This document shows positions 1-38,651 of a DNA stretch of 38,651 bases, piece by piece (position 1 is the first letter of the stretch; every line of letters begins with the position of its first letter). The translations under genes were made by a program, and so were the position numbers. Location: positions 1 through 38,651 of the IMG/VR virus record IMGVR_UViG_3300036401_000359; one strand, given 5' to 3'. Origin of the DNA: a virus. The notes under the pieces are model-generated. The model saw nothing but the letters and a program-made list of their open reading frames with translations. It made no database searches and was not told the DNA's origin.

Positions 1-1023
1 CGTATAGGCGCCGCTGATCTTGCCGAACCCGTCCGTCGGCGGCGCGACTTCCAGCCGCAAAAACCCATGCCGCCGGGATTCCGCGACGTTCAGCGTCACA
101 CCCGGCGCGACTTCCCCGACCTTGGCGTTGCCGGCCATCGAGTGCAGGTTGTGATACCCGCCCGCACCCGCCACCACGTACGTCGTCTCACGCTCACCGT
201 CAGCTGCCGGTGTCGTGCGCGTGAACCGCTGGTAGTTGTGCACGTGCCCGGACAGCACGACCTGCGGCCACCGTTTCGCCGCCGCGAACGCGTCGTCCAG
301 GACCTTGCCCATCGTCGCACTCCCGCCGTGGTGCGCATCACAGGAGTACGGCGGGTGGTGCAGCGCCACCATCAGCGCGGTCCCTGCCGGCGCGGCTTTC
401 AGCTCCTCCGTGAGCCACTGCGCCTGGTCGGCCTGCACGACCCCGCCGGACGGCACGTTCGTCGCCAGACCGATCACGGTCAGAGAGTCGTGCGTGAGCG
501 TCCAGTACGGGTTGGGCTGGTCCATCGTGTCGCGATGGAACTCCGCGATCTCCGGCAACGCGCCCGGCGCCGGCGCGCACATGTACCGCACCCAGCTCGC
601 GAAGTCGAAGCTGTCGTGGTTGCCCGGGATCCCCAGGAGCGCGACCACGTACTTCTCGTACGCTTCGAACACCTGCGTCACCCACGCCTGCTGTTCACCT
701 TCGTAGTACGCCCAGTCCCCCAGGTGGTAGGCGAACTGGGGCTCGACCCCCGACAAGGCGCCGACCATGCCGAGGTCCCTGATCATCGCTTCGATGACCC
801 GCTTCTGCGGGTTCGGGTCAGCGATCCCGCCGGTGTCGCCCATCGTGTGGAAGCACAGCGTCTCCCCGATCGACGGCACGACGCTCGAGAGCGCCAGCCG
901 GTAGGGCGCTGCCCCCGTGGGGGCGGGCAGCGGGTGGAACGGTTCGTCCGCGGCGAGCGCAGGGTCCTTCTGCGCCTGCGCGCTCGCGCTCACCGCCAGG
1001 CGGTCCAGCCCGACGGCCCTCAC
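1..1023 (-). CDS. Metallophosphoesterase, calcineurin/purple acid phosphatase-like (3' end cut by window edge)
   Basis: This is a metal-dependent phosphoesterase that would hydrolyse phosphomonoesters or diesters at a two-metal centre; its substrate is unknown. The five family blocks occur in order: GD (62-63), HLGDW (100-104), GNHD (134-137), HHPPYS (222-227) and GHVHNY (259-264). The arrangement resembles purple acid phosphatase-type enzymes. The frame stays open through base 1, giving 341 codons and a missing C-terminus. The start is taken as GTG at 1023, which overlaps the TGA of the upstream gene as GTGA. There is no clear signal peptide, although the first 20 residues are Ala-rich. It lies beyond the terminator that follows the lysis genes, so it may be an accessory gene. 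The family call is firm; the role is unknown. Confidence 0.85.
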   Translation of the reverse strand, partial: MRAVGLDRLAVSASAQAQKDPALAADEPFHPLPAPTGAAPYRLALSSVVPSIGETLCFHTMGDTGGIADPNPQKRVIEAMIRDLGMVGALSGVEPQFAYHLGDWAYYEGEQQAWVTQVFEAYEKYVVALLGIPGNHDSFDFASWVRYMCAPAPGALPEIAEFHRDTMDQPNPYWTLTHDSLTVIGLATNVPSGGVVQADQAQWLTEELKAAPAGTALMVALHHPPYSCDAHHGGSATMGKVLDDAFAAAKRWPQVVLSGHVHNYQRFTRTTPAADGERETTYVVAGAGGYHNLHSMAGNAKVGEVAPGVTLNVAESRRHGFLRLEVAPPTDGFGKISGAYT

Positions 1024-1847
1024 GAGGTGAACGAGTTGACGAGGGACTCCAGCTTGGAGAAGTCCACCAAGCCCGCTTCGACGAGCTCGGCCGGCATCTT
1101 CTCCTGCCAGTTCGCCGGGACCTCGCACACCAGCTCGTCGACGTACTCCTTCTCCCACGGCTCGTCCGCGGGCGCCAGGCCGCCCCACGTCACGTACACG
1201 CCCGACTTGCGCAGCTGCGACTTGACCTTCCGGATCGCGTGGCCGCCCGCGATCGGGCTGTTCGGCACGATCACCCACGGGCGCCCTTCACGGAACTGCT
1301 GCAGCGCCGATTCGGGGCATTCGATCCCGGTCGACAAGCCACCGAAGAGCTCCATCGCGATCTGCTGCGCGTCGTCGTTGGTCGTGGAGACCTCCGCGTA
1401 CGCCTCGATGTCGGGCTTCCCCAGGAACCCCGTGGTCCGCAGGTACCCCGCGGCGGCCTGCAGCGTCCACCCCTGGTCGGTCTGCGGCTGCCCAGGACGC
1501 CACCCGGACGCTTCATACATCTTCGCGACCATCTGGTCGGTGATCGCGATCGATTCACCGACCATCGCGGCCCACACCATCCGGCCGTGCGCCTGGTCCG
1601 CACAGGTGCAGTCCCCGAGCTGGTCGTTCAGGTACATGTGCCATTCCTGCACGAGCAGCGAGAAGTCGATCAGCGGCTGCTCGGTCACGGGCGGCTTGCC
1701 CGCCTTCTTGCGGCGACTGACGAAGTCGACGGCGGCCTCGACGTCGACGAAGTCCTCGAACTTCAGCTTCACGTCGGACTTGCCGGAGCGGCCGAGGTGC
1801 AGCTCGTGGTCGCGCAGGGGATGCGGCGTTGCCTCTCGGTAGTCCAT
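1020..1847 (-). CDS. Papain-like/C39-like cysteine peptidase-fold protein
   Basis: This 275-residue protein shows a pattern recurrent in actinophage and actinobacterial peptidase-fold proteins. An NDQLGDCTCADQAH segment (about 74-87) has a candidate catalytic Cys in GDC. A central region with TDQ and FGG blocks follows, then a GGHAI segment (about 201-205) that could supply the His. The arrangement fits a papain-like or C39-like fold, but activity is not proven. The start is ATG at 1847, preceded by AAGGGAGAC. No signal peptide is visible. It is the first gene after the intrinsic terminator at 1911-1943 and is coupled by GTGA to the metallophosphoesterase. Possible roles are cell-wall or host-protein processing; this is inference. 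Confidence 0.55.
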   Translation of the reverse strand: MDYREATPHPLRDHELHLGRSGKSDVKLKFEDFVDVEAAVDFVSRRKKAGKPPVTEQPLIDFSLLVQEWHMYLNDQLGDCTCADQAHGRMVWAAMVGESIAITDQMVAKMYEASGWRPGQPQTDQGWTLQAAAGYLRTTGFLGKPDIEAYAEVSTTNDDAQQIAMELFGGLSTGIECPESALQQFREGRPWVIVPNSPIAGGHAIRKVKSQLRKSGVYVTWGGLAPADEPWEKEYVDELVCEVPANWQEKMPAELVEAGLVDFSKLESLVNSFTS

Positions 1848-1910
1848 GTCTCCCTTTCGGTCGTAGGTAACGGCACGGCCATCGTAACCCCCTCGCGCCC
1901 CCGAGAACGA

Positions 1911-1943
1911 GAAAAGCGACGCCGGGCCGAAGCCCGACGCCGC
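1911..1943 (-). terminator. Strong Rho-independent terminator after the holin gene
   Basis: Read on the minus strand, a 12-bp stem (1943-1932 with 1927-1916) closes a UUCG tetraloop (1931-1928) and is followed by CTTTTC. Two of the twelve pairs are G-U only in minus-strand RNA and would be A-C mismatches in plus-strand RNA. The element is therefore directional and ends the rightward-origin late transcript after the holin. Confidence 0.88.
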
Positions 1944-1973
1944 TCTCTGCGGACGCTTCTGATGAGGATGCTC

Positions 1974-2252
1974 TCAGGTGCTGCGAACCGGCGGCGCCTG
2001 CTCGCGCGCGGCGCGCTGCGCCGGCGTCCACGTGCCCCGCAGCACATGGTGCGTCGTGAGCCACGCCAGCCCCGTCGTGACACCCCACGTCACGAGCTGC
2101 GCGACCTCCGCAGCAACGGACGTTTCGGTGAGATGGAAGAACGTCGCGAGCAGCCCGAGCTTGTTGAAGAGCAGCGTCGTGACCGCCCCGACAACGGGCG
2201 GCACGACAGTCCCCAGCAGGAACTGCCTGATCTGTTCAGCGGTCGGCAACAT
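1974..2252 (-). CDS. Holin
   Basis: This 92-residue protein has two hydrophobic segments, about 12-36 (LLGTVVPPVVGAVTTLLF region) and about 46-66, with a short charged tail. That matches the size and topology of actinophage holins, which form membrane lesions that time lysis. The start is ATG at 2252 with an excellent AAGGAGGAG ribosome binding site; an upstream in-frame extension lacks such support. It follows the GH25 lysozyme gene by 11 bases and precedes a strong terminator, the classic end of a late operon. Confidence rests on topology plus context, because holins are poorly conserved in sequence. Confidence 0.75.
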   Translation of the reverse strand: MLPTAEQIRQFLLGTVVPPVVGAVTTLLFNKLGLLATFFHLTETSVAAEVAQLVTWGVTTGLAWLTTHHVLRGTWTPAQRAAREQAPPVRST

Positions 2253-2263
2253 CAACTCCTCCT

Positions 2264-3304
2264 TCAGTGGGTCAACGGGTTGGGTACGTGCGCTTCGCGC
2301 GCGAGCCGGGCGATGATCCTGTCCTCGCGCCGGCCGTGCGCACTGACCTGGTCGCCGTGCCTGAACTTCGCACGACAGACCGGGCCAAGGTGTTCGTGGC
2401 GATGCCGGCGCACCGCGCAACGTTTCGCGACGAGCTGCGCCCGCGTCGAGACGAGCTCGCGCTCCAGGCCCCGCAGCACCGCGACGTGCACCACGAGGAG
2501 GTGCCGCAGCTGGCCCGGGGACGGTGGCGGCGCCGGCGGCCGCGCGAGCGCGATCAGCCCGCGGTCACGGTCACGGTCGACACCACAGGTGCCGCACCAC
2601 TGCCACATCTTGATCGCCGTCGACGGGTAGCCGTGGAACGGGTACGGGGCGCTGATGCCCCACTCGGCGGGCCAGATCCACCCGACGCAGTGGATCGGCG
2701 GGAGCATCCCCGGCGCACCGTAGAGCTCGGCGAGCACATGGTGCGCGACGGCCGCGCGCATGTACTCGCAGGCGTGGAAGTACGCGGCGTTGATCTCGGC
2801 GTCCGCGTTCTCGCCGAGGGTGCACCCGGACCGGCGGTACACGCTGTTCGCGACGGCCTCTTCAGCGCCCCCCGAGTTGCCCTCCATGAACGTGTATAGA
2901 CCGCACAGGATGTGGTGGGCGTGCGCGTCGTGGATCTGCGACCACACCGTCGGCTCGAGATGCAGCCCGTAGTTGGACTGGATGATCACGCACGCTATGC
3001 CTGCGGTCGAGGGTTCGGCGCCCTGCCACTGCGACCAGTCCTGGCACGCCGCGCCGCCGCCACCAGACAGCGGGATCGCGTCGACGTTGTGGTGCTGGAA
3101 GCCGAAGTGCTGGGCGATACATTCGCCGCTCTGCGGCGGGTCGAGCGTGTGGCACGGCGGGCCGCTGGCCTGGTGGAAGGTGAGGGTGTGGTGGGCGCTC
3201 CCGCAGCCGCTCAACGTGAGCGCCAGCGCGGCCAAGGCCACCGCCCACCACGCTAGGAACGCGAAGATCAGTTTGCGCATGGGCGCGAGCGTACCTGCAG
3301 GCAT
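2264..3304 (-). CDS. GH25-family lysozyme (endolysin) with lipoprotein-type signal
   Basis: This 346-residue muramidase-like endolysin would cleave the glycan backbone of peptidoglycan. GH25 hallmarks are DWSQWQG (89-95, first catalytic Asp), DAE (168-170, the D-x-E pair), WIWPAEW (209-215) and WQWCGTCGVDRD (234-245). The N-terminus is a type II signal: hydrophobic 12-30, then lipobox LSGC with Cys34. Unlike standard cytoplasmic endolysins, it should be exported and lipid-anchored by the host. The start is ATG at 3304 behind GGAGG, seven bases away. The last 95 residues or so are Arg-rich and unrecognised. It lies directly upstream of the holin gene. Codons for residues 135-138 contain one of the GTATAGAC sites, using the rare Leu codon CTA. 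Confidence 0.82.
   Translation of the reverse strand: MPAGTLAPMRKLIFAFLAWWAVALAALALTLSGCGSAHHTLTFHQASGPPCHTLDPPQSGECIAQHFGFQHHNVDAIPLSGGGGAACQDWSQWQGAEPSTAGIACVIIQSNYGLHLEPTVWSQIHDAHAHHILCGLYTFMEGNSGGAEEAVANSVYRRSGCTLGENADAEINAAYFHACEYMRAAVAHHVLAELYGAPGMLPPIHCVGWIWPAEWGISAPYPFHGYPSTAIKMWQWCGTCGVDRDRDRGLIALARPPAPPPSPGQLRHLLVVHVAVLRGLERELVSTRAQLVAKRCAVRRHRHEHLGPVCRAKFRHGDQVSAHGRREDRIIARLAREAHVPNPLTH
2894..2901 (+). repeat. GTATAGAC site 1 (inside endolysin gene)
   Basis: Exact octamer, with extended form GTGTATAGACC. On the coding strand it reads GT-CTA-TAC, giving a rare CTA codon. It is one of six same-orientation copies in the window. Confidence 0.7.
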
Positions 3305-3320
3305 GGTCAGACCTCCGTGT

Positions 3321-3653
3321 TTACGGCGCGCCCCACGTCGGGCGCGCCTCGTCATCTCCCCGGCGAGCATCACGGCGGGCGAGCACCAGTTCTCCGCGCA
3401 GCCGCGCGTTCTCGGCCATGAGATCCCGGTTGCGCTCAAGGCACTCGTCACGGCTCGAGCGGAGCTCGGCGAGCACGTCACGGACCGCGTCGACCGCGTC
3501 CGTCGCGGCCTCCGAGATCCGCCGGTCCTGCTTGTCCTTCGCTTCTTCCTTGCTGTCGGGCTGCCGGCGCAGCCACCACCCATAGATCAGCGGCACGAGG
3601 GTGCCTGTGCTGATAGCGCTGATCAGCGCCACGAGGACGGAGCTTCGCTCCAC
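3321..3653 (-). CDS. Membrane-anchored coiled-coil protein
   Basis: This 110-residue protein has a hydrophobic N-terminal segment (about 5-27, LVALISAISTG then LVPLIYGWWL), followed by a highly charged region with heptad character (about 35-95). The topology is one membrane span with a coiled-coil tail. The start is GTG at 3653 with GGGGAG upstream. It sits immediately upstream of the GH25 lysozyme gene and downstream of two other small membrane proteins, so a lysis-accessory role (second holin, pinholin partner or spanin-like factor) is possible. No family is recognised and nothing in the sequence shows a specific function. Confidence 0.55.
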   Translation of the reverse strand: MERSSVLVALISAISTGTLVPLIYGWWLRRQPDSKEEAKDKQDRRISEAATDAVDAVRDVLAELRSSRDECLERNRDLMAENARLRGELVLARRDARRGDDEARPTWGAP

Positions 3654-3662
3654 GGCTCCCCG

Positions 3663-3854
3663 CTACCTCAGTTGCGCGACCACAGCATCGACCGCCTTGC
3701 GTGCCGCGCGCTTCGCGTCTTCGTCACGCAGGTGTTCGAACTGCTCGCTGGTCACCGTCGCTGACTGCACCCACCGGACGAGCAGCGACCCTAGCGCCAG
3801 CCCGACGAGTGCGCCCAAGATGATGATGAGAGGGAAGACCGCGGCGACGATCAC
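3663..3854 (-). CDS. Small single-span membrane protein
   Basis: This 63-residue protein begins with a long hydrophobic segment (about 1-26, IVAAVFPLIIILGALVGLAL), followed by an amphipathic charged tail rich in Glu, Asp and Lys. The start is GTG at 3854, nine bases after the stop of the preceding gene. It is the middle one of three consecutive small membrane proteins between the tail hub and the lysozyme. Size and topology suit a lysis accessory factor, but there is no recognisable family. Confidence 0.5.
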   Translation of the reverse strand: MIVAAVFPLIIILGALVGLALGSLLVRWVQSATVTSEQFEHLRDEDAKRAARKAVDAVVAQLR

Positions 3855-3863
3855 GCGCGGTAC

Positions 3864-4406
3864 CTACCCGTTCAGTAGGTGCGCGCAATCGAGCACTGGC
3901 ACCGGTCGGAGAGCCGATCGCAGTTGCCCGTATTCCGTCAGTTTCGCGGGCAGTTCGTTCTTGCCGTCCGTGCGCTTGGTGAATCGCCGCCAGTACCGCA
4001 GTTCCTTGTTGATCTTCCTGAACTCGCGGGCGACGAACCGTTCGACCGCGGGCGTCCGCGGTTCCGCGGGGTGCTTCAACGCGTCCTGAAAGAGCTCGAG
4101 CACGGCGACCTCGTCGAACGCTCGCGCGTTGCCCTGCGGCCGGGCCTGCGACTGCGCCTCGCACGCCGTGAGCGCTTCGCGGTGCGCCGACTGGCGCGCC
4201 TGCTCGCGGATCGCGTCGGAGTTTTCGTGGCCGAGCCAGTACGTGATCCCGGCACCGAACGCGCCACCGACGACCACCCCGATCAGGACCGCCCACACGA
4301 CCGTGCTGCGCTTGAAGCCGTCGAGGAGTTCGCGGACCGCCCGCCGCGTCGCGAGGGTGACAAGCTGGACATCGCGGTCATCGAGGCCCTCTGTCTCAGG
4401 CGGCAT
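3864..4406 (-). CDS. Membrane protein with periplasm/cytoplasm-sized tail, unknown
   Basis: This 180-residue protein has a charged N-terminal helix (about 1-33, with a DDRDVQLVTLATRRAV segment), one clear transmembrane segment (about 35-57, VVWAVLIGVVVGGAFGAGIT) and a basic C-terminal domain. The start is ATG at 4406 with GAGGGGGAG four bases upstream; the TGATG overlap with the 17-codon frame supports this start. It belongs to the membrane-protein cluster between tail and lysis genes. I do not recognise the family. A role in lysis or superinfection exclusion is conceivable but unsupported. Confidence 0.5.
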   Translation of the reverse strand: MPPETEGLDDRDVQLVTLATRRAVRELLDGFKRSTVVWAVLIGVVVGGAFGAGITYWLGHENSDAIREQARQSAHREALTACEAQSQARPQGNARAFDEVAVLELFQDALKHPAEPRTPAVERFVAREFRKINKELRYWRRFTKRTDGKNELPAKLTEYGQLRSALRPVPVLDCAHLLNG

Positions 4407-4459
4407 CAGGCTCCCCCTCGCATGCGCGCATGATCGCAGGAGTCGCTGACGACCACCAT
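4406..4459 (-). CDS. Possible 17-residue micro-ORF bridging two TGATG junctions
   Basis: The 54-base frame MVVVSDSCDHARMRGGA starts inside the stop of the tail-hub gene (TGATG) and ends inside the start of the next gene (TGATG). It contains that gene's ribosome binding site. It may simply carry ribosomes across the gap for translational coupling. Being so short, it could also be chance. Confidence 0.25.
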   Translation of the reverse strand: MVVVSDSCDHARMRGGA

Positions 4460-6171
4460 CAGCCGACCCCCAGAGGCACCAGCACCACGCTCAGCCGTTC
4501 GAGCAGCGCGGTCATCCCGTCCGGCGGCTGGTCGAGTTGGATGGTTTGCGTACGCGTGCTGTCGTTGTAGTTGTGGCTCACGATCCGACGGTAGCCCGGT
4601 TCGCTCGCGTCCACGAACGCGATTTCGTCACCGGCCCTCACCATCCACGCCGGCCACAGCACACCGCTCGCGTCCTCGACAACACCCGTGAGCGTCGCCT
4701 GGCCCGACGTTTCCAGCAGCGCCTGTTCACGCAGGAAGACCCGCCCGACCGTTTTCGCGCCTTCCGGGGTGGTGGTGCCCATCTTCAGGAGCGCCCACCG
4801 CCGGATCCCGGCCTGGTTGACGGGGTTTTCGCCGCTCGAGTCGAGTAGCCCCGTGTCTTCGCTTTCAGGCGTGCCACCAGCGAAGCCCGGCGGCCCCACC
4901 GCCCTCGAGATCCCCGAAGTGTCCGTGTACTGCACCACCACGCCGTTCCACAGCCGGTCGATCTGCGGGCCGGTCTCCTGAAGCTGCGCCGGCCCGATCC
5001 GCGACCGCCACTGCTTCGCACGTTCGCCACGCGGGTTCAGGTAGAACGTCGGCGGCAGCCAATATCCACCTTCGCTCTCCCACACCGCCCAGTCAGGGAG
5101 CTCGAACCGCACGGCCTGCTTCACCATTTCCGAGACCGTCGTGGGTTCCTTGAACGCGAGTTGCGGGATCACGAACGTCGTCGGCACGATCTTCCGTGCG
5201 AGCTCGGGCACCCACCGCCCGAGCGCGTAGCCGATCGCGTCGGACGCCAGCACCCCGAACGGTTCGCCCGGCGCGAACGTCCCGTGCGTCGTGAGATCAC
5301 TCGCGCCCTTCACGTACACCGACGGCCAGTACACGGCGTACTCGACACCGTCTATGCCGCCGCCCGCGACGTTCGCGTACAGCAGCTGGAGCAGCGCGAA
5401 GTAGCGCGCGGCGGTCGCGGCCACGTTCGCCGAGCCCGTCGGACCTTCGGCAGCGAGGCTGCCGCTCCCGTCGTTTTCGGTCGTGTTGCCGTTGTGCGTG
5501 GTGAGAGCGCACGCCCACGCCCAGTTCGGGTCACCGGAGATCGTGTCGTCCCCGATCTTGTTTTTCGCGAAGAGCTCCCAGTACGCGAGGATGCGGCCGA
5601 GTGGTATCCCGTGGCTGTCGTACCACGCCTCGCACACCCGTTTGCGTTCCCATTTGCCCGTGAGCGACGTGACGATCGCCTGCAGCCCCGCCGGGTCAGA
5701 CCCGCTCGACGTGGGTTCTTCGAGGTCTTCTTTCGCGTTCTGGTAGTTGATCTTCCGTTCGAGCGCGGCACCCCCCCACTCGCCGCGTTCACCGTCGAGG
5801 AAGATCTCGCGCGCGCTGTTGTCGTCTTCGAGTGCCGCCTGGTAGCCGACCCCTTCCGGTGTCACCTGCGACTGGAAGCCACCCGAGTCCGGACCTTTCT
5901 CGAGCCGCCCCTGCCACGCCACCGTCCCGCCACCGAGACCCAGCACCGTCAGCTTCGACAGCCGCTCGAGGTCGGGGTAGTCGCGCTGCGGGTCGCGCTG
6001 CAGCACGCACGAGAACCGCTCATACCCACCCGGCATCGCGCCACTGAGCGACATGTCGCCCGGCACCAGCGCCGGGTTCGGGTCATCGCGGCCCCACCGC
6101 GCCGTCGCGCCAGCGGGCGTCTGCACCGTCACGGCAAGCTCCAGCGGCGGGGTCTCGTGGACCGAGAGCAC
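4459..6171 (-). CDS. Tail hub / tail-associated minor tail protein (ReqiPepy6 gp37-like)
   Basis: This 570-residue protein follows the distal-tail gene and is the last structural gene before the lysis region, which is the position of the siphoviral tail hub (Tal/gp27-like). Recognisable features are an N-terminal hub-like domain starting LELAVTVQTPAG, a middle region with Gly-rich loops, and a C-terminal part (AWMVRAGDEIAFVDAS, then a YRRIVSHNYN segment) typical of hub proteins that end in an OB-like barrel. The start is GTG at 6171, overlapping the TAG of the upstream gene as TAGTG. It should sit at the tail tip and connect tube to fibres. The assignment rests mainly on gene order and length. 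Confidence 0.6.
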   Translation of the reverse strand: MLSVHETPPLELAVTVQTPAGATARWGRDDPNPALVPGDMSLSGAMPGGYERFSCVLQRDPQRDYPDLERLSKLTVLGLGGGTVAWQGRLEKGPDSGGFQSQVTPEGVGYQAALEDDNSAREIFLDGERGEWGGAALERKINYQNAKEDLEEPTSSGSDPAGLQAIVTSLTGKWERKRVCEAWYDSHGIPLGRILAYWELFAKNKIGDDTISGDPNWAWACALTTHNGNTTENDGSGSLAAEGPTGSANVAATAARYFALLQLLYANVAGGGIDGVEYAVYWPSVYVKGASDLTTHGTFAPGEPFGVLASDAIGYALGRWVPELARKIVPTTFVIPQLAFKEPTTVSEMVKQAVRFELPDWAVWESEGGYWLPPTFYLNPRGERAKQWRSRIGPAQLQETGPQIDRLWNGVVVQYTDTSGISRAVGPPGFAGGTPESEDTGLLDSSGENPVNQAGIRRWALLKMGTTTPEGAKTVGRVFLREQALLETSGQATLTGVVEDASGVLWPAWMVRAGDEIAFVDASEPGYRRIVSHNYNDSTRTQTIQLDQPPDGMTALLERLSVVLVPLGVG

Positions 6172-8081
6172 TAGATGCGCCCCAGGAAGCAGGGCCGGTA
6201 GAACACCTGCGCCTTGATTTTGTCGATCCCGACATCCGGTGTCTGTCCGAGCAGGCCACGGCTGTTCTTCACGAGAAGCTCGACCGCGCGCCCCTCAAGG
6301 CCCGACGTCGGCAGCCGGAAGAGTTCCCCGGTTTCCTCGCTCACCCGCACGTACGCGCCCGTGGCGGTGTCCTCGCGGTAGGCGCCGTCGTAGCTGACCT
6401 GCGACAGGCGTTCGCTGTAGAGCACCGCGTCTTCGAGGACACTACCCCCGCCGATCGAGTAGTAGACGCGGATCGTGACGGTACCGACGAGTTGCAGCTG
6501 GGTAGAGAAACCCGTGATCCACGCGGCAATCCCGAAGTTGGCGGCGTTGATCTGCGCGGGCGTCCACGTGGTCCCCCACAGGTCGCTCGGGCCACCGAAG
6601 ATGAACGTGCCGAACGCGCTGCTCCCACCCGGCAGATTCTTCGTCGTCCCAGCGGTCGCACCGGCCTTCAACATGCTCACAACCAGTTCGGGGGTCGAAC
6701 TCTTCTGCACTTCCCCGAGGACCACTTCGATGCCCTTGATCGTCCCTTCCGACGAGACCGCGAACCCCATGCCCTTCCCGACGAGCGCGTGCGAGCTACC
6801 TCCGCCCGGCTGCACCCCCGCCTGCCCCGCAGTGCCCGCCTGGATGTTCGTCGCATTTTCCCACGGGTTCGCGCCAGCGTGGACCGCGTTGCTGTCTTCG
6901 CCGACGGTCGGTTCACGGATCGGACGCAGCAACGTCGACGCGGGCTGAGCAGTCGCCCGCAGCCGTCCCGCCGCCCCATCGGACACCGGCTGCAGCCAGA
7001 TCCGGTCGATCCCGATCGCATGCGCCACCGTCCCCGTTTCGACCTGCACGATCCCGCGCCACCAGTGTTCCCCGACCGGCGGTTCTTCGATGTTGATTTC
7101 GCCGAGGTCGAGTAGTTCCATGTTCGAGCTCGCGTTGTACGTCGCGGGCGCGTTGTAGATCGGCGCCGTCGCGTCATCCAGCGACCACGCGAGCCGCACC
7201 TGCGCCGGCGCGCCTTCGCCGCTTACGCGAGCGATCACGCGGAACACGCCGAGATGCGTCAGCGGACCACCCGACAGCAGGTCCGTGGACAGCATCGGGT
7301 GCCACGTTTCCGGTTCCGGTGAGGCGAGCCGCACCCATTTGCCGCTGTACGCCAGCGCCTGCACCGCTTCCACCGCACCATTCAACGGCGTCATCAGCTT
7401 CGCGTCGATCGCGAGCGCCGCCGTCGCCGCACTCGAGTAGTGGCGGCTCCGGCACCCGTAGAGCAGCGATTTCTGGGTCTGTTTCGCCTGCTCGGTCAAC
7501 ACCATCTTCGCGCGCGCCGGGTAGTCCCCGTCGATCACGGCCTGCACCGCCGCTTTCTTCAGGACACCACGCGCTTCGCCGGTCCCTTCGATCGCGTCGA
7601 GCGTGACGAGTTGCCCGTAGAAGTCGGGGAGACATTCGAGCTTCAGCACCACACCCGTCTCCACCTGGCCCGTCTCACCGAACTTGTCCGGCAACGTCAG
7701 CGACGCACCCACGATGTCCGCGAACATCGGTCCGCCGAGCAGCCGCTTGCGCATCAGGATCCCGCCCTCGGCCTGCAACCGGCCGACCTTCATCTGAAGT
7801 TCTTTGCGGGCTTCCTCCTCTTCCGCGCTATTCAGGCCACCGCCAAGGATCAGCGGGACCGTCACGACACGGTTCGGGATCCGGAACCCCACGGGCGTCT
7901 GCCCGTACCGCTGTTCGGCGAGGTACTGCTGGATCGCGGCTTCGCCCCAGTCGATCCCGGCCTGGTCGATTTCGATCGGGCCGGTGCCCTGGTTCAGCAC
8001 CAGCGGCGCGTGCGGCGACGTCAGCCCTTCTTCTTCGTACGGCTCCGCGGGGTCGAGGATCACTTCGTAGATGCTGCTCAT
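6171..8081 (-). CDS. Distal tail protein (Dit-like), large form
   Basis: This 636-residue protein comes directly after the tape measure and is coupled to it by ATGA, the standard Dit position at the tail tip. The N-terminal 230 residues or so (DWGEAAIQQYLAEQRYGQTP, then RIPNRVVTVPLILGG) look like the Dit ring domain. The long C-terminal part (about 260-620) is rich in beta-strand-like, Gly/Ser/Thr segments (HWWRGIVQVETGT and others) and probably includes inserted carbohydrate-binding or receptor-contacting modules. Classic Dit proteins are about 250-300 residues, so this is an evolved, enlarged form. The precise boundary of the added domains is inference. Confidence 0.6.
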   Translation of the reverse strand: MSSIYEVILDPAEPYEEEGLTSPHAPLVLNQGTGPIEIDQAGIDWGEAAIQQYLAEQRYGQTPVGFRIPNRVVTVPLILGGGLNSAEEEEARKELQMKVGRLQAEGGILMRKRLLGGPMFADIVGASLTLPDKFGETGQVETGVVLKLECLPDFYGQLVTLDAIEGTGEARGVLKKAAVQAVIDGDYPARAKMVLTEQAKQTQKSLLYGCRSRHYSSAATAALAIDAKLMTPLNGAVEAVQALAYSGKWVRLASPEPETWHPMLSTDLLSGGPLTHLGVFRVIARVSGEGAPAQVRLAWSLDDATAPIYNAPATYNASSNMELLDLGEINIEEPPVGEHWWRGIVQVETGTVAHAIGIDRIWLQPVSDGAAGRLRATAQPASTLLRPIREPTVGEDSNAVHAGANPWENATNIQAGTAGQAGVQPGGGSSHALVGKGMGFAVSSEGTIKGIEVVLGEVQKSSTPELVVSMLKAGATAGTTKNLPGGSSAFGTFIFGGPSDLWGTTWTPAQINAANFGIAAWITGFSTQLQLVGTVTIRVYYSIGGGSVLEDAVLYSERLSQVSYDGAYREDTATGAYVRVSEETGELFRLPTSGLEGRAVELLVKNSRGLLGQTPDVGIDKIKAQVFYRPCFLGRI

Positions 8082-11000
8082 CGTGCGAGTCCTCCTCCGT
8101 TAGACGGGAGCCGCCGGCCAGCGGTGCGCGCGGTACCGCGCGTCTTCTTCTCGACCCGGAAGTCGACGTAGTCGCGCAGCCAGTCCATCCCCGGACCGTA
8201 GTGCGCGTGGATGTGCCACTCGGGATCATCGCCCGCAGCCGAGACGCGCTCCCCGGCCTGCAGCAGCGCCATGCGCTCCGCGCCGGGCGGTCCAGGGATC
8301 ACGCCGCCCGAGTGGAACGTGCCCGCGAACGGCGGCAACGCCTGCAGCACTTTGTACTGCGCCTGCGACACCGCGTACGCCTGCGCCAGCTGTTCGTTCT
8401 GCTGTTTGAGCAGCCCGTTCAGTTCCGATTCTTTTTCGGCCGCGCCCTTCGACGGGCCCGGCATCGGCGGGACCGCTTCAGCTTCTTTGAGCGACGCCTG
8501 CAACTGGGCGAGCGCGAGCGCCAAGCCGGGGATCGTCGTCTCCACCGACTCGGTGATCTTCGCCCCAAGTTCGTTGCGGCCCGTCTGCAGCGTGTCGATC
8601 TGTTTCTTCACCGCGCCGAGCTCGCCGCTCGTCCCGATCTTGGTGGTGTTCCCCCCGAGCACGTCAAGCGATTCTTCGAGAGGCACCATCTGGTTCCGGA
8701 TCTGGTTCGCGAGCAGCGCTTCACTCGCCGCGGCACTCGAGCGACCGGTCGGCCCCGAGAGCGCCGTGATGAAGTTGGAGATGCCCTGCGACTCGGATTT
8801 CCAGTGCGCCACCAAGCTCTTGTTCACTTCGTACGACGGCAGGCCCTGCTCTTCGGTGATCGCCTGCTGCAGCGCGCCCTGGTGCTGCCGCGCTTCGTGG
8901 ATGGTGTGTTCCCGCGCTTCTTTCGCTTGGGCCGCCGACAGCGCGTGCTTCAGTTTCTGGGTCTGCAGGTGGCGCGCGCGTTCCTTCAGCGCCTTGTACC
9001 GCGCGAACGTGATGTGCAGCAGGTGTTCGAGTTTGCGCTTGCGTTCCTGCTTCTTCTTGATGAACGCGTTGGCCGCGTCTTTCTGGTGCCGCTCGATCCC
9101 GACGAGCGAGCCCTGCGCGCTGAGTTGCGCTTCGAGGACGCGCTGCTGCGCGCCGAAGACGGGGAAGCCAGCGGTGAACGGCACCCCGTGGATCGTGGTG
9201 TGTCCCGCGTGCCCCGTGAAGTCCTTGGCGAGCACGCCGACGTCGGGCTGCGTCAGGAGCCGGTGGTCGTCGAGGCCGCCGATGAACTGGAGCAGTTCGC
9301 CCTGGCGCGTCAGCGCGGGCGTTTCGCCTTCGCGCTGCTGGAAGCGCTGGAGTTCGCGTTCGGCGAACGGCACGAGCGTCCCAGCCCCAACGTTCTCCCC
9401 CGCGCTGAGCGTCGGCTGCAGGAGCGCCATGTCCGCTTCGAGGATCGACGCCGGGTTCGACGTCATCGACGAGAGGAGTTCGCTCTCGGACGACAGGAGG
9501 TTGTATTCGCCTTCGGGCACACCGACCGCGCCGGCGCCCGCGAAGCCCGGCACCTTGCCCAGCGTCGTGATCAGTTTCGACAGCGACACGTGGCGCGGTT
9601 TCGGGGTGCGGTGCGCGTGCACCACCCCGCGCGGCCTGCGCGCCGCGTGTCCCGTGACGCGCCCGCCGTGCTGGAAGCCCCGCACGAACCCGCCGCCCGC
9701 CATGAACTGCCGGTAGGCGCCCGTGTTGTACGTCGTCCACGGGATCCAGTTCCGGCCGTTGCTCGAGATCGCGATCGCGGCGCGCACGTTCCCCGCGATG
9801 TCGAACGTGGACTGCGCGCCGTGGATGCTGTTGATCTGCCACAGCCCGCGGTCGATCGTCCCGTTCGCGTTGTGGTTTTCGCTGTTCGGGTCGCCGCCGG
9901 ACTCGGCGAGCGCGATCGCGGCCGCGATGTGCGCCGACGCGCGGCTGCCGCCGTACTGCACCCACAGCGCTTCGAGTTGCGCTTTCGAGAACCGGCCGCG
10001 CGCGACCTTCCCCGAGCTCGCGCTCGGCGACCCGACGATGCTCCCCGCGACACCAGCACCGGCACCGGCGTGCCCGGCGAGGTAGTGGGTGGCGGCGTGC
10101 GCGACGTGTCCCAGGCCGTGCGTGAGGATGCCGTGCACCGCGCCGGTCCCGTGCACGTGCGGGGCGTGTATAGACGGGACGGACGCTGCGCTCGCGCCGC
10201 CGACACCGGTGACACCGGCGCCGCCGAGCAGCTGGTGCAACAGCACGGCCATGCTGTCGCCGTGCCCGAACGGTGGGCCGAACCCGATCTCGATGTGCGG
10301 GCCGGTGGAGATCCCCACGATCCCCGCGCCGACGCTCGAGATCTGCTGGCCCGCCCGCACGCTCGCACCCACCCGCACCGTGTCGGGACCGGCGTGCCCG
10401 TAGTAGATGTTGCGGCCGGTCAGCGGCCCGGAGGTGATCCGCAGGATCGGGGCGTTCGGCCCGAACCCCGAGATGCCCTCGCCGATGATCGTGCCGGGCC
10501 CGATCGCGAACTCCGGGGTCCCAGCCGGTGCGGGGATGTCGACGCCCTGGTCGATCGACCAGCGGCCGGGCATCATCTGCGACCGGGGGAGCGGCAGGCT
10601 GTACCCGACGAACCCGCCCGTGGCCATGTGGTTCGGCTTCGTGACGGACGAGAAGAGCCCGTGCAGGCCGCCGAAGCCTTGCATTTCAAGGCCGGCGTCG
10701 ACGTAGGGCAGCTGGTGGCGGTTCAGGATGACGGCGGTCTCGCCCTCGCCGACCATGATGTCGCTGCCGCCGATGCTCATCGGCACCGTGTCGTGCCCAG
10801 CGGCGCCGCGCGGCCCGATCTGCACCAGTCCGCCCTGCGCGTGGACGGCCTGGCCCGGGTTGTTGCTGCCCTGGCTTGAGCCCTGCCCGGCGGGCGCGCT
10901 CACCGCCGGTTCGTTGCCGCCACCACCGAAGAACGACCCGACGCCTTTCCCTACGGTGGAGACGAGCTTGGCGGCCGCGACGGTCGCGGTGTAACCCTCG

Positions 11001-14000
11001 ACCTGCGGCATAGACAGCGGCTGCGCACCGAACGCCTTGAGCAGGTTGTTCAGGTTGTCGAAGATGACTTTGCCGCCGTCCTTCGTGGACAGCGCGCCGG
11101 CTTCCATCGCACCGAGGATCGATTCGGTGAGACCGACCATCGACCCCTCGACGACGCTCGCACCGTGTTTCGCGAGCGACGCTTTCTTCGATTCGTACTG
11201 GGCAACGGTGAGTTCGCCGTTCTGGTACTGCGTCTTCAGGTGGGCGAACATCGCCTGGTACTTCTTTTCGGTGCTGCTCTTGAGTTTGTCGGTCTCCTCG
11301 CCGGCGATCGTGGTGAACGCGGTGAACGCCGTTTTCGTCCCGATTTCGTGGTTGGCGTACATGCCGTCGATCTTCGAGAACATCGCTTCGTAGATCCGCG
11401 GCGTCTGGTCCCCGGTGGCGTGCGTGTATTCCAGGATCGAGTTCTTGATCGCGGCCATCGCGTGCGAGGTCCCGAGCTGCCCGTGGTGCAGCGCGTCCAG
11501 GACGTGGCTGACCATCTGCGACACGTTTTCCTCGCCGAGCTTGCGGCCGGTCGCGCTGTTCGTGCCGACGGTGTGAGCGATCAGCCTGAAGTTCGCGTCG
11601 AACCGGCCGTACAGTTCGCGCAGCAGCGGCCCGGAGCCGAGCGCGAACTTGTGGATCGCATCCCACGACTTCGACCATTCCGCGTTCCAATGCTGCTGCG
11701 CCGCCTTGGCCTGCTCGAGCGATTCGACGACCTGCTTCAGCGGCTGGTTGATCCCCGCGATGGAGACGTGCCCGGCTTCCTTGATCGCCGAGATGAGCCG
11801 CTGGATCTGCTCGGGCGACCCTTTGATCGCCTGATTCCAGTTCTTGATGTTCACGACGTGGTCCGGGCTGAACAGCCCCAGCAAGCTCCCCAACCCGGCT
11901 GCGCCCGCGCCAACGCCAGCACCGATGAGCGTCCCGACTCCCGGCGCGATCGCCGTCCCGATCCCAGCGCCCGTCGTAGCGCCCTCCAGCACGGCCTTCC
12001 CGCCACCGTGGATGCCGAGCATGTTCGCGACCAGGTTCCCGCCAACGAACCCGATACCGCCGCCGGCGAGCGCGGGCAACCCCACACCGAGACCCTCGCC
12101 GAGCATGCCGAGCATCCCGCCGCGACCCGCGAGCGCCGCACCGGGCCCAGCGAGTTTCCCGAACAGGCCACCGCGCGCGAGGATCCCCGCCAGCAGGCCA
12201 CCGCTCGCGGCCTCACCGCCGATCGCCGCGGTGCTCGAGCTCGCCGAGTTGACGAGGATGTTCGCGCGCTCGGCCGCGCTCAGCCCGGACGCACCCTTCA
12301 CGAGCACACCGCCACCACCGGCGAGCTCGGTCGCGCCGAGCGCACCCACACCAGCCGCCGCGCCCGCGGCGCCAGCGCCCGCTGCAGCCTCCGCTCCCGC
12401 CAGCCGCGCCTGCGCCGCAGCATCAGCGTTGCCCGCCCCGGCAGCGGCCGTCTCAGCGCCCGTGAGCCACCCCAGCGCCGTCTTGACGCCCTGCCACGTC
12501 GCCGCAGCCCCGAACGCCTTGATCGAGACGAGCAGCCCAGCGAACAGGATCGCGAGCGGCTTGGAGTGCTGCAGCACGTCGTCGAGCCCTTCGATGATCG
12601 GGGTGAACGCCCGCATCGCCGTGGTGGTGAGTTCCACCAGCGCGGGCGCCACGGCGAGATACGTCGACCCGAACGCCTTCAGCAACGGCAGCAGCACGTG
12701 GCCGAGCGCTTCGATCTGTTCCTTGTGGACAGCGAAGATCGACCGGATCTGGCCTTCGCCCTTCGCGGAGTGCTCCCATTCGCGCAGCCGTTCAAGGGCG
12801 TGCGTGAGCCCAGTGACGATCGCACCAGCCTGCCCCTGGGACTGGTGGAAGAACCCGTACAGGTCCTGGCCGACGACCTTGATCAGCGCGGACCACATCC
12901 GGAAGTCAGCGACGAACTTCCCGACGATCTGTTCGAGCTGGCTGTTGTCGAGGTTGTTCAGCCGCGAGAAGAGATGGTCGAGCATTTCGGTCAGTCCGCC
13001 CGTGTACCTGGACGCGATCTGCGTCAGCCGCGCGAAGAACTCGAACCCCTGCGTGCCGGCATGGATCGCGGTCGGCAGCTTGGTCCTGAAGCTGTTCTCC
13101 AGTTCGTTCCATATGCCCACGCCCTGCGGGCCCTGCAGCCACGAGAACAGCGGCTTGATGCCCTGGTTGACGATCGTGAGGTTTTCCTGCGCCGCCACCG
13201 CGACACGCGGCACGAACGAGTGGCCGAGATCAACGACCTGCTGCAGCACCCCAACGGCCTGCACCCGCGCCTGGCTCGTCGCCTTGTCCCAAAATTCGTT
13301 CAGGGCGCTCGCGGACTTCGCGAGCCCGAGCTCGGCCTTCACCCCCGCCGTGTTCCCCAGCGCGGCCATTTCGAGGTTCAGTTCGTGCGTGGCTTCCTTC
13401 GCCTGGATGCTCCCGACCCCGTACTTGGCCTGGGCTTCCTGGACCTTCTTGTAGCCTTCGGCGAGCGCCTTCGTGTCCGCGATCGTGCTCTTCAGCACCC
13501 CGAGATCCGAGCCGCCGCCGACCGCGAGCTGCCCCGCACCGCCGAGCCCCAGCAGGCCAGCGCCGATCCCGCCGCCGACAGCCGACCCGCCGAGCCCAAG
13601 GATCGTCGTGAGGATGTGCTCCGCGCCGAGGCCCGCGAACCCACCGAGAGACCCGAGCGCCGCCGTACCCGCCACCAGGCCACCACCGCCCATCAGCAGC
13701 CGCGAGAACGTCCCCCCACCATCACCACCGCCACCGGAGCGGTGAAGGCCGCCGCCCATCCACCACGGCAACGGCACGAACGAGAAGCCACCACGGCCTC
13801 CCCCGCCTCCCCCACCTCCGCCTCCGCCGGGGCTCACCGCGACGGGCGGGACGACCCCGCCACCACCACCGGAGCCACCCGCCGCCGTGCGAATGTCCGC
13901 CGCAGCTCGCTCCGTCGCCGCGGCGTCCTCACCGAGCGCGTTCAGCACACGCTGGATCGACCCCTGCGTGGTGAAGTCCAGGTCCTTGCGGCCCCGCAGC

Positions 14001-14686
14001 TGCTCGAGGATCGCGATCGTGTTCGCACCCGAGTCAGTCGGCGCAGGCTCCGGGGCAGCCGCAGCCGCCGCCGTCGAGCCCCCGCTTGTCGCCTCTTTCG
14101 CCGCGAGGACTTCGCGCAGCAGATCGGACTGCTCTTCGCGGCTCGCCGCGCGCACAGCGTTGATCAGGTCGCGTTCGGACATGCCCGCGACAGCCGTGTG
14201 CTGCGTCGGCTGAGCGCTCGCACCACCCGCGGGCTGATCGGACACCGCCGCACCCAGCGACCCCAGCCCCAGGCGCGACCCCGCCTCGAGCACGAACGCG
14301 ATCGGGTTAGACCGGCCGCCCGCAGCCTCCGGCCCATGGATGCCCCATATCGCGCCGGGCCCATGCGCGGGCGCGCCGCCGCCACCCCTACCGGGAAGCG
14401 CGGCGAGGATCCGCTCCAGTTCGGTGGGCCCCAACGACGAAACGGGCGCGCGCGCACCCTCTTCGGGCACGAGCACACCCGCTCGTGGATGCAGCACGCC
14501 GCCGGCAGCGACAGCCTGCGTCGCGCCGACGTGCGTCTGAATGTTGGTGTGCAGGCGGTCCAGCATCGCCTGCATCTCTGCGACCGCCGTGGCTACACGG
14601 GCCTTCGCGGCGGCGAGGTCACGATCAAGAGGAGCGAGGTCCGCGCCGAGATCAAGTGTTGCCTCACCGAGGAGCTCTCCTGCCAT
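8078..14686 (-). CDS. Tape measure protein with M23-like and lysozyme-like (SLT) domains
   Basis: This 2202-residue protein sets tail length and travels with the DNA during injection. It has an Ala/Gly-rich N-terminal half, a poly-Gly tract (about 280-315), hydrophobic helices (about 330-390 and 750-950), and a long Lys/Glu/Gln-rich helical C-terminus. About 1380-1470 is M23-like (DQGVDIPAPAGTPEF, then YYGHAGPDTVRVGASVRAG and GISTGPHIEIGFG). The usual zinc-ligand His is Gln and the HxH is HIE, so peptidase activity is doubtful. About 1565-1660 is a transglycosylase/lysozyme-like domain with catalytic-type Glu in ALAESGGDPNSENHN and RGLWQIN. The start is ATG at 14686 after AAGGGAGG; the GTG six bases earlier is less well placed. 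Confidence 0.92.
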   Translation of the reverse strand: MAGELLGEATLDLGADLAPLDRDLAAAKARVATAVAEMQAMLDRLHTNIQTHVGATQAVAAGGVLHPRAGVLVPEEGARAPVSSLGPTELERILAALPGRGGGGAPAHGPGAIWGIHGPEAAGGRSNPIAFVLEAGSRLGLGSLGAAVSDQPAGGASAQPTQHTAVAGMSERDLINAVRAASREEQSDLLREVLAAKEATSGGSTAAAAAAPEPAPTDSGANTIAILEQLRGRKDLDFTTQGSIQRVLNALGEDAAATERAAADIRTAAGGSGGGGGVVPPVAVSPGGGGGGGGGGGRGGFSFVPLPWWMGGGLHRSGGGGDGGGTFSRLLMGGGGLVAGTAALGSLGGFAGLGAEHILTTILGLGGSAVGGGIGAGLLGLGGAGQLAVGGGSDLGVLKSTIADTKALAEGYKKVQEAQAKYGVGSIQAKEATHELNLEMAALGNTAGVKAELGLAKSASALNEFWDKATSQARVQAVGVLQQVVDLGHSFVPRVAVAAQENLTIVNQGIKPLFSWLQGPQGVGIWNELENSFRTKLPTAIHAGTQGFEFFARLTQIASRYTGGLTEMLDHLFSRLNNLDNSQLEQIVGKFVADFRMWSALIKVVGQDLYGFFHQSQGQAGAIVTGLTHALERLREWEHSAKGEGQIRSIFAVHKEQIEALGHVLLPLLKAFGSTYLAVAPALVELTTTAMRAFTPIIEGLDDVLQHSKPLAILFAGLLVSIKAFGAAATWQGVKTALGWLTGAETAAAGAGNADAAAQARLAGAEAAAGAGAAGAAAGVGALGATELAGGGGVLVKGASGLSAAERANILVNSASSSTAAIGGEAASGGLLAGILARGGLFGKLAGPGAALAGRGGMLGMLGEGLGVGLPALAGGGIGFVGGNLVANMLGIHGGGKAVLEGATTGAGIGTAIAPGVGTLIGAGVGAGAAGLGSLLGLFSPDHVVNIKNWNQAIKGSPEQIQRLISAIKEAGHVSIAGINQPLKQVVESLEQAKAAQQHWNAEWSKSWDAIHKFALGSGPLLRELYGRFDANFRLIAHTVGTNSATGRKLGEENVSQMVSHVLDALHHGQLGTSHAMAAIKNSILEYTHATGDQTPRIYEAMFSKIDGMYANHEIGTKTAFTAFTTIAGEETDKLKSSTEKKYQAMFAHLKTQYQNGELTVAQYESKKASLAKHGASVVEGSMVGLTESILGAMEAGALSTKDGGKVIFDNLNNLLKAFGAQPLSMPQVEGYTATVAAAKLVSTVGKGVGSFFGGGGNEPAVSAPAGQGSSQGSNNPGQAVHAQGGLVQIGPRGAAGHDTVPMSIGGSDIMVGEGETAVILNRHQLPYVDAGLEMQGFGGLHGLFSSVTKPNHMATGGFVGYSLPLPRSQMMPGRWSIDQGVDIPAPAGTPEFAIGPGTIIGEGISGFGPNAPILRITSGPLTGRNIYYGHAGPDTVRVGASVRAGQQISSVGAGIVGISTGPHIEIGFGPPFGHGDSMAVLLHQLLGGAGVTGVGGASAASVPSIHAPHVHGTGAVHGILTHGLGHVAHAATHYLAGHAGAGAGVAGSIVGSPSASSGKVARGRFSKAQLEALWVQYGGSRASAHIAAAIALAESGGDPNSENHNANGTIDRGLWQINSIHGAQSTFDIAGNVRAAIAISSNGRNWIPWTTYNTGAYRQFMAGGGFVRGFQHGGRVTGHAARRPRGVVHAHRTPKPRHVSLSKLITTLGKVPGFAGAGAVGVPEGEYNLLSSESELLSSMTSNPASILEADMALLQPTLSAGENVGAGTLVPFAERELQRFQQREGETPALTRQGELLQFIGGLDDHRLLTQPDVGVLAKDFTGHAGHTTIHGVPFTAGFPVFGAQQRVLEAQLSAQGSLVGIERHQKDAANAFIKKKQERKRKLEHLLHITFARYKALKERARHLQTQKLKHALSAAQAKEAREHTIHEARQHQGALQQAITEEQGLPSYEVNKSLVAHWKSESQGISNFITALSGPTGRSSAAASEALLANQIRNQMVPLEESLDVLGGNTTKIGTSGELGAVKKQIDTLQTGRNELGAKITESVETTIPGLALALAQLQASLKEAEAVPPMPGPSKGAAEKESELNGLLKQQNEQLAQAYAVSQAQYKVLQALPPFAGTFHSGGVIPGPPGAERMALLQAGERVSAAGDDPEWHIHAHYGPGMDWLRDYVDFRVEKKTRGTARTAGRRLPSNGGGLAR
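10168..10175 (+). repeat. GTATAGAC site 2 (inside tape measure gene)
   Basis: Exact octamer within GTGTATAGACG. On the coding strand it reads G-TCT-ATA-C, giving TCT and the rare Ile codon ATA in the linker between the M23-like and lysozyme-like domains. Confidence 0.7.
11008..11015 (+). repeat. One-mismatch variant GCATAGAC (inside tape measure gene)
   Basis: Seven of eight bases match the GTATAGAC motif, in the same orientation as the exact copies. It may be a weak site or chance. Confidence 0.3.
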
Positions 14687-15023
14687 CGTCACCTCCCTTC
14701 GCTTGTTTGGGCGGATCCTGTGCCGCCGGTTCCTTTCGCACGCCGATCCCCATCGCCTGCAACTGGCTCGAGGACGGCCGCCTACGCCGCTTGCCGCCCG
14801 TCACCTGGCGCTGCATCGAGTCCAGGTACTGGGCGCGTGGACGCTCCTCCATCATCAGGCCACCAGCCGCGATCAGCGCCTGGTGCAACTCGATCGCACG
14901 CTCGGCCTGCAGCCGTGGCAGCATCGTCGCGTACGCCTGCAGCCACGGCTGGGGCACGTCCTCCCACGCCCCGAACTTCGGGTCACACGCCCCGTAGAAC
15001 GCATGAAGGCGCGGGATCAGGTC
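14664..15023 (-). CDS. Tail assembly chaperone, second (-1) frame
   Basis: This is the downstream part of a gpG/gpGT-type tail assembly chaperone pair, which coats the tape measure during tail assembly. The frame reads DLIPRLHAFYGACDPKFG (immediately past the end of the first frame), then WLQAYATMLPRLQAERAIEL and a basic tail, a pattern typical of the second chaperone frame in actinophages. It lies in the -1 frame relative to the upstream gene, and that frame is open well upstream, so a -1 ribosomal frameshift is the likely route of expression. The first in-frame GTG is at 14957, but it would discard the conserved-looking segment. No canonical X-XXY-YYZ heptamer was found by eye. It ends inside the tape measure start region. 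Confidence 0.65.
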   Translation of the reverse strand, partial: DLIPRLHAFYGACDPKFGAWEDVPQPWLQAYATMLPRLQAERAIELHQALIAAGGLMMEERPRAQYLDSMQRQVTGGKRRRRPSSSQLQAMGIGVRKEPAAQDPPKQAKGGDDGRRAPR

Positions 15024-15505
15024 GCCATAGTCGACTCGATCGCCCGCGCCACGCCCGGCGTCATCGCCTGAAGCGCCCTCTCTACCCCGGCTGCGTCGCC
15101 GCTGAAGAGCGCAATTTGAAAATGCTGGACCACCACCTGCTTCTGCTTGTCGTTGAAGTGCGCCCGAATCTCCGGCGGCGCAATCAGGACCTTGTTGAAC
15201 AGCTGGTTCAGCCTCTGCTCGAGCTTCGCCCGCTCCGCTTTTTTCAGCGCCTCCGGCGAAGCCATCAGCCGCCCGTACTCGCCGACTTCTGAGCGGAACT
15301 GCTGCTCTTCAGCGACGCCCATCTCCTCGGGCACCTTGATCTCGTACCGCGTCGGCTCCTTGCCGGCCTTGCGCTCCTCTTCGGTGCGGAACAGGATCGA
15401 CGGCCTGGTCGGTGTGGCGTACTCCTCCATCTCAAGGACGGGATCGTCCTCGACACGCTCGACCGGCTCCTCGAGCTCTGCGGGGTCCTTTGCTGCTGTG
15501 GTCAC
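15017..15505 (-). CDS. Tail assembly chaperone, first frame
   Basis: This 162-residue acidic, helical protein lies between tail-tube and tape-measure genes, the fixed position of the tail assembly chaperone (lambda gpG equivalent). It has an acidic N-terminus, a central EMGVAEEQQFRSEVGEYGRL segment and a C-terminal helical region ending at TGA 15017. The start is GTG at 15505 with AAGGAGG five bases upstream. The last codons overlap the -1 frame that encodes the second chaperone part. A GTATAGAC site lies in the leader 29 bases upstream of the start. Confidence 0.72.
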   Translation of the reverse strand: MTTAAKDPAELEEPVERVEDDPVLEMEEYATPTRPSILFRTEEERKAGKEPTRYEIKVPEEMGVAEEQQFRSEVGEYGRLMASPEALKKAERAKLEQRLNQLFNKVLIAPPEIRAHFNDKQKQVVVQHFQIALFSGDAAGVERALQAMTPGVARAIESTMAT

Positions 15506-15533
15506 TATGCCTCCTTCGGCTATGTGTGGGTGT

Positions 15534-15541
15534 GTATAGAC
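15534..15541 (+). repeat. GTATAGAC site 3 (intergenic, upstream of tail assembly chaperone)
   Basis: Exact octamer within TGTGTATAGACC. It is the only intergenic copy, lying in the 42-base gap between the coiled-coil gene (stop at 15548) and the chaperone start (15505), just upstream of its AAGGAGG. Confidence 0.75.
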
Positions 15542-15547
15542 CTGGTG

Positions 15548-15808
15548 CTACTCGGCGGGCAACGTAGCCTGTGGCTCGGCGTCACCCGCCTGGACCTGCT
15601 CGCCGGCGTCGTTCTCTTCAACGAGACGCACACCGAACGCGGCCCACTTCTCGCGCAGCGCTTTCAACTGCTCGCTGTCCGCGCGAAGCCGCTCGCGTGC
15701 GGCGCGAATCCTGCCTCTCTCGCGCCGCACGCTCGTCTGTAGACGCTCGGCCTCCGCTCTCGCGTCGGCCTCAGCGCCGGCTATTCCTGCGCCGCGAATT
15801 CCGCCCAC
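15548..15808 (-). CDS. Small coiled-coil protein between tail tube and chaperone
   Basis: This protein of up to 86 residues is dominated by an Arg/Glu/Ala-rich helix (about 12-62, with heptad spacing in AERLQTSVRRERGRIRAARE) and has a short acidic tail. The start is uncertain. GTG at 15808 overlaps the tail-tube gene by 28 bases and has only weak ribosome binding; an internal GTG near 15748 is the alternative. No family is recognised. Its location suggests a tail-assembly accessory function, which is inference only. Confidence 0.45.
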   Translation of the reverse strand: MGGIRGAGIAGAEADARAEAERLQTSVRRERGRIRAARERLRADSEQLKALREKWAAFGVRLVEENDAGEQVQAGDAEPQATLPAE

Positions 15809-16359
15809 TTCCCGGCTTCGATTTCGAGCACGTCGAACTGCAGCGCGAGCATCGCCGGACCCGCTTTCAGCGAGAATTTCGGCGCCGGGTTACCCGACTG
15901 GCAGCACGCCGAGATCTCATACTGGCCGACGTGCGCTTCGTTCAGCGTCGACGTGCCCCGCAGAACCATCGCGTAGTAGTGCAGTTTGATGCCTCGTTTG
16001 AGCTGGAAGCGCTGTTCCGCGTTCGCTCCCGTGATCGTCGTCACCGCCGCGCTGTCCATGATCAACGCGTACTGCTTCGGCGAGAGATCGACGAGTTCGA
16101 ACGCGACGCTCATCGACTCTTCCGTACGCCATTTCTTGCGCGGCGACACAGCACCGCAGGACACGAACGCCTGCTGCGTCTGGCTGTGCGTGACCGTCAC
16201 GCCCGAGTCGTTGTAGTTCAGGTCGCCCGAGGTGCCGATCTTCGTCCACGTCGACGGGAACGTTTCTTCCGCGGTGGAGAGTTTCGGCATGGCGGTGCCC
16301 ACCGCAGCAACCCACGCGGTGAACGGCGCTGCGATGACTTCTGCAAGTTCAGCTGGCAT
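15781..16359 (-). CDS. Major tail protein (tail tube)
   Basis: This 192-residue protein has the size and position of a siphoviral tail-tube protein, after the tail terminator and before the chaperones and tape measure. It has the usual mixed beta composition: a short N-terminal helix, a KIGTSGDLNYNDSGVTVTHS segment, an FELVDLSPKQYALIMDSAAV helix-strand block and a C-terminal strand pair (MLALQFDVLEIEAG). The start is ATG at 16359, overlapping the end of the upstream gene by 11 bases. It polymerises around the tape measure. The call is based on context plus general pattern. Confidence 0.72.
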   Translation of the reverse strand: MPAELAEVIAAPFTAWVAAVGTAMPKLSTAEETFPSTWTKIGTSGDLNYNDSGVTVTHSQTQQAFVSCGAVSPRKKWRTEESMSVAFELVDLSPKQYALIMDSAAVTTITGANAEQRFQLKRGIKLHYYAMVLRGTSTLNEAHVGQYEISACCQSGNPAPKFSLKAGPAMLALQFDVLEIEAGKWAEFAAQE

Positions 16360-16588
16360 CAGCGTCTCCTGTCTCGTTGCTCTTCCGCGAGCCCTTCGAC
16401 TCGCCCTGGGACGCTATGCCTGATCGGCTATGCGAGGGGTCCTTCGTATGCACCCGGATCTCCGGGTTGTTCAGCAGCTCGTCGGCGGCCTCCTGGTCGA
16501 CGTCGAACGTGTCGCCGGCCTCGAGGAGCTCACCGTCTACCTGCAGAAGGTCGTTCGGTTTCTGCGGCCACCACTGGAGTGTGGGCAT
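16349..16588 (-). CDS. Small tail-region protein, unknown
   Basis: This 79-residue protein begins MPTLQWWPQKPNDLLQVDGE, followed by an acidic helix (FDVDQEAADELLNN) and a Ser/Lys/Asp-rich tail. The start is ATG at 16588 behind AGGAGGGAAG, one of the best ribosome binding sites in the window; the longer in-frame extension is rejected for that reason. The N-terminal half resembles the small conserved proteins found just before tail-tube genes in actinophages (a VDGELLEAGDTFDV beta hairpin then a helix). Function is unknown. Confidence 0.55.
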   Translation of the reverse strand: MPTLQWWPQKPNDLLQVDGELLEAGDTFDVDQEAADELLNNPEIRVHTKDPSHSRSGIASQGESKGSRKSNETGDADAS

Positions 16589-16596
16589 CTTCCCTC

Positions 16597-17049
16597 CTAC
16601 GGGAGTGTGTTGAGTGAGTGCATGACCTGGGCAGACACGAGCGCGAACGGCCACAACGCATCCGGTTCGATCGCCGAGCTCGCGCCACCGGAGATCCGTG
16701 CCCAGTACAGCTTCAGCGGCCCACCGGGTTCACCCTGCCCGATCCGCTGGGCCCGCATGTTCTTCAAGGCGCGCGCGACCTCACGGCCGAGCGCCTCGCC
16801 CTCCAGCCGCGTCGACCCGTAACAGATGCAGTCGATACGGCTGTCCATGACCTGCAGGTTGCCGCGGCCGAACATCGCGCCACCGCCCGCCGGGCGCACC
16901 ACGATCGCCGTACCCGGCATTTCCTTGTCCTGGCCCTCCTCGAGGTCCGGCCGGAAGATGCGCCCGTCCGTGAGCGCATTGACGACGTCGTCGAGCCGCA
17001 GGAACTGCGCGATCCCCATCGTCGGGTCCGCCGCTGTGAGCGTCGTCAT
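16597..17049 (-). CDS. Tail terminator / tail completion protein
   Basis: This 150-residue protein (MTTLTAADPTMGIAQFLRLD onwards) lies between the gp10-like neck protein and the tail tube, the position of tail terminators such as lambda gpU. Internal features fit that family: an N-terminal helix with VVNALTDGRIF, a VVRPAGGG strand-loop, a DSRIDCICYGSTRLEGEALG strand-helix and a long final helix. The start is ATG at 17049, coupled by ATGA to the upstream gene. It should cap the tail tube and provide the surface that joins the head. Confidence 0.65.
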   Translation of the reverse strand: MTTLTAADPTMGIAQFLRLDDVVNALTDGRIFRPDLEEGQDKEMPGTAIVVRPAGGGAMFGRGNLQVMDSRIDCICYGSTRLEGEALGREVARALKNMRAQRIGQGEPGGPLKLYWARISGGASSAIEPDALWPFALVSAQVMHSLNTLP

Positions 17050-17507
17050 GGCATCGACTCCCCGCGGAACGCCGCACCGATTCGCACCCCGAGCAGCGGG
17101 TACTCCTCGTCCGCGGCCGGTCGCAGGAACGGCCGGGGCGCCATCTTCGGGCCCACCGGGTCCGGGATGGCGTCCATGTCGCCACCGCCCATCTGCTCCC
17201 GCTCGACCGCCGTCGGCCCGGCCATGCTCGTCCCGATCTCCAGGAACAGCGACTGCTTCGCCGTCGCGCCCCACTGGCCATGCACCCGGTCGTCCTCCTC
17301 CACCGCCTCGGTGAACACCGCGATAGAGCGGCTCTCGTCGCCCGTGCGGTCCGCGTAACGCTCATAGGGCTGCGAGGCGGGCGGATACTCCGGATGGTTC
17401 GCCTCGGCCTTCTCCGCCGCTTTCTCGTTCGTCACGTCGACCCCCACCGCAGCAGCAGCAGCGACCTTCGCCCGCACCTCATCCCCGTACCACTTGATCG
17501 TGGCCAT
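17046..17507 (-). CDS. Neck protein, HK97 gp10-like
   Basis: This 153-residue protein shows the HK97 gp10-like pattern: an N-terminal helix (EVRAKVAAAAAVGVDVTNEK), a central TGDESRSIAV strand, an SLFLEIGTSMAGPTA block and the diagnostic APRPFLRPA motif near the C-terminus. Members of this family sit at the head-tail interface or act in tail completion. The start is ATG at 17507, overlapping the upstream stop as TGATG. It lies between the stopper-like and terminator-like genes, consistent with a neck function. Confidence 0.72.
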   Translation of the reverse strand: MATIKWYGDEVRAKVAAAAAVGVDVTNEKAAEKAEANHPEYPPASQPYERYADRTGDESRSIAVFTEAVEEDDRVHGQWGATAKQSLFLEIGTSMAGPTAVEREQMGGGDMDAIPDPVGPKMAPRPFLRPAADEEYPLLGVRIGAAFRGESMP

Positions 17508-17881
17508 CAGGGACGCTCCAGCGACAGCTCGACGTGATCTTCGTACTCGTTCACAGCGATCACCCTGAACGGCCCTTCGAGCGTCTGGCCGTTCGTGGGG
17601 TCCACGACCTTCGCGAGCCGGTCTTCGTTCGTCACATCCGTCCCGAGCGGCACAGCCATGTCACCACCGGTGACGTTGATCGTGGCCTGCGGCCGCGCGA
17701 ACTGGGCAGACGGCGACTTGTCCGAAGACTTCGACCCCTTCCACCACCACATCCGGCACGGCACTTCCCCCGACGGCTGCCAGTCGACAGCCATCTTCCC
17801 GCCCGACCCGTCGACAGTCCCCACGTCACGTTCGAAGTGAGCGACCTGCGTCAGGATCTGCTCGAGGGTGTAGTCGAGCAC
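17507..17881 (-). CDS. Head-closure (stopper)-like protein
   Basis: This 124-residue protein has an N-terminal segment MLDYTLEQILTQVAHFERD, a central region with MWWWKGSKSSDK, and a beta-rich end (GPFRVIAVNEYEDHVELSLE), as seen in small barrel-like head-closure proteins. The position after the connector and before the gp10-like protein fits the stopper that seals the portal channel. The start is GTG at 17881, directly abutting the preceding TGA. The assignment comes from order and size more than from sequence motifs. Confidence 0.55.
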   Translation of the reverse strand: MLDYTLEQILTQVAHFERDVGTVDGSGGKMAVDWQPSGEVPCRMWWWKGSKSSDKSPSAQFARPQATINVTGGDMAVPLGTDVTNEDRLAKVVDPTNGQTLEGPFRVIAVNEYEDHVELSLERP

Positions 17882-18346
17882 TCAGATCTCACCCTGCGGC
17901 AGGATCGGGTTGGTCCGCGACCGCACGTGCGGCTCCATGAACTGGTCACGGTGGAACGCGGGCTGCACCCGGTCGCGGTCCGAGCGCAACGCCTGCTTTT
18001 CAGCACGCGACCGGCCACCCACGAACGGCTCGCCCGAACCCTGCGCGCGAGCGCGGAGCTCGGCCGCCCGTTCCGTGTACCCCGCAGCCTGCTTGCTGTA
18101 CGTGACCTGAATGCTCCCGACGACGGTGTCCGCCTGGGCGGAGAACCGGCGCGCGAGCACTTCACAACAGCGAGCGGCCGCACACAGCAGACCGCGGGGT
18201 TCGGGCGGGCTGCCCGCTTCCTGATCGATGGCGAACTGGATCTCCTCATCCCGAAGGAGCGGCTTGCGCGAGTCGATGTCCTGCATCTCGAACCGCACGA
18301 AGTCCTTCGGGTTGGCACCGGGATTGCCCGAGTAGCTCCACGCCAC
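17882..18346 (-). CDS. Head-tail connector (adaptor)-like protein
   Basis: This 154-residue, mostly helical protein has an N-terminal FVRFEMQDIDSRKPLLRDEE segment. This is the helix-turn pattern of connector proteins of the gp6/gp15 adaptor group, which begin with a short region on residues such as RFLIGDTD...LSDEE. It is followed by a Cys/Arg-rich helix (LCAAARCCEVLARR) and a Ser/Arg-rich tail. The start is GTG at 18346, seven bases after the preceding stop. It is the first gene of the neck group behind the capsid gene. It should bind beneath the portal ring. Confidence 0.68.
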   Translation of the reverse strand: MAWSYSGNPGANPKDFVRFEMQDIDSRKPLLRDEEIQFAIDQEAGSPPEPRGLLCAAARCCEVLARRFSAQADTVVGSIQVTYSKQAAGYTERAAELRARAQGSGEPFVGGRSRAEKQALRSDRDRVQPAFHRDQFMEPHVRSRTNPILPQGEI

Positions 18347-18353
18347 GGCCGGC

Positions 18354-18806
18354 CTACTTCCCGGCCGCTTCGATCGCCTTCATCACCTCGGACTTGTTGC
18401 CGAGCTTCGCAGCGTCCTTCACGCCCACGCTCTTCGCATGGGCGTTCAGGGCCTTGCGGTCCATCGACTTCAGGTTCGGGCCCGTGTCGGCCTTGCCCCC
18501 GTCGTCTGCGGTCCCGTCGTCTGCGGTCCCGGCGTCGTCCGTCTTCTCCTCGGGCTCCTTCCCGGCACGGAGAGCGGCGATCTCCTTCTGCGCATCCTCG
18601 AGCGCTCCCTCGAGCTGCTTGATTCGCGCCTGGTACCCCTTGGCCATCTCCGCCGCATCCTCCTCGGTGCGCACCTGCGCATCGAGGTCAGCGATCAGGC
18701 CCTGCCGAAGCAGGAGGTTGTAGTTGCGGCCTGGCTCGTCCGGGACCTCATCTCCCGGTTCGAGGCGCGCCTCTCCGAAGCGCAGCCGCTTGAGCGCGAC
18801 GTACAT
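18354..18806 (-). CDS. Capsid-adjacent protein with coiled coil and SAP/Rho-N-like end
   Basis: This 150-residue protein has an N-terminal beta-rich head (VALKRLRFGEARLEPGDEVP), a coiled-coil helix (about 45-85), a low-complexity linker with repeated TADDG units (about 90-112) and a C-terminal helical unit (ALNAHAKSVGVKDAAKLGN) resembling the SAP or Rho N-terminal fold that contacts nucleic acid. The linker repeats reflect a short duplicated DNA tract near 18505-18535. The start is ATG at 18806, just past the capsid gene stop. It occurs commonly after capsid genes in actinophages. Its exact role is unknown. Confidence 0.55.
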   Translation of the reverse strand: MYVALKRLRFGEARLEPGDEVPDEPGRNYNLLLRQGLIADLDAQVRTEEDAAEMAKGYQARIKQLEGALEDAQKEIAALRAGKEPEEKTDDAGTADDGTADDGGKADTGPNLKSMDRKALNAHAKSVGVKDAAKLGNKSEVMKAIEAAGK

Positions 18807-18809
18807 CGC

Positions 18810-19832
18810 TCAGGTGCTCACGCACGCGCCGAAGAACTCGGCGAGATCGGGAGCGGTGATGCCCTGCGTGAACGCGGTGCGGCACTGGATGATGTCCGAG
18901 TGCGCGAGCTCTTCGCGCCCCCGCTCCAGGATCCCACCGAACGCGTTGTCCAGCCCCGGGAGGAGACCGGTCCACGCGAACGAGTAGCCCGCGCTGGGCT
19001 CCGCGATCGACGGTGCCGGCGCCGCGTACACGAGCAGCGCCGCCTTGCGGTTGACGATGAAGTTGATCTTGTCAGCTTCACCCTCCGCGTTTTCGTTGAT
19101 CACGCCACCCGGGATGAGCACCTTGTCCACGTCGAACAGCTCAGCGAGGATCTCAGCGGTGACGATCCCTCGCTGCGTGAACTTGATGCGTTCCACGACG
19201 GCGGGGTGGTTCTTCAGGACCCGGTAGGTGTCCTTGCCGAGCACCAGGATGTTCGGCTCGTACCCCGTCTTCGACTCCACGTCGATGCGGCGCTGGTCGA
19301 AGAACTCGATCGGTTCCGAGCCCGCCTGGTCGAACTGCAGGAACTTGCCGACCGCTTCTTCTTCTTCGACTTTGGAGGGGGCTTTTTCCTTGCCTTCCCA
19401 TTCGGTCGTCCACACGCCGGCCTTGAAGTATTCCGCGGCCCACAGCCGGTCGCGGTGGATCATGGCCTGCGTCCGCAGCAGACGCTGCGCCGCGTGGTCG
19501 GGCTCGAGCGAGTCAACGTCGTAGTTGGCCCGCTCGCGGTCGTCGATCGCCTTCTCGAGCGCTTCCTCTTCGATCGAGTAGTGGCCCTTTTCGGTGCCGT
19601 ACCCGATCTGTTTGGGACGCCCGCCCATCGGACGCGCCGCGAATTCGTCGCGGTAGAAGTACCCCTTCTTGTAGACGGGGTAGTTGTCCGATTTGTTCGT
19701 CACAGGGACGGTCGGGAACACCTGGCCGGCGACGAACTTGGACTCCTCCTGAGCCCAGACGATCGCCATGTCGGTCAGGTAGTGATCGATGTGGAGATCG
19801 TTTGCTGATGGCTGAGCTGCCACTTGGTTCAC
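18810..19832 (-). CDS. Major capsid protein
   Basis: This 340-residue protein has the layout of an HK97-fold capsid protein. An N-terminal region contains KFVAGQVFPTVPVTNKSD and YPVYKKGYFYRDEFA. There is a long helical segment with ALEKAIDDRERANYDVD, and then a C-terminal domain with NILVLGKDTYRVLKNHPAV and VDKVLIPGGVINEN. The FVAGQVFP...V...YPVY pattern is characteristic of one widespread capsid group in soil phages. The start is GTG at 19832; the closest upstream purine-rich signal, AGGAAGG, lies very near it, so GTG at 19823 is an alternative. It follows the decoration gene after a 96-base gap and precedes the connector genes. Confidence 0.85.
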   Translation of the reverse strand: MNQVAAQPSANDLHIDHYLTDMAIVWAQEESKFVAGQVFPTVPVTNKSDNYPVYKKGYFYRDEFAARPMGGRPKQIGYGTEKGHYSIEEEALEKAIDDRERANYDVDSLEPDHAAQRLLRTQAMIHRDRLWAAEYFKAGVWTTEWEGKEKAPSKVEEEEAVGKFLQFDQAGSEPIEFFDQRRIDVESKTGYEPNILVLGKDTYRVLKNHPAVVERIKFTQRGIVTAEILAELFDVDKVLIPGGVINENAEGEADKINFIVNRKAALLVYAAPAPSIAEPSAGYSFAWTGLLPGLDNAFGGILERGREELAHSDIIQCRTAFTQGITAPDLAEFFGACVST

Positions 19833-19928
19833 ATCCTTCCTGGGTGGCCCGCATGCGGACCTATCGATGACTTGGGTGGATGGCTATGACCAAGCGGCCT
19901 ATGCCGGGGTGCTGCATGCGGCCCAGCG
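19833..19928 (-). other. Intergenic region before capsid gene with palindrome CCGCATGCGG
   Basis: This is the largest gap within the head genes. It holds a 10-base perfect palindrome at 19849-19858 and a second GCATGCGG at 19914-19921, about 65 bases away in the same orientation. It also carries the AGGAAGG ribosome binding site at its end. No convincing -35/-10 pair or intrinsic terminator was seen. It may boost or separately control capsid expression, but that is not shown. Confidence 0.35.
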
Positions 19929-20381
19929 TCAGCCGGTGGCGCCCGCGGGGAACGAAGCGACCGAGCAGATCGCACCGTTCTTCGCGAGTTCGAGCGCGAT
20001 CGCGCACACGTGCTTTTCTTCGGTCGCTTTGACCAGCTTGCCTTCGTTGTTGACCTTCAGCTTCCAGCCCGGTTTGACTTCTTCGCCCACCGGAGCCTTC
20101 GTCTGCAGCGGCACGACGACCGTCGCCGCTTCACCCGATTTCGGGTTGTTCAGCAGGGAGAACGCGGGTTCCCCTGCTTTCGCGAGCACGACCTTGCCTT
20201 CGGTGTTGATCGTGACCATAAAGAACTGCTTGGCCGAGAGGTCTTCCCCGGCCGGGAACGTCATCACGTCGTGCGGGTCGATGTTCGTACCCGCACCTCC
20301 TGCCAGCGGCGGGAGGGTGCCGTGCTCGGCGCGGTAGCGCGCGAGGTAGTCCTTCAGCGACTCGTTGCTGTGTGGCTTCAC
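19929..20381 (-). CDS. Capsid decoration (cement) protein
   Basis: This 150-residue protein shows the pattern of small head-decoration proteins. An N-terminal tail is followed by a beta-rich core with AGEDLSAKQFFMVTINTEGK, a NPKSGEAATVVVPLQTKAPV segment, a GWKLKVNNEGKLVKA strand pair and an IALELAKNGAICSV end. Decoration proteins bind the capsid surface and stabilise it. The gene lies between scaffold and major capsid genes, the usual place. The start is GTG at 20381, with an AAAGGA ribosome binding site in the loop of a small hairpin. Confidence 0.72.
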   Translation of the reverse strand: MKPHSNESLKDYLARYRAEHGTLPPLAGGAGTNIDPHDVMTFPAGEDLSAKQFFMVTINTEGKVVLAKAGEPAFSLLNNPKSGEAATVVVPLQTKAPVGEEVKPGWKLKVNNEGKLVKATEEKHVCAIALELAKNGAICSVASFPAGATG

Positions 20382-20385
20382 GTAA

Positions 20386-20401
20386 CTCAGTCCTTTCTGA
20401 G
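20386..20401 (-). promoter_or_regulatory. Hairpin presenting the decoration-gene ribosome binding site
   Basis: Minus-strand CTCAG-AAAGGA-CTGAG forms a 5-bp stem with a 6-base loop that is itself the Shine-Dalgarno-like AAAGGA, nine bases before the GTG start at 20381. Loop display could raise or tune translation of a high-copy virion protein. Confidence 0.45.
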
Positions 20402-20426
20402 GTTCGTCGTTGAGAGCGAGGGCGCC

Positions 20427-21278
20427 CTAGGCGTTCGCCGGCGCTTTCCCGGCGCCGAGCTCGTTGTGGATCTGCCGCATGAGCTCGGGGTTCTCCTTGC
20501 GCACGCGCTCTTTGGCGGCGCTCTTCGAGAGCGACGTGTCCGCCTTGCGGAGCTCGTCCACTTTCGCCTCGAACTTCGCGAGCGCGCTGTCCGGCGGGGG
20601 ACCCTCGCCACCCGCACCCTGCTCCTTCAGCAGGTCGCTCTCACGCAGCTGCGCCGCGGCGGGCGTCAGCACGCTCTTCTCGAACTCGGCCCACGCCTCG
20701 GGCGCAGCCTCCGCGAGCGACTTCAGCACCGGGCCGACCTCGGCCGGCTTGCCGGGCAGCCCGCGCAGGTCACCGGACTCGGCCTTGGCGATCCACTCGC
20801 CCGTGACGCGCGTGTCACGCTCGGCCTTCGCGATGTCGTGCGCCGCTTTGGCCTCCTTCTCGGCCTTCTCGAGCGCCTCGGCGTTCGCGGCCGCGTCCTT
20901 CTCGGCCTTCTCCACGATCGCGCGGACCTCGGGCGAGAGCTCGTCCTTGTTGATCGGCTTGGGCTCGTCTTTCTCGTCCTTCTTGACGGGCTCCTCCTTG
21001 GCCTTGGCGATCGCCTCGTCACGTTCCTTGTTGGCCTTCTCCACGGCCGCCTGGGCGTCCGCGGCGTCCTTCTCTGCCTTGTCGACGAGCTCCCGCACTG
21101 CGGGGTCCAGCTCGTCCTTGTTGATGGTGTCCGGCATGTCGGGTCCTTTCGTAAGCGCGCCCTCCGCCTTGTAGAGCAGGAAGCGCTGTGGCTGGTTCGG
21201 GTTCTGCGCGGAACGCTGCGCGGCCCGGTCGACGAAGCTGACCAGACCAACGTGCACGTCTCGCAGCTGGTTCGGCAT
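20427..21278 (-). CDS. Scaffold protein
   Basis: This 283-residue protein is Lys/Glu/Ala-rich and strongly helical, as expected for an internal scaffold that guides procapsid assembly and is later removed. Residues about 1-45 are distinct (DVHVGLVSFVDRAAQ...QRFLLYKAEG), a leader seen in genes next to XkdF-type proteases. The core has an internal duplication: NKDELDPAVRELVDKAEKDA (about 53-72) and NKDELSPEVRAIVEKAEKDA (about 109-128), each followed by a charged helix. It sits between the protease and the decoration/capsid genes, the canonical location. The start codon is at 21278, sixteen bases past the protease gene stop. Confidence 0.78.
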   Translation of the reverse strand: MPNQLRDVHVGLVSFVDRAAQRSAQNPNQPQRFLLYKAEGALTKGPDMPDTINKDELDPAVRELVDKAEKDAADAQAAVEKANKERDEAIAKAKEEPVKKDEKDEPKPINKDELSPEVRAIVEKAEKDAAANAEALEKAEKEAKAAHDIAKAERDTRVTGEWIAKAESGDLRGLPGKPAEVGPVLKSLAEAAPEAWAEFEKSVLTPAAAQLRESDLLKEQGAGGEGPPPDSALAKFEAKVDELRKADTSLSKSAAKERVRKENPELMRQIHNELGAGKAPANA

Positions 21279-21294
21279 GTGGCCTCTCCCTTCG

Positions 21295-22062
21295 CTAGGC
21301 CGCGATCGGCGTGCGCACTCCGGTACCTGCGATCGAGAAGCCAGTGCGCTTGCCCTCCTCGATCTCCTGCTTCAGGACCGGGTCGTGCACCTGCCACGCC
21401 TGGACCCAACTGCCCGCCGTGACCGTTTCCTCGGTCCCGTCGGCCATCTTCACGACGAAGTCGCACGGGGCGATGTAGTTCTCGATCAGGTCCGCCTTGA
21501 CCACCGAGCCGTCGTGCTGAACGTCTGCTTGGCGCGAGAGCACCATGAACTCGTGGCACGCCTTCTCGATGTCCTCGGCGGCCAGCACGTCCTTCTGGAC
21601 GTCTTCGCGGTCGGGCGCGAGCACGACGCCGTACACCTTCCCCTCGCGCTCGCCCTTCCACAGCGACACGTCAGCGCTCCACTCGTCCGCGGGCTCCTCG
21701 GCCTTCTCGGTCGCGCCCGCGAGCGGGTTCGCGATCCCGAGCGCCTTCGCGCGCCGTGAGATCAGCGCCTTCGCGGCACCCACGTCCCCGTGACCGGAGC
21801 GCGCGAGCACCGCCGCCGCTTTCACGTCCTGCGCCGTCTCGATCGGGTAGGACACGTGCCCGTCCGACCCGCGGAGCGCCTTGCCTTCTTTCGCGAGCTG
21901 CTCGCGCTTGGCCTCCGGGATGTCGCGCTTGAAGACGAGGTCTTCGAGCTTCTGCAGAGCCTCGGTATCCACGGCACCTCCCTTGCGGCGCCGCTTCTTC
22001 TTCGCGGCGCCGCCCATGTAGTGATCGGTGTGGAGCGCGTCCGCTCCCGGCTCGGCGGCCAT
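21295..22062 (-). CDS. Capsid maturation protease, XkdF/Peptidase_S78_2 type
   Basis: This 255-residue protein has a Lys-rich N-terminal region (KKKRRRKGG), a middle helical segment and a C-terminal XkdF-like domain. The domain contains KVYGVVLAPDREDVQKDVLA, a CHEFM helix, VVKADLIENYIAPCDFVV and SWVQAWQVHDPVLKQEIEEG, ending with GKRTGFSIAGTG. This is the signature order of the phage serine protease family XkdF (Peptidase_S78_2), which cuts scaffold during head maturation. The start is ATG at 22062, overlapping the upstream stop as TGATG. It is followed by the scaffold gene. Confidence 0.85.
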   Translation of the reverse strand: MAAEPGADALHTDHYMGGAAKKKRRRKGGAVDTEALQKLEDLVFKRDIPEAKREQLAKEGKALRGSDGHVSYPIETAQDVKAAAVLARSGHGDVGAAKALISRRAKALGIANPLAGATEKAEEPADEWSADVSLWKGEREGKVYGVVLAPDREDVQKDVLAAEDIEKACHEFMVLSRQADVQHDGSVVKADLIENYIAPCDFVVKMADGTEETVTAGSWVQAWQVHDPVLKQEIEEGKRTGFSIAGTGVRTPIAA

Positions 22063-22475
22063 CAGGAGATGGCGAAGATGAGACCGTCGAGGAACACTTC
22101 CTGGCCTTCGGTCACGGCCACGGTGACCTTCACGACCCCGTTCGCTTCGATGATCAGCTTGTTGCCCGTCGACGTCGTGGCTTCCAGGCCCGACACCGCG
22201 TCGATGATCCGTTTCGCGACGGGCCGCAGCGCGGCGGGGAGCGTGAAGAGCGTTTCGCCGGCCGCGAGGGTCTGGCCCGCTTTCACCTTCAGCACACCGC
22301 GAAGCTCACCGCGCTGCGCGTTGTCGGTCGTGCGGCCCGCGTCGAGTTTCGCGGCCGTTTTTTCGACCTTCGCGCCGAGCGATTCGAACGCTTCCCATTC
22401 CGTCGGGATGATCGCGTTGATGATTTCTTCGAGCTGCTCGATCGTGTCAACGACCTCGCCTTTGCGTGACAGCAT
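22062..22475 (-). CDS. Probable structural protein, unknown family
   Basis: This 137-residue protein has an N-terminal helical stretch (VVDTIEQLEEIINAIIPTEW) with coiled-coil character, then a beta-rich second half (KVKAGQTLAAGETLFTLPAAL, then ANGVVKVTVAVTEGQEVFLDG). A helix followed by a beta sandwich suggests a trimeric capsid-fibre or decoration type protein. The start is ATG at 22475, preceded by GAAGGAGAC. It sits just before the protease gene. Function is not recognised; a head-fibre role is inference. Confidence 0.5.
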   Translation of the reverse strand: MLSRKGEVVDTIEQLEEIINAIIPTEWEAFESLGAKVEKTAAKLDAGRTTDNAQRGELRGVLKVKAGQTLAAGETLFTLPAALRPVAKRIIDAVSGLEATTSTGNKLIIEANGVVKVTVAVTEGQEVFLDGLIFAIS

Positions 22476-22502
22476 GAGAGTGTCTCCTTCGTCTGAGATG
22501 GG

Positions 22503-22790
22503 CTACCGCGAGCTGACCCGCAGCAGTTCGAGTTCCTGTTCCGCGCCGGCGGCTTTCACGATGGCGGTGAGCGCCTGGCCCTCGCCGAGAGCCACTTCGA
22601 GCACGCCGTTGCCCGGCACTTCCCAGCCCGCCGCTTCCGTCGCGACCGGTTTGGGAGCTTCCGTCGGGGTCGGGCCGTGTGCCCCGACCTCGTAGAAGAC
22701 AGCGGCGGTGGCGGTCTTGTTGCGCACCAGCACCTTGCCGGGGCCGCGGACAACCTCAGACGCGGCGGCGGCGTTCACTTTCGCTCTCAT
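22503..22790 (-). CDS. Small beta-rich protein, unknown
   Basis: This 95-residue protein has an N-terminal MRAKVNAAAASEVVRGPG, a strand-rich KVLVRNKTATAAVFYEVG segment, a Pro/Thr-rich linker and a GNGVLEVALGEGQALTAIVK end. Composition suggests a small immunoglobulin-like or decoration fold. The start is ATG at 22790, coupled by ATGA to the methyltransferase gene; the longer in-frame version overlaps that gene almost wholly and is rejected. It may be a virion surface protein, possibly related to the modification genes beside it. Confidence 0.5.
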   Translation of the reverse strand: MRAKVNAAAASEVVRGPGKVLVRNKTATAAVFYEVGAHGPTPTEAPKPVATEAAGWEVPGNGVLEVALGEGQALTAIVKAAGAEQELELLRVSSR

Positions 22791-23434
22791 GCTCGGCTCC
22801 TTGGCTCGTAGAGGATCTGCTCGGGACGGTCGCGGTAACCGTCGATGCGAGGGTCCCCCGTCACGAACAGCCCGAAGCCACCCCATGTCTGCCCGGCGAA
22901 CGGGCCCTTCGCGAACGTGTATCCGGCCATGAACTCCTCGTCGCGGTAGACGATGCCCTGCAGGTCGGGGATTCGGCGCACGCCCTCGCGAACCTCCGCG
23001 TTCGCGGTGTCGTGCACCAGGACCACGGTGCGCTGACACACCGGCGATCCCAGCAGCGCCAGCAGGTCCCTCTGCACACCATCCGCGGTGTGGTCGCCGT
23101 CGACGAGCGCGAAGTCGACGTCGCCGGGGCACTCGTCCTCGAGCCACGCCGGCAACGTGACCGCGCTGTCACCGGCGTGGAAGCGGACGTGCGGCTCGAG
23201 CCCGACGAGCTCCTTCAGGTCGAACGCGTGTACGCGCGCGGAGTGGCGCGCGAGCCGCGCGAGGCTGCCGCCCTCGGCCACACCGACCTCGACCGCGAGC
23301 TTCGGCCGCAGCTGGCAGAGGATGCCCTCCAGCGCCGCGCGCTCGGCGAAGCTCATCTGCGTGCGCTGGTCCTTCAGCAGCGGGATCGGCGCGTTCGCGA
23401 GCGGCCGCGGGATGTTCCCGTTGGCGTGGCTCAC
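22787..23434 (-). CDS. Class I SAM-dependent methyltransferase (Methyltransf_24-like)
   Basis: This 215-residue Rossmann-fold methyltransferase has the SAM-binding motif LAVEVGVAEGGSLARLA (about 47-63), an acidic ribose-binding position after it (VHAFDLKEL) and a DFALVDGDHTADGVQRDL block, typical of Methyltransf_24 enzymes that act on sugars or small molecules. The start is GTG at 23434, overlapping the RCC1 gene stop as GTGA. It lies in the accessory block that also holds two glycosyltransferases. Methylation of a glycan on virion proteins is a reasonable inference, but the substrate cannot be read from the sequence. Confidence 0.75.
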   Translation of the reverse strand: MSHANGNIPRPLANAPIPLLKDQRTQMSFAERAALEGILCQLRPKLAVEVGVAEGGSLARLARHSARVHAFDLKELVGLEPHVRFHAGDSAVTLPAWLEDECPGDVDFALVDGDHTADGVQRDLLALLGSPVCQRTVVLVHDTANAEVREGVRRIPDLQGIVYRDEEFMAGYTFAKGPFAGQTWGGFGLFVTGDPRIDGYRDRPEQILYEPRSRA

Positions 23435-24876
23435 TTCGGGGTGGCGGTCACGATCCGCGTCCCGAAGTTCGTGTCGTGCACACGCACTTCGTAGGGCTGG
23501 CCCGGCGTGAGACCGCGGAACGTGTCCGTGCGTTCCGCCGGCGCGAGTCGGGAGTACGTCCACGCCGACAACGGGTGCGTCACGGGCCGGATCCCCATGA
23601 GCCATTTCGAGGTCTCGCCGCCGTCACGCCACTGCGCCGTGATCGACCCTTCGCCCGCGGTCCCCGTCAGCACCGGCGGCGGCGCCGGCCCGGAGATCAC
23701 AGCGTTCGCGCTGTGTTCCTGGCTCGAGACCTGCAGCACACCGGTCTCTTCGATGCGGCCCGGTGTCGTGTGCGGCGCACTGAAGGTGCCCTGCCCGAGC
23801 TCGCCGTGCAGGTTGAAGCCCCAGCTGAAGCCGAGCGCACCCGTCCACGCGAACGCGAACCCCGCACCGGCGTTGATCCCTTCCACGCCCGCGAGCCCCG
23901 GCACCTGCACCGGGACCTTCGAGCACGGCCGCGACCCAGTGCCCGCCACGACGCACGTTTCGGGGCCGGTGCCGACGCCGAGCTCGCCGACTTCGTTTTC
24001 GCCCCACGTGAAGACGTGGCCGCCGGCGATCGCCATGCTCTCGTCATCGCTCGTGGAGACCGCCGTCACGCCGGCGAGGCCCACCACCTTGTGGAACGTG
24101 CCGGTGACTTCGAGGGCGCCGTCTCCGAGCTGCCCGTAGCGGCCCGCGCCGTCCGCTTCAACCGTACCGTCGGTGCACAGGATCAGGATGTGCACCGCCT
24201 TGGTGGGGTTACCGCCCGCGGCAACATCGGCGACGGGGCAGTGCGCGGGCATCGGGGCAGGCCGCGTGTGTTCGCCTGCCGGCGGCCCGAGCTCCCCGGC
24301 CTTGTTCTGGCCGAACCCGAGCAGCTGGCCGCTCGAGGTGAGCACGATGTTGTCGGGGCCGCCCGCCCACACCTTCACGACACCGGCGAGATGTTCGACG
24401 AGTTCAGGGGTGGGCTGCCCGTATTCGATCCCGGTTTTCAGGCCCTTCGCGGTGAACCCATTGCCGCCCTGCCCGTACCCGTCAGAGCCGCATGTATAGA
24501 CGGTCCCCGCGGTCGTGCGCGCGATCAGGTGCGCGCCACTCGCGGACACTTCCGCGATCCCGTGCAGCAGCGTCGGCTTCGGGCTCGCGTTGACATACCG
24601 GATGCTCTTGCGGCCGTTGCAGTCCTGCCCGTAGTTGTCGCCGCCCCACGCTTCGACGGTCCCGTCCGCCATGCGGGCGTACCCGTTGTTGGAGCCCGTG
24701 ACGACTTCGACGGGCGGCGCCTGCAGCAGCGTGGCGACGGCCAGCGTGTTGCCGCCGGTGTAGCCCGCGCCGAGCGGGCCATGCGAGTTTTCGCCCCAGC
24801 CCACGACGGCGGCGGACGCCGGCGCGGCGAGGGTCAGCAGGGCCGTGGCGAGCACGGCGAGGACGGAACGTCTCAC
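23431..24876 (-). CDS. Secreted RCC1-repeat beta-propeller with C-terminal fibronectin type III domain
   Basis: This 481-residue protein has a clean Sec signal peptide (RRSV, hydrophobic 5-18, cut after ASA at 22). Seven RCC1-type signatures follow: WGENSHGPLG, WGGDNYGQD, CGSDGYGQGG, FGQNKAGELG, GAGRYGQLG, WGENEVGELG and WGFNLHGELG. Together they predict a complete seven-bladed propeller. Residues about 395-481 look like fibronectin type III (GEGSITAQW to GLTPGQPYEVRVHD). The start is set at GTG 24876 because GAGAGGAG lies just upstream; ATG at 24894 is possible but leaves a longer, poorer leader. Such exported propellers are common in actinobacterial, particularly Thermoleophilia, genomes and rare in phages. 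It may bind a ligand at the cell surface. Confidence 0.85.
   Translation of the reverse strand: MRRSVLAVLATALLTLAAPASAAVVGWGENSHGPLGAGYTGGNTLAVATLLQAPPVEVVTGSNNGYARMADGTVEAWGGDNYGQDCNGRKSIRYVNASPKPTLLHGIAEVSASGAHLIARTTAGTVYTCGSDGYGQGGNGFTAKGLKTGIEYGQPTPELVEHLAGVVKVWAGGPDNIVLTSSGQLLGFGQNKAGELGPPAGEHTRPAPMPAHCPVADVAAGGNPTKAVHILILCTDGTVEADGAGRYGQLGDGALEVTGTFHKVVGLAGVTAVSTSDDESMAIAGGHVFTWGENEVGELGVGTGPETCVVAGTGSRPCSKVPVQVPGLAGVEGINAGAGFAFAWTGALGFSWGFNLHGELGQGTFSAPHTTPGRIEETGVLQVSSQEHSANAVISGPAPPPVLTGTAGEGSITAQWRDGGETSKWLMGIRPVTHPLSAWTYSRLAPAERTDTFRGLTPGQPYEVRVHDTNFGTRIVTATPK
24494..24501 (+). repeat. GTATAGAC site 4 (inside RCC1 gene)
   Basis: Exact octamer, flanked as ATGTATAGACG. On the coding strand it reads GTC-TAT-ACA (Val-Tyr-Thr), a third codon phase relative to sites 1 and 2. 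Confidence 0.7.
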
Positions 24877-24886
24877 GGGTCTCCTC

Positions 24887-25279
24887 TCAGACATGGGCGT
24901 AGGGGTCCTTGAACGGACGCTCTTTGGCGGTGGTTCGCACCGCGCGCTGCACAGCTTTGAACGCCTCCATGCGCATCCATCCACGGAGGTACTTCAGGCG
25001 GGCGTTCTTGACGTTGCGGCCCGCGCTCGCGGGCACCCAGGCTTCGGCGCCGCGGTACGCCGCTTCGAGCGCGGCCTGTTCGATGTCCTCCGCGGGCACC
25101 AGGCCCCCGTGGATCCCGCCGAGCATTTTCGCGAACACCCGCAGCGCCGCGAGCTCCTCTTCCGTGATCGCCTGCTGCGCACGGCGGTGCTCGTTCATGC
25201 GGCGCTTGGCCTGCATCGCCACGAGGTCCTGCACGGGGCCGCAGCCGAGAACCGCGATGCCGGCGAGCGGGTCGCTCAC
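24887..25279 (-). CDS. Helical protein of unknown function
   Basis: This 130-residue, largely helical protein has a short N-terminal stretch SDPLAGIAVLGCGPV, an Arg/Gln-rich helix (AMQAKRRMNEHRRAQQAI), a central region with KMLGGIHGGLVPAEDIEQAA, and a basic C-terminal helix (RNVKNARLKYLRGWMRMEAF). The start is GTG at 25279, overlapping the TGA of the upstream secreted-peptide gene as GTGA. This junction lies at the edge of the 36-base tandem repeat. I do not recognise the family. It could be a small internal virion protein. Confidence 0.5.
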   Translation of the reverse strand: MSDPLAGIAVLGCGPVQDLVAMQAKRRMNEHRRAQQAITEEELAALRVFAKMLGGIHGGLVPAEDIEQAALEAAYRGAEAWVPASAGRNVKNARLKYLRGWMRMEAFKAVQRAVRTTAKERPFKDPYAHV

Positions 25280-25575
25280 GGCGCGGGGGTGAGGGTCCGG
25301 CCTTGCGCTTCGAACGGCGCGGGGGTGAGGGTCCGGCCTTGCGCTTCGAACTGCGCGATCGGCTCGCACCCGGTCACGGTCTTGCCGTGCGCGTTGATGT
25401 ACGTCTGGTGCTTCACGCACAGCGTCGGCGGCTTCAGGTTCACCGGCGGCGCGATCGCCGACGCGAGTTCCGGCGCCGGCGACACCACTTCGGCGTGGCT
25501 CGGGATCGCGTGCATGAGCAGCACGAACGCCGCGAACCCCGCGAGCCACGCCACCACCTGCAGACGCACGCTCAT
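25276..25575 (-). CDS. Small exported protein with duplicated C-terminal 12-mer
   Basis: This 99-residue protein begins with a hydrophobic signal or anchor (about 4-22, VRLQVVAWLAGFAAFVLLM) followed by HAIPSHAEV, a plausible signal peptidase site. The mature part contains two Cys (KPPTLCVKHQTY and VTGCEPIAQ) that could form a disulfide. It ends in two identical copies of FEAQGRTLTPAP, encoded by a perfect 36-base tandem repeat. The start at 25575 is coupled by ATGA to the membrane-anchored fibre gene. The two neighbouring genes also encode exported or anchored proteins. Function is unknown. Confidence 0.6.
   Translation of the reverse strand: MSVRLQVVAWLAGFAAFVLLMHAIPSHAEVVSPAPELASAIAPPVNLKPPTLCVKHQTYINAHGKTVTGCEPIAQFEAQGRTLTPAPFEAQGRTLTPAP
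25280..25351. repeat. Perfect 36-bp tandem repeat, two copies
   Basis: Bases 25280-25315 and 25316-25351 are identical. The repeat is in frame (12 codons per unit) at the 3' end of the small exported-protein gene. The second coding copy carries the stop codon and the GTGA coupling signal to the next gene. Confidence 0.95.
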
Positions 25576-27215
25576 TTCGAGAAGGTGCCCTGCACGGCGA
25601 ACCCAGGGTTCGCCGTGACTTTCGATTTCGACGTCACGACACCCGTGGTCGCGATGTTCAGGTTGATCGTCGCCGCCGTGCTCGTGCTCCCCACGACGAC
25701 CGTTCGTTCATGTTCGGGACGGTCAGCGGCCGGCAGCTTGAAGATCGTCCCCCCGGAGTTCACTTCTTCCGACGTTTTGGCGACCATGCCACCCCGCAGG
25801 TAGATCAGCCCGTTCAGGTTGGCCGCTTCGACGTGCGCCCCATATGCGGTGATCGGTTCGAGTTTGGCGTTGAATTCTTCGACTTCGGTCCAGGTCAGCG
25901 ACGAGGAACCGCAGCCCGTGCACGATTCGACGGTGAGCGCCCCGTTGATCGTCACCGCTTTCGTGCCGGTGAGTTCACCTTCGATCAGCTGTTTCGCACC
26001 GGACCCGTTGCCGATGATCAGTTTGTTCGCGCACGTCGTGAGTTCCTGGCCCACTTTGTTGCCGATCAGGTCACAGAAGCCTTCACCGGTTTTCACTTTG
26101 TTGCCCGCGGCGAACCCGAGCTCGACCATGCCTTCGACCGATTCGTTTTCCGTGCCCGAGTAGTTGCCCACCGCGACGTTGTCGTTGCCGCTCGTCAGTT
26201 CGCGGAGACATTCGGTGCCGAGGCACGCGTTTTTTTCGTGGGTGACGGTCGATTTCGCGGTGTTCTTCCCGAACTCCGCCTTGCGGCCCACACCGACGTC
26301 TTCGTGCCCGGTCGCTTTCCCTTCCGTCGGGCCACGCCCCGCTTCAGCACCGACGAACGTCGAGTCGTGCCCTTTGGTGAGGTGCTGGCCGACGTCGTTG
26401 CCGATCAGGGTCTCGCGGAAGGATTCGCTGCCGGTTTCGGCTTCTTCCCCTGCGGCGGTCCCGATGGCGGTCTCGCCTTCGAGTTCGGTCGCGAGCCACA
26501 TGTTGTCGTCGCCGACGAGGACGTTGTATTTGCCTTTTTTGTAGGCGTTCCCCGCCTGGTAGCCGATGCAGTCCGTGCTCGACGCACCGGTTGTCGCGGC
26601 TTTGCAGGACTGCACCCCGTAGCCGGTCATGAATTCGGCCGCGGTGCCGGCGACGTTCAGCGATTCTTTCCCGCCCGCGAGGTTCGTGCCCGTTTCGACG
26701 AGCGCCCCGCCACCCGCGGCGCACCACACGAACGAGGTCCCGGATTCGTAGCAGAGCCGTTTTTCGGCGGCGGGCGTGCCGGTCGCTTTCACGGCGGTGG
26801 GCGTGACGGTGCTGGCGCCGAAGCTCGATTCGACCGTTTTGCCCGAGGCGCCAGAGACGAATTCGCCTTCGGCCTTCGTGGCTGCGGTGCCGAGCCCGAG
26901 GTTAGTGCGGAGCGTCGGTTTGTTGCCCGACGTGAAGGCCGCGCCCGTCAGCGCTTCTTCGATTTCGGCCTGCGTTTTGCCGCCACCCCCACCGGTGATC
27001 GTTTCCCAGTGGGTGTTGTAGTTGGCGTTCGACGCCTTCGTCAGCGACTGGCCCGTCGTGCCGCCCGCGGGGAGCACGCCGTTGGGGACCGCGCCAAGCT
27101 TGTGGTGCACGGGCGCGTGCGAGTTGCCGTGGAGGTTGAGGCCGATGCCCACCCCGAACGCGAAGACCACCAGGGCCACCCCGCAGATCCACGCCAGTGC
27201 ACGTCTAGTTGACAT
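25572..27215 (-). CDS. Membrane-anchored fibre-like protein with YadA-head-type repeats
   Basis: This 547-residue protein has an N-terminal hydrophobic segment (about 7-29, LAWICGVALVVFAFGVGIG). A linker follows with the NANYNTHWETITGGGGGK pattern common in tail fibres. Residues 190-410 hold many degenerate repeats of the form IG-x-x-AG: IGYQAG (217), IGTAAG (251), IGNDVG (271), VGAEAG (288), VGNYSG (349), LGFAAG (366), IGNKVG (384) and IGNGSG (401). These resemble the left-handed beta-roll of trimeric adhesin heads. The C-terminal domain is beta-rich. The start is ATG at 27215 after GGGAG; an ATG at 27230 is possible. A membrane or signal segment on a phage fibre is unusual. The likely role is receptor binding or modification of the infected cell surface. 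Confidence 0.65.
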   Translation of the reverse strand: MSTRRALAWICGVALVVFAFGVGIGLNLHGNSHAPVHHKLGAVPNGVLPAGGTTGQSLTKASNANYNTHWETITGGGGGKTQAEIEEALTGAAFTSGNKPTLRTNLGLGTAATKAEGEFVSGASGKTVESSFGASTVTPTAVKATGTPAAEKRLCYESGTSFVWCAAGGGALVETGTNLAGGKESLNVAGTAAEFMTGYGVQSCKAATTGASSTDCIGYQAGNAYKKGKYNVLVGDDNMWLATELEGETAIGTAAGEEAETGSESFRETLIGNDVGQHLTKGHDSTFVGAEAGRGPTEGKATGHEDVGVGRKAEFGKNTAKSTVTHEKNACLGTECLRELTSGNDNVAVGNYSGTENESVEGMVELGFAAGNKVKTGEGFCDLIGNKVGQELTTCANKLIIGNGSGAKQLIEGELTGTKAVTINGALTVESCTGCGSSSLTWTEVEEFNAKLEPITAYGAHVEAANLNGLIYLRGGMVAKTSEEVNSGGTIFKLPAADRPEHERTVVVGSTSTAATINLNIATTGVVTSKSKVTANPGFAVQGTFSK

Positions 27216-27693
27216 TCCAGTTGCTCCCATCTGAGGTGAACTCGGCCTGCGAGTACGGTTCGACGCTGGAGAGTTTGATGCTGGCGGCTTTGGCGAACAG
27301 CGGCCCGTAGTATTCGCCGCCCGCCGCGGCGATCGTCATGGTCACGGCGATCGCTTCGGGCGCCGTGTTGATCACCTTGAACGTGTAGCCCTTGTACGCC
27401 GACGCTTTCGGCAGTTCGACCGTCGCGCTCGAGGTGGTGACGAAGATCGTGGCGACGGGCTGCACCGGTTTGTAGGTGCCGCCCGTCGAGACGGTGTGGT
27501 CCCGTTTTTCGGTGAACGCGACCGCCGCGATCAGCGCTTCGACTTCTTCCGCGGTGAGGCCCGTGCCTCCGCCACCAGGCGCCCAGTGCGCCGCCTGCGC
27601 GCTCGTCGCGGTCAGCACCTGGCCGGCCGCGGGCACGCCGGTGATCGTGAGGAGTTCGGCGGTCGTCGGGATGATTATCCGGCTGCCTGACAT
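27205..27693 (-). CDS. Fibre-like structural protein
   Basis: This 162-residue protein carries the modular pattern of phage fibre components. A short N-terminal unit (TAELLTITGVPAAGQVLTA) runs into APGGGGTGLTAEEVEALIA. A beta-rich body follows (TYKPVQPVATIFVTTSSATV, then AYKGYTFKVINTAPEAIAVT), with a C-terminal SDGSNWNVN typical of the ends of fibre beta-sandwich domains. The start is ATG at 27693 behind AGGGGGACC. It overlaps the start region of the longer anchored fibre gene, whose N-terminal linker shares the same style. It probably forms part of the host-contact apparatus. Confidence 0.6.
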   Translation of the reverse strand: MSGSRIIIPTTAELLTITGVPAAGQVLTATSAQAAHWAPGGGGTGLTAEEVEALIAAVAFTEKRDHTVSTGGTYKPVQPVATIFVTTSSATVELPKASAYKGYTFKVINTAPEAIAVTMTIAAAGGEYYGPLFAKAASIKLSSVEPYSQAEFTSDGSNWNVN

Positions 27694-27700
27694 GGTCCCC

Positions 27701-27907
27701 CTAGAACGTGGTGGCGACGAGCGCGCCGGACGGGTCGAGCGCGAGGTAGACGGGTTCATCGCCCGCTTCGCTGCACCCGCTGCTGTCGTAGAACGCGACC
27801 CCCGCGTTCACGCCGTACGTGCTCTTCATCCCGAGCCCCGGCAGCACGACGCGCCCGTCGTCGTCGTTCTGCAGGGTCGCGAGTTCGGTCGAGAGTTCGA
27901 TGCTCAC
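27701..27907 (-). CDS. Small beta-rich protein, unknown
   Basis: This 68-residue protein contains ELATLQNDDDGRVVLPGLGM, a GVNAGVAFYDSSGCSEAGDE middle and a VYLALDPSGALVATTF end. The start is GTG at 27907, overlapping the GT2 stop as GTGA. Size and position between a glycosyltransferase and fibre genes suggest a virion accessory or fibre-joining protein, but no family is recognised. Confidence 0.45.
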   Translation of the reverse strand: MSIELSTELATLQNDDDGRVVLPGLGMKSTYGVNAGVAFYDSSGCSEAGDEPVYLALDPSGALVATTF

Positions 27908-28404
27908 GCTGGGTCCACCAGCACCGTGACATCCTCGTGCCAGCACGGCGCACCGCACCACTCGTCGCCGCACACGCTGCAGATGAAGTCGAAGTCGCCC
28001 TCGTACCTGGCACCCCACCGGTGGCGCACCGCGACATGGCCGGGCACGCACACCATCTGCGTCGAGACGTTCCCGCACACAACCTGCTGCTCGGCCCACA
28101 GCTCGACGCCGCTCGCGTAGCGCATCCGGAAGAGGTGCACCGCCTCCGGCGCCGACCCGAACGCCGCGCGCACGATCGCCAGCGCGAACGGGGTATAGAC
28201 GTCGTCGTCGTCGATGAACAGCATCGCGTCGCCCTCAGCGCGGCCCATCAGCCGGTTGCGGGCCTCGTGCCCCCAAGGCGCGTTGTCGTTGACGTCGACG
28301 AGCAGCTCGTCTCCGGGGTGCAGCTGCGGCGAGATCGACTGGAGAGTGCGCTCCAGTGTCGCGCGGCCGCTCGAGGCGACGATCACGGACAGCGTCGGGG
28401 TCAC
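27904..28404 (-). CDS. GT-A-fold family 2-like glycosyltransferase
   Basis: This 166-residue minimal GT-A domain begins TPTLSVIVASSGRATLERTL, the usual first strand and helix. It continues with a QLHPGDELLVDVND segment and an acidic metal-binding motif FIDDDDVYTPFAL, the counterpart of the DXD motif. Cys residues at the end (CSVCGDEWCGAPCW) may bind zinc or structure the acceptor site. Family 2 enzymes use nucleotide-sugars as donors. The start is GTG at 28404, coupled by GTGA. A GTATAGAC site overlaps the acidic motif. It is close to a GT4-like enzyme and a methyltransferase, suggesting glycan decoration; the acceptor is unknown. Confidence 0.75.
   Translation of the reverse strand: MTPTLSVIVASSGRATLERTLQSISPQLHPGDELLVDVNDNAPWGHEARNRLMGRAEGDAMLFIDDDDVYTPFALAIVRAAFGSAPEAVHLFRMRYASGVELWAEQQVVCGNVSTQMVCVPGHVAVRHRWGARYEGDFDFICSVCGDEWCGAPCWHEDVTVLVDPA
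28193..28200 (+). repeat. GTATAGAC site 5 (inside GT2 gene)
   Basis: Exact octamer within GGGTATAGACG. On the coding strand it reads GTC-TAT-ACC, directly after the run of Asp codons of the metal-binding motif. Confidence 0.7.
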
Positions 28405-28631
28405 GATTCGAGCAGCCTGTGTCCGCCGCCGCCCGCGGGATGGTCGGGGTGGTGGTGCTTGCAGACAGGGTGGCCATGCCGCGGGTTGATGTGCCACTGC
28501 AGCCGCGGGCAGCCCCGCATGTGGCAGTTGTGGGTCCGCCACCACATCAACGGGTAGCCGAGCACGAGCACGGCGAACGTCGCGAGTTCGATGAGGCTGT
28601 CACCGAAGACGCTTTCCTGTAGGAACTTCAC
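28401..28631 (-). CDS. Small membrane protein with Cys/His-rich tail
   Basis: This 76-residue protein has an N-terminal amphipathic part (KFLQESVFGDSLIELA), one hydrophobic segment (about 13-30, ATFAVLVLGYPLMWW) and a tail rich in His and Cys (NCHMRGCPRLQWHINPRHGH, then VCKHHHPDHPAG), a likely metal-binding cluster. The start is GTG at 28631, sharing GTGA with the GT4 stop; its stop shares GTGA with the GT2 start. Sandwiched between two glycosyltransferases, it may recruit them to the membrane. That is inference. Confidence 0.5.
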   Translation of the reverse strand: MKFLQESVFGDSLIELATFAVLVLGYPLMWWRTHNCHMRGCPRLQWHINPRHGHPVCKHHHPDHPAGGGGHRLLES

Positions 28632-29728
28632 AGCGCCTCCGCGTGCTCTGCGCGGTTCACGCGCGCCTGTTCCCACGCTTCGCACCACCGCGCCGCGTTC
28701 ACCTCGTAGGTGTGCTCCCGTGCGACGACTTCGCGGGCGACCATCGCGCTCTCGATCCGCAGGCTCTCGTCGATCATCAGCGCCGTGAGCTCGCGCTTCC
28801 AGTCACGCGAGCGCCACTTCGCGAGCCGGCCAATGCCTTCCGAGAACAGCCGCTCATACTCGGGTGTGGGCGAGGCCACGAACGGAACGCCACGGGCGGC
28901 GTACTCGATGCCCTTCAGGTAGGACTTCGCGCGGTTGAAGGGCGTGTCCGCGAGCGGGACGATCCCGACGTCGAGGAGTCCCAGCCCGCGGTGGTAGCGG
29001 TCGACGGGCACGAACCCCGTGTCGTCGGGCTCCTCGCGCAGCCCGAGCTGCTCGTGGATGTCGCGCGCCGCACCCACCACCGCGAACCGCCACCCGTCCG
29101 CGCGGTCGAGGGCTTCGCGGACGCCGGCGCCGGGCGCGCGCATGTCACCGACGTGCATGCTCACGTCCCCGGCCCACCCGAGGGTGCGCCCGTCACTGAA
29201 CCGCTCGAGCTCAAGGATGGACGCCGGGATGCAGTTCGGCAGCACCTGGTAGCGGCCGTGGGGGGCGTACCGGTCCGCGAGCGCCTGCGTGGTGCACGTC
29301 ACGAGGTCCGCTTTCGCGCACGCGCTCTCGAGGTGCTGCCAGTTCAGGGCGGGCGACGTCGCCGGTTGGAACTCGTGGTAGTGGGGGTGCGTCGGCGGGA
29401 TCACGGACGGGTCGTCGTCGATGTCGACCACGATCGCGGCGCCGCGCCGGCGCATGCACGCGATCGCCTCCAGCAGCGACGCCTTCGCGGGGCGGGTGAA
29501 CACCGCGACGTCCTGCTGCACCTCGTTCAGGCGGTAGCCCTCCGCGTCGCCTTTGCGCTGCGGGCGCACGGTGCACACCACGCGGCCGACGTCGTGGCTG
29601 GAGTGGACCATGAAGTCCCCGACGAACACGTCGACGTCGAGCCCTTCCGCGCGGGCGACACGGGCGGGCTCCTCGAGCCGGTAGAAGGACGAGCCGTGGG
29701 TGTCGGCGGGGAAGACGCGGATGAACAT
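28628..29728 (-). CDS. GT4-like glycosyltransferase
   Basis: This 366-residue GT-B-type enzyme has an N-terminal Rossmann half with FIRVFPADTHGSSFYRLEEP and IVVDIDDDPSVIPPTHPHY. The C-terminal half has LGWAGDVSMHVGDM, a GLGLLDVGIVPLADTPFN block, KSYLKGIEYAARGVPFVAS and SPTPEYERLF. The pattern D-x-G-x-x-P-L, then K-x-x-E-Y-x-x-x-G-V-P-x-V, is the donor-nucleotide region of GT4-like enzymes. The start is ATG at 29728, overlapping the portal stop as TGATG. The gene opens the accessory block that follows the portal. A sugar-transfer role on virion proteins or host glycans is likely; donor and acceptor are unknown. Confidence 0.82.
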   Translation of the reverse strand: MFIRVFPADTHGSSFYRLEEPARVARAEGLDVDVFVGDFMVHSSHDVGRVVCTVRPQRKGDAEGYRLNEVQQDVAVFTRPAKASLLEAIACMRRRGAAIVVDIDDDPSVIPPTHPHYHEFQPATSPALNWQHLESACAKADLVTCTTQALADRYAPHGRYQVLPNCIPASILELERFSDGRTLGWAGDVSMHVGDMRAPGAGVREALDRADGWRFAVVGAARDIHEQLGLREEPDDTGFVPVDRYHRGLGLLDVGIVPLADTPFNRAKSYLKGIEYAARGVPFVASPTPEYERLFSEGIGRLAKWRSRDWKRELTALMIDESLRIESAMVAREVVAREHTYEVNAARWCEAWEQARVNRAEHAEAL

Positions 29729-32619
29729 CAGTCGAGCACCGGGGAGAAGGACTGGGTGGAGTCGGGGTGCTGCAGCGCGGCGGCTTCGCGGGCCTCGTCG
29801 ATCGGGATGATCTCGCCGTCGCGCGGCGCGCCGTCGCCGCCGTTGCCGAGTGCCTGGACCCGCGAGACCTTCCCGGTCGCGTGGTATGCCTCGACGCTGG
29901 CCTGACGCTGCAGGTTGGAGGTCTCGGTGCGCGCGATGAGCCCCGAGCGCCATTTCGCGCCGGCGAGACGGAACCGGCCGCGCGGCACGTTCTCGCGGAT
30001 CCGGGCGGCGACCTGCGTGTGGTTCTCGCCGGCGGCGAGACCGTCCGCGATCGCGCCGTGCACCGCGTCACGGACCTGTGGCTCGAGGTCGCGCACCCGG
30101 AGGTGGCGGCCCGAAGACTGGCGCATGCGCGCGAGCGCGCGCTCGTCGATCCTGGCGTCCGCGCCGAGCTGGCCGCGCACGAGGCGCTGGGTGTCCTGCG
30201 CCACGCGTCCGGCGTGCACGGCGAGGACTGGCCGCAGCCGCTCGCCGACCCACCGGTTCACGCCGGTGCGCGCGACGACGGCGCCGGCGGCCTGGTCGGG
30301 GTTGCGGCGCTTGGTCTGGTCGAGCGACGCGTACGCGCGCGCGGCGTGCGCACCGAGCTCACCGAGCGCACTGTCCATGTCGCGCTCCAGCTGAGAGGAC
30401 AGCACGCCGTGGCGCTGTGCGAGCTCCTGGGAGAGGTCCAGCACCCCGGTCTCGGCCTTCGCGAGCGGCTCGCCGGTGAGGGGGAAGTCTTCGCGCTGGC
30501 CGGCGCGCACGAGCGACATGTGCGTGAACCGCAGCGGCAGCGCCGGCAGCTCCGGGATCTCCCTCGTGGGCTGCTCGTAGCCGAGAGTGATGTGCGGAGT
30601 GAAGCCGTGTTCGCTGGACACGGTGTACCCGGCGCGGCCGAGATGGTCGACGAGGTGGTGTCGGGCGTGCGGGAGGCCGGGCACGTCGGGGCTGGCGTAT
30701 AGACACCGGCCGTCCTGGGTGGCGTTGAAGACACCGGCGCCCTGGATGGAGCCCTCCAGCGGGGCGGTCGACGCCGCGATGCCGCGCACGACGTCCGCGA
30801 GACGGTCCGGGTCCTGCAGGTCCGCCGCGGGCCCCAGGTAGGCGAGCGTGAGGTGCAGCTCGGCGGGGTCCTCGCCACCGGTCTGAGCGATCCTGCGCGC
30901 GACCTCCTGGTCGGGGTACAGCGCGACCATCGCACCCGTGTGCGATTCGGCCTTCTTGATGTGGTCGCGCTCGGTCGGCTTCGCCGGCGTCCGCGGTTCG
31001 TCCGCAGACCGGCCGGGCGTTTTCTCTTCCAGCTGCTTCGGGGGCTGCTGGCCGGGCCCGTCCTCGTTGCCCCACGCCGGGCGCCACTGGCTGTCGTGCG
31101 CCGTCGGCGAGGGCTGCGCGGGCGGCATGAGATCGTCCCATTCGGGTTCGGGGAGCGCGCCCGCCCTGAAGAGATGCTCGATCAGGCCCTTCGACCACGG
31201 GACCTGCGCGCCGGCGAGCGAGATGTTCGTCAGGAATTCGCCGACGAGCCGCAAGTCGATGCGTCCCGCCGAGGAGTGCCGCAGTTTCGGCATCTTCTTC
31301 GGGTGCATCCCGTTCAGCGCCAGCAGCCGCGGGAAGCCGTAGCGGTTGACGACCTCGCACATGAGGTCGAGGATCGCGTCGATCGCGACCCCGAACAGTT
31401 CGGCCTTCACGTCGACCATTGCGTAGGAGCCCATGCCGTCCTGGCCGATCGAGAGGAAGTCCGCGAGCACGCTCGTGAGCATCCGGTTTTCGTAGCGGCG
31501 GATCACCTCGTCGGTGTCGAGCTGCCGCGAGCCGCCGGTGTTCATCAGTTCGAGCGTCCACTCGCTGTTGGGCTTCACGACGCCCTCGTCCTCGTCGCGG
31601 CGGATGTCGCGGACCATGTCCTTCGCGATCTCCAGCAGCTCGCTGTTTTCCGGGGCGAGCAGGTCGACGCCCGGCGGCGGCGCGGCGACGGGGATCCCCG
31701 CGAGGTCCCGCTCGATGCCGATCGCCTCGATCGCCTGGATGTTCTGGATCGCGTAGTAGGACGTCCACGCGTTCCGCAGCAGCGACCGGCCCTCCGGGTT
31801 CTGGCGGGTCGTCTCGGTGCGGAACAGCATCGCCTTGCCGATCGGGATGATGTGGCGGCCGCCGTGCCAGTCGATCTGTTCCATCGCGCGCAGCCCGGCG
31901 TACCCGCGGAACCACCAGCGCATCAGCGTTTCCTGTGCACGAATCGGCAGCTTGCGCCACCCGATGCGACCGTCGCTGTACTGGCTGGAGGGCGGGACGG
32001 GGTCGACGTCTTCGCTGCGGACGTCCCCTTCGATGTTGACGTCGAAGTCGTCGAGGATCGTCGGGAGCGGCTCGCCACCACGGCGGTACTTGTAGACCTC
32101 CTCGTGGAGCGCCCACCCGTACCCGCACATCGAGAGCGCTTCGCTGATGAAGTCGAGCCACGTGTGCGACATGTCGTGCATGCAGGACTCACAGAACCCG
32201 AGGTCCTGGCCGCTGATGGGGACGTCGTCCTCGACGGAGAATTCGACCTGGCGCGCAAGGCTCTTGATCGCGAAGATGATCCCGCCGGCGGTCGGGCTGT
32301 TGTCCATCATTTCCCTGTAAGCCCACGCGCCATACCGGCCGCGGAGCTTGGGGAGCCACTCCTCCAGGACGAACCCGCCGTACTGCTTCAGCCCCGAGGT
32401 GCCGATCTCGCCGCCGAGCTCGGAGGAGACCTCGCGGTTGGAGACACCGCGGCGCGTGAGCCGCGTGTCCGTGCGGCGGTTGGTCAGCGATACGCGGGTG
32501 CGCTGCTTGGGCTCGACGGACCGCACGCCAGCTGGCAGCACGAGCCCGCTGCGAGGCAGCACGGCGCGCGTGGTCGCGAGCCCGTTGCCGTTGCTCGAAT
32601 TGATCGTCGAGCCGGCCAT
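29728..32619 (-). CDS. Portal - 2H phosphoesterase - MuF triple fusion
   Basis: This 963-residue protein has three parts. Residues 1-510 are a Mu gp29/DUF935-like portal (GGIIFAIKSLARQVEFSVE, MLFRTETTRQNPEGRSLLRN and ENRMLTSVLADFLSIGQDG). About 560-715 is a LigT-like 2H phosphoesterase with both histidine motifs, HLT (589-591, in HLTLAYLG) and HIT (676-678, in HITLGYE). About 785-960 is a MuF head-morphogenesis domain (RSGLIARTETSNLQRQASVE), though its usual Cys cluster is missing. The start is ATG at 32619, overlapping TGATG with the upstream gene. Portal-MuF fusions are known; an inserted 2H enzyme is not typical. The 2H unit would sit inside the capsid and could enter the cell at infection. 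Confidence 0.85.
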   Translation of the reverse strand: MAGSTINSSNGNGLATTRAVLPRSGLVLPAGVRSVEPKQRTRVSLTNRRTDTRLTRRGVSNREVSSELGGEIGTSGLKQYGGFVLEEWLPKLRGRYGAWAYREMMDNSPTAGGIIFAIKSLARQVEFSVEDDVPISGQDLGFCESCMHDMSHTWLDFISEALSMCGYGWALHEEVYKYRRGGEPLPTILDDFDVNIEGDVRSEDVDPVPPSSQYSDGRIGWRKLPIRAQETLMRWWFRGYAGLRAMEQIDWHGGRHIIPIGKAMLFRTETTRQNPEGRSLLRNAWTSYYAIQNIQAIEAIGIERDLAGIPVAAPPPGVDLLAPENSELLEIAKDMVRDIRRDEDEGVVKPNSEWTLELMNTGGSRQLDTDEVIRRYENRMLTSVLADFLSIGQDGMGSYAMVDVKAELFGVAIDAILDLMCEVVNRYGFPRLLALNGMHPKKMPKLRHSSAGRIDLRLVGEFLTNISLAGAQVPWSKGLIEHLFRAGALPEPEWDDLMPPAQPSPTAHDSQWRPAWGNEDGPGQQPPKQLEEKTPGRSADEPRTPAKPTERDHIKKAESHTGAMVALYPDQEVARRIAQTGGEDPAELHLTLAYLGPAADLQDPDRLADVVRGIAASTAPLEGSIQGAGVFNATQDGRCLYASPDVPGLPHARHHLVDHLGRAGYTVSSEHGFTPHITLGYEQPTREIPELPALPLRFTHMSLVRAGQREDFPLTGEPLAKAETGVLDLSQELAQRHGVLSSQLERDMDSALGELGAHAARAYASLDQTKRRNPDQAAGAVVARTGVNRWVGERLRPVLAVHAGRVAQDTQRLVRGQLGADARIDERALARMRQSSGRHLRVRDLEPQVRDAVHGAIADGLAAGENHTQVAARIRENVPRGRFRLAGAKWRSGLIARTETSNLQRQASVEAYHATGKVSRVQALGNGGDGAPRDGEIIPIDEAREAAALQHPDSTQSFSPVLD
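30697..30704 (+). repeat. GTATAGAC site 6 (inside portal fusion gene)
   Basis: Exact octamer within GCGTATAGACA. On the coding strand it reads GT-CTA-TAC, with neighbouring rare TGT and CTA codons, inside the 2H phosphoesterase domain. Confidence 0.7.
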
Positions 32620-32879
32620 CAGGGGATGACGAGCTTCCCGTTGCCCGTCGGGACAGCGATCCGGGACGGCCGGATTTCGTCCGCGAGCCGCTCGGCGGCC
32701 TCCGTGTCGCTCAGGTCGAGCAACAGCAGCTCGTTGCGGTTGAAGTGGTGGACCGCGAGCATCGGCGTGCCGCCCGGCGTCTCCATCACCTGCATGTGGA
32801 ACGCCGAGACGATGTGACGGTCGGGCTCGAGCCCCGCGGGCTGCTCGACCTGGTCGGGCTGTGTGTTCTCGTCAGCCAA
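32619..32879 (-). CDS. Small protein between terminase and portal genes
   Basis: This 86-residue acidic protein has a disordered N-terminus (ADENTQPDQVEQPAGLEPD) and a compact rest (HIVSAFHMQVMETPGG, HHFNRNELLLLDLSDTEAAE, and RIAVPTGNGKLVIP). The start is TTG at 32879 with AGGAGG seven bases upstream, so the unusual codon is well supported. It overlaps the portal start by TGATG. Small proteins at this place are often packaging or head-assembly accessories, but no family is recognised. Confidence 0.55.
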   Translation of the reverse strand: MADENTQPDQVEQPAGLEPDRHIVSAFHMQVMETPGGTPMLAVHHFNRNELLLLDLSDTEAAERLADEIRPSRIAVPTGNGKLVIP

Positions 32880-32901
32880 GGGTCAACCTCCTGGTTGAGG
32901 G

Positions 32902-34452
32902 TTAGCGTCCGAAGCCGGACAGCATGTTGTGGTGTGCGCGCGCGCGCAGCGGCTCTTGCCAGCTGCGGCGGCGCAGAAGGATGGGCGCGCCGACTGTGCC
33001 GCCGGCGCCGCGCCAGAGCGCGTGGATCACGGCCTCGCCGACGTCGGGGGACCGGCCGATGCGCTTGCGCAGATCGTCCTTGGACTCGATCTCCACCTTT
33101 CCGCTCGAGCCGACCTTCCACCGCGGCGCGATGAGGTCCGCCAGCAGCTGCTCGTCGGGAGGGAGTTGCACGTCGTGGCCGTTGGCGGGGTCCAGCAGGT
33201 CCCGGGCGCGCCACCACGCCGCGGCCTTGCAGTCACGGAACTGCAGCTCGCCGGACCGGTCGCGCATCTCCGTCTTCTCGGACGCCTTGAACGCCACCGC
33301 GGCGTACCCCTGCTCGCGCAGGCGCGGCGGGATGCCGGCGCCGATCCCGATCGCGTCGACGATCACCGGCGGCTTGCCTTCGGCGCCCTGGAGAGCGATC
33401 ACGGCGTGGCCGGTCGCTTCCATCACGTCCCCGCGAGGTACACGGCGTATCTCGTCGATCCGCAGGCCGTAGCGGAGGGCAAGGGTGGTCTGGTCGCCGC
33501 CTTCTTCAGCGACGTCCATGCCGATGCACGTCAGTTCGGTCTTCTTCGGCCGGTCGTGTTCGTGCCAGCGCGCGACCGCGGCCTCGACCCACGCGAGCGG
33601 GATCACACCGTCGGCCTCGTTGGTCGCGAACTCGCCCTCGACGCGGTTTTGGAAGACGGCGGAGTCCTTGCCCCACTGCTTGGCGCGAGCGTCCGCCCAC
33701 TTCTGCCCCATCCGGCCGGCGGCTTTCACCATCGCTTTGGTGACGTGCACCGCCGTCCAGTCTTCGGTGCCGGGCTTGCGGGCCTGGATGTCGTAGAAGC
33801 GGCCGACGGGCTCGCCCGGTGTGGAGCTCGCGATCGCGAACGCCTCCTGGCCGGTCTCCTCGCCGGCCCCGGAGAACGCTCCCTCGGAGGCGTCGAACGT
33901 CTCGGCGGGGATCGTCTTCGCCTCGTCGTAGACGTAGAGGAGGCTGTCGGCGTGCGCGCCCTCGATCGTGGCGGGGTCCTCGCACGCGACAGCGAGCGCC
34001 TCGCCGTGGTTGAGCCGTAGCCCGAGCCGCATCATCTCGTCCTGTCGGAACGGGTGGCGGCCGATCACTCCCCACCGCAGGCGCATGCTCCACTTGCGCA
34101 CCTCGGGCCACAGGTACTTCTCCAGCTGACGCCATGCGGACGCGGTCGTGATGATCTTCCAGTCGACGCCGCGCGCGTCGCGGGTGAGCGCGAACCAGAG
34201 GATCAGCCACGCGGCGCAGGTCGTCTTGCCGAGCCCGTGCGGGCCACGGACACACAGCCGGCCGTGTTCGACGAGCAGCCCGGCGTTCTCGAGCTGGTAG
34301 TCGGTCGGCCCCTCGTTCTCCTTGTGGCGGATGCAGTCGCGGATGAACCCGGCTGGGTCGTCGAAGTATTGCTCGACACCACCGCCGGGCGGGTCCAGCA
34401 GGTCCGCCGCGAGCGCGAAGGGGTCAGCGACAGCGGGTGAAGCGAGATCCAA
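32902..34452 (-). CDS. terL: Terminase large subunit
   Basis: This 516-residue DNA-packaging motor has an ATPase half with Walker A GPHGLGKTT (70-78), Walker B LLYVYDEAK (171-179; catalytic Glu177) and coupling motif SST (210-212). The RNase H-like nuclease half has the acidic residues Asp313 in GMDVAEEGGD, Asp366 in IVDAIGIG and Asp470 in SPDVGEAVIHALW. It cuts the concatemer and pumps DNA into the procapsid through the portal. The start is TTG at 34452 with GGAGG seven bases upstream; no better ATG start lies in frame. No separate small terminase gene is apparent, although one of the upstream small genes could serve. Confidence 0.95.
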   Translation of the reverse strand: MDLASPAVADPFALAADLLDPPGGGVEQYFDDPAGFIRDCIRHKENEGPTDYQLENAGLLVEHGRLCVRGPHGLGKTTCAAWLILWFALTRDARGVDWKIITTASAWRQLEKYLWPEVRKWSMRLRWGVIGRHPFRQDEMMRLGLRLNHGEALAVACEDPATIEGAHADSLLYVYDEAKTIPAETFDASEGAFSGAGEETGQEAFAIASSTPGEPVGRFYDIQARKPGTEDWTAVHVTKAMVKAAGRMGQKWADARAKQWGKDSAVFQNRVEGEFATNEADGVIPLAWVEAAVARWHEHDRPKKTELTCIGMDVAEEGGDQTTLALRYGLRIDEIRRVPRGDVMEATGHAVIALQGAEGKPPVIVDAIGIGAGIPPRLREQGYAAVAFKASEKTEMRDRSGELQFRDCKAAAWWRARDLLDPANGHDVQLPPDEQLLADLIAPRWKVGSSGKVEIESKDDLRKRIGRSPDVGEAVIHALWRGAGGTVGAPILLRRRSWQEPLRARAHHNMLSGFGR

Positions 34453-34592
34453 CGAGGCACCTCCGGGAGCAGTGTCAGGGGTGCGTGAGACTTAGGCCCC
34501 GAGCCCCGGGTTCGCTTCACCATCGCGCTCCCGCTCCGCCCAGGCCACCGGCACCCCCGGTCGTGCGGAGCGTACCACCGGCCGTCTAGGAA
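34453..34592 (-). other. 140-base intergenic region before terminase
   Basis: This is the longest gap in the window. It contains the GGAGG of terminase and GC-rich sequence. No intrinsic terminator, convincing -35/-10 promoter or tRNA was seen. An out-of-frame ATG (34523) reads MVKRTRGSGPKSHAPLTLLP and runs into the terminase gene in another frame; it could be a decayed or unexpressed leader. The gap may mark a junction between the HNH gene and the packaging genes. Confidence 0.35.
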
Positions 34593-35273
34593 TCAGAGCG
34601 CGCACTTGCGGCGTGCCGCGCGAGCGGTCGCCTCACGCGCGGTCTTCGCCTTGTGGCATGGCTTACACCGGCAGCGCAGGTTCTCCAGGGTGTGCTCGCC
34701 GCCGTCCTCGAGCGGGATCTCGTGGTCGGCGTCCCACGCCACCTCGCCGGTCCCGATGTCCTGGTCGACGGTGCGCCCGATCCGCTTCGTGCTGACCGGG
34801 ACGCCGCAGTCGACGCAGACGAGCGGCACACCATCGCGGCGGGCGACCCTGATCAGCGCGATCCGCGGGTCCCACGTGGTGGAGCGTTCCCACTCCCACC
34901 GGCACTCGCGGCCCTCACGCGTCGGGTAGCAGTAGTTGCGCCGCTCGGCGTTCTCGCCGGTCAGCGTGGCGCCACACCAGCGGCAGGTACCGAGCTTCGC
35001 GCCGGGGGCCTTCGGGAGCTCGATGACGAACTTGGCGTTGCGACGGGTGCGCGCCTGCTGTTTCTTGGCGTACCGCGCCTCGCAGGCGGCGCTGTCGGCG
35101 CACCGCCGGCGCGCGCGGCAGATCCCCTCGGGCCAGCGCTCGAACTGCCACTCAGACGGCGGCTGCCAGTACCAGATGACGAAGAGCGTCCACCGCTTTG
35201 CGCCGCACCGTTCGCACTCGCGTTCGCGTTTGCGCTCCCATGCGAGGAACGCGTCGCTGTAGGTCTCGGTCAT
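34593..35273 (-). CDS. HNH endonuclease next to terminase
   Basis: This 226-residue protein has a complete C-terminal HNH domain: CVDCG (153-157, zinc-binding), the DH pair in WDADHEIPLEDGG (Asp183, His184), Asn198 in LENLRC and a C-terminal CKPCHKAKT (203-211) with the second His. Extra Cys pairs in the N-terminal half (ERCG 21-24, CRWCG 97-101) suggest more zinc ribbons. HNH proteins encoded next to terminases are known to be required for cos cleavage or packaging in several phages. The start is ATG at 35273, coupled by ATGA. It stands beside a second, degenerate HNH protein. Confidence 0.85.
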   Translation of the reverse strand: MTETYSDAFLAWERKRERECERCGAKRWTLFVIWYWQPPSEWQFERWPEGICRARRRCADSAACEARYAKKQQARTRRNAKFVIELPKAPGAKLGTCRWCGATLTGENAERRNYCYPTREGRECRWEWERSTTWDPRIALIRVARRDGVPLVCVDCGVPVSTKRIGRTVDQDIGTGEVAWDADHEIPLEDGGEHTLENLRCRCKPCHKAKTAREATARAARRKCAL

Positions 35274-35704
35274 GCCGCAGCGCGGAGTTCAGCATCGCGC
35301 GGGTCGTTGCACGCACGATGCGCCACCCGCATGTTCAGCGGACTGGTCGCCGACCCACCGATCGCCGTGGGCACCACCAACAGGATCGTCGGGCCGAGCC
35401 AGTGCGTCGACGCGAGCTTCCGGTCGATCAGGTCACCGCACACGTGACAGGCCCAGCCGTGCGCCTCGCCGATCAGCGGCACCCAGTCCGACCGGTTCGG
35501 CCACCGTTTGCGGACGCTGTAGTCGCGGCACGCTCGGGGAGGCTCGACCGGCTCGTCCGGCGGGTCGTACACCACAAACGGGCCGGGCGGCAGCGCCGGG
35601 AGCAGGCTCGTGGCGCCGCACCGCGGGCATGCGGGCTGCAGCCGATGGTCGCGGCGCCTCGTCTCGCCGACGTTCGTGCGACAGGTGCAGCAGTAGACCG
35701 CCAC
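35270..35704 (-). CDS. Degenerate HNH-like protein lacking catalytic Asp-His
   Basis: This 144-residue protein has a first zinc ribbon CCTC...CPRCG (5-30) and an HNH-like second half. The latter has CHVCGDLID (86-94), a GPTILLVVPTAIGG segment (104-117), Asn124 in SPLNMRVAHRACN and the final HRAC (129-132). In HNH proteins of this type the central motif reads D-H in place of the LL at 108-109, so both the metal-binding Asp and the general-base His are missing here, while the zinc Cys and final His are kept. It is probably a DNA-binding remnant or regulator. The start is GTG at 35704. It overlaps the intact HNH gene by ATGA. Confidence 0.6.
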   Translation of the reverse strand: MAVYCCTCRTNVGETRRRDHRLQPACPRCGATSLLPALPPGPFVVYDPPDEPVEPPRACRDYSVRKRWPNRSDWVPLIGEAHGWACHVCGDLIDRKLASTHWLGPTILLVVPTAIGGSATSPLNMRVAHRACNDPRDAELRAAA

Positions 35705-35711
35705 GACGCCG

Positions 35712-36251
35712 CTAGGCGACGTGCGCGCCCGAACGCCAGTCGCGGAACGCGCCGCGCACGTGCTGTTCCTCGAGGTCCCGCGAAGCGAACTCCGTCACCT
35801 CACGGTCCGGATGCTCGTCCCAGCCCGCCATGAACGCCGCGAGCTCCCGGCTCGTGTCGTCGCCCAGCAGCGGGCACTTCGCGTTCGAGAGGATCCGCGG
35901 GCTGTCGGCCGGCATGCACGGCCACACCACCCACGCGATCTCGCTGTCCGGCGCGACCTCCGTGAACCCCTCGTCCCTGAGCATGCACCCCGGCGCCTCG
36001 TCCTGCACGCGCTGCCAGATGTTCGCGGTGAGCGCGACCCGAGCGATCGTGGTCGTGTGCTCGCGCCACTCGTAAAACAGTTTGCGCTCGGCGTCGAGGC
36101 CCTCCGCCTGGATCTCGTCGACCAGGCGCTCGCACAGCTGGAAGCCCATGCTCCACTGCTTGCCGCGACTCATACCGAGCCCGTCGCGCGCGCCGGCGAG
36201 CACCGGCCCGTTCACCACGATCGTGACGATCGGGATCTCGGCGTCAGGCAT
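35712..36251 (-). CDS. PTH2-like (peptidyl-tRNA hydrolase 2 fold) protein
   Basis: This 179-residue protein resembles the PTH2 fold in two segments. RDGLGMSRGK (22-31) matches the family DLKMSKGK, and LRDEGFTEVAPDSEIAWVVW (91-110) matches the family pattern IRDAGxTEVAPGT followed by a hydrophobic strand. PTH2 enzymes release tRNA from stalled peptidyl-tRNA. The usual Q-x-x-H of the active site after GK is replaced here by QWSMGFQL, so catalysis is doubtful. It lies two genes from an aberrant tRNA, which may be meaningful. The start is ATG at 36251, overlapping the upstream gene by eight bases. The fold call is moderate. Confidence 0.45.
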   Translation of the reverse strand: MPDAEIPIVTIVVNGPVLAGARDGLGMSRGKQWSMGFQLCERLVDEIQAEGLDAERKLFYEWREHTTTIARVALTANIWQRVQDEAPGCMLRDEGFTEVAPDSEIAWVVWPCMPADSPRILSNAKCPLLGDDTSRELAAFMAGWDEHPDREVTEFASRDLEEQHVRGAFRDWRSGAHVA

Positions 36252-36444
36252 ACGCCCACGGCGGCGCGGGGCAGTCCGGGAAGACCGCGCGCTCGCCGCG
36301 CTTGCGCCAGTGCTCGATGATCTGCGCCCGCTTGTGGTCAGTGAACACGCCCCGGATCACGCGCGCCGGGCACGCAGCGAACGCGCGCGCCAGCCGACGG
36401 CGGTGCTCGTCGATGGCGTGGTAGTCCTCGTACTCGACTGGCAT
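36244..36444 (-). CDS. Small basic protein, unknown
   Basis: This 66-residue helical, Arg/His-rich protein begins MPVEYEDYHAIDEHRRRLAR, continues CPARVIRGVFTDHKRAQIIE and ends in PPWAYA. The start is ATG at 36444, only two bases downstream of the tRNA 3' end, so its ribosome binding region would lie inside the tRNA. The longer upstream frame crosses the tRNA and is rejected. No family is recognised. Confidence 0.5.
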   Translation of the reverse strand: MPVEYEDYHAIDEHRRRLARAFAACPARVIRGVFTDHKRAQIIEHWRKRGERAVFPDCPAPPWAYA

Positions 36445-36446
36445 AA

Positions 36447-36518
36447 GGCGCCCGGCAGGAATCGCACCTGCGACCTCCCGCTTGATACACGGGTGCTCTG
36501 CAACTGAGCTACGGGCGC
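36447..36518 (-). tRNA. Aberrant tRNA, apparent anticodon AUC (Asp-type)
   Basis: The 72-base cloverleaf has a 7-bp acceptor stem (GCGCCCG/CGGGCGC), 4-bp D stem (GCTC/GAGC), 5-bp anticodon stem (CCCGT/GCGGG, with one T-G) and 5-bp T stem (GCAGG/CCTGC). The loop GTATCAA gives anticodon ATC, which would read GAU. Oddities: the D loop AGTTGCA lacks the GG pair, the T loop TGCGATT has G instead of T at position 55, the discriminator is C, and no CCA is encoded. It is in the same direction as the genes and lies between two small genes. It may be a specialised or degenerate tRNA. Confidence 0.7.
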
Positions 36519-36535
36519 GCGGTGCCGGCATCGTA

Positions 36536-36778
36536 CTACCGGGGTCGCACGGACACGCGACGAAACCGCCACGGGTGAACGCCTGGCGCACCGGGCTCCA
36601 CAGCGTTCTTCCCGAGGCGGGTGACGGTGAAGACGTAGGCGATGTGGTCGTAGTCGCTGCCGCGGATCTCGTCGATGCGGTAGCACGATCCGGAATCGGT
36701 GCGCAGGAAGTCACCCTCGACGGGTGGCTCGGGTGGCCACCAGTAGCACCGGAACACGGCGGTCGTGCCAGCACTCAC
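36536..36778 (-). CDS. Small protein, unknown
   Basis: This 80-residue protein has a beta-like first half (TTAVFRCYWWPPEPPVEGDF, then SCYRIDEIRGSDYDHIAYVF) and an Arg-rich tail. The compact core with an aromatic start and a RIDEIRG turn suggests a small SH3-like or barrel domain. The start is ATG at 36778, coupled by ATGA to the possible winged-helix gene. It is the last protein gene before the tRNA. Confidence 0.5.
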   Translation of the reverse strand: MSAGTTAVFRCYWWPPEPPVEGDFLRTDSGSCYRIDEIRGSDYDHIAYVFTVTRLGKNAVEPGAPGVHPWRFRRVSVRPR

Positions 36779-37119
36779 CCGTGCCGCCTTGCGGCCTCGA
36801 CGGTGTCGAAGTTCAGGATGCGCTGCTTCGCGACCTCGAGCGACAGGCCGTACTCCTCCGCGGACTCGACGAGCACCTTGCCAGCCTCCGGAGTCGGCAC
36901 GATCGACCCGCCGACCTCGATCGCGACGCCGAGCCTCATCAGCTTGCGAATGCGCAGCGTCTCCGGGATCAGCGGCGGGAGACGGTACCCGTTGATCTGC
37001 AGCTGGCGCCCGTCGACGGTGACAGCGCCGCTGGCCAGCACCACGAGCATGAAGAAGTCCTCGCGCAGCAGTGTCCCCTCGCGCACGCCCGGGATCATCG
37101 GCACGCCGCGACGGCTCAC
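36775..37119 (-). CDS. Possible winged-helix protein
   Basis: This protein of about 114 residues has a C-terminal part (LRIRKLMRLGVAIEVGGSIV, then PTPEAGKVLVESAEEYG) that resembles the recognition helix, wing and T-P-E-G turn of winged-helix regulators. The N-terminal part is VPMIPGVREGTLLREDFFML. The start is GTG at 37119, which shares GTGA with the membrane-peptide gene; ATG at 37098 is the alternative. If DNA-binding, it is the only regulator candidate in the window. The fold call is tentative. Confidence 0.4.
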   Translation of the reverse strand: MSRRGVPMIPGVREGTLLREDFFMLVVLASGAVTVDGRQLQINGYRLPPLIPETLRIRKLMRLGVAIEVGGSIVPTPEAGKVLVESAEEYGLSLEVAKQRILNFDTVEAARRHG

Positions 37120-37202
37120 CAGTGCCGCTCCAGCCACGCGACCAGCGCGAGCAGCCCGCCGAAGAACACGGCCGCGATCGCCACGATGATCAGGAGGTCC
37201 AC
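37116..37202 (-). CDS. 28-residue membrane peptide
   Basis: The frame has GTG 37202 to TGA 37116 and reads VDLLIIVAIAAVFFGGLLAL, then VAWLERHW. It is a single hydrophobic helix ending in an amphipathic, charged turn. It overlaps the upstream gene by 13 bases and shares GTGA with the downstream gene, so it fits the coupled layout exactly. It could be a toxin-like, holin-like or regulatory micropeptide. It is too short for family assignment. Confidence 0.5.
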   Translation of the reverse strand: MDLLIIVAIAAVFFGGLLALVAWLERHW

Positions 37203-37654
37203 ACCCCACCGTCCGGGTGCGCGGCGTGCAACCGTTCACCGCCGTTGAGCGCGCACTCCACACACACCGTGCGCGTCACGACATGGTCGTCCGGCGGCAT
37301 GCGCATCTGGTACGGGCCGCTCTCGCGCGGCACCCCGCAGATGTCACACCGGCCGTACGTGAGAACCCCCGTCGCGAGCAGCGCGGCGCGCAGCGTCTCG
37401 CGGTCCACGAAGTAGCACAGCGGCCTGCGGGCGGTGATCGCATTCATCGCGGCCGTGTCGAACTTCGCGTGGCCCGTCCCGTCCCATGACGGGTCGATCG
37501 CGCGGACCAGCGGGTCGCCGGCGAGCGCCGCTTGCACCAGCTGCATGCCGAGCACCGCGATCCCCTTCGGCCACTGCTCCCGCAGATGCTCGCCGTGGGC
37601 GGGGCATAGCAGCCGCTTCGAGTCGATCAGCACGGGCTCACCTTCGGGCTTCAT
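37190..37654 (-). CDS. Zinc-ribbon protein, unknown
   Basis: This 154-residue protein has an N-terminal LIDSKRLLCPAHGEHLREQW segment, a central helical part (LVQAALAGDPLVRAIDPS), RRPLCYFVDRETLRAAL, and a C-terminal four-Cys ribbon CDIC...CVEC. It is typical of small zinc proteins in phage early regions. The start is ATG at 37654, one base past the upstream stop; the slightly longer in-frame start overlaps that gene. It may take part in protein or nucleic-acid binding. Function is unknown. Confidence 0.5.
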   Translation of the reverse strand: MKPEGEPVLIDSKRLLCPAHGEHLREQWPKGIAVLGMQLVQAALAGDPLVRAIDPSWDGTGHAKFDTAAMNAITARRPLCYFVDRETLRAALLATGVLTYGRCDICGVPRESGPYQMRMPPDDHVVTRTVCVECALNGGERLHAAHPDGGVWTS

Positions 37655-37655
37655 G

Positions 37656-37907
37656 TCACGTGCGCAGGTCGTGGATCCGCAGGCCACCGCCGCGTGGCCC
37701 CACAGTCGCGAGCAGCCCGTTCCCGACGTCGATCACCGCCGCACGATGAAAGCACCCGAGCGACTCAGCGAGCCGTTTACGCTCGGCGCCGCGCAGCAGC
37801 CGCGCCTGCCCGTACTCCCGCTCGAGCTGGGCGACCACTGCGAGCACACCGAGGCCCACGTCGCGCGGCGCGCCGTCGCCTACACGGGTCTCGGCGTCGT
37901 CTCTCAC
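37656..37907 (-). CDS. Small protein, start uncertain
   Basis: An 83-residue version starts at GTG 37907 (VRDDAETRVGDGAPRDVGLG) and ends RGGGLRIHDLRT. The middle part is helical and basic (VVAQLEREYGQARLLRGAER, then KRLAESLGCFHRAAVIDVGN). Longer starts at ATG 37955 or 37952 overlap the upstream gene, and neither choice has a strong ribosome binding site. No family is recognised. It precedes the zinc-ribbon gene. Confidence 0.4.
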   Translation of the reverse strand: MRDDAETRVGDGAPRDVGLGVLAVVAQLEREYGQARLLRGAERKRLAESLGCFHRAAVIDVGNGLLATVGPRGGGLRIHDLRT

Positions 37908-37917
37908 GTGAGCGCCA

Positions 37918-38214
37918 TCAGGCGAGCTCGTCCAGCTCGGCTGCGAGATCATCATCGACTGCGTACGGGAACACCTGGCCACCCGGTGTGACGAGATCCG
38001 CGCGCCACCGGTCGAGCGACTTCTCGGCCCGCACGACGAGCATCAGGTGGTGCGGCCGCGGGTTCACCTCGCGCGCGGCCCGCGGCCCGGACACCGTGCG
38101 ACGGAAGATCAGCACCCGCGGCGACTGCTCCTCCCGCCGGCGACTGTCGAAGAAGATGTCCTCGATCGCCGCACGCTGCGCCGGCGTGCCTTCTTCCTTC
38201 CAGACGACGCCCAT
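37918..38214 (-). CDS. Small protein, unknown
   Basis: This 98-residue protein begins MGVVWKEEGTPAQRAAIEDI, followed by an Arg-rich FDSRRREEQSPRVLIFRRTV, then HHLMLVVRAEKSLDRWRADL and an acidic end (DDDLAAELDELA). The start is ATG at 38214, sharing TGATG with the zinc-finger gene; the longer in-frame version is less likely. It may be a small nucleic-acid-related protein. Function is not recognised. Confidence 0.5.
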   Translation of the reverse strand: MGVVWKEEGTPAQRAAIEDIFFDSRRREEQSPRVLIFRRTVSGPRAAREVNPRPHHLMLVVRAEKSLDRWRADLVTPGGQVFPYAVDDDLAAELDELA

Positions 38215-38615
38215 CAGGCCACCTGCTCGAGCTTCGCGAGCCGCGCGTACTCCGGGTCCGTCTTCTCGCGCGGCGGGTGAGCCCACTTCCCGGCCTCCTC
38301 CGGACCATGCGCGCACGCCGTGCAGAGATCAACGTCAGCCCACCCGCACGCGCTGGACTCGTCGCCCTCCTGCACGCACGCGATCGTTTCCACGCACCCG
38401 CACACCCGGCAGCGCTGCGGCGGGTCGAGCGCCTCCAGCTCGTGAGTGAGCGGCGCACGGACGGGCGCGAGCGCGATCGCCGTGAGCAACGCCGCGACAC
38501 CGTCGTGCTCGTTCGTGGTGTCCGGCACCGGGACACCCTCAGCCCAGCTGGAGGTAAAGAAGCACACCTGGCCATGGCCGTTCTTCCCGATGAACCCGCG
38601 GACCTCGGGCCGCAT
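38214..38615 (-). CDS. Small phage zinc-binding protein
   Basis: This 133-residue protein contains CRVCGCVETIACVQEG, then a CGW and LCTACA group. This multi-Cys pattern (CxxCGC...AC...CxW...LCxxC) recurs in small zinc proteins of actinophages. The N-terminal half (GFIGKNGHGQVCFFTSSWAE) is distinct and precedes a Leu-rich helix. The start is ATG at 38615, overlapping the upstream stop as TGATG. The role is unknown; protein or nucleic-acid binding is likely. Confidence 0.55.
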   Translation of the reverse strand: MRPEVRGFIGKNGHGQVCFFTSSWAEGVPVPDTTNEHDGVAALLTAIALAPVRAPLTHELEALDPPQRCRVCGCVETIACVQEGDESSACGWADVDLCTACAHGPEEAGKWAHPPREKTDPEYARLAKLEQVA

Positions 38616-38651
38616 CAGACGGCCGCTTTCTCGAGCAGCTTGCGGGCAGCG
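38615..38651 (-). CDS. 3' end of an upstream gene (partial)
   Basis: The final codons, reading AARKLLEKAAV then TGA, end within TGATG at the start of the zinc-binding gene. Most of the gene lies beyond the right edge. The short Lys/Leu/Ala-rich end is consistent with a helix. Its identity cannot be told. Confidence 0.4.
   Translation of the reverse strand, partial: AARKLLEKAAV

Follow-up and report, generated by a model that had tools for sequence, protein, structure and literature searches.

The question raised by this locus is whether an eight-base word that recurs in a single orientation along a viral DNA marks a functional site or a coincidence. The window, that is, the whole stretch of DNA analysed, is a complete IMG/VR record of 38,651 bases, classed as linear, with a G+C content of 68.6%; the record is probably a fragment of a larger genome. 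Its supported genes, where support means codon-position composition together with homology, all lie on the minus strand. The octamer GTATAGAC, found on the plus strand, therefore reads GTCTATAC in the sense direction.

Gene context and placement of the octamer

The minus-strand gene products include the major capsid protein, portal, terminase, prohead protease and tail proteins, together with two glycosyltransferases, an RCC1-repeat protein and a metallophosphoesterase. The closest matches among annotated records, at 32–43% identity, are phages of Arthrobacter, Microbacterium, Roseobacter and Erythrobacter and a faecal phage; these neighbours, taken with the G+C content, point to a host that is probably actinobacterial. 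A search of the fragment, which is without the early region, turned up neither a repressor nor an integrase, nor any clear HTH regulator.

The window contains exactly six copies of GTATAGAC on the plus strand and none on the minus strand, and all six positions listed in an earlier sequence-only reading were verified. The sites and three of the genes are:

2894–2901, plus strand: copy 1, GTATAGAC (sense GTCTATAC), inside ORF 2264–3583; phase 1, GGT CTA TAC
10168–10175, plus strand: copy 2, inside the 2204-aa ORF 8078–14692; phase 2, CCG TCT ATA CAC
15534–15541, plus strand: copy 3, in the 42-nt leader 15506–15547, between the stop of ORF 15548–15808 and a GTG start at 15505
24494–24501, plus strand: copy 4, inside the RCC1-repeat protein 23431–24984; phase 0, GTC TAT ACA; VYT of an RCC1 repeat
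28193–28200, plus strand: copy 5, inside the GT2 glycosyltransferase 27904–28545; phase 0, GTC TAT ACC; DDDDVYTPF
30697–30704, plus strand: copy 6, in the 2'-5' RNA ligase-like domain of the portal ORF 29728–32619; phase 1, TGT CTA TAC
2–9, plus strand: GTATAGGC, one mismatch from the octamer, at the contig end; apart from the six exact copies this is the one place with a TATA, again within sense CTATAC
18810–19832, minus strand: major capsid protein gene (phrog_1005), the anchor for finding relatives
29728–32619, minus strand: portal ORF with an embedded RNA ligase-like domain; its C-terminal part resembles another portal family and head morphogenesis proteins
32902–34452, minus strand: terminase large subunit (phrog_2)

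The copies fall in unrelated genes and in the leader, where a GGAGG ribosome-binding site follows ~17 nt after copy 3. As had been noticed from the letters, the coding copies occupy all three phases (0, 0, 1, 1 and 2, in five ORFs), one of the six lies in an intergenic leader (42 nt), and the codons used by the coding copies (TAT, CTA, ATA, TCT and ACA) are rare. In the window, the frequencies per thousand are 0.84 for CTA, 0.75 for ATA, 1.25 for TAT and 1.9 for TCT. Two of the six copies, in the RCC1 repeat and the GT2 glycosyltransferase, sit on a constrained Val-Tyr-Thr; among the proteins called, this tripeptide occurs only twice, at these two octamer sites, each time with the rare TAT codon. 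The spacing of the copies is compatible with a uniform distribution (Kolmogorov-Smirnov p = 0.92), at a density of about one copy per 6.4 kb.

Several features of the surrounding genes deserve mention in their own right. The 963-aa ORF at 29728–32619 fuses a Mu-type portal, a 2'-5' RNA ligase-like domain (about residues 559–716) and the C-terminal part. The relative L018 encodes its ligase-like domain further downstream, and the relatives L014 and L015 match the portal and C-terminal parts with no ligase in between. Two neighbouring HNH endonuclease-like ORFs (34593–35273 and 35270–35704) lie beside the terminase gene. A tRNA-Asp at 36447–36518 on the minus strand carries the anticodon ATC, where GTC is usual, with a good Rfam score of 59 bits.

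Excess over chance and calibration of the scan

Dinucleotide shuffles lead to an expectation of 0.05 copies of GTATAGAC on both strands, and a first-order model to 0.029 per strand. A stricter null permutes synonymous codons with the proteins fixed and shuffles the non-coding bases; 0.075 sense copies are expected under these codon- and protein-preserving shuffles, and six are seen (p = 2.4e-10). The sequence-only reading had assumed 0.2 copies per strand: the excess is real, but that figure is too high, the models giving 0.029–0.075, and the excess is accordingly larger than was implied. The further claim, that protein constraint cannot explain the octamer, is borne out by the codon-preserving null, which holds proteins and codon usage constant and yields 0.075 copies where six are observed.

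Under the codon-preserving null, GTCTATAC is the most over-represented of all octamers, and the lowest minimum p among 400 held-out shuffles was 3e-7. Multiplication by the 65,536 octamers leaves p ≈ 1.6e-5, a value that holds for a single window, before any scan-wide correction. This figure bears on a possible explanation by chance and scan selection, according to which one octamer of the 65,536 recurred, functionless, in one of many windows: if the screen covered tens of thousands of windows, a family-wise p of this size per window would be nothing unusual. Against such a coincidence, the octamer tops every null used, the held-out shuffles all fall at least three orders of magnitude short, and the rare octamers of comparison segments were likewise never that extreme.

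These comparison segments, 11 in all, were taken from 8 other high-G+C phage records and put through the same scan; no octamer with an expectation below 0.15 passed 2.7e-7 among them. In phage D29, the top rank (1e-18) goes to CTGTCAAG, the known stoperator core, and the scan therefore recovers a true site system. This core is present there in 19 forward and 2 reverse copies, and comparison of their positions with the annotation places about 15 of the 19 forward cores within intergenic gaps or at their borders. The window stands out as D29 does, but its copies are fewer, shorter and gene-internal.

The distribution of TATA in the window follows the same pattern. Each of its seven occurrences is part of a sense CTATAC: six belong to GTCTATAC, and the seventh, at the contig end, is one mismatch away from it. 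The total is ordinary (7 against 4.8 expected from codon usage), and the surroundings of TATA are therefore non-random or selected; this pattern restates the octamer excess and is no independent test of it.

Other words are also over-represented. On the sense strand, GCTCGCG occurs 57 times against 22 expected under the codon-preserving null, and GCTGCTCG 18 times against 4; the latter lies mostly in one phase, and a codon-pair preference is therefore likely. Protein repeats were considered as a cause of the octamer and rejected: the over-represented AAGGCCGA and TACGGGCA are single-phase, hence driven by protein or codon, and GTCTATAC differs from them. For AAGGCCGA, all 12 copies in the window are in phase 0, which indicates an EKAE-type protein pattern. 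Words like GAGAAGGCCGA are the top octamers in several relatives (L007, L008, L010, L015 and L018).

Orientation, flanking sequence and relatives

The strand bias was real as a count (6:0), but not as the strong evidence it had been taken for. In codon-preserving shuffles, coding copies number 0.069 in sense and 0.024 in antisense; codon structure by itself thus tilts the balance ~3:1 towards sense, the 6:0 orientation carries little information, and its chance probability is roughly 0.15–0.2 by our own arithmetic. The proposed flank rule, GKG upstream and C or G downstream, did not survive: pair matches in the 5- and 10-base flanks are random (fractions 0.30 and 0.23). No longer consensus was found within 10 bases on either side, and 20-base flanks show a weak signal (fraction 0.03) that fades when they are lengthened to 40. 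One-mismatch neighbours, which the sequence-only reading suggested counting, are not in excess, with four on both strands (4.3 expected when every match with at most one mismatch is counted) and two in sense (2.4 expected), a comparison of low power with six sites. A palindromic reading, GTMTAKAC, was rejected, as GTCTAGAC, GTATATAC and GTATAC are all absent from the window.

An RNA-level signal is an improbable source of the pattern. It would require GUCUAUAC in the late transcript to be bound or cut by an RNA-binding protein or RNase of phage or host origin, for example a toxin nuclease. All copies are in sense, one lies in a leader near a ribosome-binding site, and an exact word without degeneracy would suit a nuclease. 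However, the orientation is weak evidence, and phages would be expected to avoid cleavage sites, not accumulate them. The predicted RNA folds around the sites have nothing in common and are not more stable than shuffles (z −0.7 to +2.1), and folding thus lends no support to the RNA-processing site suggested earlier. The only Rfam match in the window is to the tRNA.

Internal promoters, with TATAC as a −10 element for a host or phage sigma factor, are very improbable. The leader copy does have TTGCCC, 18 nt and TATACA ahead of a gene, but the other five copies are without a common −35 region and lie far from downstream gene starts. A sigma-70-type promoter, with a −35 element at fixed spacing, was accordingly rejected as a general description, the leader copy being the only candidate.

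The nearest relatives, found via the major capsid protein and the portal, are distant, the best at 49–76% identity. Scans with the terminase, a tail protein and the 2204-aa protein gave no close relatives, a collection of bacterial and archaeal genomes contained no related major capsid protein, and no overlapping contig matched the exact contig-end words. In ~128 kb of the nearest relatives (G001, G002, G004 and G006–G011, chosen by portal or capsid similarity), there is no copy of the octamer on either strand, with ~20 expected at the window's density. The only alignable octamer position is the portal/ligase site of copy 6, where the window has Cys-Leu-Tyr and several relatives have Val-Thr-Tyr or Val-Ile-Tyr, with GTC/ACC/TAC-type codons. 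Absence from relatives at aligned positions, named beforehand as evidence against a signal, is therefore seen at this one position, in relatives too distant (27–54% identity in that domain) to decide. Regulator sites differ even between related phages (PMC6550527), so the absence counts against a lineage-wide signal and not against a phage-specific one. A literature search for the octamer returned only three unrelated papers, each with GTCTATAC once.

The explanation by chance gains from several of these results: no flank consensus, no enrichment of near-matches, relatives without the octamer, two copies on the constrained Val-Tyr-Thr, and an orientation that derives largely from codon structure. 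It ranks close behind a regulator binding site, and RNA-level and DNA-orientation signals are less likely.

Known site systems and a candidate regulator site

Chi and KOPS are G-rich polar oligomers. Like the octamer, signals of this type are eight-base words, oriented and over-represented in coding DNA; the octamer differs in having a TATA core, in being sparse and in its absence from relatives. A DNA orientation or architecture signal, such as a polar site recognised by a translocase or by an enzyme of packaging or recombination, or a skewed oligomer of host type, would accord with an oriented octamer whose spread is compatible with uniformity and independent of gene identity. We regard it as rather unlikely: signals of this kind are usually denser than about one copy per 6.4 kb, the known examples are G-rich, the related genomes are without a copy, and, with the genes all running one way, genome orientation and transcription are inseparable here.

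Actinophages also carry start-associated or intergenic repeats, for example the cluster K SAS and the cluster O repeats. These resemble the octamer as short phage-specific repeats, and one octamer copy lies near a ribosome-binding site, but only that one of the six is near a start codon.

Cluster A mycobacteriophages (L5, Bxb1, D29 and TipsytheTRex) carry stoperators, short asymmetric sites present in many copies and in one orientation to transcription (PMC9283540, PMC6550527). The octamer is likewise a short asymmetric word, multi-copy in what appears to be a high-G+C actinophage, with a consistent orientation to transcription (6/6 in sense, where shuffles expect ~3:1). There are also differences. 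Stoperators have a 13-bp consensus, whereas the octamer spans 8 bp without extension and its flanks are random; most D29 sites, listed in the same way, continue to GGTGGCTGTCAAG. Stoperators lie mostly in promoters and short intergenic spaces, at 20–30 per genome, whereas the octamer has six copies in a 38.7-kb fragment, one intergenic and five inside ORFs. Stoperator sites vary in sequence and the octamer copies do not. Stoperator phages encode a repressor with an HTH and a stoperator domain, which stops elongation when bound to its sites, and none is found among the genes of this fragment, which is without the early region. Membership in the cluster A stoperators was rejected on site length and intergenic placement. 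Of the earlier stoperator-like proposal, the L5-type identity consequently falls, with no longer consensus and five of six copies in ORFs, and a stoperator-like regulator site is retained, tentatively, as the best mechanism.

By analogy with the stoperators, our leading but still tentative reading is that the octamer may be a real, sequence-selected, asymmetric site, most likely bound by a phage regulator of late transcription. The octamer would be kept in the direction of late transcription; a phage-encoded DNA-binding regulator, its gene presumably outside this fragment, would bind it and, once bound, act on transcription along the late operon, and the direction of the site would matter. Six copies in one orientation, the excess over all nulls, rare codons in three phases and the leader copy are the observations behind a regulator site; counting against it are the lack of a consensus beyond 8 bp, the lack of a near-match excess and the five of six copies deep inside genes. 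A more specific version seems improbable to us: an undescribed type of regulator would read the exact gene-internal octamer, tolerating no mismatch and needing no longer site, as a late-operon mark in an uncultivated actinophage lineage, at the price of rare codons and even changed amino acids in virion genes.

If functional, the octamer would make up a site system, asymmetric and tied to one direction, in phages outside the mycobacteriophage cluster A; lying within coding sequence, it would be paid for in rare codons, and it would offer a sequence handle on late transcription control in this lineage. If not functional, it gauges how extreme an oligomer can look by chance across many windows.

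Separately, a recurrent element around AAACYAACCCCCGTTAGGKTA was noticed in Arthrobacter phage Ottawa (L043), at 442, 21875, 23311, 33132, 40385 and other positions, and likewise in Salgado (L042). Its CTAAC and GTTAG halves form an imperfect palindrome, and it has the appearance of a repeat that serves as a regulator site or promoter in these Arthrobacter phages.

Follow-up and report, generated by a model that had tools for sequence, protein, structure and literature searches.

An IMG/VR tailed-phage record carries, in a variable block among its late genes, a gene for a protein that combines a predicted Sec signal peptide with a seven-bladed RCC1-type propeller and a fibronectin-III-like C-terminal domain (the RCC1-FN3 protein). 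A homologue of the same architecture, L040, is encoded by a second phage, G001. The export signal and the host-like origin of the protein are well supported at the sequence level, and we consider it quite probable that the protein is exported and acts outside the cytoplasm. Since the export tag and the same design recur in another virus that is otherwise different, infected cells probably deliver the protein to the outside. Our preferred reading, of moderate confidence, takes the gene to be accessory, late and host-like in origin, with an exported propeller that would work outside the membrane as a binding protein.

Gene model and domain architecture

The window, by which we mean the whole stretch of DNA analysed, corresponds to an IMG/VR virus record; it is 38,651 bases long and has a GC content of 0.69. 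The RCC1-FN3 gene and the parts of its product were delimited as follows.

23431..24876, minus strand: gene for the predicted exported RCC1-FN3 protein, 481 aa, GTG start (ORF, start with Shine-Dalgarno, Pfam)
24811..24876, minus strand: predicted Sec signal peptide MRRSVLAVLATALLTLAAPASA (scorer; L040 has its own signal in the same place)
23692..24810, minus strand: seven-bladed RCC1-type propeller, with an N-terminal strand closing blade 7 (AlphaFold2, VIA-align, PF25390)
23434..23691, minus strand: fibronectin-III-like C-terminal domain (seven strands in the model, L040 match, FN3con profile match)

GTG 24876 lies just downstream of a strong Shine-Dalgarno sequence (GAGAGGAG, then ACCC, then GTG), and the coordinates of the original prediction proved right. 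The alternative start ATG 24894 was dropped because it has no Shine-Dalgarno sequence. Two Pfam families scored over their curated cut-offs, the RCC1-like domain PF25390 (181.3 bits, cut-off 150, E 4.5e-53) and the RCC1 repeat PF00415 (76.9 bits, cut-off 21.7, E 1.7e-21). Seven blade signatures, the number first proposed, are found in the 481-aa protein with starts 49-61 aa apart; five of the seven match a relaxed pattern, which shuffled sequences matched 0.28 times on average and 4 times at most, and the remaining two are degenerate.

AlphaFold2 run from the single sequence reached a pLDDT of only 34, and a 15-sequence alignment was used instead, giving a pLDDT of 85.4 and a pTM of 0.84. In the resulting model, seven blades of four strands each form a closed ring, a seven-stranded beta domain stands apart from it, and the strand directly after the predicted cleavage site closes the last blade. 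In VIA-align searches the best fold match was HERC2 RLD2 (7q40; Z 49.8, 348 residues aligned, 1.7 A), and human RCC1 (Z 47), UVR8 (Z 45) and BLIP-II (Z about 31) were also matched. The model and the match to 7q40 bear out the closed propeller that had been predicted from the repeat count.

The fibronectin assignment of the C-terminus is tentative. The region is modelled as a separate seven-stranded domain, is 44-45% identical to the corresponding domain of L040 (E 1e-8), and a two-sequence profile of the window and L040 homologues matches FN3con with an E of 2.5e-4, but Pfam fn3 (PF00041) scored 14.6 bits, below its cut-off of 25. Searches of IMG/VR with the FN3 domain or with the two-member profile brought up no third member.

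Predicted export through the Sec pathway

The N-terminus, MRRSVLAVLATALLTLAAPASA|AVVGWG, reads as a textbook signal peptide with two arginines, a hydrophobic core and the cleavage region APASA|AVVG; the basic n-region, the core and the AxA cleavage site predict Sec-type export. Signal-peptide calls were made with a simple home-made scorer rather than SignalP, and when the first 60 aa were shuffled 20,000 times, 8 shuffles scored as high as the native sequence. The cleavage region APASA|AV of this protein contains no cysteine and hence no lipobox. The mature proteins of the window and L040 have even numbers of cysteines (6 and 2, respectively) and have one cysteine pair in common, in a loop of blade 6, as expected for an oxidising compartment. 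The signal sequence of L040 differs from that of the window protein but occupies the same position before the first blade. A lack of signal peptides among homologues would have spoken against the original reading of a secreted protein; L040, the only close architectural homologue, has one of its own. Export is therefore the best reading, given that a signal is kept at 40% identity, that the cysteine counts are even with a common pair, and that the protein is close to secreted bacterial proteins (see below).

A second phage with the same design

A search of IMG/VR with the window protein alone returned no matches, nor did a motif pattern with the GPExC loop; L040 was found with the GC-biased pattern WGxNxxGxLG. 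It is part of IMGVR_UViG_3300050134_000025 (G001), 23,552 bases long with a GC content of 0.57 over the stretch read. Like the window protein, the L040 protein (470 aa) starts with a signal peptide and ends in an FN3-like domain, with seven PF00415 repeats in between; the overall identity of the two proteins is 40%. In G001 the genes run from the tape measure through two minor tail proteins, a collagen-like fibre and further baseplate- or fibre-like proteins to a fibre; after a 12-nt gap come the RCC1-FN3 gene, a coiled-coil membrane protein, a holin-like gene and a lysozyme. One of the tail proteins is similar to those of Arthrobacter and Streptomyces phages. The genes flanking RCC1-FN3 differ between the two phages. 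G001 was not recovered with the window portal or capsid as probes; it is a fragment and may lack those genes.

Genomic context and the accessory block

Late genes of a tailed phage occupy the window, and almost all of them are on the minus strand. The genes used to define the context are listed below.

32902-34452: TerL
29728..32619, minus strand: portal protein with an inserted 2H/LigT domain, one border of the variable block
28628..29953, minus strand: glycosyltransferase (PHROGs 7162, E 1.8e-33), kept here in two relatives (L004 and L005)
27904..28545, minus strand: family 2 glycosyltransferase
27205..27759, minus strand: short fibre-like protein (judged from sequence; no family match above cut-off)
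25572..27215, minus strand: fibre-like protein with an N-terminal signal anchor (weak PHROGs virion and tail-spike matches; hydrophobic N-terminus)
25276..25575, minus strand: small protein that carries a signal peptide of its own and ends in a duplicated 12-aa unit
24887..25216, minus strand: small ORF directly upstream of the RCC1 gene, start assumed at ATG 25216
22787..23356, minus strand: SAM methyltransferase (Methyltransf_24, RMNT_CmcI-like), downstream of the RCC1 gene
21295..22062, minus strand: XkdF-like head protease (PF14550, E 8.6e-26), the other border of the variable block
18810-19832: major capsid protein
15781-16359: likely major tail protein
8078-14692: putative tape measure, 2,204 aa
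near 2264-3280: lysin-like gene, putatively GH25-like

The reading of the RCC1 gene as a chimeric assembly or host fragment was ruled out, since same-strand phage genes lie on both of its flanks and G001 repeats the situation. Between portal and protease the block contains two glycosyltransferases, two fibre-like genes, the small secreted protein, the small ORF, the RCC1 gene and the methyltransferase. The small ORF at 24887..25216 had no match in Pfam, PHROGs (searched with a longer ORF), NCBIfam or PADLOC, and PADLOC gave no match to anti-phage defence. The duplication in 25276-25575 is exact, spans 36 bases and lies at the end of the gene. A plausible ribosome-binding site precedes ATG 27215 of the fibre-like gene 25572-27215, whose signal anchor is unusual for a phage fibre.

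This block is missing or different in relatives. In L004, whose capsid is 76% identical, the match to the 28628..29953 glycosyltransferase is followed 27 bp on by the match to the XkdF protease, against a spacing of 6.6 kb in the window; in L005 the spacing is 1.6 kb and holds another methyltransferase. In L009 the portal-protease gap is taken up by a coiled-coil membrane protein, a VIT-family membrane protein gene at 4519-4932, and an ORF that looks FN3-like by eye but has no match in Pfam. The records of L004, L005 and L009, which are fragments, gave no RCC1 match. We conclude that the gap is a cargo site and that the RCC1 gene lies outside the conserved virion set. No promoter- or terminator-like sites were seen on the coding strand of the block, which is weak evidence as the promoters of this organism are not characterised; together with the gene order it tentatively suggests that the RCC1 gene is expressed late.

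Elsewhere in the window, the 2'-5' RNA ligase/LigT (2H phosphoesterase) domain of the portal is inserted at residues about 559-715. Among relatives, this domain is absent in L008 and L009, fused to the head protease in L012 and to a downstream head gene in L013 and L016; it is mobile within the head module and possibly a counter-defence enzyme. The N-terminal signal of the putative GH25-like lysin ends in LSGC, a lipobox, and this product may be a lipoprotein. A tRNA-Asp at 36447-36518 has the anticodon ATC, the usual one being GTC.

Relationship to other RCC1 proteins

Among the viral RCC1 ORFs gathered from IMG/VR and GenBank, only those of the window and L040 have a signal peptide, and about 36 others lack one; the single scorer match in L042 is internal. 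In several phage RCC1 proteins the N-terminus is of fibre type or the gene has a fibre neighbour (Clostridioides LIBA6276, Synechococcus BUCT-ZZ01, L042, L043 and L053). One viral contig, L062, carries seven RCC1 genes in tandem at 1301-9330, none of the seven with a signal peptide.

In a phylogenetic tree, the window and L040 formed a clade (support 99/95) separate from the main group of signal-less phage RCC1 proteins. A secreted Streptomyces RCC1 protein was placed next to this pair with weak support, and L049, a signal-less phage protein, fell outside the main signal-less group. The window branch is long, and some domains had been cut at another point of the propeller circle than others; we therefore rely on the tree solely for the pairing and for its separation from the main signal-less cluster. 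BLAST with the window RCC1 domain ranked a secreted Geobacillus protein (136 bits), L040 (132), Streptomyces L035 (111) and Deinococcus (102) above the signal-less phage proteins (at most 86 bits). The L035 ORF has no signal by the scorer, and the Streptomyces L075 protein has one by eye. This search for the closest homologues, proposed with the original prediction, fits its suggestion of a host-derived secreted protein, the RCC1 domain being closer to secreted bacterial than to signal-less phage proteins. Secreted RCC1 proteins occur in actinobacteria, some as enzyme fusions such as Rhodococcus RCC1-cutinase. A scan of GTDB contigs for exact peptide patterns had a 33% Opitutae protein as its sole match; as the scan covered exact peptides, nearer chromosomal homologues may exist.

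Proposed role and alternative explanations

Propellers are binding scaffolds. We propose that the RCC1-FN3 product would be made alongside the structural proteins and exported through the host Sec pathway with cleavage after APASA, whereupon the mature N-terminus would provide the strand that closes the seven-bladed propeller and the FN3-like domain would form the tail. Outside the membrane, it would act as a binding protein. Our best guess is that its ligand would be in the envelope of the cell that makes it, and that the binding would keep new virions from sticking to this cell or its debris in late infection and at lysis. Presumed late timing together with the fibre and glycan-enzyme neighbours points to phage-receptor interplay at release. 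Actual export and ligand binding are what we infer from sequence, and outside the cell the protein might act as a receptor or debris blocker, an adhesin or a BLIP-II-like inhibitor; an anti-adsorption role taken by itself is speculative and rather unlikely. T5 Llp, an early-expressed lipoprotein, is an exported phage protein that stops adsorption to infected cells and debris (PMC9586334). Superinfection-exclusion proteins are usually made early (PMC9586334), and the late operon position argues against classical superinfection exclusion.

The neighbouring fibres and glycan enzymes fit a virion role as well. The protein could be an accessory fibre or a head or tail decoration, its propeller serving to bind the host surface in adsorption; the N-terminus that resembles a signal would then be a host leftover, or the protein would attach to virions after lysis. 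Other phage RCC1 proteins are fibre-like or adjoin fibres, GAP32 gp1 was detected in virions by mass spectrometry (PMC5259590), and the RCC1 genes of the window and G001 both lie beside fibre-like genes. Those other proteins, however, have no signal peptide, whereas the signal is kept in both members of the pair at only 40% identity; Sec export would take the protein away from cytoplasmic virion assembly, and the block is dispensable in close relatives. We regard a virion role as unlikely, though it is the strongest of the alternatives. A further, still less likely possibility is a late surface module, in which the membrane-anchored fibre 25572-27215, the secreted protein 25276-25575 and RCC1-FN3, with glycosyltransferases and a methyltransferase nearby, would together dress the surface of the infected cell and keep progeny virions from being lost on it.

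It is also improbable that the gene is a passenger that benefits the lysogen or infected cell, for example as an adhesin or biofilm matrix component, with no role in the phage cycle. Its accessory position and the secreted actinobacterial RCC1 proteins, some fused to enzymes, would suit such a gene, but it lies in a presumed late operon, usually silent in lysogens, and beside fibre-like genes in both phages; the scanned window genes, from a record that may be a fragment, included no recognisable integrase or repressor.

Phages encode RCC1 proteins repeatedly, in some cases with about a dozen copies. phAPEC6 has eleven, and its authors state that no information is available on prokaryotic RCC1 function (PMC7247149). 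We found no description of an exported phage RCC1 protein in the literature. With a signal-bearing type present in two phages that otherwise differ, exported RCC1 proteins can be told apart from those of virions, and it becomes testable whether a phage sends a propeller outside and what is bound there. If the less likely surface-module reading were true, exported RCC1-FN3 proteins, spread among phages that are not related, would represent a new class of phage effector with its site of action outside the cell.

Comparison with known systems

Secreted bacterial RCC1-repeat proteins (Streptomyces sp. NBC_00690 plasmid WP_329012106.1 and Geobacillus WP_244319450.1) likewise have a signal peptide and seven RCC1 repeats, and their identity to the L040 propeller reaches about 40%. 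They differ at the C-terminus, where the FN3 tail has no counterpart (Streptomyces) or other domains follow, and they are on plasmids, in contrast to the phage late operon here. The signal-less phage proteins (GAP32 gp1 and Rak2-like; cyanophage and Clostridioides phage; PHROGs 16766, 4219 and 7220) are also tailed-phage propellers, often beside fibres and glycan enzymes, but mostly belong to another clade and often occur as tandem arrays or fused to fibre N-termini. Neither the window protein nor L040 has the N-terminus of the GAP32 gp1 type, which is without an export signal.

Eukaryotic RCC1-like domains (HERC2 RLD2/3, RCC1 and UVR8) are the best fold matches (Z 44-50) but are intracellular, and their GEF, ubiquitin-ligase and photoreceptor functions are not to be expected here. 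BLIP-II (1jtd, 3qhy, 3qi0) is a secreted seven-bladed propeller of the RCC1/BLIP-II superfamily (PMC9218822), secretion of the window protein being predicted, and demonstrates that a secreted propeller can be a tight protein inhibitor (PMC6121496, PMC9218822). With the structural match (Z 30.9, 259 residues, 26% identity) and a profile match of E 2.3e-12, this raises the idea that the protein is secreted to inhibit an enzyme of the envelope or the extracellular space, for instance one of the penicillin-binding type or a wall enzyme, belonging to the host or to competitors. We consider this improbable: BLIP-II blades are three-stranded (PMC6121496) and those of the window model four-stranded, the canonical RCC1, HERC and UVR8 domains match much better, and a common fold shows no function. 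The superinfection-exclusion proteins T5 Llp and TP-J34 Ltp resemble the window protein in being phage-encoded, exported (predicted here) and envelope-acting (PMC9586334, PMC3952083), but Llp and Ltp are lipoproteins, whereas the window protein is a propeller without a lipobox.
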